Source: Amphiura filiformis (Eukaryota > Echinodermata > Ophiuroidea > Amphilepidida > Amphiuridae). From it: DNA of 64,000 bases. Of this stretch, positions 1-64,000 are shown piece after piece. The stretch's first letter is position 1. Every line of letters begins with the position of its first letter. The stretch is taken from NCBI RefSeq assembly GCF_039555335.1, contig NC_092637.1:44533613-44597612 (forward strand). The letters are read 5' to 3'. Position numbers and translations under genes: made by a program. The notes below the pieces were generated by a model, which was not told the origin of the DNA, did not search any database, and was given only the letters and a program-made list of their open reading frames with translations.

Positions 1-244
1 GTGAAGGATAATTCATTAACACTGAAAGTATCTTAGGTATTTTTGCAATGAAAAATGTGGCAAAAAAATGAGGAAAACAGCAGTAGTGATGACAAAAGTC
101 CCACCCTGATTCAAATTTATATACATGTAGCTAATTTCTTTACTATTGAGCTATTAAAATTTCATGTAAAATGTCAAATTTTGTCTTCAGCTTAAATACT
201 TGCAGACTATGAGCATATCTACATGTATGCTACTATAAACAAAG

Positions 245-565
245 CCTGCTCCCAACTCAACTCAAAAGTTGGTAACCATCCGAGTTACCATTTGCAATGA
301 TATTTCATCAAATTTACCCCCTTTTTCATGCAAAATCGAGGACAAAATTTGGCCAAAAACAACCACCTTTTTGTGGTTTTCAATGACTAGAATTTCAAAC
401 ACCCCTTTTCAATGACACTAAATATTGACATAAAATAACCACATTTCCCCAAGTACCCCTTTTGCCAATTTCACGGTCCTCGCTACTGGTAAAAGAATTA
501 CCCCTTTTCTGCACCATTTGGTAACTCTCATGGTTACCAACTTTTGTGTTGAGTTGTGGGCCGGG
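245..565. mobile_element. Foldback MITE with about 48-bp inverted termini
   Basis: The left arm reads GCTCCCAACTCAACTC then AAAGTTGGTAACCAT. The right arm reads ATGGTTACCAACTTTTGTG then TTGAGTTGTGGGC. These are inverted complements with a few mismatches. The interior carries T-rich blocks of the CCCCTTTT / CAATGAC type. No clear target duplication was found. Confidence 0.6.
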
Positions 566-913
566 AAGCAAAGGTGCTCAAAACTGAAATTTGATGATTT
601 TCCAAAATTTAATGAATGGGAATCAATCCAAAACCTATTTAATACGACCCAGTTTGGAAAGTTTTCAGTTGGTGTGTCTAGGCTATGGTAAACACACACA
701 ATAATGTTACACCTTATTACATGTAGCTTTTATTTCCTGTCTACCTACTTACGTTTAATTGAACAAACTATAATTCAAAGCCAATCAGAACACTATACTA
801 TATACTATAAATTTGAACACTATAACATCACATGAAATTGCTCACAATTACTGTATTACATCACATGAGTAAAATACTGCAAAAAGGCAACTTTAAAAAA
901 TACTTTTATAATA

Positions 914-1139
914 CCGTAAACGTTTGCCTAATGGCGCTATGGGCTCCCTTGACATAACATAAATTTTAGACACAAACTGAAAGTGCCCTGCCGTAAAATT
1001 CCCACCAGCAAATAAAGGCACAAAACCTTAATTCTTGTTGGGATTTCAGAGGAGGGAGCTCTCTATTTGCACATGAAATTTACTTATTTACCCCAAGGCA
1101 AAGGAGCCCCCAGGTGCGCCATTAGGCAAACGTTTACGG
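914..1139. mobile_element. MITE with 24-bp perfect TIRs
   Basis: Positions 914-937 and 1116-1139 are perfect inverted complements, starting CCGTAAACGTTTGCCTAATG. Homology continues imperfectly inward (GGGCTCCCTT versus AAGGAGCCCC), giving about 40-bp arms. The element is 226 bp and has no coding capacity. Confidence 0.75.
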
Positions 1140-1251
1140 CACTGCTATGATTTTTTTCTATGATGCATCACACTTGATTAAATTAAAATATGTTATTTGA
1201 GAGAACATTAACTTCTCTGCTCTTCTAAGCTGGCTTTATAGGAGCAAGATC

Positions 1252-1740
1252 TAAAGTCTGCACAAAAAGTAACTCAGCTGTTATAAATGCACCTATAGAT
1301 TCAGAACTAATAATTGTTTTCACAATATTTCAACATAGCGAGAAGAATGATTTATTTACACGCATTTTGATACCCCATTCGTCAAATGTTGTTCAATATT
1401 AACAACACAGTAGTGCTTTTACAGAAAAATACCCAAATTTAAAAGTTGCAGTTTACAGCGATCAATGGTTATAATGCCAGCACTGTAAACACGTAAAGCC
1501 CGCCATTATCTTCGCGCTTACTTCAAATCAATACAAATTACTGCAACTTTTAAATTGGGGTATTTTTCTTTCAAAACACTGCTGTATTGTCAATATTGAA
1601 CAAAATTGGACAAAAGGGGTATCAAAATGCGCGTAAATAAATCATCCTTCTTTTTATGTTGAAATATTGTGAAAACAGTTATTAGTTCTGAATCTTTAGG
1701 CATATTTATAACAGCTGAGTTACTTTTTGTGCAGACTTTA
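1252..1740. mobile_element. Long foldback element, about 200-bp arms
   Basis: The arms (about 1252-1455 and 1545-1740) are inverted copies of each other, with outer ends TAAAGTCTGCACAAAAAGT and ACTTTTTGTGCAGACTTTA. The loop of about 90 bp contains CAGCACTGTAAACACG. Divergence between the arms shows an old insertion. No open frame or certain target duplication is visible. Confidence 0.7.
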
Positions 1741-2206
1741 TATGGCTATATTTGTAGGAATTTTACAAGTGCCCTCCCCAAAATTTGACCCTGAAAACAT
1801 ACACCAGACCAATGCACCATCTGGGGTTCATTTGGTTCAAATATTGTTATAGCTTCACTCACTAAAAATGGGTGATGGGTCGATGTGCAGCCACCTTGAT
1901 CCTCGTTTTTCAATGACCCCCCTTTTTTGTTTTACTGAATGCCCTCTTCCAATGACCCCGTTTTTCTTTTCCTGTCACTAAAAGACCATTTTTTCAAGAA
2001 TTTTGGACACAGTTTAGACAACCACTCACCAAATTACCCATTTTTTCATTATTTTTCTTCAAAAAATATCAAATTTTGATGACTTGACTCAAAATTCCCT
2101 GTCTCACTGAAAGACCAGCTTTTTGGGTCTCTAGGCACTCATTGAAAGACCCCTGGTTTTGAACTGTCTGCACATGCATGCTCATCACTTCCAAAGTCAA
2201 GTGCAC

Positions 2207-2349
2207 CAGCGTTCGAAATAGGGCCGGTCAGCCGGCCACTGGCCGGTAACTTTTCTGACTGGCATCTAGTTGCCGCCCCGGCTGGCCGGTATCTTTTTAA
2301 AGTCAAGCCCGGCTGGCCTGCAACTTTTTGAGGCATATTTCGAACACTG
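2207..2349. mobile_element. hAT-type MITE, GGCCGG-interior variant
   Basis: The termini are CAGCGTTCGAAATAG and CATATTTCGAACACTG, flanked by a perfect 8-bp direct repeat AAGTGCAC (2199-2206 and 2350-2357). An 8-bp duplication with CAG...CTG ends is the hAT signature. The interior is a cluster of GGCCGG/CCGGCC motifs. It has the same ends as the elements at 14267 and 16715 but an unrelated interior. Confidence 0.85.
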
Positions 2350-2865
2350 AAGTGCACCCACCCCACCCCCGGCATTTTCAGACTCCTAGGTTTAGATTAG
2401 GGTATAATTTCAACTGGTATTTGTTTTTTCATTCTAAATAAGTCTGGAAAAAAATTTAGCAAAATTTGTGAACATTTTCCAGAATTCTGCCATTTTACCT
2501 TTTATGATGAACAGAAATAATTTCAAAGTCTATAAAACACTGTTATAGTCAAACTTAAAAATACAGAAATTAGTTTGAGCCTTAGACTCAACATTAGACT
2601 CAAAATAATTTCTTTATCTCAAATGGAATATCAAGTAATGTTCTATTTTTAAAAATTACTGTTTATCAATTTACTAAATTCCACACCAAGACAAACAGCC
2701 ATGAATACATTCTGGTGGCTAACTAAAATGTAAGAAATTCTTTACACACTTACTGTACAATGCACAGCAGGGACTGCCTTTTGAGGAGAGCCAGAGCAAT
2801 CGCTCTCTACTGCTCTCCTTAAATCTGATATAAGAGTGATATTTAGCTTTCCTTAGTTGACCATT

Positions 2866-4353
2866 GAGGTAGAAGAGGCCTTAAGACAAATGAAGGACAA
2901 CAAGGCACCAGGCATTGATGATGTTACAAGTGACATAATCAAAGCCGGGGGAGAAGAGGCAATACTACAGCTAACAAAACTTTACAATCAAATACTGGAA
3001 ACAAAGAAGATACCAAAGAAATGGAAAGAAGCTAAAATTATTTTACTTCACAAAAAGGAGGACAAGGCAGATATCAAAAACTACCGCCTAATCAGCCTTC
3101 TTTCTCATGTATACAAGATATTCACAAAAATCATCCAAAGCAGATTAAAAGCTACATTAGACCAAAATCAACCCAGAGAGCAAGCGGTTTTAGGGGAAGA
3201 TTCTCAACCACAGATCACCTACAGGCGATAAATCAACTGATTGAAAAATCAAATGAATACCAGCTTGATTTATGTCTTGGTTTTATAGATTACCAGAAAG
3301 CATTTGACTCCATAGAGCATACGGATATGTTTGATGTACTGAGGAAGAGCGGAATAAACGAAAACTACATCTGCATCCTAGAAGATATATACACAGATGC
3401 CATCGCCAAAATACACATAGATAATGATGTTTCCAAGGAGGTGAGAATAGAGAGAGGAGTGAGACAGGGAGATACATTATCACCAAAGATTTTCACAGCA
3501 GCACTGGAAGAGGTTTTCAAAAGTCTAACCTAGAGAGAAAAGGAATCAACATCGACGGGAGATGTTAACAGATCTTAGATTTGCAGATGACGTTGCACTA
3601 ACAACAACATCGGTGAAGGATATGGAAGACCAACTGAACAGCTTGTGCAAAGAAAGTATACATGTGGGACTACAAATGCACAAAGGAAAAACACAGTTTA
3701 TGACAAACTTTGAGACAAAAGAAACAATCACAATAGCAAATCACCCGATCAAGAAAGTTGACAACTATAAGTACCTAGGACAGACCTTGAGAATGGATAC
3801 CAACACAGCTGAAGAGATCCTAATCCGTGTAAAGGCAGGTTGGAGATGCTTTGGTATGCATAAAGAACTGTTGACAGATAAAAACATACCACTGTCACTG
3901 AGGCGAAGAGTTTATGACCAGTGTGTGCTAACAACTATGACCTATGGTGCAGAGACTTGGTCCACAACAAAAGAAATGGAACAGAAATTGGTAACAGCAC
4001 AGAGAGCTATGGAAAGGAAAATGCTCCACCTCTCATTGCGTGATAGAGTCAGACATACAGACATCAGAAAAGTAACCCAAGTCAAAGACATCTTGCAAAA
4101 GATTAAAGAAACTAAATGGAGATGGGCAGGTCACTTATCAAGAACTGACGATAACAGGTGGACGAAGAGACTTACAGAATGGCAGCCAAGGACTGGAAAG
4201 AGGAGAAGAGGAAGGCAAAAAAGACGATGGAGAGATGACATCACCACCTTCATGAGTACAACAGCTTGGGCATCAGCGGCTAGGAACAGAAGGAGATGGA
4301 AAATGCTGGAGGAGGGCTTCACACAGCAGTGGGTGAAACAGCCTGATGAGTGA
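2866..4353 (+). pseudogene. Reverse transcriptase ORF of the RTE LINE, frameshifted
   Basis: The encoded polymerase would make cDNA from LINE RNA at a nicked target. Visible RT blocks, in order, are KAPGIDDVTSDIIKAGG, a WKEAKIILLHKK block, FIDYQKAFDSI (first catalytic Asp), GVRQGDTLSP, and FADDVALT (catalytic Asp pair), followed by NYKYLGQTL. The C-terminal part carries YGAETW, KWRWAGHLSR and RGRQKRRWRDDI, typical of the RTE/BovB group. The reading frame changes near 3185 and again near 3530, so no full RT can be made. The endonuclease region is absent. Clade assignment rests on motif recognition and would need a tree. Confidence 0.85.
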
Positions 4354-4360
4354 GTGAGTG
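2866..4360 (+). mobile_element. 5'-truncated RTE-type LINE with 11-bp target duplication
   Basis: The insert is flanked by a perfect 11-bp direct repeat AGTTGACCATT (2855-2865 and 4361-4371). Its 3' end is the short tandem TGAGTGAGTGAG directly after the stop codon, as is usual for RTE-clade LINEs, which end in simple repeats instead of poly-A. It lacks the endonuclease and starts just before RT motif 1, a typical 5' truncation. Confidence 0.9.
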
Positions 4361-4479
4361 AGTTGACCATTCTCTCCTTACATTATTTTGTAAATGCTCT
4401 AAACAGCTCTCCTTGAAGGCTCCAGAAGAGCTATTTAATGCTCTCCTGCAAATTCCAAAAGACAGTCCCTGACAAAGTA

Positions 4480-4790
4480 ATATGTAACCTGTTACCACAA
4501 AATGAGCGTAAAGTCCCAAGTTGGTGGTTTCAACTTTCGAGACCTTACAGTTCTTGAGTTGATGTTCTTTGTTTGAAGACACCTGTACATGTAGTCAGTG
4601 GTATGTCCTTTGTGAATGAGGACATAATAATGTATTTAATTCTATCCCCATTCACAAATTTCAAGATTTCACTGCCAATACAGACGTTTTCATGCAAAGA
4701 ACATTAACACAACAGTCAGAATGTCTTAAACCTCCCAACTTGCGACTTTTGTCGTGGGAGCAGGTCACATATTGTAAAATTTCTGACAAA
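4480..4790. repeat. Palindromic repeat unit, uninterrupted copy
   Basis: The outer ends ATATGTAACCTGTTACCAC and GTGGGAGCAGGTCACATATT are imperfect inverted complements, with a second inverted pair around the TTTGTGAATGAGGACAT segment. The counterpart in arm B (27150-28170) is the same palindrome carrying two insertions, so this copy shows both empty sites. Confidence 0.65.
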
Positions 4791-5209
4791 ATTGAAAGTA
4801 AATTACCAAGAGATTTCTAGTTAATAAATTGTTAAAAATGTCTATTGGCAAATTTACTTCTGGATTAGCAAAATTCAAAATCTTTGATATCGTCCCAATT
4901 AGAGCATTTCAGGCTTTGTTATTAATGTGGTATTTTACGACAACAATGCACATCAGAATCATGTAAACAAATTTTAGAAGAAAAATGGACTTTTCAAGTT
5001 GAAATCCATACACTCTCTATGGAAGACATGACGTTAAAATTAAATCAATCTTCCACACACACAGTTAATTTCAAATGGAGTTACCTGCATGGGTGACTTC
5101 TTTTGAAATCTACACCCCTGTATGGGAGAATAAGGTTATGTCTTTAATAAGGAGTATATTCACCAATTAGAGCGAGTTCTTAGTTATGAGTGAATCCTAC
5201 AATAATGCT

Positions 5210-6073
5210 TTAATTGTCTTTAGAAAATTGAATGAGTGTGTCAACCATAGAAAAGAACTCGCTATGATCCGGTCTGATGACGCTATACTGGTAGCTTCTG
5301 CTCCCTGATGGCTCCTGCTGTGGGGCCTTCTCTGCTGAAGAAGCATACTGCCTCAATGCAGGATGGTAAACACCTGACGATGATGCAGCTTGGGCCTCAT
5401 TGAAATTAACAGCAAAAGCATCACTGTAAGGTCTGTGTAAGAGTTTTTTGCTAGAAGTAACTTGGGCTTCATTTGTGGTACTCAGAGATTCAGTGTCAAA
5501 CCTGGCTGTACGCTTTTGCTTGCCTCCATAGTTTTAGCAGCTACAGCGCCACTGTCGGGTCTATGTAAGAGTGTCCTATGTGGTCTTCTGTTGTTACCAT
5601 GACCAGTGCGTTTGATACCCAAGTGAACTTGCTTTTTATGCGCCCTCATATTACTGTAGTTGTTAAACGTTTTATCGCACATGTCACATTTATGTTTGCG
5701 CTGTCCCATGTGTACTTGCGTGTGCGCGTTCAGATCGCATTTCCAGCGGAATTTTTTGAAGCAGATATCGCACTTGAATCGCATTTCTTGGTGACGCAAC
5801 CTGTGGTTGTACAACTGTTGATTCGTACGGAAACATTCATTGCATTCGGGACATTTATTCGGCTTTTCCCCGGTGTGAATTGCTTCGTGCTCCCGAAGGA
5901 ACAGCTTAGTTTGGCAACCTTTCCCGCAGTGCATACAGACAAACTTGTACCCGGTATGGTGCTGCATGTGTACCTTCAAACAGGCGGGGCTGACAAGACG
6001 TTTTTTGCAAATATTACATTCAAATTGCTTCCCGTTCACATGCAATGATTCGTGTTCAAGAAGCCGTTTTCTC
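5210..6073 (-). pseudogene. Out-of-frame C-terminal zinc-finger segment of gene A
   Basis: This is the continuation of the gene A finger exon beyond a premature stop. Compared with gene B, one extra base lies in the stretch GGGAAAAGCGTTTTATGAGAG (minus strand, about 6075-6090; gene B has one base fewer), which shifts the frame just after CQYCGK. From about 6060 to 5516 an open frame still encodes six typical C2H2 fingers (FECNIC, FVCMHC, NKCPEC, FKCDIC and HKCDMC among them, one with the TGEKP linker). A second indel at about 5513-5516 (four A where B has five) moves the frame again, so the B-like tail down to the homologous stop at 5210-5212 is unreadable. Either the gene has decayed or the assembly has indel errors; raw reads would decide. 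Confidence 0.75.
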
Positions 6074-8970
6074 TCATAAAACGCTTTTCCCGCAGTATTG
6101 GCACATTGCTTTGCCTTGCGTGTGCATTTTCTTGTGTTTCTGAAGGCTTATTATGTTCTTGCAAACTTTGTCGCAAACATCACATTTTTTGCTTCCGGTA
6201 TGAGTTAGCATGTGTCGATCATAATGTGATTTTACGCTGAATGTTTGAAAACAAACTTGACATTGCAATGCAGTGCCATCGTGTACTTCCTTTTCATGCT
6301 TGCCTCGATCTCGAAAAAATGCAAACGATTTGTCACAATCGATACTCCTACAGGGGTACCTCGGGGGTAAATCCTTGGCCCTTTCACCGCCTTTCCCATC
6401 ATGAACTACCTTTCTATGTCTCTGCAGACTAAGGTTATTCTTGCACACTTTTTCGCAAATATCGCAAACGTTATCATCCGAATGAATCAGAATATGTCGT
6501 TCGTAGTGACTTTTAAACGGAAACGTTTTATCGCACTCTTCACATGTGTAAATTTCTTTCGCGACATCATGAGCGTCTATCTCATGCTGTTTTCGATCTT
6601 TCAAATATAGAAACGATTCCTTACAATCATTATTCCTGCACCGATACTTTAACGCCTCCGTCTCGTGAGCTGCCTGTTTGTGCCTCAGCAGACTCAGTTT
6701 ATTCTTACACACTTTGTCGCAGATATCGCAAATGTTTTCATCCGAATGAATCAACATATGACGTTCGTAGTGACTTTTAAACAAAAACGTTTTATCGCAC
6801 TCGTCACATGTTTGCAATACTTTCATGTCATCGTGAGCTTCTTTCTCATGCTGGGTTCGATCTTTTGCATGCGGAAATGATTCGTTGCAATCGTTATCCC
6901 TGCAATGATACTTAAACTCCTCTGTCTTGTGAGCTGCCCTTTTGTGCCTCAGCAAAGTCGCTTTAGTCTTGCACACTTTGTCGCAGATATCACAGACTTT
7001 ATCGTTTGAATGCATCCACATGTGTTGTTCGTAAACGCTTTTAAACGGAAACGTTTTATCACACTCTTCGCATTTATAATCTGCTCCTACCACGCCACCG
7101 TGAACTTCTCGCTCATGCTGGTTTCGATCTTTCTTATTCGGAAACGATTCGTTGCAATCTTTACTCCTGCAGAGATGCCGTAACGGCAACTCGACTATCT
7201 CGTGAGCCGCCCGTTGATGTCTCAGCAAACTCAGTTTATTTTTGCACACTTTGTTGCAGATTTCGCACACTTTATCGTCTGAATGAATCCACATGTGTTG
7301 TTTGTAGAAACTTTTAAATGGAAACGTTTTATCACACTCTTCGCATTTGTAAACTTGTCCTTTCAAATTCTTCTTTTTCCCAAATGTCTTCCTTCTCCTT
7401 TTGCTTCGTGTTGGTACATACTCCTCCTCATCCTCTTCGGCATCACTTTCGGATTCGTAAATGGATTCGTCAACATATTCCTCTTTTATGTCAATAACTT
7501 CTGGAGTCACAATTTGTTTTCGTTTCCTCCTAGGTCTTACCTTCCTTCCTTCCGTCTCACTTTCATCTTCTTTCATATCCATCATTTCCTGACTTTTAAT
7601 CCGACTTATCTTGACAACATAATCTACATCTGTCTTTGCCGCATCCCCGTTTCGATTTGCATCCTCATCCCCAAATTCCTCCATTTTCAACACACCCAAA
7701 TCATCCGTTGATAACCTCTCAATTTTCACTTCACATTCACGAACTGGCACCTCAACCAGGTCATCATCTTCGTCATCACCGCTGCGGTTCTGTCTCTCCC
7801 CGGCTTCATCTTTGTCAACGCTTTGGTCCGCATTAGGGTGCGCTATCGATATGTGCCGTATCAACCCTTGCATATTCTTATAAAGTTTATTGCACAATTT
7901 ACACTCCTGTATCCGAGTATGCGTTAACTTGTGACGCTTAAGGTGACTTGGCGCATGAAAAGATTTACTGCAGACGTTGCAATTCCACTTACCCGTCCAC
8001 CTCTTTCGGCTCTTTTTACCTTTCTTTGAGGGATTTTCGGTTTGCGTTTCCGCATTCTGAACTCCCTCGAGTCTGAATACCACAGTGTCATCAGTTGCTT
8101 CACAAAACATCTCAAGAGCGCTCTTACTTGCACCTACCCCACCACTATCATCACTTTGTCTGCTTTTCTGTTTCTTCGCCATAGCTTCCGCATGTTCACT
8201 CCTGTTGTGTATCAACAACGCCCCCGCATTCTTATAACTTTTTCGTTGAGCTTGCGTGTGTACTAATAACATGTGACGCTGATACAAAACTTTTTTCTGG
8301 AAAGTTTTCTTGCAGTGACCACATTCAAACACGTTTTTGTCATGGTATGTTTTCTCGTGATGGAGCAAGCTACTCTTCCGAAAGAATGTCATGGAGCAGA
8401 AAGGACTTCGACATCGATACATGTAATTTCTGATGTTATGAAACTGCTTCCGTCTACAAGAGATGTTTGGCCTTCTCTCAGATGCATGACCTTTCCCAGC
8501 ATCTGCTTCACTGTTCCCAATACTTTGACCATCATTGGAGGTGTGGGTTGTCCTGTTCTCTTCTGACAATGTCCCTTTGTTCCTCGATATACTTGCCTCT
8601 TCTTTATCTATAGAATCTTCATTGCTACAATTTGATCCATTCATTTCCCTGATTAACCCACTGTCAATCAATAATTCTGGACATTCTTTGACAACAGGTG
8701 TCTTTCCTGTCTTCTCGCCTTCACACTGAGTCCATGCATCTACCATCTTCACCTCATGACCCACAGTTGACCTCTGACCTAAACTTGACCTCTCTGTCTC
8801 TTTTGAAGACAGTTCCTTCAGATCTCCTTCATACTGACTCCAAGCATCCACCTTGTTGAATGAGGAGCAATCTGCCTGGTGTTGGCTCTTGATATGATCC
8901 TGCCAGTTGGCAAGGGCGCCCTCACAGAAAGAACAGCTCACCATGTGCCACTTGATATACTTGGATGCAG
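6074..8970 (-). CDS. Poly-C2H2 zinc-finger protein, gene A, finger exon (exon 2)
   Basis: Probable nuclear DNA-binding protein. The exon begins after a good acceptor (CTATTTTTCAG, minus strand) and joins exon 1 in phase 1, giving about 1350 residues up to a premature stop. In order: a degenerate N-terminal C2H2 finger (CSFC...H..H, about residue 398); acidic linker; two fingers near 570-625 and two near 713-770; a long acidic/basic linker with SUMO-type sites VKIE, LKME and IKEE and basic nuclear-signal-like RPRRKRK and TRSKRRRK; then, from about 926, four tandem three-finger modules (ECDKTF / CDICDKVCKN / C-x4-DC-x2-SF types) plus the start of a final eight-finger run. The regular module suggests expansion by unequal exchange. 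The target sequence is unknown. Gene B is its inverted paralogue. Confidence 0.85.
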
Positions 8971-9287
8971 CTGAAAAATAGGAAAGAATGAAGGAAGATA
9001 TAATGAGTGAGGTAAATTCATACATATTGGTGATGAGTTTTTAAACAAAAAATTAAAACATTTAAAAATGTTTAGAATTGGTGGTATAAAAAGTTACGGT
9101 TAATAACTGCGTATTTATACTTGTTTAATAGAGAAATTGGACAAATTCATGCACACGGGCTGGGTTGTTGATGTGCCTAATGCAGAAGCCCCCATTGGAC
9201 AAGCATCAATATTCAGCCCAAATACACTGACTTGTCTATTTCCTCTAACAGCAGGTAATACACAGTTTGTAACCCATTTCATACATT

Positions 9288-9803
9288 TAAGGGGGTACTA
9301 CACCCCTTGATAAATTTGTAACTATTTTTGCATTTTTCTCAAAAACTAATAAAACACTGGTAACAAAAGTTATGTATATTATAGGGGCAAGGAATCCAGT
9401 TACTACACTGGAATTTCAGTGACTCAAAACAAGTAGTTATTGATTTATTGATCAAATATTGGTTTTCCCTCATTTTTGACTGTAACTCCACAACTTTTGT
9501 CTGTGCTGAAATAAAATTTCCAGTGCAGTAGTTGTAGTCCTTGCCCCTATACTGTAAAAGTAAAAAAAAAAAAAAATCTCTTGAAAATAACCTTTTGCAT
9601 TAGGTTTCTATTGTATCAATATCAAAACCGCCAAATTTAATTCTCGCGCAATTGACAAAATCTTCAAAATCGCGAAAATGTCTTCTCGCGAAAATATTGA
9701 CTTTTACAGTAATATACATATCGTACTTGTCACCAATGCACTAATTTTTTGGGGGGGAAAAATGCAAAAATAGGCTCAAAATTGGCCAGGGGTGTACCAC
9801 CAT
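9288..9803. mobile_element. Foldback element in gene A intron
   Basis: The ends TTAAGGGGGTACTACACCCC and GGGGTGTACCACCATAAG are imperfect inverted complements. The arms also share TTTTGCATTTTTC / GAAAAATGCAAAA and AGTTATGTATATTATAGGGG / CCCCTAT...AATATACAT. The right arm is interrupted by the MITE at 9552-9709. Confidence 0.65.
9552..9709. mobile_element. Mariner-type MITE with TA duplication and readable empty site
   Basis: The ends CTGTAAAAGT and ACTTTTACAG are inverted complements bordered by TA (9550-9551 and 9710-9711). The left arm of the host palindrome shows the pre-insertion sequence (CCCCTATAATATACAT in reverse complement), so the TA duplication is proven from within the window. 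The interior is rich in CTCGCGAAAAT motifs. Confidence 0.85.
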
Positions 9804-11391
9804 AAGAGAGAAATCCTGCAATTTTTGCTATATTTTCACTCTCTCCTATAAATAAAGCTTGAAGAAAATTTAAAACCATATAAAAAGGTTGAAGTGTCAT
9901 GTATAACGTAAATATACAGGACCGTAGCCAGGATTTATTTTAGATGGTGGACCTTTTGACAAAAATTGTTCTAAAAAAGGCTGATTTGAATGTTTTTAAT
10001 ACAGAAAAAAAGATCACATTTTGTGAATTTTTCCTTCACATGGCCAAGGTGATGTGGGGGTGTGACCGGAAACATGGAATCAACTTTTATTAGCCTAAAA
10101 AAGCACACTGTTTGGAGTCCGGATTCTATTAAGTCTATTAAGTCTAATCTAGCCGTGTTCACATTGTCGGACATACGCCCCAGCGGAACTTGGTCAGCGC
10201 AAGTTGCTAGGAGTAGCAGTAGGCGGTACCAGTAGTACCGTAGTGGCAGTGTGAACAATAGTCAGCGTTCCGCCAGGCGTACGTCCAACAATTTACTCCT
10301 GACAAAAGAGAGTTGGGTGTAATCTCCATGTATGCTGCAATATGAATGCTACTACAGCTGGCACTCAGTTAGACTATGCCATAGTCGATTTTTGATAAAT
10401 AAAAATACGTTATTAATCATGATGAACGCATTCAGTTGAACTCGAATTTATACTGATATTTATTACATCAAATTACTAGTATAAAATGGTTATGAAAAAG
10501 TTTATATAATTATATTTGTGACAGTAAAAGTAAAGTATCGTGAGGCTTATATTATTGAATGCAACATATCATAATAGCATAACTGTAATGGCACTCCAAT
10601 ACTGAACAATTCTAATTTTAGAATCTGCCAGTTTATTACGATTTAAAATCGACTATGGACTTTCACTTTTAAGCAGAACTTTACCCCGGGACTCACACAC
10701 TGTCAATCATACTTGTTTATCACTAAAATCTAACCACAAGACTAAGCATGGTGGTACAATACGCGCTAGATGCATACGTTCATCCACCAGCACAAAAGCG
10801 CCGCATTCCCTAGATAGTTGTGTACCATGTATAGTTATAATGGTACCAGTACGCGTCGGGAGGATTTAAACAATAACGAGATCTGGGCGACCAATTACAA
10901 GCCAGATTCATTTTAAAGATGCATTACATCATCACAATTTTAGTTAGGCCAGAAATTGGCCTAACTCTCAAGGCAAAGTCAGTAGTCCACTTGGGAAGCT
11001 AACATACAGAGGGAGTACGGTGACTGAAAAGATGATCAGTTGTGAAAATCTATCAATTGTGCACAAATTATTTAAATCGGAGTTTTAAGCTTAAATGCAA
11101 TATCCAAAGTATGCACATTCATGACAATGGGCAAGTGGACTACGGAGTACTCAGTGTATGTTTGACCTTTTTTGGTCGGAAAAAGGTCACAGAAACACCG
11201 GAAATGGTAGCCGATGTTTACGCCAACTAAAAGTGAATGCTTGGTGGAACTGGCCGGCATAGTGCTAGGAGTAGGCTAGGTGTAGACATGCAGTATGAGT
11301 AGGGAAAATATTTGTGGAATTTTTATCAATGTAAGTCTACCGTGACATCGGGTGTAACTCAAAATGTGAACACAACTTTTATCTGCCCTAC

Positions 11392-12547
11392 CTTCATCAT
11401 CAGTACCATTCCTCCAGCTGATGTACACTTGTATCATTTGTTTGTTGGAGTCCTTCATCATATCTCCTCCTTCAGGTCCATCATCTCCTTCAAGGACATT
11501 CTGCTCTTCAGTGACAGGAAGTCTCTCAAGATTGTCATCGGCTTCCAAGGGAACATCCAGATCTTCAGCCTCTTGGATAGCATCCTGATTTTCAATTTCA
11601 CAAAAGTTATCATGGTCTTCAGCTTCAATGATCTGATCATCAGTTTCAGTGATGGTGCTATGACTGCTTTCAGTCTCACTAGTTACCCTAGCAACCTTCC
11701 GATTATCAGTCTTGAGCAAAGTGTACTGATCTTCAGCATCCTCACAATCAGTCTCAATTTCAGATTCAGTTTGGGAGCTGTTAGTGTCATCATCACACGC
11801 TGCAGTAGAATTTTCAGTTTCATTCAGGGAGTTGTATTTATAAGCATTTGATTCAATACCAGCACTTGGACTTTGAGTGTCATTCAGGGAGCTTTGAGCA
11901 GTGGTTTCAGTAACATCACTTGGATTTTCAGCTTCATTCAGGGAGCTTTGAGCAATAGTTTCACTGGAAGATGTTGAATTTCCAGTTTCACATACATGTC
12001 CGAAGTTTTGATCAGTGGCCTCAGTGACAGCACTTGGATGTTCAATTTCATTCAGGGAGCTTTGAGAATTAGTTTCACTGACATCAGTGTGATGTTCACT
12101 CTCATTCAGGCAGCTCTGTGCAGTGGTCTCACTGAAATAATTTAAATGTTCAATTTCATTGATAGAGCTCTGAGCATTAGTCTCACTGATGTCACTGAGC
12201 TTGTCAATCTCATTATGGGAGCTTTGAGCAGTGGTACGATTGTCAGCACTTGAATGTACAGTTTCATGCAGACTGCTTGACATACTTTGAGACTCATTAT
12301 GAGCATTCAAATTTTGGTTTTGCGTTCCACAGAGGGCGGTCTCATTATCAGTACCATCTGTACTCTGGTCCACCGTTGTTCCTAAATTCTCATCAGTCAA
12401 TCTGTTGTCTTCCTCCATTGCTAGAGAAGTATGAGGAGGCAGCTCAGGGATGGGAGTGTTGTCATCGCTGCTGGTTGCCTGGACAACTACATTTTGTCTG
12501 GGGCTTAGTCCCCCATCTTGGGGGATTTCATCATCATCAGTCTCCAT
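11392..12547 (-). CDS. Poly-C2H2 zinc-finger protein, gene A, acidic exon 1
   Basis: First coding exon, 385 codons plus one base, starting METDDDEIPQDGGLSPRQ. The same start and first 18 residues occur in gene B, which supports the ATG. The product is acidic, rich in Ser/Thr/Asn/Glu and without zinc fingers, so it may act as a protein-interaction or activation region (inference). Residues about 85-250 are an imperfect peptide repeat of about 20 residues built on the theme SETxAQSSLNEIEHxSxV, absent from gene B. The end ISWRNGTDDE is conserved with B and precedes the donor GAAG|GTAGGG. A pyrimidine-rich acceptor ending GAACAG lies 70 bases upstream of the ATG (exon start about 12617), so an upstream 5' UTR exon is likely. 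Confidence 0.8.
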
Positions 12548-12617
12548 CTTGTAAGTTTATGGTACGGTAGCATCTATGGTGAAGTGTACAAATTGTGAGC
12601 AAAACTTTGTTGATGAT
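12548..12617 (-). promoter_or_regulatory. 5' UTR part of gene A exon 1 with 3' splice site
   Basis: On the minus strand the tract CTTTTCTTTATTTTTGAACAG ends at an AG, followed by ATCATCAACAAAG and, 70 bases on, the start codon. The same AG and downstream bases occur upstream of gene B (20987) and in a third copy at 13410. This indicates an upstream untranslated exon, not a transcription start at this point. Confidence 0.5.
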
Positions 12618-13318
12618 CTGTTCAAAAATAAAGAAAAGGAAAATGAGTTCTAAATAAATCGCAGTCCGTAAACAAGATCTAGTTTAAGATTTCTCATCAC
12701 CAAATAATGTCTCTAAAGGCCTTCCATCCTTATACATTGTTTTTACATTTCAGTAAACCATAAAGGAATATCAAAAATTAAAAAAATTGAGCAGATTTTG
12801 TGAAAAATTTGTGCCAGGTATTAATTGTAGGCTTGGATCCAAGCATCTCCCAAAATTTTAACAGACTCTGTGTTTTTTATTCAGATTTTAAATGTATTTC
12901 TCTATTCTGGAAATGGGATGAGCAAACTTGATAGTCTTCGCAGTCCAGTAATTTGAAATTCAATGGTCACCAATATATTTCTTTGTTTGTTTACTTGCTT
13001 GTTTGTTTGTCTTTCAGGAAAATATTACATCAAAAAATTGAGTCGCATCGTAAGCAGAGTCTTAGCTAGAAATTGAGAGTTGCCAGTCATTTGAATAAAA
13101 TTGCCTGTCCTAATTTGACCTTTAAAACATTTACCAGACGTCTATTGCCCATTGGGGGTTCAAAGAGTTCAAATATGTGCTGATGGCTATCAAAGACCCT
13201 GATCGTAAGGTAGGTAGAACCATTTGAATAGAACCCATTTTGTACACAAAGTATAGGGAAATTTATTAGTATTGTGCTACCTTTTAAAACTATAATCAAA
13301 ATAATAGCAGGTACTCAC

Positions 13319-13410
13319 AAGTCACATCCAATATGAGTCCGCCTCAATCATGTGATATGGTATCATCAACTGTGAAGTGCAGAAGTTGTGAGCATAACAT
13401 TGTAGATGAT
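13319..13410 (-). other. Candidate alternative 5' exon (duplicated exon-1 leader)
   Basis: On the minus strand TTTTTATTTTCTAACAG|ATCATC begins the segment and GTGACTT|GTGAGTACC ends it, giving a 92-base exon with good acceptor and donor. It is a divergent copy of the leader just upstream of gene A's ATG, followed in both by the same ACAAGATCTAGTTTA block. It could be an upstream or alternative untranslated exon of gene A. The plus strand has an open frame over it (13333-13605), but splice-signal conservation explains the similarity better. Confidence 0.4.
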
Positions 13411-14266
13411 CTGTTAGAAAATAAAAAGAAAAGGAAAATGATGGCAGTCCATAATACACAAGATCTAGTTTATAAGGCCCATTCAGTGACTTGCTCATCC
13501 GGACGATATATCCAAATTAAGATTTTGGTACCTTTGTCATTGTCATATATATCTAGATGTGCTAACATAGCCTGCGAGTGGTTCAGCCAAAAGCAGTGTA
13601 TTTAAGACGAAATATGACATTTTACACGAATCTATAATTTAGATACTGACAGTATATCTAAATTAGCTACATATCCCGCTACATATATTTGAATGGGGCT
13701 TCAATTTCGTCAGTACTACTGTTTTCTTCGTTTTTTTTGCCAAATTTGTCATTTCAAAAATACCAAATGACAATTTGAATGACTTGTCCTTCACTTTTAA
13801 ACAATTTATAAACAATTTTAATTTTTTTACACTTGCGCTGGGATCACTGAACACCTCTCTTCGTTGTCATGATTCTGAGAAAATAACCAGAGAAAATTGC
13901 TGATTCCAACCAGTTTTTATGTCTTTCCTCACAACACTGGAAAGTTCTCAGTGTATTGTAGGCTCCTTCTAACTATTTCTTGCTGCCCTAAAAAAAAAAA
14001 ACCAACAAAAAAAAACACCATCCCAGAGCCCAGAAGCCTCGAACCGAGGCTACGAGTAGGCCTACACACAATATTTTCATCGACCCGTCTGTCTGCTGAA
14101 CTATATACCCATCATAATGACGTCATTAATTATAAATATGCAGGTTTTTTTATTCTAAACAGTATTTTACTTAGAAGTACGAGGACATGATTAAATCACA
14201 TGTAACACGTCATGAAATATATTTGTATAACACTCTACATTTGTAGGTTTGGAGTAGGCCTATACT

Positions 14267-14483
14267 CAGTGTTCGAAATAAGCACTTATCCTCTTGTCCT
14301 CTTGTCCAAAAATCACTGGGGACAACCATATTGAGATATGTACTTATCCTCTGGACAACCATTATATTTTTCCTCTTAAATATGACACATTTTGGGGACA
14401 ACCAAAATGTTTTGAGGACAAGCAGAATTTATGCTTTAGTTGTCCTCGGGACAACCTCCATATTTTCCTTATTTCGGACACTG
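14267..14483. mobile_element. hAT-type MITE, GTCC-interior variant, copy 1
   Basis: The ends CAGTGTTCGAAATAAG and CTTATTTCGGACACTG are flanked by a perfect 8-bp duplication CCTATACT (14259-14266 and 14484-14491). The interior repeats TGTCCTC and GGGGACAACC. The copy at 16715 is nearly identical. Confidence 0.9.
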
Positions 14484-15082
14484 CCTATACTGTATACATT
14501 TCTACAAACGGGGAATTGAACTTACATGAATTCCGGCAGGGAACAAACTTTCCGGAATCGGAGTGTCAGCAGATATGAAAAGCGGATCAAAATGGTACCC
14601 TAACTCCGAATTGCGTTACAATTTAACAAACAATTTTAAAACTACCCCTTTTCATGAAAATCAGCGTTTTTGACCCCTTAACGCGTCACGCGCTGAACAT
14701 GCTCAACCAAGAAAAAACACCCCTTTTCACACGTTTTTTTTAGTCACGCATGCTTACATCATTATATTTGAGCCTCAACCGTAGGATCCTCCACCCCTGA
14801 CTTCAAATCGTTTGAATTGCAATATCTCAAGAAGTAAATAAAGTGTGAAGTTTTTTCTTTCCACAAATTGAGCTAGTAAAATAAAATAAGCAACAAAATG
14901 AGACCAAAACTAGTTCAGTACCTGAGCCATGCTTGAGTTCTGGGACAAAACGTCCCAAATAAAATGTAACGCCTCCACCTTTTCCTATACCCCAATTCAA
15001 TTATTCATAACGCACGACCCAATCCGCCAATGTCTGTTTTGCTATACAAATATAAATCAACACTAAATTATGCCCTGAATAT

Positions 15083-15398
15083 ATAAAAGGTGAATTTGCC
15101 ATAATAATAAGTATAGAGGCCGTCAGCGTGACGTCATATGCCGCCATCTTGTGGGTACATGCTGCGATGGTCTTCGATCTACATGCGTGAACAGCAAAAT
15201 CACCGTGGTGATGCGTGATAACACCTGCGTGGCAGGCTGCGCCCTGCGCGTAGTGTCCGACGCAGAATCCCGTGTATCATTTGTACCCACAAGATGGCGA
15301 AAGGCTGACGGCCTCTATTGTATAATTTGTAAGCTTACAAAAATAGGTGAATTTGCCATAATAATAAGTATTGTATAATTTGTAAGCTTACAAAAATG
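15083..15398 (+). repeat. 55-bp direct duplication, first copy disrupted by a MITE
   Basis: The segment AGGTGAATTTGCCATAATAA through TTTGTAAGCTTACAAAAAT occurs twice in tandem. In the first copy the MITE at 15114-15317 interrupts it after AATAATAAGTA. The second copy (from about 15343) is intact and shows the original junction AAGTATTG. Confidence 0.8.
15114..15317. mobile_element. MITE with TAGAGGCC termini
   Basis: TAGAGGCCGTCAGCGTGACG at the left and GCTGACGGCCTCTA at the right form inverted ends, continued inward by CCGCCATCTTGTGGGTACA / TGTACCCACAAGATGGCG. The neighbouring intact duplicate gives the empty site AAGTA|TTG. The element at 47813-48052 has the same terminal TAGAGGCC. Confidence 0.8.
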
Positions 15399-15632
15399 TA
15401 TGTCTTTCCTCATCATCTGGATTCATTTCATGATTGATCATAATCTTTACATTGTCATTGCATTGCCATTGAAAACATTAATAAACAATAAACATACTCA
15501 TGATACTGTACATCAAATATCATTCATGTCAAATAAAATAACATCATATCCATGAATCAAAGCTTTTCATTAATCACTATTGAGAAAGTTGTGAATTATT
15601 TTATTCACATTAATATATTAAAGTATATGGTC

Positions 15633-15910
15633 AATCTTACGTCTTAATCTCCGTCGTAATACATATCAAAAATGTCAGTAGATTCTATCACATTGCTTTT
15701 CCAATGTTTTCCCAAGAGTGGATTTACTTTTTCGTGGGGTTTTTCTTATCAAGATAGGGTATCGGGGCTCATTGCACAAATTTACACGCTTGGGCGATAT
15801 CGTGTTTTTACGTCCATGTCAAAATACACCAAACCCCACGAAAAATAAACATAACGGAGAATTTGCTTGCATTTTCATTGCTGTCGCGACGGATATCAGG
15901 ACGTAAGATT
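15633..15910. mobile_element. Probable MITE with AATCTTACGTC ends
   Basis: AATCTTACGTCTTAATCTCC and GGATATCAGGACGTAAGATT are imperfect inverted complements at the two ends. Inside, a smaller inverted pair TTTTTCGTGGGGTTT / AAACCCCACGAAAAA is visible. No coding capacity. Confidence 0.5.
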
Positions 15911-16058
15911 TGAAATAGTTATAAACCTTCTCATTATAAAGTAATTAATAAAATCTTTTGATTTTGATGGTGTATTTTTATGTTTTACATAAAGATTTAT
16001 CATGCATTGCAGATTGTAAGCTTAAAGTTAAGCTTACCAGCAGTACTGTAGGCCTATA

Positions 16059-16271
16059 TACTAAAATGCAGAAAACCTTTTACGAGCGCGACTACCGTGA
16101 TGTTGCAAATTCGGCGCTAACAACGCGTACGGCGCACAGTTCATTCATAAATTTCCACTCGGCAACAACAGATCGCCTCAGCAGCCAATCAGAGACAAGT
16201 GCGTGCAACGCAGTAAATACGCGATGTATCCTTACAATATGCGCTCGTCTAAGGTTTTCTGCATTTTAGTA
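16059..16271. mobile_element. Mariner-type MITE with TA duplication
   Basis: The ends TACTAAAATGCAGAAAACC and GGTTTTCTGCATTTTAGTA are inverted complements, bordered by TA on both sides. The interior is relatively GC-rich, with many CGCG-type dinucleotides. Confidence 0.8.
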
Positions 16272-16304
16272 TAGTGTATTGCATTTTCCACCCTGATGTG
16301 ACAT

Positions 16305-16480
16305 CTGGATCCGGGGGGCGATTATTTTTTTCGTACATCATATTTGTAAATTTTAATTTTTTCCGTTTTTCAAAATCAAACTCACTGAAAAAATTTTCTG
16401 AAAAATCAACTGATTTTACATGTACGCGTTACAAATATGATACGTACAAAAAAATTTATCACATATCCGGGGGGGCACAT
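16305..16480. mobile_element. Small foldback element
   Basis: TTTTTTTCGTACATCATATTTG and CAAATATGATACGTACAAAAA form imperfect inverted arms, with GGGGGG runs next to ATCCGG at the outer ends. No target duplication identified. Confidence 0.45.
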
Positions 16481-16714
16481 CAAAAAATTTTGGTGGGTCT
16501 TTGGGAGCTGAGTGTGTACCGGTAATAATGGGTAAAAGGAGGTCTTGGAGCTGCGAACAAGTAAAATTGGGGACTTTTGGAGCTGCGAACAGTCAAAACC
16601 GCCCAATTTATAGGCCTAAAACCTATCAATATCCTCATGCATGCATGTATTATACATACATACATGGATACATTTAAGTTCGTCTCAAAGCCCCTGCCCT
16701 GTCATGCCTGTGCG

Positions 16715-16924
16715 CAGTGTTCGAAATAAGCACTTATCCTCTTGTCCTCTTGTCCAAAAATCACTGGGGACAACCATATGTACTTATCCTCTGGACAACC
16801 ACTATATATTACCTCTTAAATATGGCACATTTTGGGGACAACCAAAATGTTTTGAGGACAAGCAGAATTTATGCTTAAAGTTGTCCTCGGGACAACCTCC
16901 ACATTTTCCTTATTTCGGACACTG
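16715..16924. mobile_element. hAT-type MITE, GTCC-interior variant, copy 2
   Basis: Same termini as the copy at 14267 and nearly the same interior, flanked by a different perfect 8-bp duplication CCTGTGCG (16707-16714 and 16925-16932). The two independent target duplications confirm mobility. Confidence 0.9.
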
Positions 16925-17399
16925 CCTGTGCGCATTAAACCAGCTGGATTGAGCCATTTTAAGGTTTCGAGTGTTAATTATCACAGATGTCAACTCCAGG
17001 GATGTGCACCGCAGCACCTCTTCCATTTTTTTTTTCGGTGTGGTGGTAGATATTGATGAGAAAGGAAAATGATGAAATTGAAAATTTGAGCTTCATACTC
17101 CATTTCGTTTTCCCGTGGCAGCAATTTAGGGGGGTTAGCGTAAAAAATGTGTCGCGACGCGAAAGACGATGTTTGGAGGTCCATAAATGTATAAAGGGAA
17201 CCCCTACAACTTTGAAAAGAATGGGTTTTTTTGTGTAGAATTCAAATCTGGCATCAGAAAACGTGTAACTCTCTTACTTTAGATATTGGGCCCTCAAAAT
17301 GCAACTTTGTCCCTTTGACCAATTCCCCCCCCCCCCCTTGTGCGCATGCCAAATTTTAGGGATCCCAATTTACAAACCTTAAATGCATGGTCTGGATAC

Positions 17400-18095
17400 A
17401 TTACCCTCCCCAGGGCTCATAATTATTGCACAATAATTAGGCAAAAAAAAATTGTTTGTTTGTCTTTTTTTACAGATATTGCACTTGATGAAACTGACAA
17501 TTTGAAGACTTGTAAATAAGTCAAAACACACATCACTTTAACTGGTTTAACTCTTGAGATGGTTCTGCATGTTATACTGTTCATTTTCTTTACATTTTCC
17601 TTCTTTAAATTTATACTAACCACTGTTTTACTAGCACATTTAACGCAAATTTAAAAAAAAAAAAAAAAAAAAGCAGGGTCGGGACCATTATACACGGTCG
17701 GTCGGACGTGGACAAACAAACAATTTTTTGGGGGGGCCTTATTGTAAAATTTCTGAACGGCCCGCCAAAAATTGCTTGCCCCCCTCTCTCTCGGCCTGCC
17801 AAAACTCGCTTGCCCCCCCCTACCTCTCGGCCCGCTAAATAATCTTTCCCCCCTTTAGACATGCCAAATTTTTGGATCCCAATTTGCAAACCTTTTAAAA
17901 TGGTCTAGATATGTGTTGCAGGAAAATTTGCATAAATTGTTTCCGTACTGTTTTCCTAAGCCTTTTTTATAGAGTGTTTTATTTAAAAGGCGCTCCATGA
18001 ATGCGACAAAATTGCTTCCCCCCCTTTCGGGCTTGCCAAAAATGTCTTGCCCCCCCCTCCCCCAGGGCTTAGGCCTATAATTATTGCACAGCCCC
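17400..18095. repeat. Repeat with GCATAATTATTGCACA ends and GGGGGCAAG motifs
   Basis: The ends carry AGGGCTCATAATTATTGCAC (left) and CCTATAATTATTGCACAGCC (right), in the same orientation. The interior repeats CTTGCCCCCC and CGGCCTGCCAAAA and shares a block TACTGTTTTCCTAAG with 43998-44290. The copy at 59404-59880 has related ends and motifs. A poly-A tract lies at 17652-17672. Confidence 0.5.
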
Positions 18096-18837
18096 TTAAT
18101 ATTTGGTCAATTTTCGGAAATAAGGGCCAAAAATATACATAAATGTGCTTTTAGGGTGTGTTTGTATTGCGACAATCAAGCCCAAAGACTTGTACAAAGA
18201 CTAATTTTTAGTTAAAAAGGCATTCTAACTTTTGGAAAACACATTTTCTTATATTTTCGATAGCCAATTATAGGCTAATGAATGTTGATTCTTAATTTCC
18301 TGTCATCCGCCTGCATCACCTTTTCAATTTGACCAACTTTCATTATTTTCATAAAAAAGTCAATTATCTGAAAATTGAGATGGAAATAATCAAAATCAAA
18401 ACTCTCAAAATGTCTGGCATCCCCTGCTGATCACAATCATCAGTTTTAGGGGTAGAGGATGTAGTAAATAATGGACATTTAAGGATTATATCTCATCATG
18501 TTTCTAGTGATTACAAAAATTGCATACCGGTATTTCTTTTCATTTTAAAATAAAAAATGTCTGTAATGATGATCTATGCATGCCTGTTTTGAGATGGTCT
18601 TTCATCAACAATATAGGTAATAGATGAATGAAAGTTTTGACAATAATGAAATTTTCCAAAATATTAAATGAATAATGAAATCATGTACCTCAGTCATATT
18701 TCACTGAAAAAAATGTGACGGGAAAACTAATTTCATCAAAAATAACATAAAAATATTCAAATTTTGAAATAATTGTTTTGGGGCCATTTTCCCTCAAATT
18801 GTCCAAATATTAAAATTTGACTTGCCAGTTAGAACTA

Positions 18838-19721
18838 AGGGGCTGTCCATAATTTTCGCCATTTTCACTTACGTACAAAGCGTCACGTAACTTTTTACCC
18901 CCTCCCTCCCTCGAAGTTACGCATACAAATAAAATGGCGAAGTATTTGAGTACTACTTATAGCAAAATTGAGATGTTGGGTTGGGGTTTTGGTTAGAGTT
19001 AAGGTTACGGTTTGATTAGGGTTAGGGCTAGTGTTCCAGGAGAACAGTTGGTTCTGGATTAATATTTTTACAGATAAGTTAAGAAATGCTAAAAAAAACC
19101 TTCCTTTTAAACCATATTTTCATGAAAACGAGAGCCATCAATAAATTAAAATATAGCTTAAAATGCAGCCCGAATCTTAACTAAAAAACCAATGCACCCC
19201 AAAATCTACCGAACACCCCAATACTCTCTTTTCCACTAAGAACCCCCGGGATCACATCATATATAGGGGAACCAGGGGGACTTCCTTTTGGCATATTTGG
19301 TGTATATTCTTGCAATTTTGACTATATGTGTTTTGTCGCAACAGTGACAATCCACACTTGAGCCTCTGCTGCCATTGATCCTATCGCAGATAGAAATATT
19401 TTCTTAATGTATTTTGGTATGAAATAAAATTAAGCATAATGTACCACTGTGCATAGACTCTAAAATAAAGAGAAGAGAAAATCATTGTTTGCATGGCATG
19501 TTATAGAAATTGTTAGAACGAATTGAACAATTTTAGGTCAATTGGTTATAACTTATGAATAAAATAATGGAAAATACCATAATTTTTCACTTTCATTTTT
19601 TTATTGCTCAAACAAATCGCCATTTTTCTTACGTACACATGCCCAGGATTTTTACCCCCTCCCTCCCTCTTACGTACGCTTTGTACTTAAGTGAAAATGG
19701 CGAAAATTATGGACGGCCCCT
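18838..19721. mobile_element. TIR element, 884 bp, about 47-bp TIRs
   Basis: The ends AGGGGCTGTCCATAATTTTC and GAAAATTATGGACGGCCCCT, continuing with GCCATTTTCACTTACGTAC / GTACTTAAGTGAAAATGGC, are inverted complements. A direct AACTA flanks both sides (18833-18837 and 19722-19726). No transposase frame is visible, so it is non-autonomous. Confidence 0.75.
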
Positions 19722-19769
19722 AACTATCAAAATAGGATTTAGCTATGTTTCATTTGGCAAAAGGAGATA

Positions 19770-20021
19770 ATATGTGACACGATCAAGGGAAATGAGTCGG
19801 ATGTCGCTAATATTGATTTTGAGATATTGGCAAAGAAAGTATTAAAATTCTTTTGTTTTATATTGTTTTCAGCGATTGATAAATTGACGTAACTTCACAA
19901 AGAAAAGTCGTATCAACATGGGGTTTCTGAAAGCTCTGAATGTCATCTTAAGAAACATGTGTAAAACTCATTTTCGACCAGGGCCGACATGTGACTCATT
20001 CCCCTTGATCATGTCAGATAT
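19770..20021. mobile_element. MITE with ATATGTGACACGATCAAGGG ends, copy 1
   Basis: The left end ATATGTGACACGATCAAGGG and the right end CCCCTTGATCATGTCAGATAT are inverted, with about 29-bp arms ending in ATGAGTC / GACTCAT. A second copy at 28173-28431 shares the whole interior. Confidence 0.8.
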
Positions 20022-20209
20022 GCTTTTATTCCAAAAAATTACTGCTGTATTTTTATCCCCACATGGCCTTTACGAGGGGGATATTGCGATAGTGTATTCC
20101 TTCTGTAGGGGTGTGTATGTATGTAGGGTATGTTCCATTTTGGTTAGGTTTTGCCTTCTGCCTATTTTCTCAGAGACTAGGAGCTACTAGGTCTCACGTT
20201 CCTCAAACT

Positions 20210-20723
20210 TGGTGGGTGGGTGGGTGCATCTTGACCCGAGACAGAACAGGTTTGTATTGGTTAGTGGGTCAAGGTCACTGAGGTCATCCAGGGGTCATCT
20301 GAGGTCAAATTAGTAAAAACTCATATGAGCATGAAACTTGGTGGGTACAGTCAACATTTAAAGCCAAATTTTTGGAAGGTCACCAGGGTCATCTGAGGTC
20401 AAATTAGTAAAAACTATCAGATGGGCTTGAAACTTGGTGGGTACAGTCAACATTATAAAGCAAAATGTTTGGAAGGTCATTTTGGGGTCACCAGGGGTCT
20501 TCTGAGGTCAAATTTGTAAAAACTGTCGTATGGGCATGAAATTTTGAGGGTACAGTCTACATTTAGAGCCAAATTTTTGGAAAGTCATTTTGAGGTCACC
20601 AGGGGTCATCTGAGGTCAAATGAGTAAAAACTGTCGGATGGGCATGAAACTTGGTGGGTACAGTCTACATTTAGAGCCAAATTTTTGGAAGGTCCTTTCG
20701 GGGTCACCAGGGGCAGGGGGGCC
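20210..20723 (+). repeat. Tandem repeat, unit about 95-110 bp, GAGGTCAAATTAGTAAAAAC
   Basis: Four to five units repeat the order GGGGTCATCTGAGGTCA, AATTAGTAAAAACT, GGGCATGAAACTTGGTGGGT, ACAGTC and AGCCAAATTTTTGGAAGGTC. Unit starts are seen near 20301, 20394, 20503 and 20612. It resembles the GACCTTTGACC-type arrays inside the Helitron-like elements farther right. Confidence 0.75.
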
Positions 20724-20865
20724 TCTGAGGTACAAGTTTACTGACCGCCCAGCCAGGGGGATCGCATGGTTCGAGAACCGCCTATTTTTCTGGAATAGGG
20801 AGTAGATCTTGTTTACGTACCATGCGATCCCCCTGGCTGGGCGGTCAGTAAACTTGTACCTCAGA
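20724..20865. repeat. 47-bp perfect inverted repeat, strong hairpin
   Basis: 20724-20770 and 20819-20865 are exact inverted complements with a 48-base loop; the outer parts read TCTGAGGTACAAGTTTACTG and CAGTAAACTTGTACCTCAGA. The stem is GC-rich near GCCCAGCCAGGGGGATCGC. It lies at the edge of the preceding tandem repeat and could be the terminal hairpin of a transposon. Confidence 0.85.
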
Positions 20866-20879
20866 TGACCCCTGGTGAC

Positions 20880-20980
20880 CTTCGAAATGCCTTGAGCGCT
20901 CTTAATTGAGTGGATATGTGCCTTGTCGCTATTATTATTATTATTTATTAAAACTCATTTTTTTTTTTTTTTTTTTTTTT
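20880..20980 (+). mobile_element. Retroelement 3' tail with (ATT)n and poly-T
   Basis: GAGCGCTCTTAATTGAGTGG, then ATATGTGCCTTGTCGC, is followed by (ATT)n and a tract of about 24 T. A GCGC-type segment followed by ATT repeats is a common 3' end of invertebrate LINE/SINE retroelements (recognition from family habit, not proven). The homology between arms A and B stops at this tract. Confidence 0.45.
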
Positions 20981-21052
20981 GAACAGATCATCAACAAGGT
21001 TTTGCTGACAATTTCTGCACTTCACAGTGATACCGTACCATAAACTTACAAG

Positions 21053-21545
21053 ATGGAGACTGATGATGATGAAATCCCCCAAGATGGGGGACTAAGCCCC
21101 AGACAAACTAATAATCACAACTCCCTGAATGAAACTAAAAAAATTCCTGCAGCTTGTGATGATGACACTAACAGCTCCCAAAATGAATATGAGACTGATT
21201 GTGAGGGTGCTAAAGATCAGTACACCTTGCTCAAGACTGATAATCAAAAGGTTGCTATGGTAACCAATCAGACTGAAAGCACCATCACTGAAACTGATAA
21301 TGAGAACATTGAAGCTGAAGACCATGATAACTTTTGTGATATTGAAAATCAGGATGCTGTCCAAGAGGCTGAAGATCTGGATGTTACCCTGGAAGCTGAG
21401 GACAATCTTGAGAGCCTTCCTGTCACTGAAGAGCAGAATCTTCTTGAAGGAGATGATGGAACTGAAGGAGGAGAGGTGATGAAGGACTCCAACAAACAAA
21501 TGATACAAGTTTACATCAACTGGAGGAATGGTACTGATGATGAAG
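21053..21545 (+). CDS. Poly-C2H2 zinc-finger protein, gene B, acidic exon 1
   Basis: First coding exon of the inverted paralogue, 164 codons plus one base, beginning METDDDEIPQDGGLSPRQ exactly as in gene A. It is acidic and finger-free, ends INWRNGTDDE, and is followed by the donor GAAG|GTAGGC in phase 1. Relative to gene A, about 220 residues of the serine-rich peptide repeat are missing between SPRQ and NSLNETKKIPAACDDD, so the repeat was either lost here or expanded in A. A splice acceptor (poly-T then GAACAG) lies at 20986, so transcription should start farther upstream, outside the duplicated segment. Confidence 0.8.
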
Positions 21546-22800
21546 GTAGGCCAGACAGATTGTTGTTTAAATGCAAGAAAGTCATTTGTATCCAGGTCCA
21601 GGTGTAGGGTCTGGATGGTCGGTCAGGGTAGTATCCTGGGCAAATGTGGATTGCTGGAGCTTTGCCTTGGGGCATGTGACTGGTTAGGAACTTGGCGAGA
21701 ACAACTTTATTTTGGACCATGTCACCCAACACCCTGATCAGCCTAGGGGCCCTACCAGGTCGCTGATGATTAGGGTAATATCCTGGGCACATGCAGATCG
21801 CTGGAGCTTTACCCCTGGATGGGGTCTGGTTAGGAACTGGGCGAGAGAACGAAGTCCTTCATGTTATTGTCACCCAACGCCCTGATAAGGGTAGGAGCCC
21901 TACCAGGTCCCTGATCAGGGTTGGGATTCTCTGGCATACACTCTGTCTGCTGCCCGCCTTTTCCCTGTGGCAGGTTTTACTGTATACATATATTTTTACT
22001 GTTCTTTTTGTTTGCCATATCTTGTGTACTTCATGTTGGACTTTCACAAAAGGTCCACTTTTTTCTGTAAAATGGTTTAAAATTTTCTTCAAAAGGAGAG
22101 TGTGACTGGAAATAATTATAGCAAAAATTGCAGGATTTTGTATGAAATAGGTTACAAACCGTGTGACCTGCTTCTAGTGGAATTAGACAAGTACTTGTGT
22201 TGAATGGTGATGCTTGTCCAGTGGGGGCTCGTGCACAAGACAGCCCTCGAATTAACCCACGGCACCCATAGCATTTTGCCGTGGGTGCCCAACCCCACTG
22301 CCGTAATGCCCTCAAAATATGTCCTTTACCCAAGGCAGTCACTTGCTGTGCCCTCTAATGAAGTTGCCGTCGGTGCCCCAGCCCTGCCCCTTCATTATAA
22401 AATCATATATGTTTGTGTGTGGTTTTTTTTTCACTTTTGAGAAATTGCCTTGGTGCCCTTCTCAAATTTTCAACAGTTGCCATGATGCCCTCTTGAAATA
22501 TTACAAACTGCTGTGCTGCCTTGCCTTTTCAGTGAAAATCCAAGGCAATTATCAACTTGCCCTAAAAAAGTTGCCGTGCCCCTTCAGATCCTTAATTCGA
22601 GGGCTGGCACTAGACAGTCCCCAGTTACATGGGCATGGAGCATGAGCATGGATTTGTCTAATGTCTATCTGAACAAGTCATATCCAGTTCTTAATTTTAC
22701 TATAATTAAGAACTCTCACCACCATGTAGTCTTGAGCTATTAACCCGCATAGGGCTATTCTCACTCACCATTTCTTCCTTCATTCTTTCCTATTTTTCAG
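21546..22800 (+). other. Intron of gene B
   Basis: GT at 21546 and AG at 22800, phase 1. It contains two copies of a roughly 140-bp direct repeat (about 21615-21760 and 21760-21925; shared words include ATCCTGGGCA, GCTGGAGCTTT, TGGTTAGGAACT and CCCTACCAGGTC) and a hAT-type MITE at 22241-22606. It is about half the length of gene A's intron. Confidence 0.75.
22241..22606. mobile_element. hAT-type MITE, TGCC-interior variant
   Basis: The ends CAGCCCTCGAATTAA and TTAATTCGAGGGCTG are perfect inverted complements, flanked by GCACAAGA (22233-22240) and GCACTAGA (22607-22614), an 8-bp duplication with one mismatch. The interior repeats TTGCCGTGGGTGCCC-like words many times. The terminal core TCGAA(T)TAA resembles the TCGAAATAA core of the elements at 14267 and 16715. 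The element is absent from gene A's intron. Confidence 0.85.
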
Positions 22801-24158
22801 CTGCATCCAAGTATATCAAGTGGCACATGGTGAGCTGTTCCTTCTGTGAGGGTGCCCTAACCAGATGGCAGGATCATACCAAGAACCAACACCAGGCAGA
22901 TTGTTCCTCATTCAACAAGGTGGACGCTTGGAGTCAATATGAAGGAGATCTGAAAGAACTGTCTACAACAGAGACAGAGAGGTCAACTTTAGGTCAGAGG
23001 TCAACTGCGGGTCATAAGATGAAGATGGTAGATGCATGGACTCAGTGTGATGGTGAGAAGACAGAAAAGACACCTGTTGTCAAAGAATGTCCAGAATTAT
23101 TGATTGACAATGGGTTAATCAGAGAAATGAATGGATCAAATTGTAGCAATGAAGAGTCTATGGATAAAGAAGAGGCAAGTTTATCCAGGAACAAAGGGAC
23201 ATTGTCAGAAGAGAACAAGACAACACAGACCTCCAATGATGGTCAAAGTATTGGGAACACTAAAGCAGATGCTGGGAAAGGTCATGTATCTGAGAGAAAT
23301 CCAAACATCTCTTGTAAACGGAAGCAGTTCGATAACATCAGAAATTACATGTATCGATGTCGAAGTCCTTTCTGCTCCATGACATTCTTCCGGAAGAGTA
23401 GCTTGCTCCATCACGAGAAAACACACCATGACAAGAATGTGTTTGAATGTGGTCATTGCAAGAAAACTTTCCAGAAGAAAGTCTTGTATCAGCGTCACAT
23501 GTTAGTACACACGCAAGCTCAACGAAAAAGTTATATGAATGCGGGGGCGTTGTTGATACACAACAGGAGTAAACGTCCGGAAGATGTGGCGAAGAAACAG
23601 AAAAGTGGACAAAGTAATGATAGTGGTGGGGTAGGTGCAAGTAAGAGCAATCTTGAGATGTTTCGTGAATTAACTGATGACACTGTGGTATTCAGACTCG
23701 AGGAAGTTAAGAATGCGGAAATGCAAACCGAAAATCCCTCAAGGAAAGGTAAAAAGAGCCAAAAGAGGTGGACGGGTAATTGGAATTGCAACGTTTGCAG
23801 TAAATCTTTTCAAGCGCCAAGCCACCTTAAGCGTCACAAGTTAACGCATACTCGGATACAGGCGTGTAAATTGTGCAATAAAGTTTATAAGAATATGCAA
23901 GGGTTGATACGGCACATATCGATAGCGCACCCTGATGCGGACCAAAATGTCAACAAAGATAAAGTTGGGGAGAGACAGAACCGCAGCGGTGATGACCTGC
24001 TTGAGGTGCCAGTTCCCGAATGCGAAGTGAAAATTGAGAGGTTATCAACGGATGATTTGGGTGTGTTGAAAATGGAGGAATTTGGGGATGAGGATGCAAA
24101 TCAAACGGGATGCGGCAAAGACAGATGTAGATTATGTTGTCAAGATAAGTCAGATTAA
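22801..24158 (+). CDS. Poly-C2H2 zinc-finger protein, gene B, exon 2, N-terminal frame
   Basis: Begins after TATTTTTCAG with the split codon G|CT and continues AASKYIKWHMVSCSFC, a degenerate C2H2 finger. Two fingers (CRSPFC and FECGHC) and two more (WNCNVC and ACKLCNKVYKN) follow, as in gene A, then the linker with VKIE and LKME sites. A two-base deletion relative to gene A at 24101-24110 (AATCAAACGGGATG versus AATCGAAACGGGGATG) throws the frame, and translation stops at 24158. The predicted product is about 616 residues, with five of the fingers and none of the modular array. Truncation, or an assembly indel, are both possible. Confidence 0.8.
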
Positions 24159-26265
24159 AAGTCAGGAAATGATGAAAGGAGATGAAAGTGAGACTGAAGG
24201 AAGGAAGGTAAGACCTAGGAGGAAGCGAAAACAAATTGTGACTCCAGAAGTTATTGACATAAAAGAAGAATATGTTGACAAATCCGTTTACGAATCCGAA
24301 AGGGATGCCGAAGAGGAGGAGGAGGAGTATGTACCAACACGAAGCAAAAGGAGAAGGAAGACATTTGGGGAAAAGAAGAATTTGAAAGGACAAGTTTACA
24401 AATGTGAAGAGTGCGATAAAACGTTTCCATTTAAAAGTTTCTACAAACAACACATGTGGATTCATTCAGACAATAAAGTGTGCGAAATTTGCAACAAAGT
24501 GTGCAAAAATAAACTGAGTTTGCTGAGACATCTACGGTCGGCTCACGAGACGGAGGTGTTAAAGTATCGGTGCGGGAATAACGATTGCAACCAATCATTT
24601 CTATGTTTGAAAGATCGAAAACAGCATGAGATAGAAGCTCATGATGTCGCGAAAGAAATTTACACATGTGAAGAATGCGATAAAACGTTTCCGTTTAAAA
24701 GTTTCTACAAACAACACATGTGGATTCATTCAGACAATAAAGTGTGCGAAATTTGCAACAAAGTGTGCAAAAATAAACTGAGTTTGCTGAGACATCTACG
24801 GTCGGCTCACGAGACGGAGGTGTTAAAGTATCGGTGCGGGAATAACGATTGCAACAAGTCATTTCTATATTTGAAAGATCAAAAACAGCATGAGATAGAA
24901 GCTCATGATGTCGCGAAAGAAATTTACACATGTGAAGAGTGTGATAAAACGTTTCCGTTTAAAAGTGTTTACGAACGACATATTCTGATTCATTCGGATG
25001 ATAACATTTGCGATATTTGCAAAAAAGTGTGCAAGAATAACCTTAGTCTGCAGAGACATAAAAAGATTGTTCATGTTGGGAAAGGTGGTGACAGGGCCAA
25101 GGATGTACCCCTGAGGTACCCCTGTAGGAGTATCAATTGCGACAAATCATTTGTATATTTACGAGATCGAGCCAAGCATGAAAAGGAAGTTCACGATGGC
25201 ACTGCATTGCAATGTCAAGTTTGTTTTCAAACGTTCAGCCTCAAGTGCCTTTATGATCGACACATGCTAACTCATACAGGAAGACAAAAATGTGATGTTT
25301 GTGACAAAGTTTGCAAGAATGTATTAAACCTTCAGAAACACAAGAAAATGCACACGCAAGGCAAAGCAATGTGCCAATACTGCGGGAAAACATTTAATGA
25401 GAGAAGCCGGCTTCTTGAACACGAATCATTGCATGTGAACGGGAAGCAATTTGAATGTAAAATTTGTAAAAAACGTCTAGTCAGCCAGTCTTATTTGAAA
25501 GTACACATGCAGCACCATACGGGATATAAATTTGTCTGTATGCACTGTGGGAAAGGCTGCCTAACTAAGCCGATTCTGCAGGAACATGAAGCGATTCACA
25601 CTGGGGAAAAGCCGAACAAATGTCCCGAATGCGATGAATGTTTTCGCACGAATCAACAGTTGCGCAACCACAGGTTGTTTCACCAAGATATGCGATTCCA
25701 ATGCGATATTTGCTGCAAAAAATTCCGTTGGAAATGCGATCTGAACTCTCACACCCAAGTACACATGGGTCAGCGTAAATATAAATGTGACATGTGCGAT
25801 AAAAAATTTAACAACCAAAGTAACATGAGGGCGCATAAAAAGCAAGTTCACTTTGGTATCAAACGCACTGGTCACAGTAAAATTGGACGACCACATAGGA
25901 CACTTTTACACAGACCCGACAGTGATGCTGTACCTGCTAAAGTCATGAAGGCAAGCAAAAAGCGTACAGCCAGATATGACACTGAATCTCCGAGTACCAC
26001 AAATGAAGCCCAAGTTACTTCTAACAAAAAACTCTTACACAGACCTTACAGTGATGCTTTTGCTGTTAATTTTAATGAGGCCCAAGCTGCATCATCGTCA
26101 GGTGTGCACCATCCTGCATTGAGGCAGTATGCTTCTTCAGCAGAGAAGGCCCAACAGCAGGAGCCATCAGGCAGCAGGAGTTACCAGTATAGCGTCATCA
26201 GACCGGATCATAGCGAGTTCTTTTCTATGGTTGACACGCTCATTCAATTTCCTAAAGACAATTAA
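24104..26265 (+). CDS. Poly-C2H2 zinc-finger protein, gene B, exon 2, main finger array (shifted frame)
   Basis: Open frame of about 720 codons in another phase from the upstream part. It starts with the acidic/basic linker (RPRRKRK, IKEE and TRSKRRRK), then three three-finger modules (nine fingers), then eight C-terminal fingers, including TGEKPNKCPEC, and a finger-free tail ending FFSMVDTLIQFPKDN before TAA. The first ATG in this frame (24082) lies just upstream of the indel. AATTAAAG overlaps the stop and could act as a poly(A) signal. Gene A has four modules where this copy has three, two of them near-identical. If the indel is real the array needs its own start; if it is an assembly error, genes A and B would be similar full-length proteins. 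Confidence 0.8.
24394..24921 (+). repeat. 264-bp tandem duplication of a three-finger module
   Basis: Two consecutive 264-bp copies (88 codons, three fingers each) differ at only a handful of sites, with an identical run of roughly 160 bases from TTTAAAAGTTTCTACAAAC to CGATTGCAAC. The modules in gene A are visibly more divergent from each other, so this is a recent unequal exchange or conversion in gene B. Confidence 0.9.
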
Positions 26266-26354
26266 AGCATTATTGTATGATTCACTCTTAACAACTAACA
26301 ACTCCTTCTCATTGGTGAAATTAATATACTATTTATTGAAGACATGACCTTAAT

Positions 26355-26799
26355 ACAGGGGGGGGGGGGGCTCTTGGAAGTGACAGGGATATGTAGACAG
26401 CAGTTTAAAACTAGGGGTCTTTCGAAAAAGGGGGGGTCTTTCAGTGAGAAGATCCCAAAAAGGGGGGTCTTTCTGTGAGACTGGAAAATCTGACCAAAAA
26501 AGGGGGTCATTCAGTGAGACTGGGAAAAATTTTGGGTCATGAATACTCATGATGTATAACAGTTGATTCAAAATTTTGAAAAATAATGAAAAAATGGGGT
26601 CATGCAGTGAGAGATCAGAAATTTCCCAAAATTTTTGAAAAATGTGGGTCTTTTGGTGACAGGAAAACAAAAAAGGGGGTCATTGGGCGAGAGGGAGTTC
26701 AGTAATACAAAAAGGGGTTCATTGGGTGACAGGGAGTTGAAAAATGGGGGTCAATGTGGCCGCACATCCCCGTCATCCATTTTTCATGAGTGCCCCTGG
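26355..26799. mobile_element. hAT-like insertion in the 3' flank of gene B, 8-bp duplication
   Basis: A perfect ACCTTAAT flanks it (26347-26354 and 26800-26807), with ends ACAGGGGG and TGCCCCTGG. The interior repeats GGGGGTCTTTCAGTGAGA and GGGGTCATTGGGTGACAGGG. The same place in arm A (about 5116-5145) is uninterrupted, so the insertion happened after the duplication. A degenerate relative lies at 1890-2198. Confidence 0.85.
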
Positions 26800-27320
26800 A
26801 CCTTAATCTCCCACCATACAGGGGGGTGTAGATTTCAAATGAAGTCACCCATTCAGGTAACTCCATTTGAAATTGACTCCCTGTGTGGAAGTTATTTAAG
26901 GTCATGTCTTCCATAGGGAGTAATGGATTTCAACTTGAATAGTCCATGATTTTGTTCTAAAATTTCTTTTCTGTGAAAGATTTTCACAAGATTTTGATGT
27001 GCATTGTTGTCGTAAAATACCACTTGAAAAACAAAGCATGATGTGCTCTAATTTCGATAATATCAAAGATTTAAGTTGTATTTCCCTTAATATCCAGAAG
27101 TATATTTGCCGATAGAAATCTGTTTGTAATTTGACTTGCAGTTTTGTCAGAAATGTTACAATATGTGACCTGCTCCCACAAAATTGGTGTAAATTTGCAA
27201 GTTGGGAGTTTCGAGATGTTCCAAATGTTGAGTTGATGTAATTGCTTGAAGACACCTATTGGCAGTGTGGTACATGCATCCTTTATGAATAGGGACAGAA
27301 TTGAATACATGTACAAAGTA

Positions 27321-27376
27321 TAAGGGTGTGAGTGAGTCCCGGGAATTTGAGTCCCGCCCGAGAATCCTATTACCTA

Positions 27377-27407
<31 letters not shown>

Positions 27408-27634
27408 TTTTTTTTTTTGGTTTTGTAGTGTCTCTGGACCTAGACCTAAATGCTAGGATCATTCATGGTTGACCTAAAAAAAAATTGAATTTTGCACATT
27501 GTTTTGTGTTTTTAATATGAAAATTGATACATAGTTTTCATGTCATACTCTATTAATGCATTGAATACCCGGTTACCCGCCCGAAAAATCCGCCGGGTAC
27601 CCGGGCACAAAATTACCCGAAAATCACACCCCTA
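27321..27634. mobile_element. hAT-like MITE with GGGTGTGA ends
   Basis: The ends TAAGGGTGTGA and TCACACCCCTA are inverted, flanked by ACAAAGTA and CCAAAGTA (7 of 8 match). The interior contains a long poly-T tract (27379-27419) and GGGTACCCGG-type words. Confidence 0.7.
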
Positions 27635-27733
27635 CCAAAGTACAGCATATTATGTCCCTATTCACAAAGGACATACCACTGACTATACCATGTATACAGG
27701 GACATGTCTTCAAACAAACAACAGCAACTCAAC

Positions 27734-28112
27734 AATTCTCGCGTTTCACAATACGATGCGCCTCCAGCGGTCGCTGGGTCGAGGTCAAAATACGCAGTGC
27801 ATCATGGGATAATGAGTCGACATCCAAAGCCTGTGTTATAAGAATACAATACAATGCCTCATTGTTGGTTTAAATGTCATTATGATGTTACATGCGAATG
27901 CACACTAAAACAACAATTTACAACTATAGTAGATCCATTTTCTATCTATTGATCACAGGGAATCCTTCGTGGAGCTGTTTTCAACATATTTATTATCACA
28001 CTCGCGTGAAAATTCAATAGCAGCTAGAACAGCGATGTCGACTCTGGAGTCGAAAATTTGACTGCCAAAAGCAACCGCTGGCGGCGCATCGTATTGTGAA
28101 ACGCAAGAATTG
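27734..28112. mobile_element. TIR element with AATTCTCGCGTTTCACAATA ends
   Basis: AATTCTCGCGTTTCACAATA, then CGATGCGCC, at the left and GGCGCATCGTATTGTGAAAC, then GCAAGAATT, at the right are nearly perfect inverted complements of about 30 bases. The interior holds further inverted words (AGCGGTCGCTGG and ATGTCGACTC). It interrupts the palindromic unit, and arm A has the empty site. Confidence 0.8.
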
Positions 28113-28172
28113 GAAGGTCTTGAAACCACCAACGTGCAACTTTATGCTCATTTCGTAAGAACAGGTCATCAC

Positions 28173-28431
28173 ATATGTGACACGATCAAGGGAAATGAGT
28201 CGGATGTCGCTAATATTGATTTTGAGATATTGGCAAAGAAAGTGTTAAAATTCTTTTGTTTTATATTGTTTTCAGCGATTGATAAATTGATGTAACTTTG
28301 CAAAGAAAAGTCGTAGTAACATGGGGTTTTCAGTTTCTGAAAGCTCTAATTGTCCTCTTTAGAAACATATGTAAACCTCATTTTCGACCAGGGTCGACAT
28401 GCGACTCATTCCCCTTGATCATGTCACATAT
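28173..28431. mobile_element. MITE with ATATGTGACACGATCAAGGG ends, copy 2
   Basis: Near-identical to 19770-20021 over its whole length and with the same 29-bp inverted ends. It lies two bases from the foldback at 28434. Confidence 0.8.
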
Positions 28432-28433
28432 CG

Positions 28434-28707
28434 TCAGCCTGCTACGCTAATTGCCTAAGTCATTTTTACATGTTTCTCATTTGCAATTTCTGAGTAGTAA
28501 TCCCGGGGTAATAATAAACCCATAATTAATCAAATTTCCAGCTGCAGTCTTCATTAACTTGTGGAATACATCAAAAGAGATGTATTCCACAAGTTAATGA
28601 AAAATGCGGCTGGAAATTTGATTAATTATGGGTTTATTACTCAGAAAATCAAAATTGCAAATGAGAAACATGTAAAAATGACTTAGGCAATTAGCGTAGC
28701 AGGCTGA
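28434..28707. mobile_element. Near-perfect palindromic foldback, about 130-bp arms
   Basis: TCAGCCTGCTACGCTAATTG at one end and CAATTAGCGTAGCAGGCTGA at the other continue as inverted arms almost to the centre (CATCAAAAGAGATG). One arm carries an extra AGTAATCCCGGGGTAAT. Not present in arm A. Confidence 0.85.
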
Positions 28708-28920
28708 TGATATATTACTGTACATTGGTAAGTACGGTATGTAAAGAATTTCTTACACATTACTATTTAGCTAACTACTATCATGTTTTAATGGTTGTGT
28801 ACTTGTGTGTATAGGTGTTGAATAATAAATTGAAAAACAGTAATTTAAAAAGAATATTACTTGCTTTTCCATTTGAGATAAAGAAATTATTTTGAGTCTA
28901 ATGTCACCTGTCAATCAAAC

Positions 28921-29249
28921 TTGGAAATGGTTTGTTTATGATTTGTGTTGATAATTGAAATGTCTGCAATTAGTTTTGCAATTTAAACATCCAAACCATC
29001 TCAAAAGTTAAACCTTAATAACTATAGGAAACTTCCATCCCTAAAGGCGCCATGTCAACAATGCATAATTTATATAAAAGTTGATTTTTGCCTTGGAAAA
29101 GTACAGACCATTATTGGAAAAAATTTTACGATACCTTTTCTCCAATGAAGCTAGCACCAGATGAATCAACCTTGCTTTCACATACTGCTAAACCAATCAC
29201 AGCAGGGCTGTCAACTTTTTGGAATTGTTTGGTGTGAGGCAGAGGCCCT
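28921..29249. other. Unique-looking sequence between arm B and the satellite
   Basis: AT-rich sequence without a recognisable gene or repeat. Confidence 0.5.
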
Positions 29250-32200
29250 TTTGTCAAACCTTTTAGAAAACCCTTCCTATCTACTGAAGATAGCAGACAA
29301 ATAAAAAACATAAATCAATATCCTCCAATAACTTGAATTCACACATTTTTGTCAAACCTTTTAGAAAACCCTTGCTATCTACTGAAGATAGCAGACAAAT
29401 AAAAAACATAAATCAGTAGCCTCCAATAACTTGAATTCACACTTGGGAAACCCCTTGCTATCTACTGAAGATAGCAGACAAATAAAAAACATAAATCAAT
29501 ATCCTCCAGTAACTTGAATTCACACATTCACATCTATCGTCAAATCTTTTGGAAAACCCCTTGCTATCTACTGAAGATAGCAGACAAATAAAAACATAAA
29601 TCAATATCCTCCAACAACTTGAATTCACACATTTTTGTCAAACCTTTTAGAAAACCCTTGCTATCTACTGAAGATAGCAGACAAATAAAAAAACATAAAT
29701 CAGTAGCCTCCAATAACTTGAATTCACACTTGGGAAACCCCTTGCTATCTACTGAAGATAGCAGACAAATAAAAAACATAAATCAATATCCTCCAGTAAC
29801 TTGAATTCACACATTTTTGTCAAACCTTTTAGAAAACCCCTTGCTGTCTACTGAAGCTAGCAGACAAATAAAAAACATAAATCAGTAGCCTCCAATAACT
29901 TGAATTCACATATTTTGTCAAACTTGGAAACCCCTTGTTATCTACTGAAGATAGCAGACAAATAAAAAACATTTATCAATAGTCTCCAATAACTTGTATT
30001 CACACATTTTATCAAACCTTTTGGAATACCCCTTGCTATCTACTGAAGATAGCAGACAAATAAAAAAAACATAAATTAATATCCTGCAAAGCTTGCATTC
30101 ACACATTTTATCAAACTTGGAAAACCCCGTGCTATCTACTGAAGATAGCAGACAAATAAAAAACATAAATCAATATCCTCCAGTAACTTGAATTCACACA
30201 TTCACATCTATCGTCAAATCTTTTGAAAACCCTTGCTATCTACTGAAGATAGCAGACAAATAAAAACATAAATCAATATCCTCCAACAACTTGAATTCAC
30301 ACATTTTTGTCAAACTTTTAGAAAACCCCTTGCTATCTACTGAAGATAGCAGACAAATAAAAAACATAAATCGGTATCCTCCAATAACTTGCATTCACAC
30401 ATTTTTGTCAAACCTTTTAGAAAACCCCTTGCTATCTACTGAAGATAGCAGACAAATAAAAAAACATAAATCAGTATCCTCCAATAACTTGCATTCACAC
30501 ATTTTTGTCAAACCTTTTAGAAAACCCCTTGCTATCTACTGAAGATATCAGACAAATAAAAAACATTATAAATCAATATCCTCCAATAACTTGCATTCAC
30601 ATCTTTTGTCAAACCTTTTGGAAAACCTCCTTGCTATCTACTGAAGATAGCAGACAAATAAATAAAAAAATCAGTAGCCTCCAACAACTTGCATTCACAC
30701 ATTTTTGTCAAACTTTTTAGACAACCCCTTGCTATCTACTGAAGATAGCAGACAAATAAAAAACATAAATCAATATCCTCCAAGAACTTGCATTCACACA
30801 TTTTTGTCAAACCTTTTAGAAAACCCCTTGCTATCTACTGAAGATATCAGACAAATAAAAAACATAAATCAATATCCTCCAATAACTTGCATTCACATCT
30901 TTTGTCAAACCTTTTGGAAAACCTCTTGCTATCTACTGAAGATAGCAGACAAATAAAAAAACACATCAATATCCTCCAATAACTTGCATTCACATCTTTT
31001 GTCAAACCTTTTGGAAAACCTTGCTGTCTACTGAAGATAGCAGACAAATAAAAAAAAATCAGTAGCCTCCAACAACTTGCATTCACACATTTTTGTCAAA
31101 CCTTTTAGAAAACCCCTTGCTATATACTGAAGATAGCAGACAAATAAAAAACATAAATCAATAACTCAATTCAAACATTTTTGGAAAACCCCTTGCTATG
31201 TACTGAAGATACCAGACAAATAAAAAAACATAAATCAGTAGCCTCCAACAACTTGCATTCACACATTTTTGTCAAACCTTTTGAAAACCTCCTTGCTATC
31301 TACTGAAGATAGCAGACAAATAACAAAACATAAATCAGTAGCCTCCAACAACTTGCATTCACACATTTTTGTCAAACCTTTTGGAAAACCTCCTTGCTAT
31401 CTACTGAAGATAGCAGACAAATAAAAAAACATAAATCAGTAGCCTCCAACAACTTGCATTCACACATTTTTGGAAAACCTTTAGAAAACCCCTTGCTATT
31501 TACTGAAGATAGCAAACAAATAAAAAAACATAAATCAGTAGCCTCCAACAACTTGCATTCACACATTTTTGTCAAACCTTTTGGAAAACCTCCTTGCTAT
31601 CTACTGAAGATAGCAGACAAATAACAAAACATAAATCAGTAGCCTCCAACAACTTGCATTCACACATTTTTGTCAAACCTTTTGGAAAACCTCCTTGCTA
31701 TCTACTGAAGATAGCAGACAAATAAAAAAAAACATAAATCAGTAGCCTCCAACAGCTTGCATTCACACATTTTTGGAAAACCTTTAGAAAACCCCTTGCT
31801 ATTTACTGAAGATAGCAGACAAATAAAAAACATAAATCAGTAGCCTCCAATAACTTGCATTCACACATTTTTGTCCAACCTTTTTAGAAAAGCCCTTGCT
31901 ATCTACTGAAGAGAGCAGACAAATAAAAAAACCATAAATCAATATCCTCCAATAACTTCCATTCACATCTTTTGTCAAACCTTGCTATCTACTGAAGATA
32001 GCAGACAAATAAAAAAAAACATGAATCAATATCCTCCAATAATTTGCATTCACACATTCACACGTTTAGAAAACCCCATTCTATATATCTACCGTACTGA
32101 AGATAGCAGACAAATAAAGAACATAAATCAGTAGTCTCCAATAACTTGCATTCACATCTTTTGTCAAACCTTTTAGAAAACCCCTTGCTATCTACTGAAG

Positions 32201-34079
32201 ATAGCAGACAAATAAAAAACATAAATCAATATCCTCCAACAACTTGCATTCACACATTTTTGTCAAACCTTTGGAAAACACCTTGCTATCTACTGAAGAT
32301 AGCAGACAAATAAAAAACATAAATCAATATCCTCCAATAACTTGCATTCACACATTTTTGTCAAACATTTGGAAAACCCTTGCTATCTACTGAAGATAGC
32401 AGACAAATAAAAAACATAAATCAATATCCTCCAATAACTTGCATTCACACATTTTTGTCAAACATTTTGGAAAACCCCTTGCTATCTACTGAAGATATCA
32501 GACAAATAAAAAACATAAATCAATATCCTCCAATAACTTGCATTCACACATTTTTGTCAAACATTTTGGAAAACCCCTTGCTATCTACTGAAGATAGCAG
32601 ACAAATAAAAAACATAAATCAATATCCTCCAATAACTTGCATTCACACATTTTTGTCAAACATTTTGAAAACCCTTGCTATCTACTGAAGATAGCAGACA
32701 AATAAAAACATAAATCAATATCCTCCAATAACTTGCATTCACACATTTTTGTCAAACATTTTGGAAAACCCCTTGCTATCTACTGAAGATAGCAGACAAA
32801 TAAAAACATAAATCAATATCCTCCAATAACTTGCATTCACACATTTTTGTCAAACATTTTGAAAACCCCTTGCTATCTACTGAAGATAGCAGACAAATAA
32901 AAAACATAAATCAATATCCTCCAATAACTTGCATTCACACATTTTTGTCAAACATTTTGGAAAACCCCTTGCTATCTACTGAAGATAGCAGACAAATAAA
33001 AAACATAAATCCTCCAATAATTTGCATTCACACATTCACACGTTTAGAAAACCCCATTCTATATATCTACCGTACTGAAGATAGCAGACAAATAAAGAAC
33101 ATAAATCAGTAGTCTCCAATAACTTGCATTCACATCTTTTGTCAAACCTTTTAGAAAACCCCTTGCTATCTACTGAAGATAGCAGACAAATAAAAACATA
33201 AATCAATATCCTCCAACAACTTGCATTCACACATTTTTGTCAAACCTTTGGAAAACACCTTGCTATCTACTGAAGATAGCAGACAAATAAAAAACATAAA
33301 TCAATATCCTCCAATAACTTGCATTCACACATTTTTGTCAAACATTTTGAAAACCCTTGCTATCTACTGAAGATAGCAGACAAATAAAAAACATAAATCA
33401 ATATCCTCCAATAACTTGCATTCACACTTTTTTGTCAAACATTTTGGAAAACCCCTTGCTATCTACTGAAGATATCAGACAAATAAAAAACATAAATCAA
33501 TATCCTCCAATAACTTGCATTCACACATTTTTGTCAAACATTTTGAAAACCCTTGCTATCTACTGAAGATAGCAGACAAATAAAAACATAAATCAATATC
33601 CTCCAATAACTTGCATTCACACATTTTTGTCAAACATTTTGGAAAACCCCTTGCTATCTACTGAAGATAGCAGACAAATAAAAAACATAAATCAATATCC
33701 TCCAATAACTTGCATTCACACATTTTTGTCAAACATTTTGAAAACCCTTGCTATCTACTGAAGATAGCAGACAAATAAAAAACATAAATCAATATCCTCC
33801 AATAACTTGCATTCACACATTTTTGTCAAACATTTTGGAAAACCCCTTGCTATCTACTGAAGATAGCAGACAAATAAAAAACATAAATCAATATCCTCCA
33901 ATAACTTGCATTCACACATTTTTGTCAAACATTTTGGAAAACCCCTTGCTATCTACTGAAGATAGCAGACAAATAAAAAACATAAATCAATATCCTCCAA
34001 GAACTTGCATTCCCCCCCTTTTTTCTCAAACATTTTGGAAAACCCCTTGCTATCTACTGAAGATATCAGACAAATGAAA
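29250..34079 (+). repeat. 99-bp satellite array, roughly 49 units
   Basis: The unit contains CCCCTTGCTATCTACTGAAG, ATAGCAGACAAATAAAAAAC, ATAAATCAATATCCTCCAA, TAACTTGCATTCACACATTT and TTGTCAAACATTTTGGAAAA. Each unit has a small hairpin GCTATCT-ACTGA-AGATAGC. Left units carry AACTTGAATTC and right ones AACTTGCATTC, so the array has regional subfamilies. Because 99 is a multiple of three, 33-residue repeat frames stay open over several units; I do not consider them genes. Longer-range repeats of about 674 bp and 978 bp are also visible. Confidence 0.95.
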
Positions 34080-36475
34080 CTAGAGCGGTTACCGCACCAT
34101 AGCTGAACCATGTGACTTCGACAGCATATTGTGGTATAGGCGTAGGCCGATCGAAGCAACTTCAAATCTGACCTGACCTTTGACCTCAGATGACCTTTGC
34201 AGTTTTATACTTGTGGAAGTGTCAGGGATTGTTTTCCCTGAGTTACAGCATGATCAGATCAATTTTAAATTTGACCTGACCTTTGACCTTGGATGACCTT
34301 TGCGGTTTTATACTCCCCATGTGTCAGGGATCATTTTTTCCAAGTTTACAGCCCGATTGGATCAACTCTAAATTTGACCTGACCTTTGACCTCAGATGAC
34401 CTTTGCAGTTTCATACTCCCCAAATGCCGCGGATTGTTTCCCCCAGTTACAGGCACATCGGAGCGACTTAAAATTTGACCTGACCTTTGACCTAACATGA
34501 CGGCTTGACCTTTGCGGTTTCATACTACCCAAGTGTCGGATCATTTTCTCCCAAGTTACAGCCCAATCGGAACAACTTAAAATTTGACCTGCCCTTTGAC
34601 CTCAGATGACCTTTGCTGTTTCGTACTCCCCAAGTGCCGGGGATTGTTTTCCCAGAGTTACAGCCACATCGGAGCAGTTTTAACCTTTGACCTTGGATAA
34701 CCTCAGATGATGTTTCATGATCCCCTTATATCAAGGATTATTTGTACAAGGATTATTTGTGCTAAGTTGTAGCTCAATCGGATTATTTCAAAATGTTGGT
34801 AGCAACTATAGGCCTATAGCATTTACCTTGTAGCCTTAGTGTGTATGTATTGATTTTCATAAATGCATCATGGGAAGGAATAACATTTGACCACCAAGCC
34901 CCCACCGCACAAGTATTCACCATTATTGCGCAATCAGAGGCAACTATAGCATTTACCACATACCCTTAGTGTGTATTTTCATAAATGCATCATGGGACAC
35001 TGTAATTTCCTGTGATCTAAATACTAACCACAAAATGGGCTATTGCACTGGGCGATCTTAGACATGTCCAGTTTGGTCCTTACTGTGGTTTAATAAGATA
35101 CTGTTTTAATAATACTTTGGGAATTTCACAATATTTGCTTAGCTTTTATAATGTAAAAATAAAATAACATTATAAGAAGTTGCTGTAACCTTCAAAACAG
35201 CATATTTGCATTTTGGTCAAAATACATGGTCAAAAAATTGACCCAAAAGTTAACTATTGGGCCTGTTTTGTACAATTTCTGTCAGTTTAGATTAAAAGTT
35301 GCCATTTTTATGTGGGCCAGCACAAGTGTGGCATAATAGATAAGTGGATGACTTTCTATAACATCAATTTTGTGCACATAAGAGAATTTAAGGTGCCCAG
35401 TGGTGTCGCGCGTAACTGGACACCAAATCATTTGGTGTCCAGTTATGACTGACAATAACAAGCTATCTGTAATTATGTCATACTTTGAAAAGTGTATTTG
35501 ACCTGCAAATTTATCTAAACATATCACACTGTTGTTTTAAGTATTCATTGTTTATCAGATACCCAATTTTTAAAAATTATGACATATTATTCATTTTCAT
35601 GTGTCGGTCATAACTCGGTGTCCAGTTTGTCGTACAATATCCAGCTTTAACTTTAATTCAACTTATTTTGCAATTTCCATTTGTCAGTCATATATTTAAA
35701 CATGTCATAATATATCATTTGAAGTATTTGTTGTTTACAAATTACCCCATTTTCAAAAAATATAGCACATTTTGCATTTTTACATGTCGGTCATAACGTC
35801 CTTCATAACGCGGACACCAAAATATGTACTTTGCGTAAGCGCTGTCTTTGTTAACAGATGTTTTGTCTCTAACATTTCTTTCATAATACAGTTTTAGTAT
35901 ACATCCTATTCACTCAATAAGACCAAAAACTAGAGCGGTTACCGCACCATATAAAGCATGGGGATTTGGCAGTATATTGTGATATATATATATATCTTTA
36001 TAACCCCTTAATGCCCTTAAATGAATATTAAAATATTTTAAACATGTTTAGAATGTCATAAAGATCATTGTATTTAAATATCAGCTCAATTGGAGCATTT
36101 TTGACAACTTGACCTTTGACCCCTTTATGACCCCTTAATGACCTTAAGTGAATATTAAAATATTTTAAACATGTTTAGAATGTCATAAGGATCATTGCAT
36201 ATAAATTTCAGCTCGATTGGAGCATTTTTGTTAAAATGACCTTTTTTGACCCCTGTGACCCCTTGGATGACCTCTGATTTTAGGAAATATTTTTATTATA
36301 TTCTTTACTTCTTTCTCTTTTATTTGACACCACTTGGGGGTTCATACCTTCGTGGCATTTAAAGATATGTCCATTTCAGACCAAATGGTTGGTAAGTAAG
36401 TAAGTAAGTAAGCAAGTAAGTAAGCAAGTAAGTAACATACACTCATATAGGCTGATACCATTTCATGGTTCAGCA
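34080..36475 (-). mobile_element. Helitron2/Helentron-like non-autonomous element(s), compound
   Basis: Read on the minus strand the termini are GCGGTAACCGC hairpin + T + CTAG|T at plus position 34080 (hairpin 34085-34095) and again at 35930 (hairpin 35935-35945). The other end is TGCTGAACCATG at 36475. Just inside the hairpin end lies CATGGTTCAGC, the complement of the far end, an asymmetric terminal inverted repeat. The interior holds roughly 135-bp tandem repeats (GACCTGACCTTTGACCT and GACCCCTTAATGACCTTAAA) and (GTAA)n near 36390-36435. Positions 34800-35900 carry other repeats (ATGCATCATGGGA and GGTGTCCAGTT) without genes. No Rep/helicase frame is visible. Confidence 0.65.
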
Positions 36476-36571
36476 AAAACATAAATCAATATCCTCCCAA
36501 TAACTTGCATTCACACATTTTATCAAACTTGGAAAACCCCTTGCTATCTACTGAAGATAGCAGACAAATAA
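36476..36571 (+). repeat. Single satellite unit between two Helitron-like elements
   Basis: One 99-bp-type unit, from AAAACATAAATCAATATCC to AGATAGCAGACAAATAA. It resumes at exactly the unit position where the main array stops at 34079. Confidence 0.85.
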
Positions 36572-37292
36572 CTAGAGCGGTTACCGCACCATAGCTGAAC
36601 CATGGGGCTGTGGCAGTATATTGTGGTACATGTATATATATCACCCACCCCTTTATGACCCCTTAATGACCTTAAATGAATATTAAATTATTTTAAACAT
36701 GTTTAGAATGTCATAAGGATCATTGCATTTAAATTTCAGCTCAATTGAACCATTTTGAAAACTTGACCTTTGACCCCTTTATTGACCCCTTAATGACCTT
36801 AAATGAATTTTAAAATATTTTAAACATGTTTAGAATGTCTTAAAGATCATTGCATTTAGGCCTAAATATCAGCTCAATTGGAGCATTTTTGGAAACTTGA
36901 CCTTTGACCCCTTTATGACCCCTTAATGACCTTAAATGAATATTAAAATATTTTAAACATGTTTAGAATGTCATAAGGATCATTGCATATAAATTTCAGC
37001 TTAATTGGAGCATTTTTGGTTAAAATGACCTTTTTTGACCCCTGTGACCCCTTGGATGACCTCTGACGTTAGGAAATATTTTTATCATATTCTTTACTTC
37101 TTTCCCTTTCATTTGACACCATTTGGGGGTTCATACCTTCGTGGCATTTCAAGGTATGTCCATTTCAGACTAAATGGTTGGTAAGTAAGTGAGTAAGTAA
37201 GTAAGTAAGTAAGTAAGTAAGCAAGTAAGTAAGCAAGTAAGTAAGTAAGTAACATACACTCATATAGGCTGAGACCATTTCATGGTTCAGCA
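36572..37292 (-). mobile_element. Helitron2/Helentron-like non-autonomous element
   Basis: CTAG at 36572-36575 followed by the hairpin GCGGTTACCGC (36577-36587), the subterminal GCTGAACCATG and the far end CATGGTTCAGCA at 37292. Three to four units of a roughly 130-bp repeat (TTAAACATGTTTAGAATGTC, ATAAGGATCATTGCAT and AGCTCAATTGGAGCATTTT) precede (GTAA)n at 37182-37251. Short and clean enough to serve as a family reference. Confidence 0.75.
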
Positions 37293-37875
37293 AAAAAACA
37301 TAAATCAATAGCCTCCAATAACTTGAATTCACACATTTTTGTCAAACCTTTTAGAAAACCCCTTGCTATCTACTGAAGATATCAGACAAATAAAAAACAT
37401 AAATCAATACCCTCCCAATAACTTGCATTCACACATTTTATCAAACTTGGAAAACCCCTTGCTATCTACTGAAGATAGCAGACAAATAAAAAACATAAAT
37501 CAGTAGCCTCCAATAACTTGAATTCACACATTTTGTCAAACTTGGAAAACCCCTTGCTATCTACTGGAGATAGCAGACAAATAAAAAACATAAATCAATA
37601 TCCTCCAATAACTTGTATTCACACATTTTATCAAACCTTTTGGAAAACGCCTTGCTATCTACTGAAGATAGCAGACAAATAAAAAAAACACAAATAATTA
37701 TCCTCCAATAACTTAAATTCACATATTTTTGTAAAACCTTTTCGAAAACCTTCTGCTATCTCCTGATGATAGCAGACAAATAAAAACAAATCAGTTACCT
37801 CCAATAACTTGAATTCACCCTTTTGTCCTTTTGATAAACCCCTTGCTATCTATTGAAGATAAGAGATAAATAGCA
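37293..37875 (+). repeat. Satellite array continued, decaying units
   Basis: About six 99-bp units; the last ones are increasingly divergent (CTGCTATCTCCTGATGATAG, CTATTGAAGATAAGAGATAA). A last relic, CCCTGCTGTCTACTGATGAT, is seen at about 38126-38150. Confidence 0.9.
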
Positions 37876-39061
37876 AACCAGGCATTTCCAATTTCTTGAA
37901 TTCAAACCAATAAAATGGTATTTTGGTATATGGGGGGGGGTGCGTGTGGGGTAGGTGCGTGAACAAAGAAAGTTCGTTTTTCATCTTATCAAACTTGTAT
38001 AGAACCTTAGTATCTACTCAAGATAGCAAAAGTGAGAGAAAATGTCTTTCTAATTCTGAAAGGGGGATGATTGAGAAAGTTTATTTTGGTATTTTCACGC
38101 CTTTTATTAAACCAGTTGGAAAATCCCCTGCTGTCTACTGATGATAGCAGATAATTAAAGTGGTATTTGAGGCATTTTGGAAGTGCGCTATGAATGTTTA
38201 AACATACAGTTTTCAAAAGCTCATTAATAAATTATGTAATGTTTGCCAGTGGAAATTGATGCATATGTTTAGAGTACTTTTATTTTGGATGCTTTTGCAT
38301 TGAAACTTGGTCAAAGTGTTTTAATAATTATCATGATTATGTTCTATAAATAAATGTATTTATATATAGTCTAGCCGCCTAAAATTGTGCATAATTAGTT
38401 TGCATTTATGCAAATTAGCTCATTAATTATGCAATTTAGAGGGTGGCTAGACAATATAATACATTAGAACACATTAGAAACACTTACAGCAAGTTCCAAG
38501 GTAAAAATGTGCAAAATAAAAGTAGGGCTATACCCGGGTACTCTAACCATTAATGTTTTGATTTTTAGCAAATATTGGCAAAAATTACATATTATTATCA
38601 AGGAACCAATTGGGGATGAGGCTATCACTTCTTCGTTCATAACTTCAAAATGGGATTATAAGGCCTAAAATTGCACCATAAATATAAAAAATATGAACTT
38701 CTGATGCCAAAATGTCCATTTTGATAGGAAAAAGTAGACCCGGTGAGGCTGTTGATCAGGTAACCCATCTTTAATAATAATTCGGTTTCCTCTAAAGTTG
38801 TTACTAAAACCAATAAAATGGTCTTTTGTGTGAGGGGGGAATGCCGGGGGGGGGGGGCACTGGAATCATATGGAAAACTTTGGTGCATCTACTCACGCCA
38901 CTTTCAAAAGGTCTTTTTAGCACAGGAAATTCTAGTAAAATGTTGACTTTTCTACCTATCTTCAACCACTACAGGAAAACGAAAAATGTTTTTAAATATC
39001 TTCGCTCGGTATTAAAAACTTTGATATAGCTACTTTCAAATAATATAAATTATAAATGCAT
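37876..39061. other. No gene seen; relic repeats
   Basis: Contains the last satellite relic, a 94-bp foldback at 38363-38456 (TATATAGTCTAGCC / GGCTAGACAATATA, with an octamer-like ATGCAAAT at its centre), and a repeated block ACCAATAAAATGGT near 37910 and 38809, each followed by a G-run. Nothing coding is evident. Confidence 0.55.
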
Positions 39062-40648
39062 TGGCCGGTATTCACAAAAGAAGACTAAGGGTCGGTTCAT
39101 AGTGCATATTCGAAGGCGAATATTCGGCTTCGAATACTTTTTGTGACGTCAAAATATATACGGCAACGAATAAAATATGAGTTGGATCGGATTAAATATC
39201 GCTCAACTGATAGCGAGATACTATTGATTTATATGAAAGGCTCGAGGTCACCTGAATATCGTTCGACGAACGATGATTTCAAAAATCCCCAATGATTTTG
39301 ACATCCTCTCAAGACTGCAAACCCGATTCTGCCATTTTTTAATTCGCGGACCTATTTTCTCAATAATTATAAAAAATGCGACTTTTTTTGTAAAAATGCG
39401 ACGAATTTATGTATAGGCTTTCCACTTTTATTTAAGCTATAATTCGCCACTCTTTCTGATTAATAAGTCTAAAGACCAGCCCAAAATACCTCAAATAGTT
39501 TCTGCCTCCACCCCGGTTCAGAGGATGATTTGAGCACTTCCCACCACGCCACTGTGTTGACTCGCGGTTAGCACAGCTGTGTGAGTGAACATGACACCAC
39601 TGCTCGCACATTGCATTGACGGGCATGGTTAAATTTGAATTTGGACTGATATATTTACAATAAAAACGCATTCAAAATGCTAGCCGAGTTCACATTTTAT
39701 GTTACCTACAGAAGGTGTGAATTATCCTTTATGCATACATCACTTTTGTTCTGAAATCGACCAAGTACATTAATAATGACACACGCACAATATTCTTAAA
39801 CAACATCTTTTGCACAGAATTCAATGGGATTTGAAAAGTAAAGTGGCAGTTTAAACTCTAGTGATAACACGTTTGCAGTGCATGATGGGGCTTCCTTAAA
39901 TCATCCTCTGACCCCGGTTTTACATAAATAATGTTTGGCCCCAGTTCTAGGTCCCCATATGCATCTGCCCCTGGCAGAGGATGTGAGGGTCTGGGGTGGT
40001 AAATCATTGGTTATTGATATAAAATGCGTTTGCCACGGAGGTTCACCCATTTTTGTAATCTTTTCCGCAGTAGCGGAATTCTTGACGTTTTTGGGCACCT
40101 ATAAACGATGTTATAGTGGGCGGAATAAAGATGTAATGCGTTCAGTCAAATTCATAATTATAATTAATAATTAAGAGGGCAAAATAAGTAACATGTAGGA
40201 ATGGATATATAGCGCTTTGCAATGAATATCTTCATAAACTATGCAGAACAACCAAAACCACGAGCGTTGGTACCCTATCATTGCGTGTTCTTTTAAAAAA
40301 TTTCTTGTTTATTTCTATAATTTGTGAATCAGTCATTAAAACACACTTAGGCCCTAGCAATGTAGGCCTACACAAGTTCGGAACGAGACTTTTTATCTTT
40401 TGACGCGTATTTCGGTCGAATGCCGAAATTGATTGCTCAATGAATCATGAAATGAGAGCAATACTACTTTGATGATACCGATCTCAAGTGGATATCAGCC
40501 AATGAAAAAAGTATTTACCGGAAATATATTTGTGGGAGTTGAATTTTGTTGAACTCGACAGATATATATTTGGTGGGTCACCGTTGGTAGTCTCATATAT
40601 AACACTTGTGAGGGCTGTCATATTTGTCGTCGCTTCAATCACATCTGA

Positions 40649-40820
<172 letters not shown>

Positions 40821-40943
40821 TCTATTGCCTCATTCATTTCTTGATTTGCTTCGCAGTTGAAACCTGCAAGAAGGTATGGCTCAACCTCCGCGCCGGTTAC
40901 AGGCAGGTCGTAAATGCCCCGAAAAGCAAATCTTTTTGACTCT

Positions 40944-41451
40944 CAGGGGCGTAACCAGACCTGACCTTCCGGGGGGCAAGATTGAAAAATTTCCCAATTT
41001 CTGATCAAAAGTTTTAGCATTTATGTTCGAGAGAAAGCTCGCTTGCCGCGAAGCGTTAAACGGGTGGAGTCGGTGGGGTCCAGGGGCAAAGCCCAGGTGG
41101 GGTCAAGGGGGCTGAGCGCCATGAAGCTCCTGGTTTTTGGCATATTAGAAAATATCAGTGTTTCAGAGTACAAATTTCACAATGATAGATATAGATCTTC
41201 TTCTCTCTTTCTTTCACTTTTTTCTTCGCCCTTGAGTCCCTTCCCCTTTTCTCTTCTCCCTTCCCCCATTTCTTCCCTCTTTTTTTTTCTTCTTTCCCCT
41301 TTCTCTTCCCTCTTTCTTTCCCTTTTTCTTTCCCTTTTTTCTCTTCTCCCTCCCCCTTTCTCCCTTTCCCCCTTCCCAATTTTTTACTCTTCTTCCAGGT
41401 TTTTTGTGTCCGGGGCAGCTTGCACCCCGGCCCCCACTGGTTACGCCACTG
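40944..41451. mobile_element. hAT-like element, CAGGGGCGTAACCA ends
   Basis: CAGGGGCGTAACCA and TGGTTACGCCACTG are inverted with two mismatches. The interior is a long CT-rich tract (TTCCCTTT, CTTCTCCC), which creates open frames on both strands that I do not regard as genes. I found no convincing 8-bp duplication. Confidence 0.6.
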
Positions 41452-41727
41452 CTCCTATTTAGACCCATTTATACAGACATTAAATCATGACAATAGTTAA
41501 ATGGAGTTTACCTATTATGATTTTATTAACTTCGTTAAAGAAATTCTCTAAATTTTGCTTACCTTGGTCAACGGGCAATACTTGTTAACAGTCGGGCAAC
41601 GCTGTGAACTGTAGAAATATATCTTTCTCCGGTTCATAGTTTTATATTCGAAGCCGCATATATTTTGACGCCCAAAACGTATTCGAAGCCGAATATTCGC
41701 CTTCGAATATTCACTTTGAACCAGCCT

Positions 41728-43984
41728 TAACTTTAGTCCTGGATTATCGCTAGTCCGGGACTAGTTAGTCCTGGTCTAAGGATGATCCACGGACCAGGAC
41801 TAATTGGTATTCACAAAAGCTGGACTAACAAGTCCAGGCCTAACTCGCGATCTGAAAGTTAATCCGCGGACTAACTTTTCAGATTGCGCGTTAGGCCTGG
41901 ACTAACGCGAGATCTAAAGGTCAATCCACGGACTAATTGAACTGCACATGCGCAACAGCGTCGTCAGAGGCCGCACATCATCGATCGCGGTTTTTTTAAT
42001 GGTAGCTCGATAAGGATGTAACAAGAAATCAATCTTGAAACACCCTGTTTACTGTTATACATTAATACATATTTATTTATGTGTTTATATTTACGTATGT
42101 GTTTTCTTTCTTTATAGGCTATTTTCTTTTTAATTTAAAGTAGGCCAACGGGATTTTGAAAGAACGGCTGCCAAAACAAATAGTTACATTAAACAAGTAA
42201 AGGTAGGCCCTGCGTTTATACAGTAGGCCTAGTGCCTATTTAGTAGCATGGATAGTAATAGTAGGCTTTATATAGCGTATATAAAAGTGAAGGGCGGAGG
42301 GGCAGTAACAGGGGAGTTATTGCCAGAAAGAGCGGATCCAGGTTTGACAAATTTTACCTACTCGTGCTTCGCTCACCCCAATTTTCACAGCAAATTCGAC
42401 TATATTGGCAATTCTGAGATGAGCTCGAGGGATATGATCGATCGGAGTTGTAAAATTTTGCAACAGTTTTATCAAAATTGCCTGGTCAAAGTGAAAACAT
42501 TCACCTTTTTGAATATTTTGTGAACATTTCAGAGCAAAAACACCTTTAAATCGATTTCGCGAAACCCTCGCATGCTTTTTTGGACAGGAACACGTAGGGC
42601 CTACAACTAGTCCCGAAACCGAGTTAAAATAAGCATTTCGAGCAATATTGCGTGCATGATAAATAATTGGATATACATAATGCACATTTATTTTACTTGA
42701 TTTAGACGAAGAGCACCTTTTTGCACCATTCTGCGAATTTGTTTTGAAAAATGAAACTTTTTTGTGCGTCCCAGAAATCATCCCATATTTTACCAAATTT
42801 CCGACGAGCATTAATAACGGCAGATAGTCATACACGGGAGTACAGGGACCGTGGGAACTGGATTCGCTCCTGGTTATTGTCCGTAATGTATAGTCTACTG
42901 CAGGCAGTGCCACCGACAAGGAGGGTTAAGGGGGGGTGTTACCCCCGGGCCCGGGGTCCTAGGGGGCCCCGTAAAAAATAAAGAAAGCATACCCATCATG
43001 CAGTTATTGTTAACTACATGTATGCACACAACACAGGGGCACTCACAATAGGCAGTTGAACCCTACTGGTAGCGCTGTGCTGTACCTATACGAGATGAAC
43101 TAGTTAGCGTCATATATGAAAAAGTATATATAAAAGCTATGATTTTAGTACTTTCTCTATGTTTCAATTACTTATTCTTTTCAAAATATCTGAATTTTCA
43201 ACACGGTATAAGCTTTAATAACGGGGGCGCATACATTTTTATGAGAAAGAAATATACCATCTATATCCAAACTCCCGTGTTATTCCAATGCACATTTTGC
43301 TTCACCGGGCCGCCCTGGCTTGGTCACATTTGCAAGAGGCGTGTCACGAAACCGTAATAGGTACAAATTTAGTACTTTCTCTCAATCAAGTATGGTTTAT
43401 TCTCTACATGTCAATCTTTAAATCATTAGCATAGTCCTTATAATAACGGTGGAGCGCCTTGATGAGTAAATGACATCAAACAAAAATACCCCAAAAGCTC
43501 CGACCGTACATGTCAATAGCGTCATTATCAATTGGATTAGTCGACCGTAGCAGACAATTCGATCGCTCATTGGATTAATATTATCACGTGGGTATAAATT
43601 TGCGTTGGACAATCGATTACTATAATGGTTTAGTACTGCATATCTCGGTCTATAAAAGCAAATAAAAGATACCTCAGGGGGCCGTAAAAAGGGCCTGTGC
43701 GATCATTTTATCCCCGGACCCGTACCGGTAATGGCTCTCGGCGGCACTGACTGCAGGAAGAAAAGGGCTTTCGCGTGGTTAAGAGGAATAGGCTTACTTT
43801 GTTGTGATTTAAAATTCTGAGTAATTTAGAAATTTTGAAGATCCCAAGGGGAGCGTATATTACAGTCAAGCGGCTCTTGGCCGGGTTCTTGGCCCTTACC
43901 CCATCTCCCCTCCACCTGCTCATCAAATTTTCAATAGACATACAAGTGGAATGTCTATACATTTAACCGGGACATTTAAAAAAA
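41728..43984. other. No recognised gene; one unexplained open frame
   Basis: 41730-41960 holds repeated AGTCC/GGACT words (TAGTCCTGGTC, GGACTAACAAGTCCAGGCC) belonging to the proposed left arm. 42317-42919 is an open frame listed separately. 42930-42975 is very GC-rich (ACCCCCGGGCCCGGGGTCC). The rest shows no recognisable structure. Confidence 0.5.
42317..42919 (-). CDS. Unrecognised 200-codon open frame
   Basis: I do not recognise this frame. It encodes a basic product with several Cys residues (TCSCPKKHARVSRNRF), a hydrophobic N-terminal stretch (YLPLLMLVGNLV) and a C-terminal segment IVEFAVKIGVSEARVGKICQ that could form a helix-turn-helix-like pair of helices. It is the longest frame outside the zinc-finger genes and the LINE that is not made of a simple repeat. 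It has no visible splice partners, no promoter and no known motif, and an open stretch of 600 bases can arise by chance. Given its position it could be a relic of transposon coding sequence. Confidence 0.15.
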   Translation of the reverse strand: MSVALPAVDYTLRTITRSESSSHGPCTPVYDYLPLLMLVGNLVKYGMISGTHKKVSFFKTNSQNGAKRCSSSKSSKINVHYVYPIIYHARNIARNAYFNSVSGLVVGPTCSCPKKHARVSRNRFKGVFALKCSQNIQKGECFHFDQAILIKLLQNFTTPIDHIPRAHLRIANIVEFAVKIGVSEARVGKICQTWIRSFWQ

Positions 43985-44300
43985 ACTATTATTTTCTGGT
44001 TGTGCAATAATTATGAGCTCTGGGGGGAGGGTAACATGGGGGGGTGATATTTAGTCAGCTAAAAGGGGCACAAGCTATTTTTCCGAAGGGAAGAGGAAAG
44101 CGAGTTTTGCCACACATTCATGGGGCACCTTTTTTTAATAAAACGCTGTAAAAAGTCTTAGGAAAACAGTACGAAAAAGCTTAAATATGCGAATTCCAAA
44201 TATTTGGCATATGCATTGGGGGGATTTGGGCGGTTATTTCTTGATCTGCCATTAGGAAATCCCCGGCTCAGAATTATTGCATAGCCCGGCTAAGGACAAA
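43985..44300. repeat. Repeat with TGTGCAATAATTATGAGC end
   Basis: TTGTGCAATAATTATGAGCTC at the left and GGCTCAGAATTATTGCATAG at the right are imperfectly inverted. The block AAAGTCTTAGGAAAACAGTACG is the reverse complement of a block in 17400-18095, so the two belong to one family. Confidence 0.5.
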
Positions 44301-44364
44301 ATTCAAAGTAGGCCCCTAACCATCATCATGAAAACTTATTGCCAGCCCTGCCTTAATTAAATAA

Positions 44365-45663
44365 CTAGAGCGATAACCGCACCATAGCTGAACCATGTGG
44401 CTTCAGCAGTATATTGTGGTAGGCCTATTCCACTGTCACCCGGAGTCTGTAATGGACATAATCTCGAAATGCAGGTATGACCACCCGAGTGGTGTTAATG
44501 AAAGAAGAAAAGTAAAGAATATAAAATAAACTAGAGCAACTGTGCCCTTTGCAAGGGCACGAGGTAAGTTAGGCGGATGACTGTGACGATCTGATCAAGC
44601 AGCAATACTGTGCAGGATAGTATTAATTTTAATAAGACTGTTTCATTAATTGCCGTCTTGATCGTGAGAAGCTGGCATTTTGAAAACTTGAATTTTGACC
44701 TCTGTATGACCCCCTTAATGACCTTAAACGAATTTTAAAATATTTAAAACATGTTATGAATGTCATAAGGATCATTGAATTTAAATTTCAGGTCAATTGA
44801 AGCATTTTAAAAACTTGACCTTTGACCCCTTTATTGCCCCTTAATGACCTTAAATGAATTTTAAAATATTTTCAACATGTTTAGAATGTCATAAGGATCA
44901 TTGCATTTAAATTTCAGCTCAATCGGAGCATTTTGGAAAACTTGACCTTTGACCCCTTAATGACCTTAAATGAATCTTAAAATATTTTTTAAATGTTTAG
45001 AATGTCATAAGGATCATTGCATCTTTGACCCCTTTATTGCCCCTTAATGACCTTAAATGAATTTTAAAATATTTTCAACATGTTTAGAATGTCATAAGGA
45101 TCATTGCATTTAAATTTCAGCTCAATCGGAGCATTTTGGGAAAACTTGACCTTTGACCCCTTTATTGACCCCTTAATGACCTTAAATGAATCTTAAAATA
45201 TTTTTGAAATGGTTAGAATGTCATAAGGATCATTGCATTTAAATTTCAGCTCAATTGGAGCATTTTGAGAACCTTGACCTTTGACCCCTTTATGACCCCT
45301 TAATGACCTTAAATAAATTTTTAAATGTTTAAAACATGTTTAGAATGTCACAAGGATCATTGCATTTAAATTTAAGCTCAATCGGAGCATTTTCAGTTAA
45401 AATGACCTTTTTTGACCCCTGGATGACCTCCAGCATTTGGAAATATTTTTATTATATTCTTTATGTTTTACTCTTTCATATGACACCACTCATGGGGTCA
45501 TACCTTCGTGGCATTTAGAGATATGTCCATTTCAGACCAAATGGTTAGTCAGTTAGTAAGCTAGTAACTTAGTAAGTAAGCTAGTAAGTAAGCTAGTAAG
45601 TAAGCTAGTAAGTAAGCTAGTAACATTCACTCTTATAGGCTGATACCATTTCATGGTTCAGCA
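44365..45663 (-). mobile_element. Helitron2/Helentron-like compound element
   Basis: A first CTAG end at 44365 (imperfect hairpin GCGATAACCGC) and a second at 44531 with a different hairpin, GTGCCCTT-TGC-AAGGGCAC (44542-44560). The common far end is CATGGTTCAGCA at 45663. Between the two CTAG ends lies a piece in inverted orientation (AATGGACATAATCTCGAAATG ... AAAGTAAAGAATATAA) of what normally lies beside the microsatellite. The interior is the roughly 130-bp GACCCCTTAATGACC repeat, then (GTAAGCTA)n at 45556-45620. Confidence 0.65.
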
Positions 45664-46116
45664 ATAAGATGTGTAACAAAATACCATTGCATATAAACAT
45701 GATAAACAACGGCTTAAAACCAGAACTGCGTATGTCCAAAATAGATGTTTTGTTTTGCAATGATGAGTTCAAAAACTTTCTGATAAATAGAATTTCAGCA
45801 AAAAAAAGTTGTTTTGAAATATAGGGACAGAACACTTCTGTCAATTTTGTCCTACGGCACATACCTACATCTGATTGTCCCCTCGGTACTATTCATAAAC
45901 GTGAAATATATTAAATTAATATTATGTTACCCAACTTACCAAAATTCAAATGACCATAAACACACACCCACACATAAGTTATTATGGTTTTCATTTTTTT
46001 CTCTTAATTTTTTTATTATTATTTTTTCTCTCTGTTTTTTAACATGTTTACCAGGAACATCAATATCTTAAATTTTACAGGAATGTCTCTAAGTATCGAT
46101 TTTGCTGATGATAATA

Positions 46117-46717
46117 AGGGAACAACCCAAAAGTTCGATGAAGCCCTATAAACGAAAGTCCTTTCGTTAGGGAGGGAGGGGGTCAAAAAGTCAGATTACG
46201 TTTGTAAAAAAGTAGTTAAAACATCGGTCAAAGTTGATCTTTTTTAAGCATTTAAAATATGATTTTAAAATTTTAGTATTTTTTGAAGTACGATATTGAC
46301 ATTTTACAGTGGTTGCTTCAAAATAATTTCAAATCGATATAGAGTGCAGTACTTGCAACCTGCAATTTGTAAGTTCATTTTTTAAATCAGCTGTACCGCA
46401 CCTTGATTCTTTTTTATTTGAAAATCCAGCAAGTCATAATTTTTTCGTGCCCAAAAAGGTATGAAGAAAAATATTTTAAAATAAAATAGAATATTGGTTT
46501 CTTCCATATACGTGATCAATATCATTGCACTGTCGCACTCCTCCACATCCCCATCCACCATAGCGACGGCCCTGTATCCTATGAATCCGGGATGGAATCC
46601 GGGGTTGGAATTTTCGATATTTGAAAACTTACGTTAGAGGGGAGGGGGGAGGGGGTTAGCCTTCTAACGAAAGGACTTTCGTTTATAGGGCTTCATCGAA
46701 CTTTTGGGTTGTTCCCT
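46117..46717. mobile_element. TIR element with about 55-bp TIRs
   Basis: AGGGAACAACCCAAAAGTTC, GATGAAGCCC and TATAAACGAAAGTCCTTTCG at the left are inverted at the right end, to GGTTGTTCCCT at 46717. A GGGAGGGAGGGGG run lies inside each arm. The interior has no coding capacity. Confidence 0.8.
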
Positions 46718-46742
46718 AATGTATCAATATAAGGTCACTGTG

Positions 46743-47490
46743 GGGCCAAAACTTAAAAATAGCCCCATCATGTTGTTATGTATCTCAAATTGTTCCACTC
46801 ATCACAGGGAATAAAAAAGTCAATGGTCATATTCTTCTTAGTTCAGGAGTTATAAGGTCAGATAGGTCAAATTACTCCCTTAGGGACCGTTCACAAACAC
46901 TTGTAAGGGGGGGGGGGGCTGATGCAAAAAGGGGGCCCTGAAAAAATGACCACAAATTTTCCTGGAAAAATTGAGTTATATGCTTTTCTATGGGGTTGAC
47001 CCATAATTTTCATGTCAAAAAAGGGGGGCCCTGAAATTTTCGAGGTCTGTAAAGGGGGGCCCCGAAAAATTTTCGCGATAATTTTTTTTTTGCATCAGGC
47101 CCCCCCTTACAAGTGTTTGTGAACGGTCCCTTATTATAGGAAATCTCAAACATATACTTAATTCACAATTTTGGTACACATTTTCATAGTCATGTCCCCG
47201 TTCAGAGTTTATGCAGTTATACATTTCTCAAACTAATTGTTTTCCTATACTATTTTGTTTGCCCAGAGGAGTATTTTGAGACAAGTTGTGATTAAATCGG
47301 TGCACTTTGAAAATTTGGCGACTGTGCATGTGATATTTGACCTTTGACCTATTTTTACTCTATAACTCCTGAACTAACCATTAGTTCAGAATGACAGTTG
47401 ACTTTTTTATTCCAAGCAATGAGAGGAACAAACAATTTGAGGGATGGATTGCAACATGATATAACAAATTTGAAATTTTGGCCCCATGAC
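46743..47490. mobile_element. Foldback element interrupted by a younger MITE
   Basis: GTGGGGCCAAAACTTAAAAA and AAATTTGAAATTTTGGCCCC, CATCATGTTG / CAACATGAT, and GTTCAGGAGTTATAAGGTCA / CTATAACTCCTGAACTAA are inverted pairs around the centre. The element at 46883 sits between the arms. Confidence 0.7.
46883..47130. mobile_element. Harbinger-type MITE with TTA duplication
   Basis: GGGACCGTTCACAAACACTT and AAGTGTTTGTGAACGGTCCC are perfect inverted ends, flanked by TTA (46880-46882 and 47131-47133). The interior repeats GGGGGGCCCTGAAA. Confidence 0.85.
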
Positions 47491-47812
47491 CCTTCGACCC
47501 CTCATGGGAAGCACAGGGGGCATAAAAAATGGAGAACCAATTCTAGTCTTATCAGTTGAGGCATAAGGATGCAAAAAAACATTGGTTCCACTAATCATAA
47601 TGTAGCAAAACTAGATCCCAAATATTACCCAATAGCGCCCTGTACTACCATGGCGAAAACAGACAAAATGTTCACCGAGTAAACCACACTGCATTTTGGG
47701 CAGCTAAAGAATAATAAACAAATGTCAACAAGAAAAGAGGTTACGGTTATCTGCTTTGGCTTAATAAATAACAAGATCAATAATAACAACTTCAAACTTT
47801 AATCTGCCACCA

Positions 47813-48052
47813 TAGAGGCCTTGCATGAAATTATCGATTGGCTCCAAACAAAGGATTTGAGCCGTGTCCTTCACCGTAGTTATGGCGGAGTGCAGTCCAT
47901 TCAATCAAATGTTGTCATCAACCTATTTGATCGTAGTGCAGGGTTATGTGTGTGAGATGAACTGTCACGGTAGATTGCAATCATGCTTTTGTTGAATGCA
48001 TTTGAGTAGTCCGCCATATTTACGGGATGATACGTCACATGCAAGGCCTCTA
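47813..48052. mobile_element. MITE with TAGAGGCC termini, second member
   Basis: TAGAGGCCTTGCATG and CATGCAAGGCCTCTA are perfect inverted ends. It shares the terminal octamer, the length class (about 200-240 bp) and a GACGT/ACGTC element near one end with 15114-15317. Confidence 0.75.
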
Positions 48053-48099
48053 TAGAAAGTTGCATTAAAATATACAAATTCAAATTGTATTAATAATTA

Positions 48100-48341
48100 A
48101 ATAAACATTTTTCACACACTTGAAATGAAGAGGCATGATTATGCTGATTTACTGGAATGGTCCAGAAAAATGTTCACTGCAACTTTGCAATCTATATCAA
48201 ATTTAGTGGTTCTTTAACATTTTATGTATCATTTGTACATTGATTTCCTTTAAAAACATTAACAGAAGAGATCTTGCACAAACATCTTTAGTCATCCAAC
48301 TGGTGGTGTCAAATGTTACTACTCATCATGCTTGAAGATAC
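48100..48341 (-). other. Candidate 3'-terminal exon of a minus-strand gene
   Basis: On the minus strand CTTTCTTTCCTGTTACAG ends at 48342 and GTATCTTCAAGCATGATGAG follows. This is a strong 3' splice site. All frames downstream close quickly, so it would be untranslated. No convincing poly(A) signal was found, so the lower boundary is a guess. Confidence 0.3.
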
Positions 48342-48359
48342 CTGTAACAGGAAAGAAAG

Positions 48360-49553
48360 AAATAGAGTAGTTAAAAACTCATAATATTGGGGCTCTTTCT
48401 AAACAGGACAAATTTCAGGCCCAAAATTTCACTGACATTATGATAAATATATGAGTTTTCTTCTGGTACCAAATCTCTATTTTGATAGGATAAAGTGGGA
48501 GGAAATGAGGCTGTCAATCTGGCTATGTACACCCCTTTAAATAAAGTGAGTCATCACTTGGGATTTTGAGAATAAACCTGAAGTTGGAGTCATTTGGGAT
48601 TTAAAACTTGAGTCAAGTGACAAATCCCAAAATGATGAGTCGAGTCCGAGTTGAGTCGTTACAAGTCTCAGGGAATTACAACATGTTACAATGTGATTGT
48701 AGGTTTCAATTCATGTAAATTTCCATTTTTCTCAAAACTTACTATGAAATTGAAAGAATTTACATCTCATTAAAATATCAAAATTTTATGGATTTTATGG
48801 TTCTGACAAGTAACATTGATATTAATAGGCATGTCCACTAAAAATTGAAGTACTTTTAAATTGATTCAGACCTAACTTATTGGATGGGAATTGATGAAAG
48901 AAACATTTTGGCGTTTAAATAATCTTAATCGGACGTTTCATTCCAGAGATATGGCCTTTCGAGTGTCACGGTTTTATATAGGGCTACTAGAACATGTTAA
49001 AAAGTTAAAGTCCAAAAAGGAATACTAACAGAAAGTGCAACTTTAAGGTACTTTTTCTTAATGTATTTATTAACTATCTTATCTGGAACATTATATTTGC
49101 TTATAACAACATGAAAATAAGATCATCCTGAAAATTTAATCGATTTTGTTGACATACAACAAAAACTATAAGACCTCAAAACCCATGGTTTGTTTGTTGA
49201 AACCTCAAGCATGATCATAGATGGCCGCCATGGAAAATATCTCCATAGAGGAGATGAACAATAAGTGCATTATTTCAAATGAAAAGCGGTAGTCTTAAAC
49301 ATTGTTCAATCTTTTAAAGTCAGCACATTTTATCTTCAAAATTATTATATTTCATCATGGCATAAGTTTGGTAACATTAATCACTACCAATTTTGAGAAA
49401 TTTGCTCCAACTCAAAGGTTATCTTTACTACATTGAGCAATACACTGTGTGCATGGAAGCCATGATGGTCCCCGGTTTTTATACTCCCTATGAAATGGAC
49501 ATGGTAGTGAGAAGTGCACGGGGAAGTGCATGATTTGAGATGGGCCGCGGTAG
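48360..49553. other. No gene recognised
   Basis: AT-rich sequence without a supportable gene or repeat structure. If the flanking splice sites are real, it would be intron. Confidence 0.45.
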
Positions 49554-51069
49554 CAGGGCTGCCAACTTTGAAAAACACATTTCAGTATTTTTCAACCTCA
49601 AAATCAGTATTTTGCATACAAAATCCGTATTTTGAAAATATACTTACGGTTCTCAAGATATAGGCATTTTAGTGTTACTCAAAACAATAAAATACAAAGA
49701 AAGTTGAAAGGGATTACTGGCTATATCTCAAAATCAATATTCCTGAGAAACAACTTTTTTGGCTTAATCACAGCACTGTAGTGAAAGGATTAAATTAAAA
49801 AAAAAAAAGTCGCAAAAAAAAAAAAAAATCACAAGAGGGTCGCCGTTGTAGGGCGCTTTTGCACAGATGTCACTAGACACATGTAAAAAGTACAGGGCAG
49901 TGCCCTGGTGGGTGGGTGTTCAAGCCCCAGCTTTTTATCATTCCCAAACCTGTTTGAAACCCTAAAACAGCATGTTTTCATGAGAAACACTAATTTTCAA
50001 AGAGCTTCCATTTCCAAGTTAGAGCACTTTGAAATGTCCACTCCCCTATACTAAACCATGTACGAAGCATTTTTTAAACTTTTGCACTGGCTTTATTACA
50101 TGACCTATGCATCTGACTTACACAAATGTGAAGCCCAATTTAAAACTAATAATTCATTGATTTAAGTGGACCACCACCCCCCCCCCCCCGGACCACCCCC
50201 ACCCCAATGTGCCAAAGTCATGAGCAAAAACAATGTAGGAAACCATCTTGTAGGCTTAAATATTCTTTTCACCATGGAGCTACAGAGTTTACTAAATACC
50301 TTCAGAAGACATAACCTGTCATAGCAGTTGAATGGTTAATGAAAAATAATAATGTGCATGCACCATTTCGAGATATGACTCTTGTAGGCCTATTAACTAT
50401 TAATTTTAATGTGCATGCATCAACCGAAAGTCGAAAGAAAAACGGTGTCGGAAACCAACTTGTAGGCCTATTCTTTTGCACCAATAGCGCTAAATAGTTG
50501 ACTAAATACCTTCAGAAGACATAGCATAATGTAGCACGGGATGTAGCAGTTAGATGGTTAATAAAAAAAACCAATAAAATACAAATGAAACAAATTATTT
50601 AATAGGCCTACAAGATGGTTTCAACACAATTTTTCCTGACTTTCGAATTGTGCATGCACATTAATATTTTTCATTATAAACATGCAACTGCTACTATGCT
50701 ATGTCTTCTGAAGGTATTTAGTTAACTATTTAGCTCTATTTGTGCAAAAGAATAGGTCTACAAGATGTATTCCGACATCGTTTTCCTACCGACTTTCGGA
50801 TCGTGCATGCACATTATATTATTTATTAATGGACGGAAATGTGGCACGTTCCATATTTTCGGGTTTTAAACTTTGGAATGCGGGATTGGGGGACAGTTGG
50901 CAGGTCTGTATTTTGCCAAATACGAGCAGTGAAAATCTCTGAATAGCCTTACTTTTAATACATATATCAAACTTTTTGAAAAACGTATTTTAGGACACAA
51001 ATCCGTACTCCCGTATTCTTGACCAATTTCCGTACGAAATACGGAAAATTCGTACTAGTTGGCAGCCCT
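49554..51069. mobile_element. TIR element, about 1.5 kb, CAGGGCTGCCAACT ends
   Basis: CAGGGCTGCCAACT and AGTTGGCAGCCCTG are inverted ends with GCGGTAG on both sides (49547-49553 and 51070-51076), so a 7-8 bp duplication, hAT-like. Nested inside, at 50280-50830, are direct and inverted copies of CTAAATACCTTCAGAAGACA, AATGTGCATGCA and CTTGTAGGCCTATTCTTTTG. Poly-A and poly-C runs occur at 49797-49828 and 50178-50188. No transposase frame was seen. Confidence 0.7.
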
Positions 51070-51562
51070 GCGGTAGGCTTAAACATTCTTAAATTTCTTA
51101 ACATCCTACACATTTTGTCTTCATAAATAGTTAAATTTTATGAGTATGTAAGTTTGCTTGTCTGATTCACTCCAAATTCGGAGATAATTGCGTTTGAACA
51201 CCTGATGCACGGAATGGTGTCACTTCAACCTGTTGTAGTTCTCATCTCATTAAATTTTTCATTAAAAAAGTTGATCTCTTCATGCAGGAAGGTCCTCTCT
51301 ATTTACTGACCAAACAGGAAAAAGTTTGGTGAATGTTTTCTGGTGGAATCAGGAATTTCTTGAAACACCCTGATATAGGCCTACATTTGGATCAAAACAA
51401 GTATGTACGCTATTTAACATGCCTGGGATTTCTTGTATCGATCAGTTTCTCCATAGACAATACGTGTGTGAGTGCACGCACACAGTAAATGAAAAATCGT
51501 TCTAGTGGAAACTGTATTGAGAGTGGGCATCCCTAATATTAAACATGTTAAAAGAAACTCAC

Positions 51563-51637
51563 CATTTATAGATTTAGGCTAAGGCTGTAATTTCTTGCTT
51601 TCTGTTCAACCAATGTCTCACGGCACATCTGAAACAA
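51563..51637 (-). CDS. Candidate last coding exon, minus strand
   Basis: On the minus strand ATTTTGTTTTCAG|TTGTTTCAG opens and CTATAAATG|GTGAGTTTC closes a 75-base segment, with strong acceptor and donor. In one frame it reads LFQMCRETLVEQKARNYSLS and then LNL followed by TAA, eight codon-bases before the donor. It would be a C-terminal exon, continuing to the acceptor at 48342. I do not recognise the peptide. Upstream exons should lie at higher coordinates or outside the window; I could not identify any. Confidence is low because one short exon proves little. Confidence 0.3.
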
Positions 51638-51836
51638 CTGAAAACAAAATAGCAACATTTTAGAAATAGGTATCATCTTCAAACATTTTGAACACAAAAT
51701 TAACATTTTTCCTGTGATGAAAACCAAGTTTCAAACAGTTTGTCATGAAATTTAACTTGGAATTCAGACATGTTATTATAAAAGTTTCTAACCAAATAAC
51801 CAGTATATCATCATGGTATTACCAAGCCCAATTTCA

Positions 51837-52087
51837 AATATTGGGCTAAGCCATTGGGCAAAGTGCACACACCACCTGTTGAAGATTTAGAAATATCTTC
51901 CACAGGGGGAGTATGAATTTCAAATGGAATTAGCACATTAACCAACACTATTTGACACTCACTCTCCTTCTATGGAAGATTCATACTGACTCAAATGGAA
52001 TTCAAATGGAGCTGCCTAATGTGTTCATTCCATTTGAAAATCTTCCACAGGGGCAGTGTGGATTTTAAATGGAATAGCCCAATATTA
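51837..52087. mobile_element. Foldback element with AATATTGGGCTA ends
   Basis: AATATTGGGCTAAGCCATT and AATGGAATAGCCCAATATT are inverted. The interior repeats TCTTCCACAGGGG and CAAATGGAAT. A second copy starts at 52594 and is interrupted by the hAT MITE at 52756. Similar words occur in the 3' flanks of both zinc-finger genes. Confidence 0.65.
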
Positions 52088-52324
52088 CTGTGGGTGGGGT
52101 GTGTATGTGTGCATGCTCACAGGTGATGTTGAAAAGGTGACTATGCTGGTATGGGGTGGGCATTTGGAGTGGGGTGTGTCTTAGTGTACAGTGGACTGTG
52201 CATGAGTCTATGTTGGTTTCAAATCATGCAAATTTCAAGATTTCTCAAAATTTAAAGAATTGACATCCTTTTATCATGTTTCCATTGTTCTTACATTGTA
52301 TTAAACATGTTAAAAAAGACTCAC

Positions 52325-52428
52325 CATTTATAGATTTAGGTTATGGCTCAAGCCGTAATTTCCAGTTTTCAGTGCAAGCAAACCAATGTAGCTTTCAGTA
52401 CAACCAATGTCTTACACCTCTGAAACAA
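52325..52428 (-). pseudogene. Divergent duplicate of the candidate exon
   Basis: Same acceptor (TTTGTTTTCAG|TTGTTTCAG) and donor (CTATAAATG|GTGAGTC) as 51563-51637, but 104 bases long, with an inserted ACTGAAAGCTACATTGGTT-type segment and an early in-frame TGA. Probably a non-functional or untranslated duplicate exon. Confidence 0.3.
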
Positions 52429-52755
52429 CTGAAAACAAAAAAATAAAATAGATACCATCAAATATTTGAACATTTGTCCTATCATGAAAACTTACTTGGT
52501 AGCACTAGCAAGTTTTATACTGTTTTTCCATGAAATTGAACTTGTAATTGAGACATTTTGTTATTGTAAGTTGAAATAAACCAAATTACCAGTAATATTG
52601 GGCTAAGCCATTTAATGTCCACACTCCCCCTGTAAAAGATTTTGAAAAATTGAAACTCACACTCCCTCAGATGCTGAATCTTTATCAGAGGGTCTATGGA
52701 ATTCAATGGAGCTGCCTAATGCACTCGTTCTATTTAAAATTCATACTCTCCTTGT

Positions 52756-52961
52756 CAGTGGCGGCGCTACGGGGAGGGGGGGTGGCAAGGGGGGAATTAG
52801 CTCCCCCAATATTTTTCTTGCCCCCCACTTTTGAGGCAAAATCACGTAAATTCCCACTTTTCTGCGCCACTTTTGCGCAAAATTTGCCAATTTCCCCCCC
52901 CCTGAAATTCACTTTGCCCCCCCAATGCTCCCCTGAAAAAAAATTCCTGGCGCCGCCACTG
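52756..52961. mobile_element. hAT-type MITE, CAGTGGCGGCGC ends, 8-bp duplication
   Basis: CAGTGGCGGCGC and GGCGCCGCCACTG are inverted ends with a perfect CTCCTTGT duplication (52748-52755 and 52962-52969). The interior is rich in CCCCC and GCAAAAT words. Open frames crossing it on both strands are not genes. Confidence 0.9.
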
Positions 52962-53928
52962 CTCCTTGTGGAAAATATTTGTAACATCCACAGGGGTCAT
53001 GTGGATCTTAAATGAAAACACACATTAAATTCACGAATTTTTAACCATGTCCCTGCTAAATGTATTTAGTACACCCACTTTTATATACACCCCATCCCCT
53101 GCATACCAATGCCATGGGCATTATGTTATGTCAAGTCCCCTGCATGAGGTATGCCCCCGGCCCAGCATGCCGGCCACTAGGTTACATATCATTCTTGTTG
53201 TGCTATCCCTGGGTATGTGTGTATCTGAAAGTGGGGGTGTACGCACACGTGTGTGCAAGTTATTTTGGGTACCGCCAGTATGCATTTATTGTGGGTATGC
53301 ACTCGAAGTTATTGTGGGTAAACACTTGCGTTCGCAAAGTTATTGTGGGTACGCACTGTGTGCGCACCCTACATGCGTAGTATGTACAAGCGTGTGTGAG
53401 CGTAATTACACACGAACCGCATATTTGGCCATGTTAACCTCAAAAGTGCAAATTTGTGCGCGCTTCATGCGAATTTATTGCACCAAATATGCTAGATTCA
53501 CTATACTTCAAGAAATTTGAATCTGCCACTACGAAATCCAGCAGAATCTTCAGCGGTCTGAGATTTGGCACTGTTTTAGCATAAACAAGGTTCTGATTGG
53601 CCAAATCAATCATTTAATACATCAACACCTCATTTGCCGGTCAAGCAAGGTAACAAGTCATGACCTGTAGTCTATCTTGTGCGCAATCTTAATCCCGCTG
53701 GATGTTTACACACACGTAGAAGGGTGATTTGTCCATACGCTGGTGACTAAACCGCATGAATGCATTGATTCAAGTCTGCCACCACTAAATCCAACATGGT
53801 ATAACCCTAAACTTGAGATGAAACACAGTATAGTTCTTTTTACGGGAACTTGAGATTAACAGCAAGAGCACTCGGACACCGCTGAAGGCAGCTAGCTGTT
53901 TCGCATGTGCATCTATGCAGCGTCTTTA

Positions 53929-54646
53929 TACTCGGGGAGCTAGGACCACTTTCTGTGCACCCCCACAGGACCAAACCAAACCAACTTTAAGGATTCAGAA
54001 AATGTATAGTTTGACCTATCTAGGACGTATTGTTCATGAGTTATAACCAAATAGGTCAAAGGTCACATTTTTGCCTCTATAGAGTGCGAAAACAACAAAT
54101 TGCTCGATTAAAAAAGAGGTGTCAAATTGTTGTTTTGGTTAAACAAATCAAATAAGGATAGGATAGGTAATATCATTGGATGCCTATTGTTACCTATTTT
54201 GCTGGTTACCTAGGTAACACATCAAAAAGATCAAGTGCAATCCCTACTTATTTGATTTGTGTCATCAAACTTGACCTATTTTGACCCCTGTGTTTGGCAA
54301 AATCGAGCACTTTGATGTTTTGACCCTTGATTTCATAGAGGCAAAAAAACGTGACCTTTGACCTTTTGGTTATAACTCAAGAACGGGTACATCCTAGATA
54401 GGTCAAACTATACATTTTCTTAATCCTGTGACTAGGGAATACATTGGAATGGGTTTCAACACAATTTGAGCAAGTTTGAAATTTTGACCATATGCAAAGT
54501 TCGATGACCTTTTACCCCCCTTGGGGCCAGTTTATATTTTTGGGAACATCCTGATTATGTTTTGGGGTCATCTCAGGAACCAAAAAAAGTTGGTTTGGTT
54601 TGGTCCTGTGGGGGGTGCACAGAAAGTGGTCCTAGCTCCCCGAGTA
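53929..54646. mobile_element. Harbinger-like foldback, 718 bp, TTA duplication
   Basis: TACTCGGGGAGCTAGGACCA and TGGTCCTAGCTCCCCGAGTA are perfect inverted ends and the arms run for about 200 bp (CCTATCTAGGACGTATTG / GTACATCCTAGATAGG). TTA directly borders both ends. Confidence 0.75.
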
Positions 54647-54810
54647 TTAAGCATGTGCGTGTGTACGCCAGCTGCACTTTGATCAAACACTTTCGATTTG
54701 TAGCTGCACCCAATGAAATGGGCACTTACGTCACTGCCACATCAGGGTGGATAAAGCCTGGGTGATCACTACTGTACCAGCACTGCTTTATATGGCTTTA
54801 TACCAGTTAA

Positions 54811-55148
54811 GCCCGGTCCTGACTCCACATCGCAGCGCGATGCTATAAAAACTGTAATCTGAGCCAGGTGTTTACGAGCTCAGCTGTGAAAATTCTCATC
54901 GCGCTGTGGAACTTTCGGTCCACGATGGAGTTGAACAATGCGATATCGCAGCCGTGCACGCTTCTGATTGGCTGCTGGAAAATCAAGGTCGGTAGAATGA
55001 CCTTAAAAGGAGATGCAGATCCTACATGCTTTTAAAACATCGCAACATCGCGGGATGAAATTAAAATGTACATTTAATTTCATCGGGCGATGCTGCGATG
55101 TTTGAAAAGCATATCGCATCGCGCTGCGAAGTGGAGTCAGGATCGGGC
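54811..55148. mobile_element. TIR element at TTAA, GACTCCACATCGCAGC family
   Basis: GCCCGGTCCTGACTCCACAT and GTGGAGTCAGGATCGGGC are inverted ends, each bordered by TTAA, so the target duplication is TTAA (piggyBac-like) or TAA (Harbinger-like). CGCAGCGCGATGC / GCATCGCGCTGCG continue the arms. Confidence 0.75.
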
Positions 55149-55162
55149 TTAAATGCCTCCGT

Positions 55163-55292
55163 CATACTTTACTGCCGCTTGCCGCTGCGGCAAGCGGCAT
55201 GGCGTATCAGCCAATGACAAGCCTTGATTGTGTTCTTTTGTCTGCAATGCGCGTGCGCCACGCCGCTCAGCGGCAAGCGGCATGGTAGTATG
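55163..55292. mobile_element. Short foldback with GCCGCTTGCCGCTG arms
   Basis: CATACTTTACTGCCGCTTGC and GCAAGCGGCATGGTAGTATG are imperfect inverted ends of a 130-bp element; GCCGCTGCGGCAAGCGGC forms an additional small hairpin in the left arm. Confidence 0.65.
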
Positions 55293-55309
55293 AAACCAGC
55301 ATAAGCGTT

Positions 55310-56288
55310 GGATCGTGGCGATCAGAAGGACATCCCTAAAGTCCGATTCAGACTCCACAACACATTGCAGCATGATGCTATGCAGATGCTTTTAAACCAT
55401 TGCGGCATCACACAATGAAATAAAATGTTCATTTTAATTTCATCGCATCGATGCTGCGATGTTTTCATGTCATTCTGCAGACCTTGATTTAGACAATAAT
55501 AACTGCCACCATCTATTTTGAGGTCATTGTGTGAAATCGGAGGGTTTTGTTTTGGGCCTCGGTATTTTTTCGAAAAATACCGAGGCCCAAAAACAAAACC
55601 CATAATTTCACACAATGACCACAAAATAGATGGTGCAAAGTTATTATTGTCATTCATTACCGTCGTATCTAATATTTTGAACAAATTAAAATGGCATTTT
55701 ATGTTATTTTATGCCATAAAACACTGTTAAATATAACCAGTTTTAATCATTGTTGTAACCTACCCTACAAAAAAAGACAACAAGAGCTACCAATCACAGA
55801 AGCGCGACGGCATCGCGTAGGCGTGTGCATTGCCATAACGCGTAGCTTATACACGCATGCACGAACAGAAGTCATTGTTGCGCGTCCGGAGTCATTGTGA
55901 GTTATTAATGACCTCGCAATTAGTGCGCGGTCAGGCAATCAATTTCTTTTGATTGGATTACAGGCTTCGTGTATATGAAGTTGTGAATTTCTAGCAGCCA
56001 ATCACAAGCATGCATGCATGCAGCATATGGCCACGATATCGCAGCGCAATGCGAAGAAAGTTCAACTTTCATCCCCGACAAAATTTCCACCACACGATGA
56101 GAATTTTCACCGTCGAGCATGCAAGCTTGTAAAAACCTGGCTGCTCAGATTTCATCCCATAGAAGTATCGCAGCATCAGCGATGTCAGACATCGCATCGC
56201 GCTGCGACATGGAGTCTAAATCAGACTGTACCCTAGTCATGCTAGTTAACCTAACCATGTTATGATGTCCTTCTGATCGCCGTGATCC
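55310..56288. mobile_element. Nested foldbacks: outer GGCGATCAGAAGGACATC arms
   Basis: The outer arms GATCGTGGCGATCAGAAGGA / TCCTTCTGATCGCCGTGATC enclose a second element, about 55340-56227, with AGTCCGATTCAGACTCCA / TGGAGTCTAAATCAGACT ends, related to 54811-55148. That one in turn contains a 160-bp near-perfect palindrome at 55492-55651. No coding capacity was seen. Confidence 0.65.
55492..55651. repeat. 160-bp near-perfect palindrome
   Basis: GACAATAATAACT...AGTTATTATTGTC and GGGCCTCGGTATTTTTTCGA / AAAAATACCGAGGCCC pair across an axis near 55570 with almost no loop. It should form a cruciform or a very stable RNA hairpin if transcribed. Confidence 0.85.
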
Positions 56289-57429
56289 CTTGTTTACCTT
56301 TACTTGTTTATACATAACATGTATTATGTAGGCTAGCATTTCATGATGTATGGCAAATACATCAGGAGTCAGGACACATACCTACGTACATGCGTAAGCT
56401 TACGTGGCATGAACATTTAAGGTTGAAAATAGCTCTGGTTACGGCATACCTGGCTACTAATTCACGTCTATGCTTCATTACTTTGCAGACCACAGTCTCC
56501 GTTAAATCTTACACGAACGAAAATATACAAAATGCATTTTTAGATGAAAAATTGGGCATTTTTACCCGAGTAATGTGGCGGTACGTATGGCTACATGTCA
56601 AAATTCCAATTAATTACGGGCATTAATAAAGCACTTCCGGGAACTGTTGATGGGCGGGGCGTTACTAATTTACATGTTAATGATGTTTCGTCACAGATGA
56701 TGTCCTTTAATGTTTTAATTCGTTTTTAAATAAAAAAAAATGAACAAATAATCACAATACTCACCGGAAATTTCAGCCTTTCTTGTAGTTTAGCGGCCCG
56801 ATTCCCGGTTTGGTGAACGAAACTCGGCCTATAAACTTATTTCCGTAGGTTCCAAGGTGACCTTTCATAACATTTACAAAGCTGCAGTAAGTTTTAAAGT
56901 TCTGATCACTTTGTTTGCCCCTGACAGTATTTTTATTCAACAAAATGCTTAAAAAAGTGCCCAAAACTGCTATTTCACAGCCACCGGTCACCGCTTAGTC
57001 CACAAGTTAAACCTGCCCTCTCAGTGGACTAAATTTGGTGCCGTTTTTGCATCTTTAGTCCAGGACTAAGCCTAGTCCACTTTTGTGAATACCAAATAAC
57101 TTTAGTCTTGGACTAAACCTCCGATTTAGTCCAGGACTAAAGTTAGTCTCCTTTTGTGAATACCGGCCATTGAGTTTTGGGAAAAGGTGGCACTTTTTAC
57201 TTAGAAAGTTGTACGTTTTTCAATTTTTAATGGGAAATGAGACATTTTTCTTTCTTTTTCAAGTTTTTTGAGCAAATTATTTGATAAATAATTTCTGAAC
57301 ATTTCACTGGAACATGTTAACATTTTTCTTCGCATTGCAATAAACACTTGAGAGAGTTATCTTTCTGATGATATAAAATTCATTTGTGGATAGCAAAAGG
57401 TGGCACTTTTTGATCCAAAATAATAATAA

Positions 57430-58708
57430 CTAGAGGCAAATGGTGGTCATAGACCACAAACCTAGCTGGGGCATGTTGGTGTTGTGGAGGTATCTGACCC
57501 CTGCAAAATGTTCCAAAAATGTTCCCCTGTCATGAGGCTTGTTGTCACCGAGTTTTGAGTCCGGTACTCCTCACAGATGTCCAGAAAATGCAATTCTAAG
57601 ATTTGACCCAGATGACCTTTGACCAGACCCCTGCAAGATGTTCCATAATTCACCCCTGGTCATGAGTTGTCACCGAGTTTGAGCCCTGTACCTCTTACAG
57701 ATGTCCAGATAACGCAATTCTAAGATTTGGCCCCAGAATGATGTCTTTTGAGCTGACCCGTGCAAAATGTTCCAATATGTTCCACAGGTCATGAGGTTGT
57801 CACCGAGATTGAGCCCCGTACCCCTTACAGATGTCCAGATATTGAAATTCGAAGATTTGACCCCAGCTGACCTTTGACCTGATCCATGCAAAATATTCCA
57901 AAATGTTACTCTTCTCATCAAGTTTATTGTCACTGAGTTTGATAAAAAAATTCGGGAAAAAAAAATTCCTGAAAAAAAAAATTCGGAAAAAAAAAATAAT
58001 CGGAAAAAAAAAAAAAAAAAAAAAAAAAAAGGAAAAAAAAAAATTTGGAAAAAAAAAAAAATTCAAAAAAAAAAAAAATTTTGGAAAAAAAATTTCAAAA
58101 AAAAAAATTTCGGAAAAAAAAAAAAATTCGGAAAAAAAATTTCGGAAAAAAAAAAAAAATTAGGAAAAAAAAAAAAAATTTCGGAAAAAAAATAATTTCG
58201 GAAAAAAATAATTTCGGAAAATAAACAATTTCGGAAATAAAAAAACAAAAAAAATCTATTTCCCTTCATTCTCTTCAAACAAAATCCCAATTTCCCTTAA
58301 TTCTCTTCAATTTCCCTTAACTTCCTCAATTCCCCTCATTTTCCCAAATTTCGGGATGAAACTCTTTTCCAGTATGGGGCGGTATAGGCCCTCCCCCTCA
58401 CCAAGTATCATAGCCATGCGACAAACAATGTAGACGTAACAGGATTTTTAGCGTTTGTTACTAACGGACTAACGGACGGACGGACGGACTAACAGACGGA
58501 GAGACATGGTGACTTATTAATAGAGCTGCTACCCGCAGCTAACACCCGCAGCTAAAAACAATGATTCAAAAAGGCCAAACCATATCTTCACAAGTCAAAT
58601 AATTCTTACATAGCATCAAGTCAGGGTTTCACAGTGGTTTGTTTCCAGCGGAAGAACCCGAACGATTACAATACCTAGCTGGGGTGTAAACCCCCAGCTA
58701 GGTAAAAA
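57430..58708 (-). mobile_element. Helitron-like element, third hairpin type
   Basis: CTAG at 57430-57433, then the hairpin GTGGTC-ATA-GACCAC (57443-57457), i.e. hairpin + CTAG|T on the minus strand. The subterminal CCTAGCTGGGG (57462) is the complement of CCCCAGCTAGG at the other end (about 58698-58708), again an asymmetric inverted pair. The interior has four roughly 125-bp tandem units (TTGTCACCGAGTTTGAGCC, CTTACAGATGTCCAGAT, GACCTTTGACC), an A-rich tract and (ACGG)n-like repeats at 58463-58500. The exact right boundary is uncertain. Confidence 0.5.
57940..58250 (+). repeat. A-rich low-complexity tract, TTCGGAAAAAAAA
   Basis: About 20 irregular repeats of TTCGG followed by 6-15 A. The lysine-rich and phenylalanine-rich open frames over it are compositional artefacts. 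Confidence 0.95.
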
Positions 58709-58835
58709 CATGTGCAATTTCACTTTGTTGCCAGCGGAAGAAAACGGGAAGATTACAGTGGTTTGTTGCCAGCGGAAGAACCCGAACGATTACAATACCT
58801 AGCTGGGGGGTGTAAACCCCCCAGCTAGGTAAATA
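58635..58835. repeat. Two copies of a hairpin-bearing segment
   Basis: GGTTTGTTNCCAGCGGAAGA, then ACCCGAACGATTACAATACC, TAGCTGGGG and CCCCAGCTAGGTA, occurs at about 58638-58708 and 58759-58833. TACCTAGCTGGGG/CCCCAGCTAGGTA is a perfect stem. Both copies look like terminal hairpins of the preceding element. Confidence 0.7.
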
Positions 58836-60779
58836 TCACCAAAACTCATATTTTCGATGTGCACAGGGATTCCTAACAATGGAAATCAATCAGCCATAAC
58901 GAGTGAACAATGGGGAGCACAATGGGTTTTTCCATGCTTGCCTAATACAAGGTCGTGCAGTAAAAAAATGTTGCTCTTCATGCTACCACTTTTATGCTCA
59001 TATTGTGGCCAAACTTTTTCATATGATGAAAGTGATGTACAGTGCGTCTACCGACACTATAATAGGGTCTATCGGTTGCGATTTTTATCCAAAAAAAGGG
59101 GGTCATTCAGTGGCGGCTCCAAGTAAATGGGGGTTACATGACTTTTGTGTGGAATCACTTAGAATTGTTGGTGTCAATACCTTTCTGGGCAAAAATTGCT
59201 GCAAAAATGTCAAAATTTTACAAAATGATTTGTGCGCAAAATTGTCTGTTTCAGTGTAAATTTCTATATTAGGCCTATAGGCCTATTATTAAAAAAAAGG
59301 GGGTCATTGGGTATAAGTTACTGAAAAAATGGGTGGGTGGAAGGTCTATTGACAGGCACATGCTGCAGGGCACATCCCCCCCCCCCAATCGATTGCAAAC
59401 GTAGGGGTGGTGCAATAATTATGTGTAGGCCTACCCAGGGGTGGTGAATTATAGGCGGGGGGCAAAGATTTTTGGCAGGCCAAAAGGGGGGGCAAGCATT
59501 TTTGGCAGGTCAAAAGGGGGGTCAAGCGATTTTTGGCAGGTCGAAAGGGGGGGAAAGCAATTTGGCACAGATATTTTCTGTTTCTATATTACGCCCTAAA
59601 AAGGCGTAGGAAAATGTTAGGAACACGTTCAAATATGCAAAATTTCCTGCTCGCTGCGGTTTTAAATTCGCGTTCCCCAACTGAAATCTTGCATGTGTAA
59701 GGGGGGGGGCAAAGATTTTTTGGCACGTCAAAGGGGGGCAAAGGTTTTTGGCACGTCGAAGGGGGGGGCAAATATTTTTAGCATGCCAAAGGGGGGCAAG
59801 CAATTTTGGCAGACCATTTTGAGAATTCACCACCCGGGTAGGCCTACACATAGGCCTAGGCCTAATTATTGTACCACCCCTTGCTGGACTGACTTACTAC
59901 CATAGGAAAATTGCTGAAAAACGGCTGGTGCCCCTCCCCCATCAGACTCGGTGCCCCCAAACTTGATGGCGACCAGTCAGTGCCCCCCCCCCCCCACGCT
60001 ACACTAAGCGGCACATGACGCGTACCGATATGCTGCAAGTCCCCCACCCCGGAATGTGTGTGGGTGGGCGTCACTGTTTTAGGATGGGAGCGGCTCTCGT
60101 TTTGTTGTGAGATGAGTTTACGCAGAGAAGATGAGAATAATAAATTTCCAAAAGGGCCTGTGAAGTAGACTAATCGAGTCCCTGGTATCGTGTAGGTTTG
60201 TTCAAGTTGGTAAACGCCCAACACTAAATTTATACGTGTGGTGCAATGAGCCTTTAATAACTTGTGTCAGAGGTCAGGAGCACGCAAACAGATGTGAGAA
60301 TTGAGAAAAGATGTCAGCAAGGGGAAGAAAACAAACATCAACATCTCAATATGGGAAGGCCCTGGGGCCCGATTCACTACAAGTACAAAGCAAAAAAGAT
60401 TGGCATACACTCTGTAGTGAGGTAGGACTGTTATTTTGTCGAGTTTGACTCGGTTATGTCTGTATATGCGAGCTAAAATATTTAAGCTTACATGGATGAT
60501 GTACACGTACATCAGATGGAAACCATGATCAGACATTGTCAGATGCACTTACATCAGTGTACATGTACTTTGTACTTAGACTTAGTACAGGGAACCCTTA
60601 CCGTATATGTATGATGCAGATGAATTTCCCCGTAGATAAGGCAGCTGCACCAATAACGAAAATCAAAATGTCATACCGATAAATGATCTGTCTCTGTTTG
60701 CCAGGTTTTTGAAGCAGCGCCCGCAGGGAGTTATGTACGTCATCCACCAGTGGAGCTCCTGCGCCCCTCCGCAGAACTT
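58836..60779. other. No gene; repeat fragments
   Basis: 59090-59340 holds pieces of the GGGGGTCATTCAGTG family also seen at 26355. 59404-59880 is a foldback, listed next. 59.9-60.78 kb shows no supportable feature. Confidence 0.55.
59404..59880. mobile_element. Foldback with GGGTGGTGCAATAATTATG ends
   Basis: AGGGGTGGTGCAATAATTAT plus GTGTAGGCCTACCC at the left and GGGTAGGCCTACACATAG plus TAATTATTGTACCACCCC at the right are inverted. The interior repeats GGGGGGCAAAGATTTTTGGC with GCAGGTC or GCACGTC. Related to 17400-18095 and 43985-44300. Confidence 0.75.
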
Positions 60780-63700
60780 CCGGTAGTGGATGTTCTGCGC
60801 TCGGGGGCGCAGAGAATCCACTGTCGGAGTTGCTGCGCTCGGAAGTAAAATAATAGATTTTCGTATTATAATAACGGTGGATCATTTCTGCGCTCGGGCG
60901 CAGAACATCCACTGTCGGAGTTACTGCGCCGGGCGCAGTCCCTTATATGTAACGGTGGATCATTGCTGCGCTCGGGCGCAGAACATCCACTGTCGGAGTT
61001 GCTGCGCTCGGAAGTAAAATAATACATTTTCGTATCTTACTATAAATAGGGAAATGTTGTATGTATCTATGTATCTATGTATCTATCTATGTATGCTATA
61101 AAGGCTCCGTCAGTTTCGATCCAAATGTCGCCAAATTCATACGGAGATCGATGAATATCGGGGCGATGTTTAAACTTTATTTGGTTGAAAGCGGTCAAGA
61201 ATTGGCTGCAAAAACATTGAAAATATGGTTAAAAGCGGTTTTTTGTTATGAAAATCGGTTGTCGGCCCACGCGGCACTGCAGCTGGCGGCAGCGGCGTCG
61301 GCGCCTGGCGTAATGCGTAACGCCGCACTACGCCAATGGGCCAGAAGCGGCGCAGAACCCGCGACTGCGAGCCAGAGACCAGTGGACATGATAATACGGA
61401 AAGAAGGAAAATAAAGGACAAAAAGGTACATGGACGGGTCACGGGATTATGATAACGGGTGAACACGTCCGCGAGACACGCTATATGAGAGGCGTAATAA
61501 ATACGGGAAAAAGATGTTTGTTGTATAAACAACATGAAGCGGTACTATAAAGAAAAATAAAATTAAAATGAGGACAAAAAAGTACGAATAATAGGCCAAC
61601 GGGTTAAAGTAACTAAATGAAACGGGAACGAAACAAAGAAGGAAAGAAACTAATCAGGAAATGTAAGAAAAAGAAGCTAAAATAATGAGAACCAGAGATA
61701 AATAAAAAAACATGGAAGCGGAAATCACAAGCAGCAAATAAACAAAAGAAGTTAAAGGAAATGTAAGAAAGAACAGATTTAGAAAAATAAAATGTACCTT
61801 TTCAATGATTCTACCTGTTCAGTATAAATTATTCCTGTTATGGTGAACGCTCCCATCTAGCGGGGACCCGCGCGAAGCGCGGGTATCCCGCTAGTTATAA
61901 TAACGGTGGATCATTGCTGCGCTCGGGCGCAGAACATCCACTGTCGGAGTTGATGCGCCCGGGCGCAGTCCCTTATATGTAACGGTAGATCATTGCTGCG
62001 CTCGTGCGCAGAACATCCACTGTTGGAGTTGCTGCGCTCGAAGTAAAATAATACATTTTCAGTATTATAATAACGGTGGATCATTTCTGGCGTCGGGGCG
62101 CAGAACATCCACTGTCGGAGTTGATGCGCTCGGAAGCAAAATAATACATTTTCTTATTAGGCCTATATTAATAAATATACATGCGTATAATAACTAGTAT
62201 TAGGCCTATTATAACTCCAAATTGAAAGCAAAATAATACATTTTCTTATTAAAATTACGGCGGATCATTGCTGCGCTCGGGCGCAGAAAATCCACTGTCG
62301 GAGCTTCTGCGCCCGGAAGTCAAATAAATAATTTTCTTCTTTTATTAATAAAATACAATATGCATGCGTATAATAACTAATATTTTCTTATTATATTAAT
62401 AAAAATAATCAAAATAATAGATTTTCTTATTATAATAACGGTGGATCATTGCTGCGCTCAGGCGCAGAACATCCACTGTCGGAGTTGATGCGCCCGGCGC
62501 AGTCCCTTATATGTAACGGTGGATCATTGTTGCGCTCGAGCGCAGAACATCCACTGTTGGAGTAACTGCTTTCGGAAGCAAAATAATGGATTTTCTTATT
62601 GAAATAACGGTGGATCATTTCTGCGCTCGGGGCGCAGAACATCCACTGTCGGAGTTGATGCGCTCGGAAGCAAAATAATACATTTTCTTATTAGGCCTAT
62701 ATTAATTAATATACATGCGTATAATAACTAGTATTAGGCCTATTATAACTCCAAATTGAAAGCAAAATAATACATTTTCTTATTGAAATTACGGCGGATC
62801 ATTGCTGCGCTCGGGCGCAGAAAATCCACTGTCGGAGCTTCTGCGCTCGAAATTCAAATAAATTATTTTCTTATTTTATTAATAAAATATAATTATGCAT
62901 GCGTAACTCCGAGAAGTTTATTGCTATAGTATAACCGAATTGACAGCAAAATAATAGATTTTCTTATTATAATAACGGTGGATCATTGTTGCGCTCGGGC
63001 GCAGAACATCCACTGTTGGAGTAACTGCGCCGGAAGCAAAATAATGGATTTTCTTATTGAAATAACGGTGGATCATTTCTGCGCTGGGGGGGCGCAGAAC
63101 ATCCACTGTCGGAGTTGATGCGCTGGAAGCAAAATAATACATTTTCTTATTATTTCTATTAGGCCTATGCATGCGTATAATAAATAACTATAACTCCGAG
63201 AAGTTTATTGATATTTACTATTAGGTCTGCTTATTTCGAAAGCAAAATAATGGATTTTCTTATTAAAATAACGGTGGATCATTGATGCGTTCGAGCGCAA
63301 AGAATCCACTGTCGGAGTTGATGCTCGGAAGCTAAATAAATTATTTTCTTATTATATTAATAATATATTTTTTATTGTAATAGCTCTACGGAGAAGTTTA
63401 TTACTATTAGGCCTATGCATGCGTATAATAATAACTATAACTCCGAGAAGTTTATTGATATTTGCTATTAGGTCTATATAATGCGCTGCATAAGCTCAGA
63501 TTATAATAAAACTTATTATATTAGCGCCACGGAGAAGTTTATCACTATTAGGTCTATTGGTCTTACAAGTTTCATTTCTTTACTGTTTTCTTTTTCTTCA
63601 TTTTTTTCTTCATCTTTTTTTTCGTTCACGTTTCCTTGTCGGTACTTCTCATGTAACCGCAAATAATTCCTATTCAAATATAATTCTGATTGACACATGT

Positions 63701-64000
63701 TCACTTGCAATTCGGCCTTTGTTAGTCACCAGATAAGTAGGTGTCATTTTGTGGTTAATAGATAAAAGGAACCGATAAGGCGAAAAAAGAAACCCTGTTC
63801 TCTGGGCGGACGGACCTTTCAAGTAGGGTCGGCCATTTTGTTGTTGTTTTTTTTGGAAATAACTGCGCTCGGAAATAAAATCACATATTTTCTTAATATT
63901 ATAATATCAGTGGATCATTTTTGCGCTCGAGCGCAGCCTAATCAACTGCCGGAGTTGCTGCGCCTGCTGGGCGCAGTTGTAACGGTGGATCATTGCTGCG
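60780..64000. repeat. Tandem/dispersed array of AACGGTGGATCATTGCTGCG units, cut by the window end
   Basis: More than ten units contain AACGGTGGATCATTGCTGCG, CTCGGGCGCAGAACATCCAC, TGTCGGAGTTGCTGCGCTCG and AAAATAATACATTTTCTTAT. TGCGC-TCGG-GCGCA is a small hairpin in each unit. Spacing alternates between about 76 and 90-190 bases because AT-rich linkers (CATGCGTATAATAACTA, TCCGAGAAGTTTATTG) of variable length lie between. The Helitron at 61035-61894 interrupts the array. No gene was seen. Confidence 0.85.
61035..61894 (+). mobile_element. Non-autonomous Helitron with exact empty site
   Basis: Starts TCTTACTATAAATAGGG and ends with an 8-bp-stem hairpin ACCCGCGC-GAA-GCGCGGGT (61866-61884), the spacer ATCCCG, then CTAG, inserted between A and T with no target duplication. 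A neighbouring array unit (about 60857-60878) shows the uninterrupted TTTTCGTATTATAATAACGG. All Helitron hallmarks (5' TC, 3' hairpin, CTRR, A|T site) are present. A (GTATCTAT)n microsatellite lies at 61051-61093. A 117-codon frame inside (61061-61414) has no Rep or helicase motif. Confidence 0.95.

Follow-up and report, generated by a model that had tools for sequence, protein, structure and literature searches.

Single-base frame breaks in a head-to-head pair of C2H2 poly-zinc-finger genes of Amphiura filiformis: probably late or unreal

In a 64,000-nucleotide stretch of the A. filiformis genome (contig NC_092637.1, positions 44,533,613 to 44,597,612; hereafter the window), two related poly-zinc-finger genes lie in inverted orientation, and the reading frame of each, as assembled, is broken at a different place. 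The initial annotation of the locus offered three explanations, namely reciprocal decay after duplication, functional splitting of the gene into two shorter proteins, and indel errors in the assembly. What, then, do the breaks record?

An inverted pair of two-coding-exon genes

Matching the window against itself recovered the inverted duplication that had been proposed: the inverted arms carry two C2H2 poly-zinc-finger paralogues arranged head to head with their 5′ ends facing, copy A on the minus strand and copy B on the plus strand. Two overlapping inverted matches cover the zinc-finger exon, which we refer to as exon 3 (1967 columns at 87.7% identity and 2338 columns at 89.6%; E 0.0), and the first coding exon, exon 2, is matched at 12659–12493 and 11844–11382 in A and at 20943–21107 and 21108–21555 in B. 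Weaker inverted matches extend outward to 4630/27310 and 2591/28904; between the arms, the centre gave one 31-base hit (E 0.05). A tblastn search of the window with its own proteins, in which hits inside 5100–9100 and 22700–26400 were filtered, returned no zinc-finger copy beyond A and B at E 1e-4. The outer arm of A also contains, at 2857–4353, two ORFs that match RVT_1 below cut-off, for the second of which tblastn found no other copy in the window.

Elsewhere in the window lie a satellite of about 99 bases in 49.6 copies (29249–34079) with a related array of 6.0 copies at 37293–37872, self-palindromic stretches that are perhaps small transposons (1249–1743, 28428–28713, 50392–50830 and 53990–54427), and an ORF on the minus strand that matches UPF0640 weakly and below cut-off (42317–42919; E 0.001). 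Scans of the window gave no Rfam match at gathering scores and no tRNA.

From the sequence, each copy was modelled as having two coding exons with a phase 1 junction. The predicted junction reads WRNGTDDE-AASKYIKWHMVS in A and B alike, the acceptor TTTTTCAG is common to the two zinc-finger exons, and both copies have an in-frame TAA four codons 5′ of the ATG. The first coding exon of A (11392–12547, minus strand; 1156 bases, or 385 codons plus one base) is acidic, contains 54-base repeats and ends at the donor GTAGG; its homologue in B occupies 21053–21545 of the plus strand (493 bases, or 164 codons plus one base). The reasoning of the initial annotation omitted this exon in both copies. The 54-base coding repeats, at 11852–12272, are mostly absent from B. 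Upstream of the first coding exon of A, at 13353–13441, is a second copy of its acceptor region and start, 81% like B 20955–21040 and possibly an extra exon.

The zinc-finger exon of A (5210–8970, minus strand) holds 24 finger pattern matches, the last at 5688–5623, together with one finger broken by an excess base, and ends at a stop codon homologous to that of B; the zinc-finger exon of B (22801–26265, plus strand) holds 22 matches. In each copy the first finger match ends in C, not H. Four window proteins exceed the curated cut-off of 25.2 bits for PF00096 (zf-C2H2), with 138.9 bits for P0001, 60.5 for P0002, 44.6 for P0003 and 139 for P0004, and with their zinc ligands kept they belong among C2H2 zinc-finger proteins; the fingers suggest a product that binds DNA. 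Among six window proteins, a set that takes in the first coding exon of A but leaves out that of B, Pfam found only zinc-finger families, RVT_1 and, below cut-off, DUF7565; other frames were scanned as 10 ORFs of 38. A comparison of P0004 with viral contigs gave one stretch that fitted a pattern and 0 confirmed relatives.

Four three-finger modules are present in A, as had been described: A1–A3 (6545–7345, minus strand; period 264) and A4 (6544–6263), which pairs with B3. Copy B has three modules, of which B1 and B2 (24403–24906, plus strand) form a near-identical tandem pair (likeness 0.99 and 0.97). The first two fingers of B1 and B2 are A1-like and the third is A3-like (B1/A1 0.96; third finger of B1/A3 0.93), and B3 resembles A4 (0.94 and 0.91). 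These relations are what unequal recombination and tandem duplication would be expected to produce. In 16 hand-paired fingers, a set that excludes the first and broken fingers and any module lacking a one-to-one partner, DNA-contact positions had changed in 12 of 64 cells versus 23 of 210 cells elsewhere (P 0.13), and we make no claim of diversified DNA specificity between A and B.

Duplicated C2H2 poly-zinc-finger genes are familiar from KRAB-type clusters and from PRDM9/PRDM7. Like those systems, the pair combines tandem-module arrays with module gain and loss and with disruption of some paralogues; unlike them, the six window proteins that we scanned (the first coding exon of B left out) gave no KRAB, SCAN, BTB or SET match.

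Position and context of the breaks

Both frameshifts that had been reported in A exist. A one-base excess near 6084, its exact placement depending on the alignment, interrupts a finger and exposes a stop (6076–6074; the feature spans 6074–6084, minus strand), and a one-base deficit at 5514–5517 affects an A-run, with 4 bases versus 5 in B; the latter, however, lies in the tail, past the last finger match, and not within the fingers. Copy B does show the net two-base deficit that had been read as a −2 shift ahead of its array (24103–24107), but it aligns best as two one-base losses relative to A, a few bases apart (24102–24107, plus strand), in the linker between the fifth finger match and the array; a stop follows at 24156–24158. 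One further irregularity, two mutually compensating gaps of two bases near A 6870, falls in modules that are not one-to-one, and we read it as an alignment effect.

As assembled, the predicted product of A has 1350 aa and stops at 6074, and that of B has 616 aa, with 5 finger matches, and stops at 24156. The C-terminal array of B is indeed open, as a single 727-aa frame with its own ATG near the start. That each copy retains what the other has lost is thus true of open frames only: the 616-aa product of B corresponds to a region of the gene encoded by A as well, and because the break in B lies upstream of those in A, neither copy, when read from the normal start, reaches the last six fingers and the tail.

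The two losses in B are its only differences from A in a 128-column tract with no A/B substitution (7732–7603), the longest identical tract in the exon columns compared (P 0.0115 versus uniform shuffles). Such identity points to recent homogenisation or to conservation of the tract, with the losses in B later still. Base runs recur at the breaks: the deficit in A is a run-length difference, one loss in B falls in a G-run, and the excess base in A adjoins an A-run.

Coding constraint and depletion of indels around the breaks

Ka/Ks was estimated between A and B by the pairwise Nei–Gojobori method with a codon bootstrap, leaving out the module region without one-to-one partners. The most constrained segment was S3, which lies between the two breaks of A (5518–6083, minus strand) and comprises five complete fingers that are not in the frame set by the start: its Ka/Ks was 0.17 (0.10–0.30), with Ks 0.46 and 0 stops over 186 codons. 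The tail, S4, gave 0.22 (0.05–0.89; 101 codons, no stops), S2a 0.37 (0.12–1.50; 145 codons), S2b 0.39 (0.20–0.78; 170 codons) and S2c, a part of S2b, 0.35 (0.17–0.81; 114 codons). S1 was less constrained (0.50, 0.32–0.85; 432 codons), and in exon 2, where the comparison dropped gapped codons, the last four codons and the part before 11844, constraint was not demonstrated (0.82, 0.43–2.28; 143 codons). No compared segment of either copy contained a nonsense codon. The chance that S3 would show neither a stop nor a ligand loss was 0.0135 for 35 random substitutions and 0.075 for 20.

Indels tell a similar story. Along the aligned 3′ flank, 61 substitutions are accompanied by 15 indels, of which 11 break the frame; in an intron stretch, 35 substitutions are accompanied by 26 indels. 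Exon 3 outside the modules, with 217 substitutions, has 4 frame-breaking indels (the breaks counted in) where 36–39 would be expected at the 3′ flank ratio, a depletion of about ninefold (P below 1e-10). S3 with both of its bounding breaks has 2 indels versus 11.6–12.8 expected (P 3e-4 to 7e-4), and S1 with the break of B has 2 versus 13.4–14.8 (P 5e-5 to 1.5e-4). Exon 3 as a whole has clearly been held in frame; that S3 of A was held in frame on its own branch is a weaker claim, since the same test on half the branch gives P 0.046–0.071 for S3 (and 0.022–0.037 for S1).

These observations bear directly on the idea of long-standing reciprocal decay to two pseudogenes. The breaks are there in the assembled sequence, and S1 and exon 2 are less constrained, as decay would have it; yet the absence of nonsense codons from the compared segments and, in the module-free part of exon 3, the depletion of frame-breaking indels run against it, and we regard it as improbable, slightly more so than a division of the gene. 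In such a fission, by duplication and partial degeneration, A would supply the N-terminal part, and the downstream frame of B would separately supply the C-terminal array. The 1350 open codons of A, the open 727-aa frame of B with its ATG and the lowest Ka/Ks ratios in S3 and S4 all suit this account, and the monkey-king family offers a precedent, as cited in passages of PMC4249797 and PMC3395120. However, S3 of A, which should have been free to decay, agrees with B at 20 of 20 zinc ligands and has neither a stop nor an internal indel, though the indel test confined to half the branch is weak, and the first 432 compared codons of exon 3 in B are likewise without a stop. We consider fission improbable, if the least so of the accounts that treat the breaks as functional divisions or old losses.

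Being pairwise and without an outgroup, the Ka/Ks ratios leave the constrained branch unassigned and would be compatible with splitting. If constraint were otherwise absolute, 17% of S3 divergence (upper bound 30%) could be neutral, which would amount to about a third of the branch of one copy (upper bound 60%). Genuine breaks might mark a fission that has only just begun, the half abandoned by A having had too little time to decay, an account that would fit the sequence but that we rate as slightly more improbable than old reciprocal decay. With monkey-king of Drosophila, a case of duplication–degeneration gene fission as cited in those passages, the pair would share duplicates broken in different places, as had been proposed; unlike that case as it is cited there, the part of the pair that should have been freed still looks constrained and the break in B lies upstream of those in A.

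The divergence of the two copies is uneven. Between 5518–6083 of A and 25391–25957 of B, synonymous divergence is about 4 times that of S1 and S4 and 2–3 times that of the adjoining upstream segment. Synonymous differences in S3 (35.5 of 103.5 sites) exceed those in S1 (26 of 251; P 3.5e-7), S4 (P 8e-4), S2a (P 1.2e-5) and the aligned 3′ flank (61 of 453; P 4e-6); S2c is intermediate (Ks 0.21; versus S1, P 0.09). At third positions of S3, differences lean to G or C in A, 24 versus 10. Change-points over all sites are barely supported (BIC 1571.9, 1570.9, 1570.0, 1576.1 and 1582.7 for one to five segments). The high synonymous divergence suggests a mosaic origin; it would be accounted for if gene conversion had left S3 untouched or if one copy had acquired S3 from a more distantly related paralogue.

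Origin of the breaks

Constraint that persists beyond each break could also mean that full proteins are still made, with a small intron or ribosomal frameshifting circumventing the breaks during expression; by arithmetic, a +1 shift would suit the excess in A and the deficit in B alike. We scored donor–acceptor pairs above cut-offs within 700 bases of the break in B and of the first break in A, using home-made matrices: the best frame-restoring pairs sum to 12.3 and 10.6, respectively, compared with 20.5 (8.8 + 11.7) for the modelled intron of A. Downstream RNA is no more stably folded than shuffled sequence in either of two stretches (z +1.00 and +0.85), although a stimulatory downstream structure is not required at all programmed frameshifting sites. 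Neither splice bypass nor a frameshift structure is thus supported by site scores or folding, and the second break in A would need a further event. We consider bypass very improbable, the least credible of the accounts weighed here.

The breaks are probably late or unreal, since the codons past each of them are constrained and frame-breaking indels are depleted. Of the three explanations first offered, assembly indels, or very recent mutation, fit best, while long-standing decay is disfavoured by the Ka/Ks of 0.17 in S3. Consensus errors in the assembly are, tentatively, the most likely source; null mutations that arose recently in one gene or in both are otherwise a possible, less likely one. 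According to PMC12007338, which deals mainly with small genomes, short indels associated with homopolymers make up most of the errors in long reads. Real indels favour base runs too, so that run context does not discriminate error from mutation, and with four one-base events in about 8.9 kb of modelled coding sequence, the error rate would be high for an assembly that has been polished.

Taken as a whole, our account, which we consider probable, is that a C2H2 poly-zinc-finger gene with two coding exons was duplicated in inverted, head-to-head orientation, that both copies would have been kept full-length through most of their recorded divergence while gene conversion, along with unequal recombination that added and removed modules, presumably reshaped them, and that the single-base breaks came late and would hold no record of an old reciprocal loss. 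The locus shows that complementary breaks can be weighed without reads, by means of constraint and indel depletion; if the breaks are genuine, it would offer a rare view of the onset of gene fission or of the loss of a duplicate.
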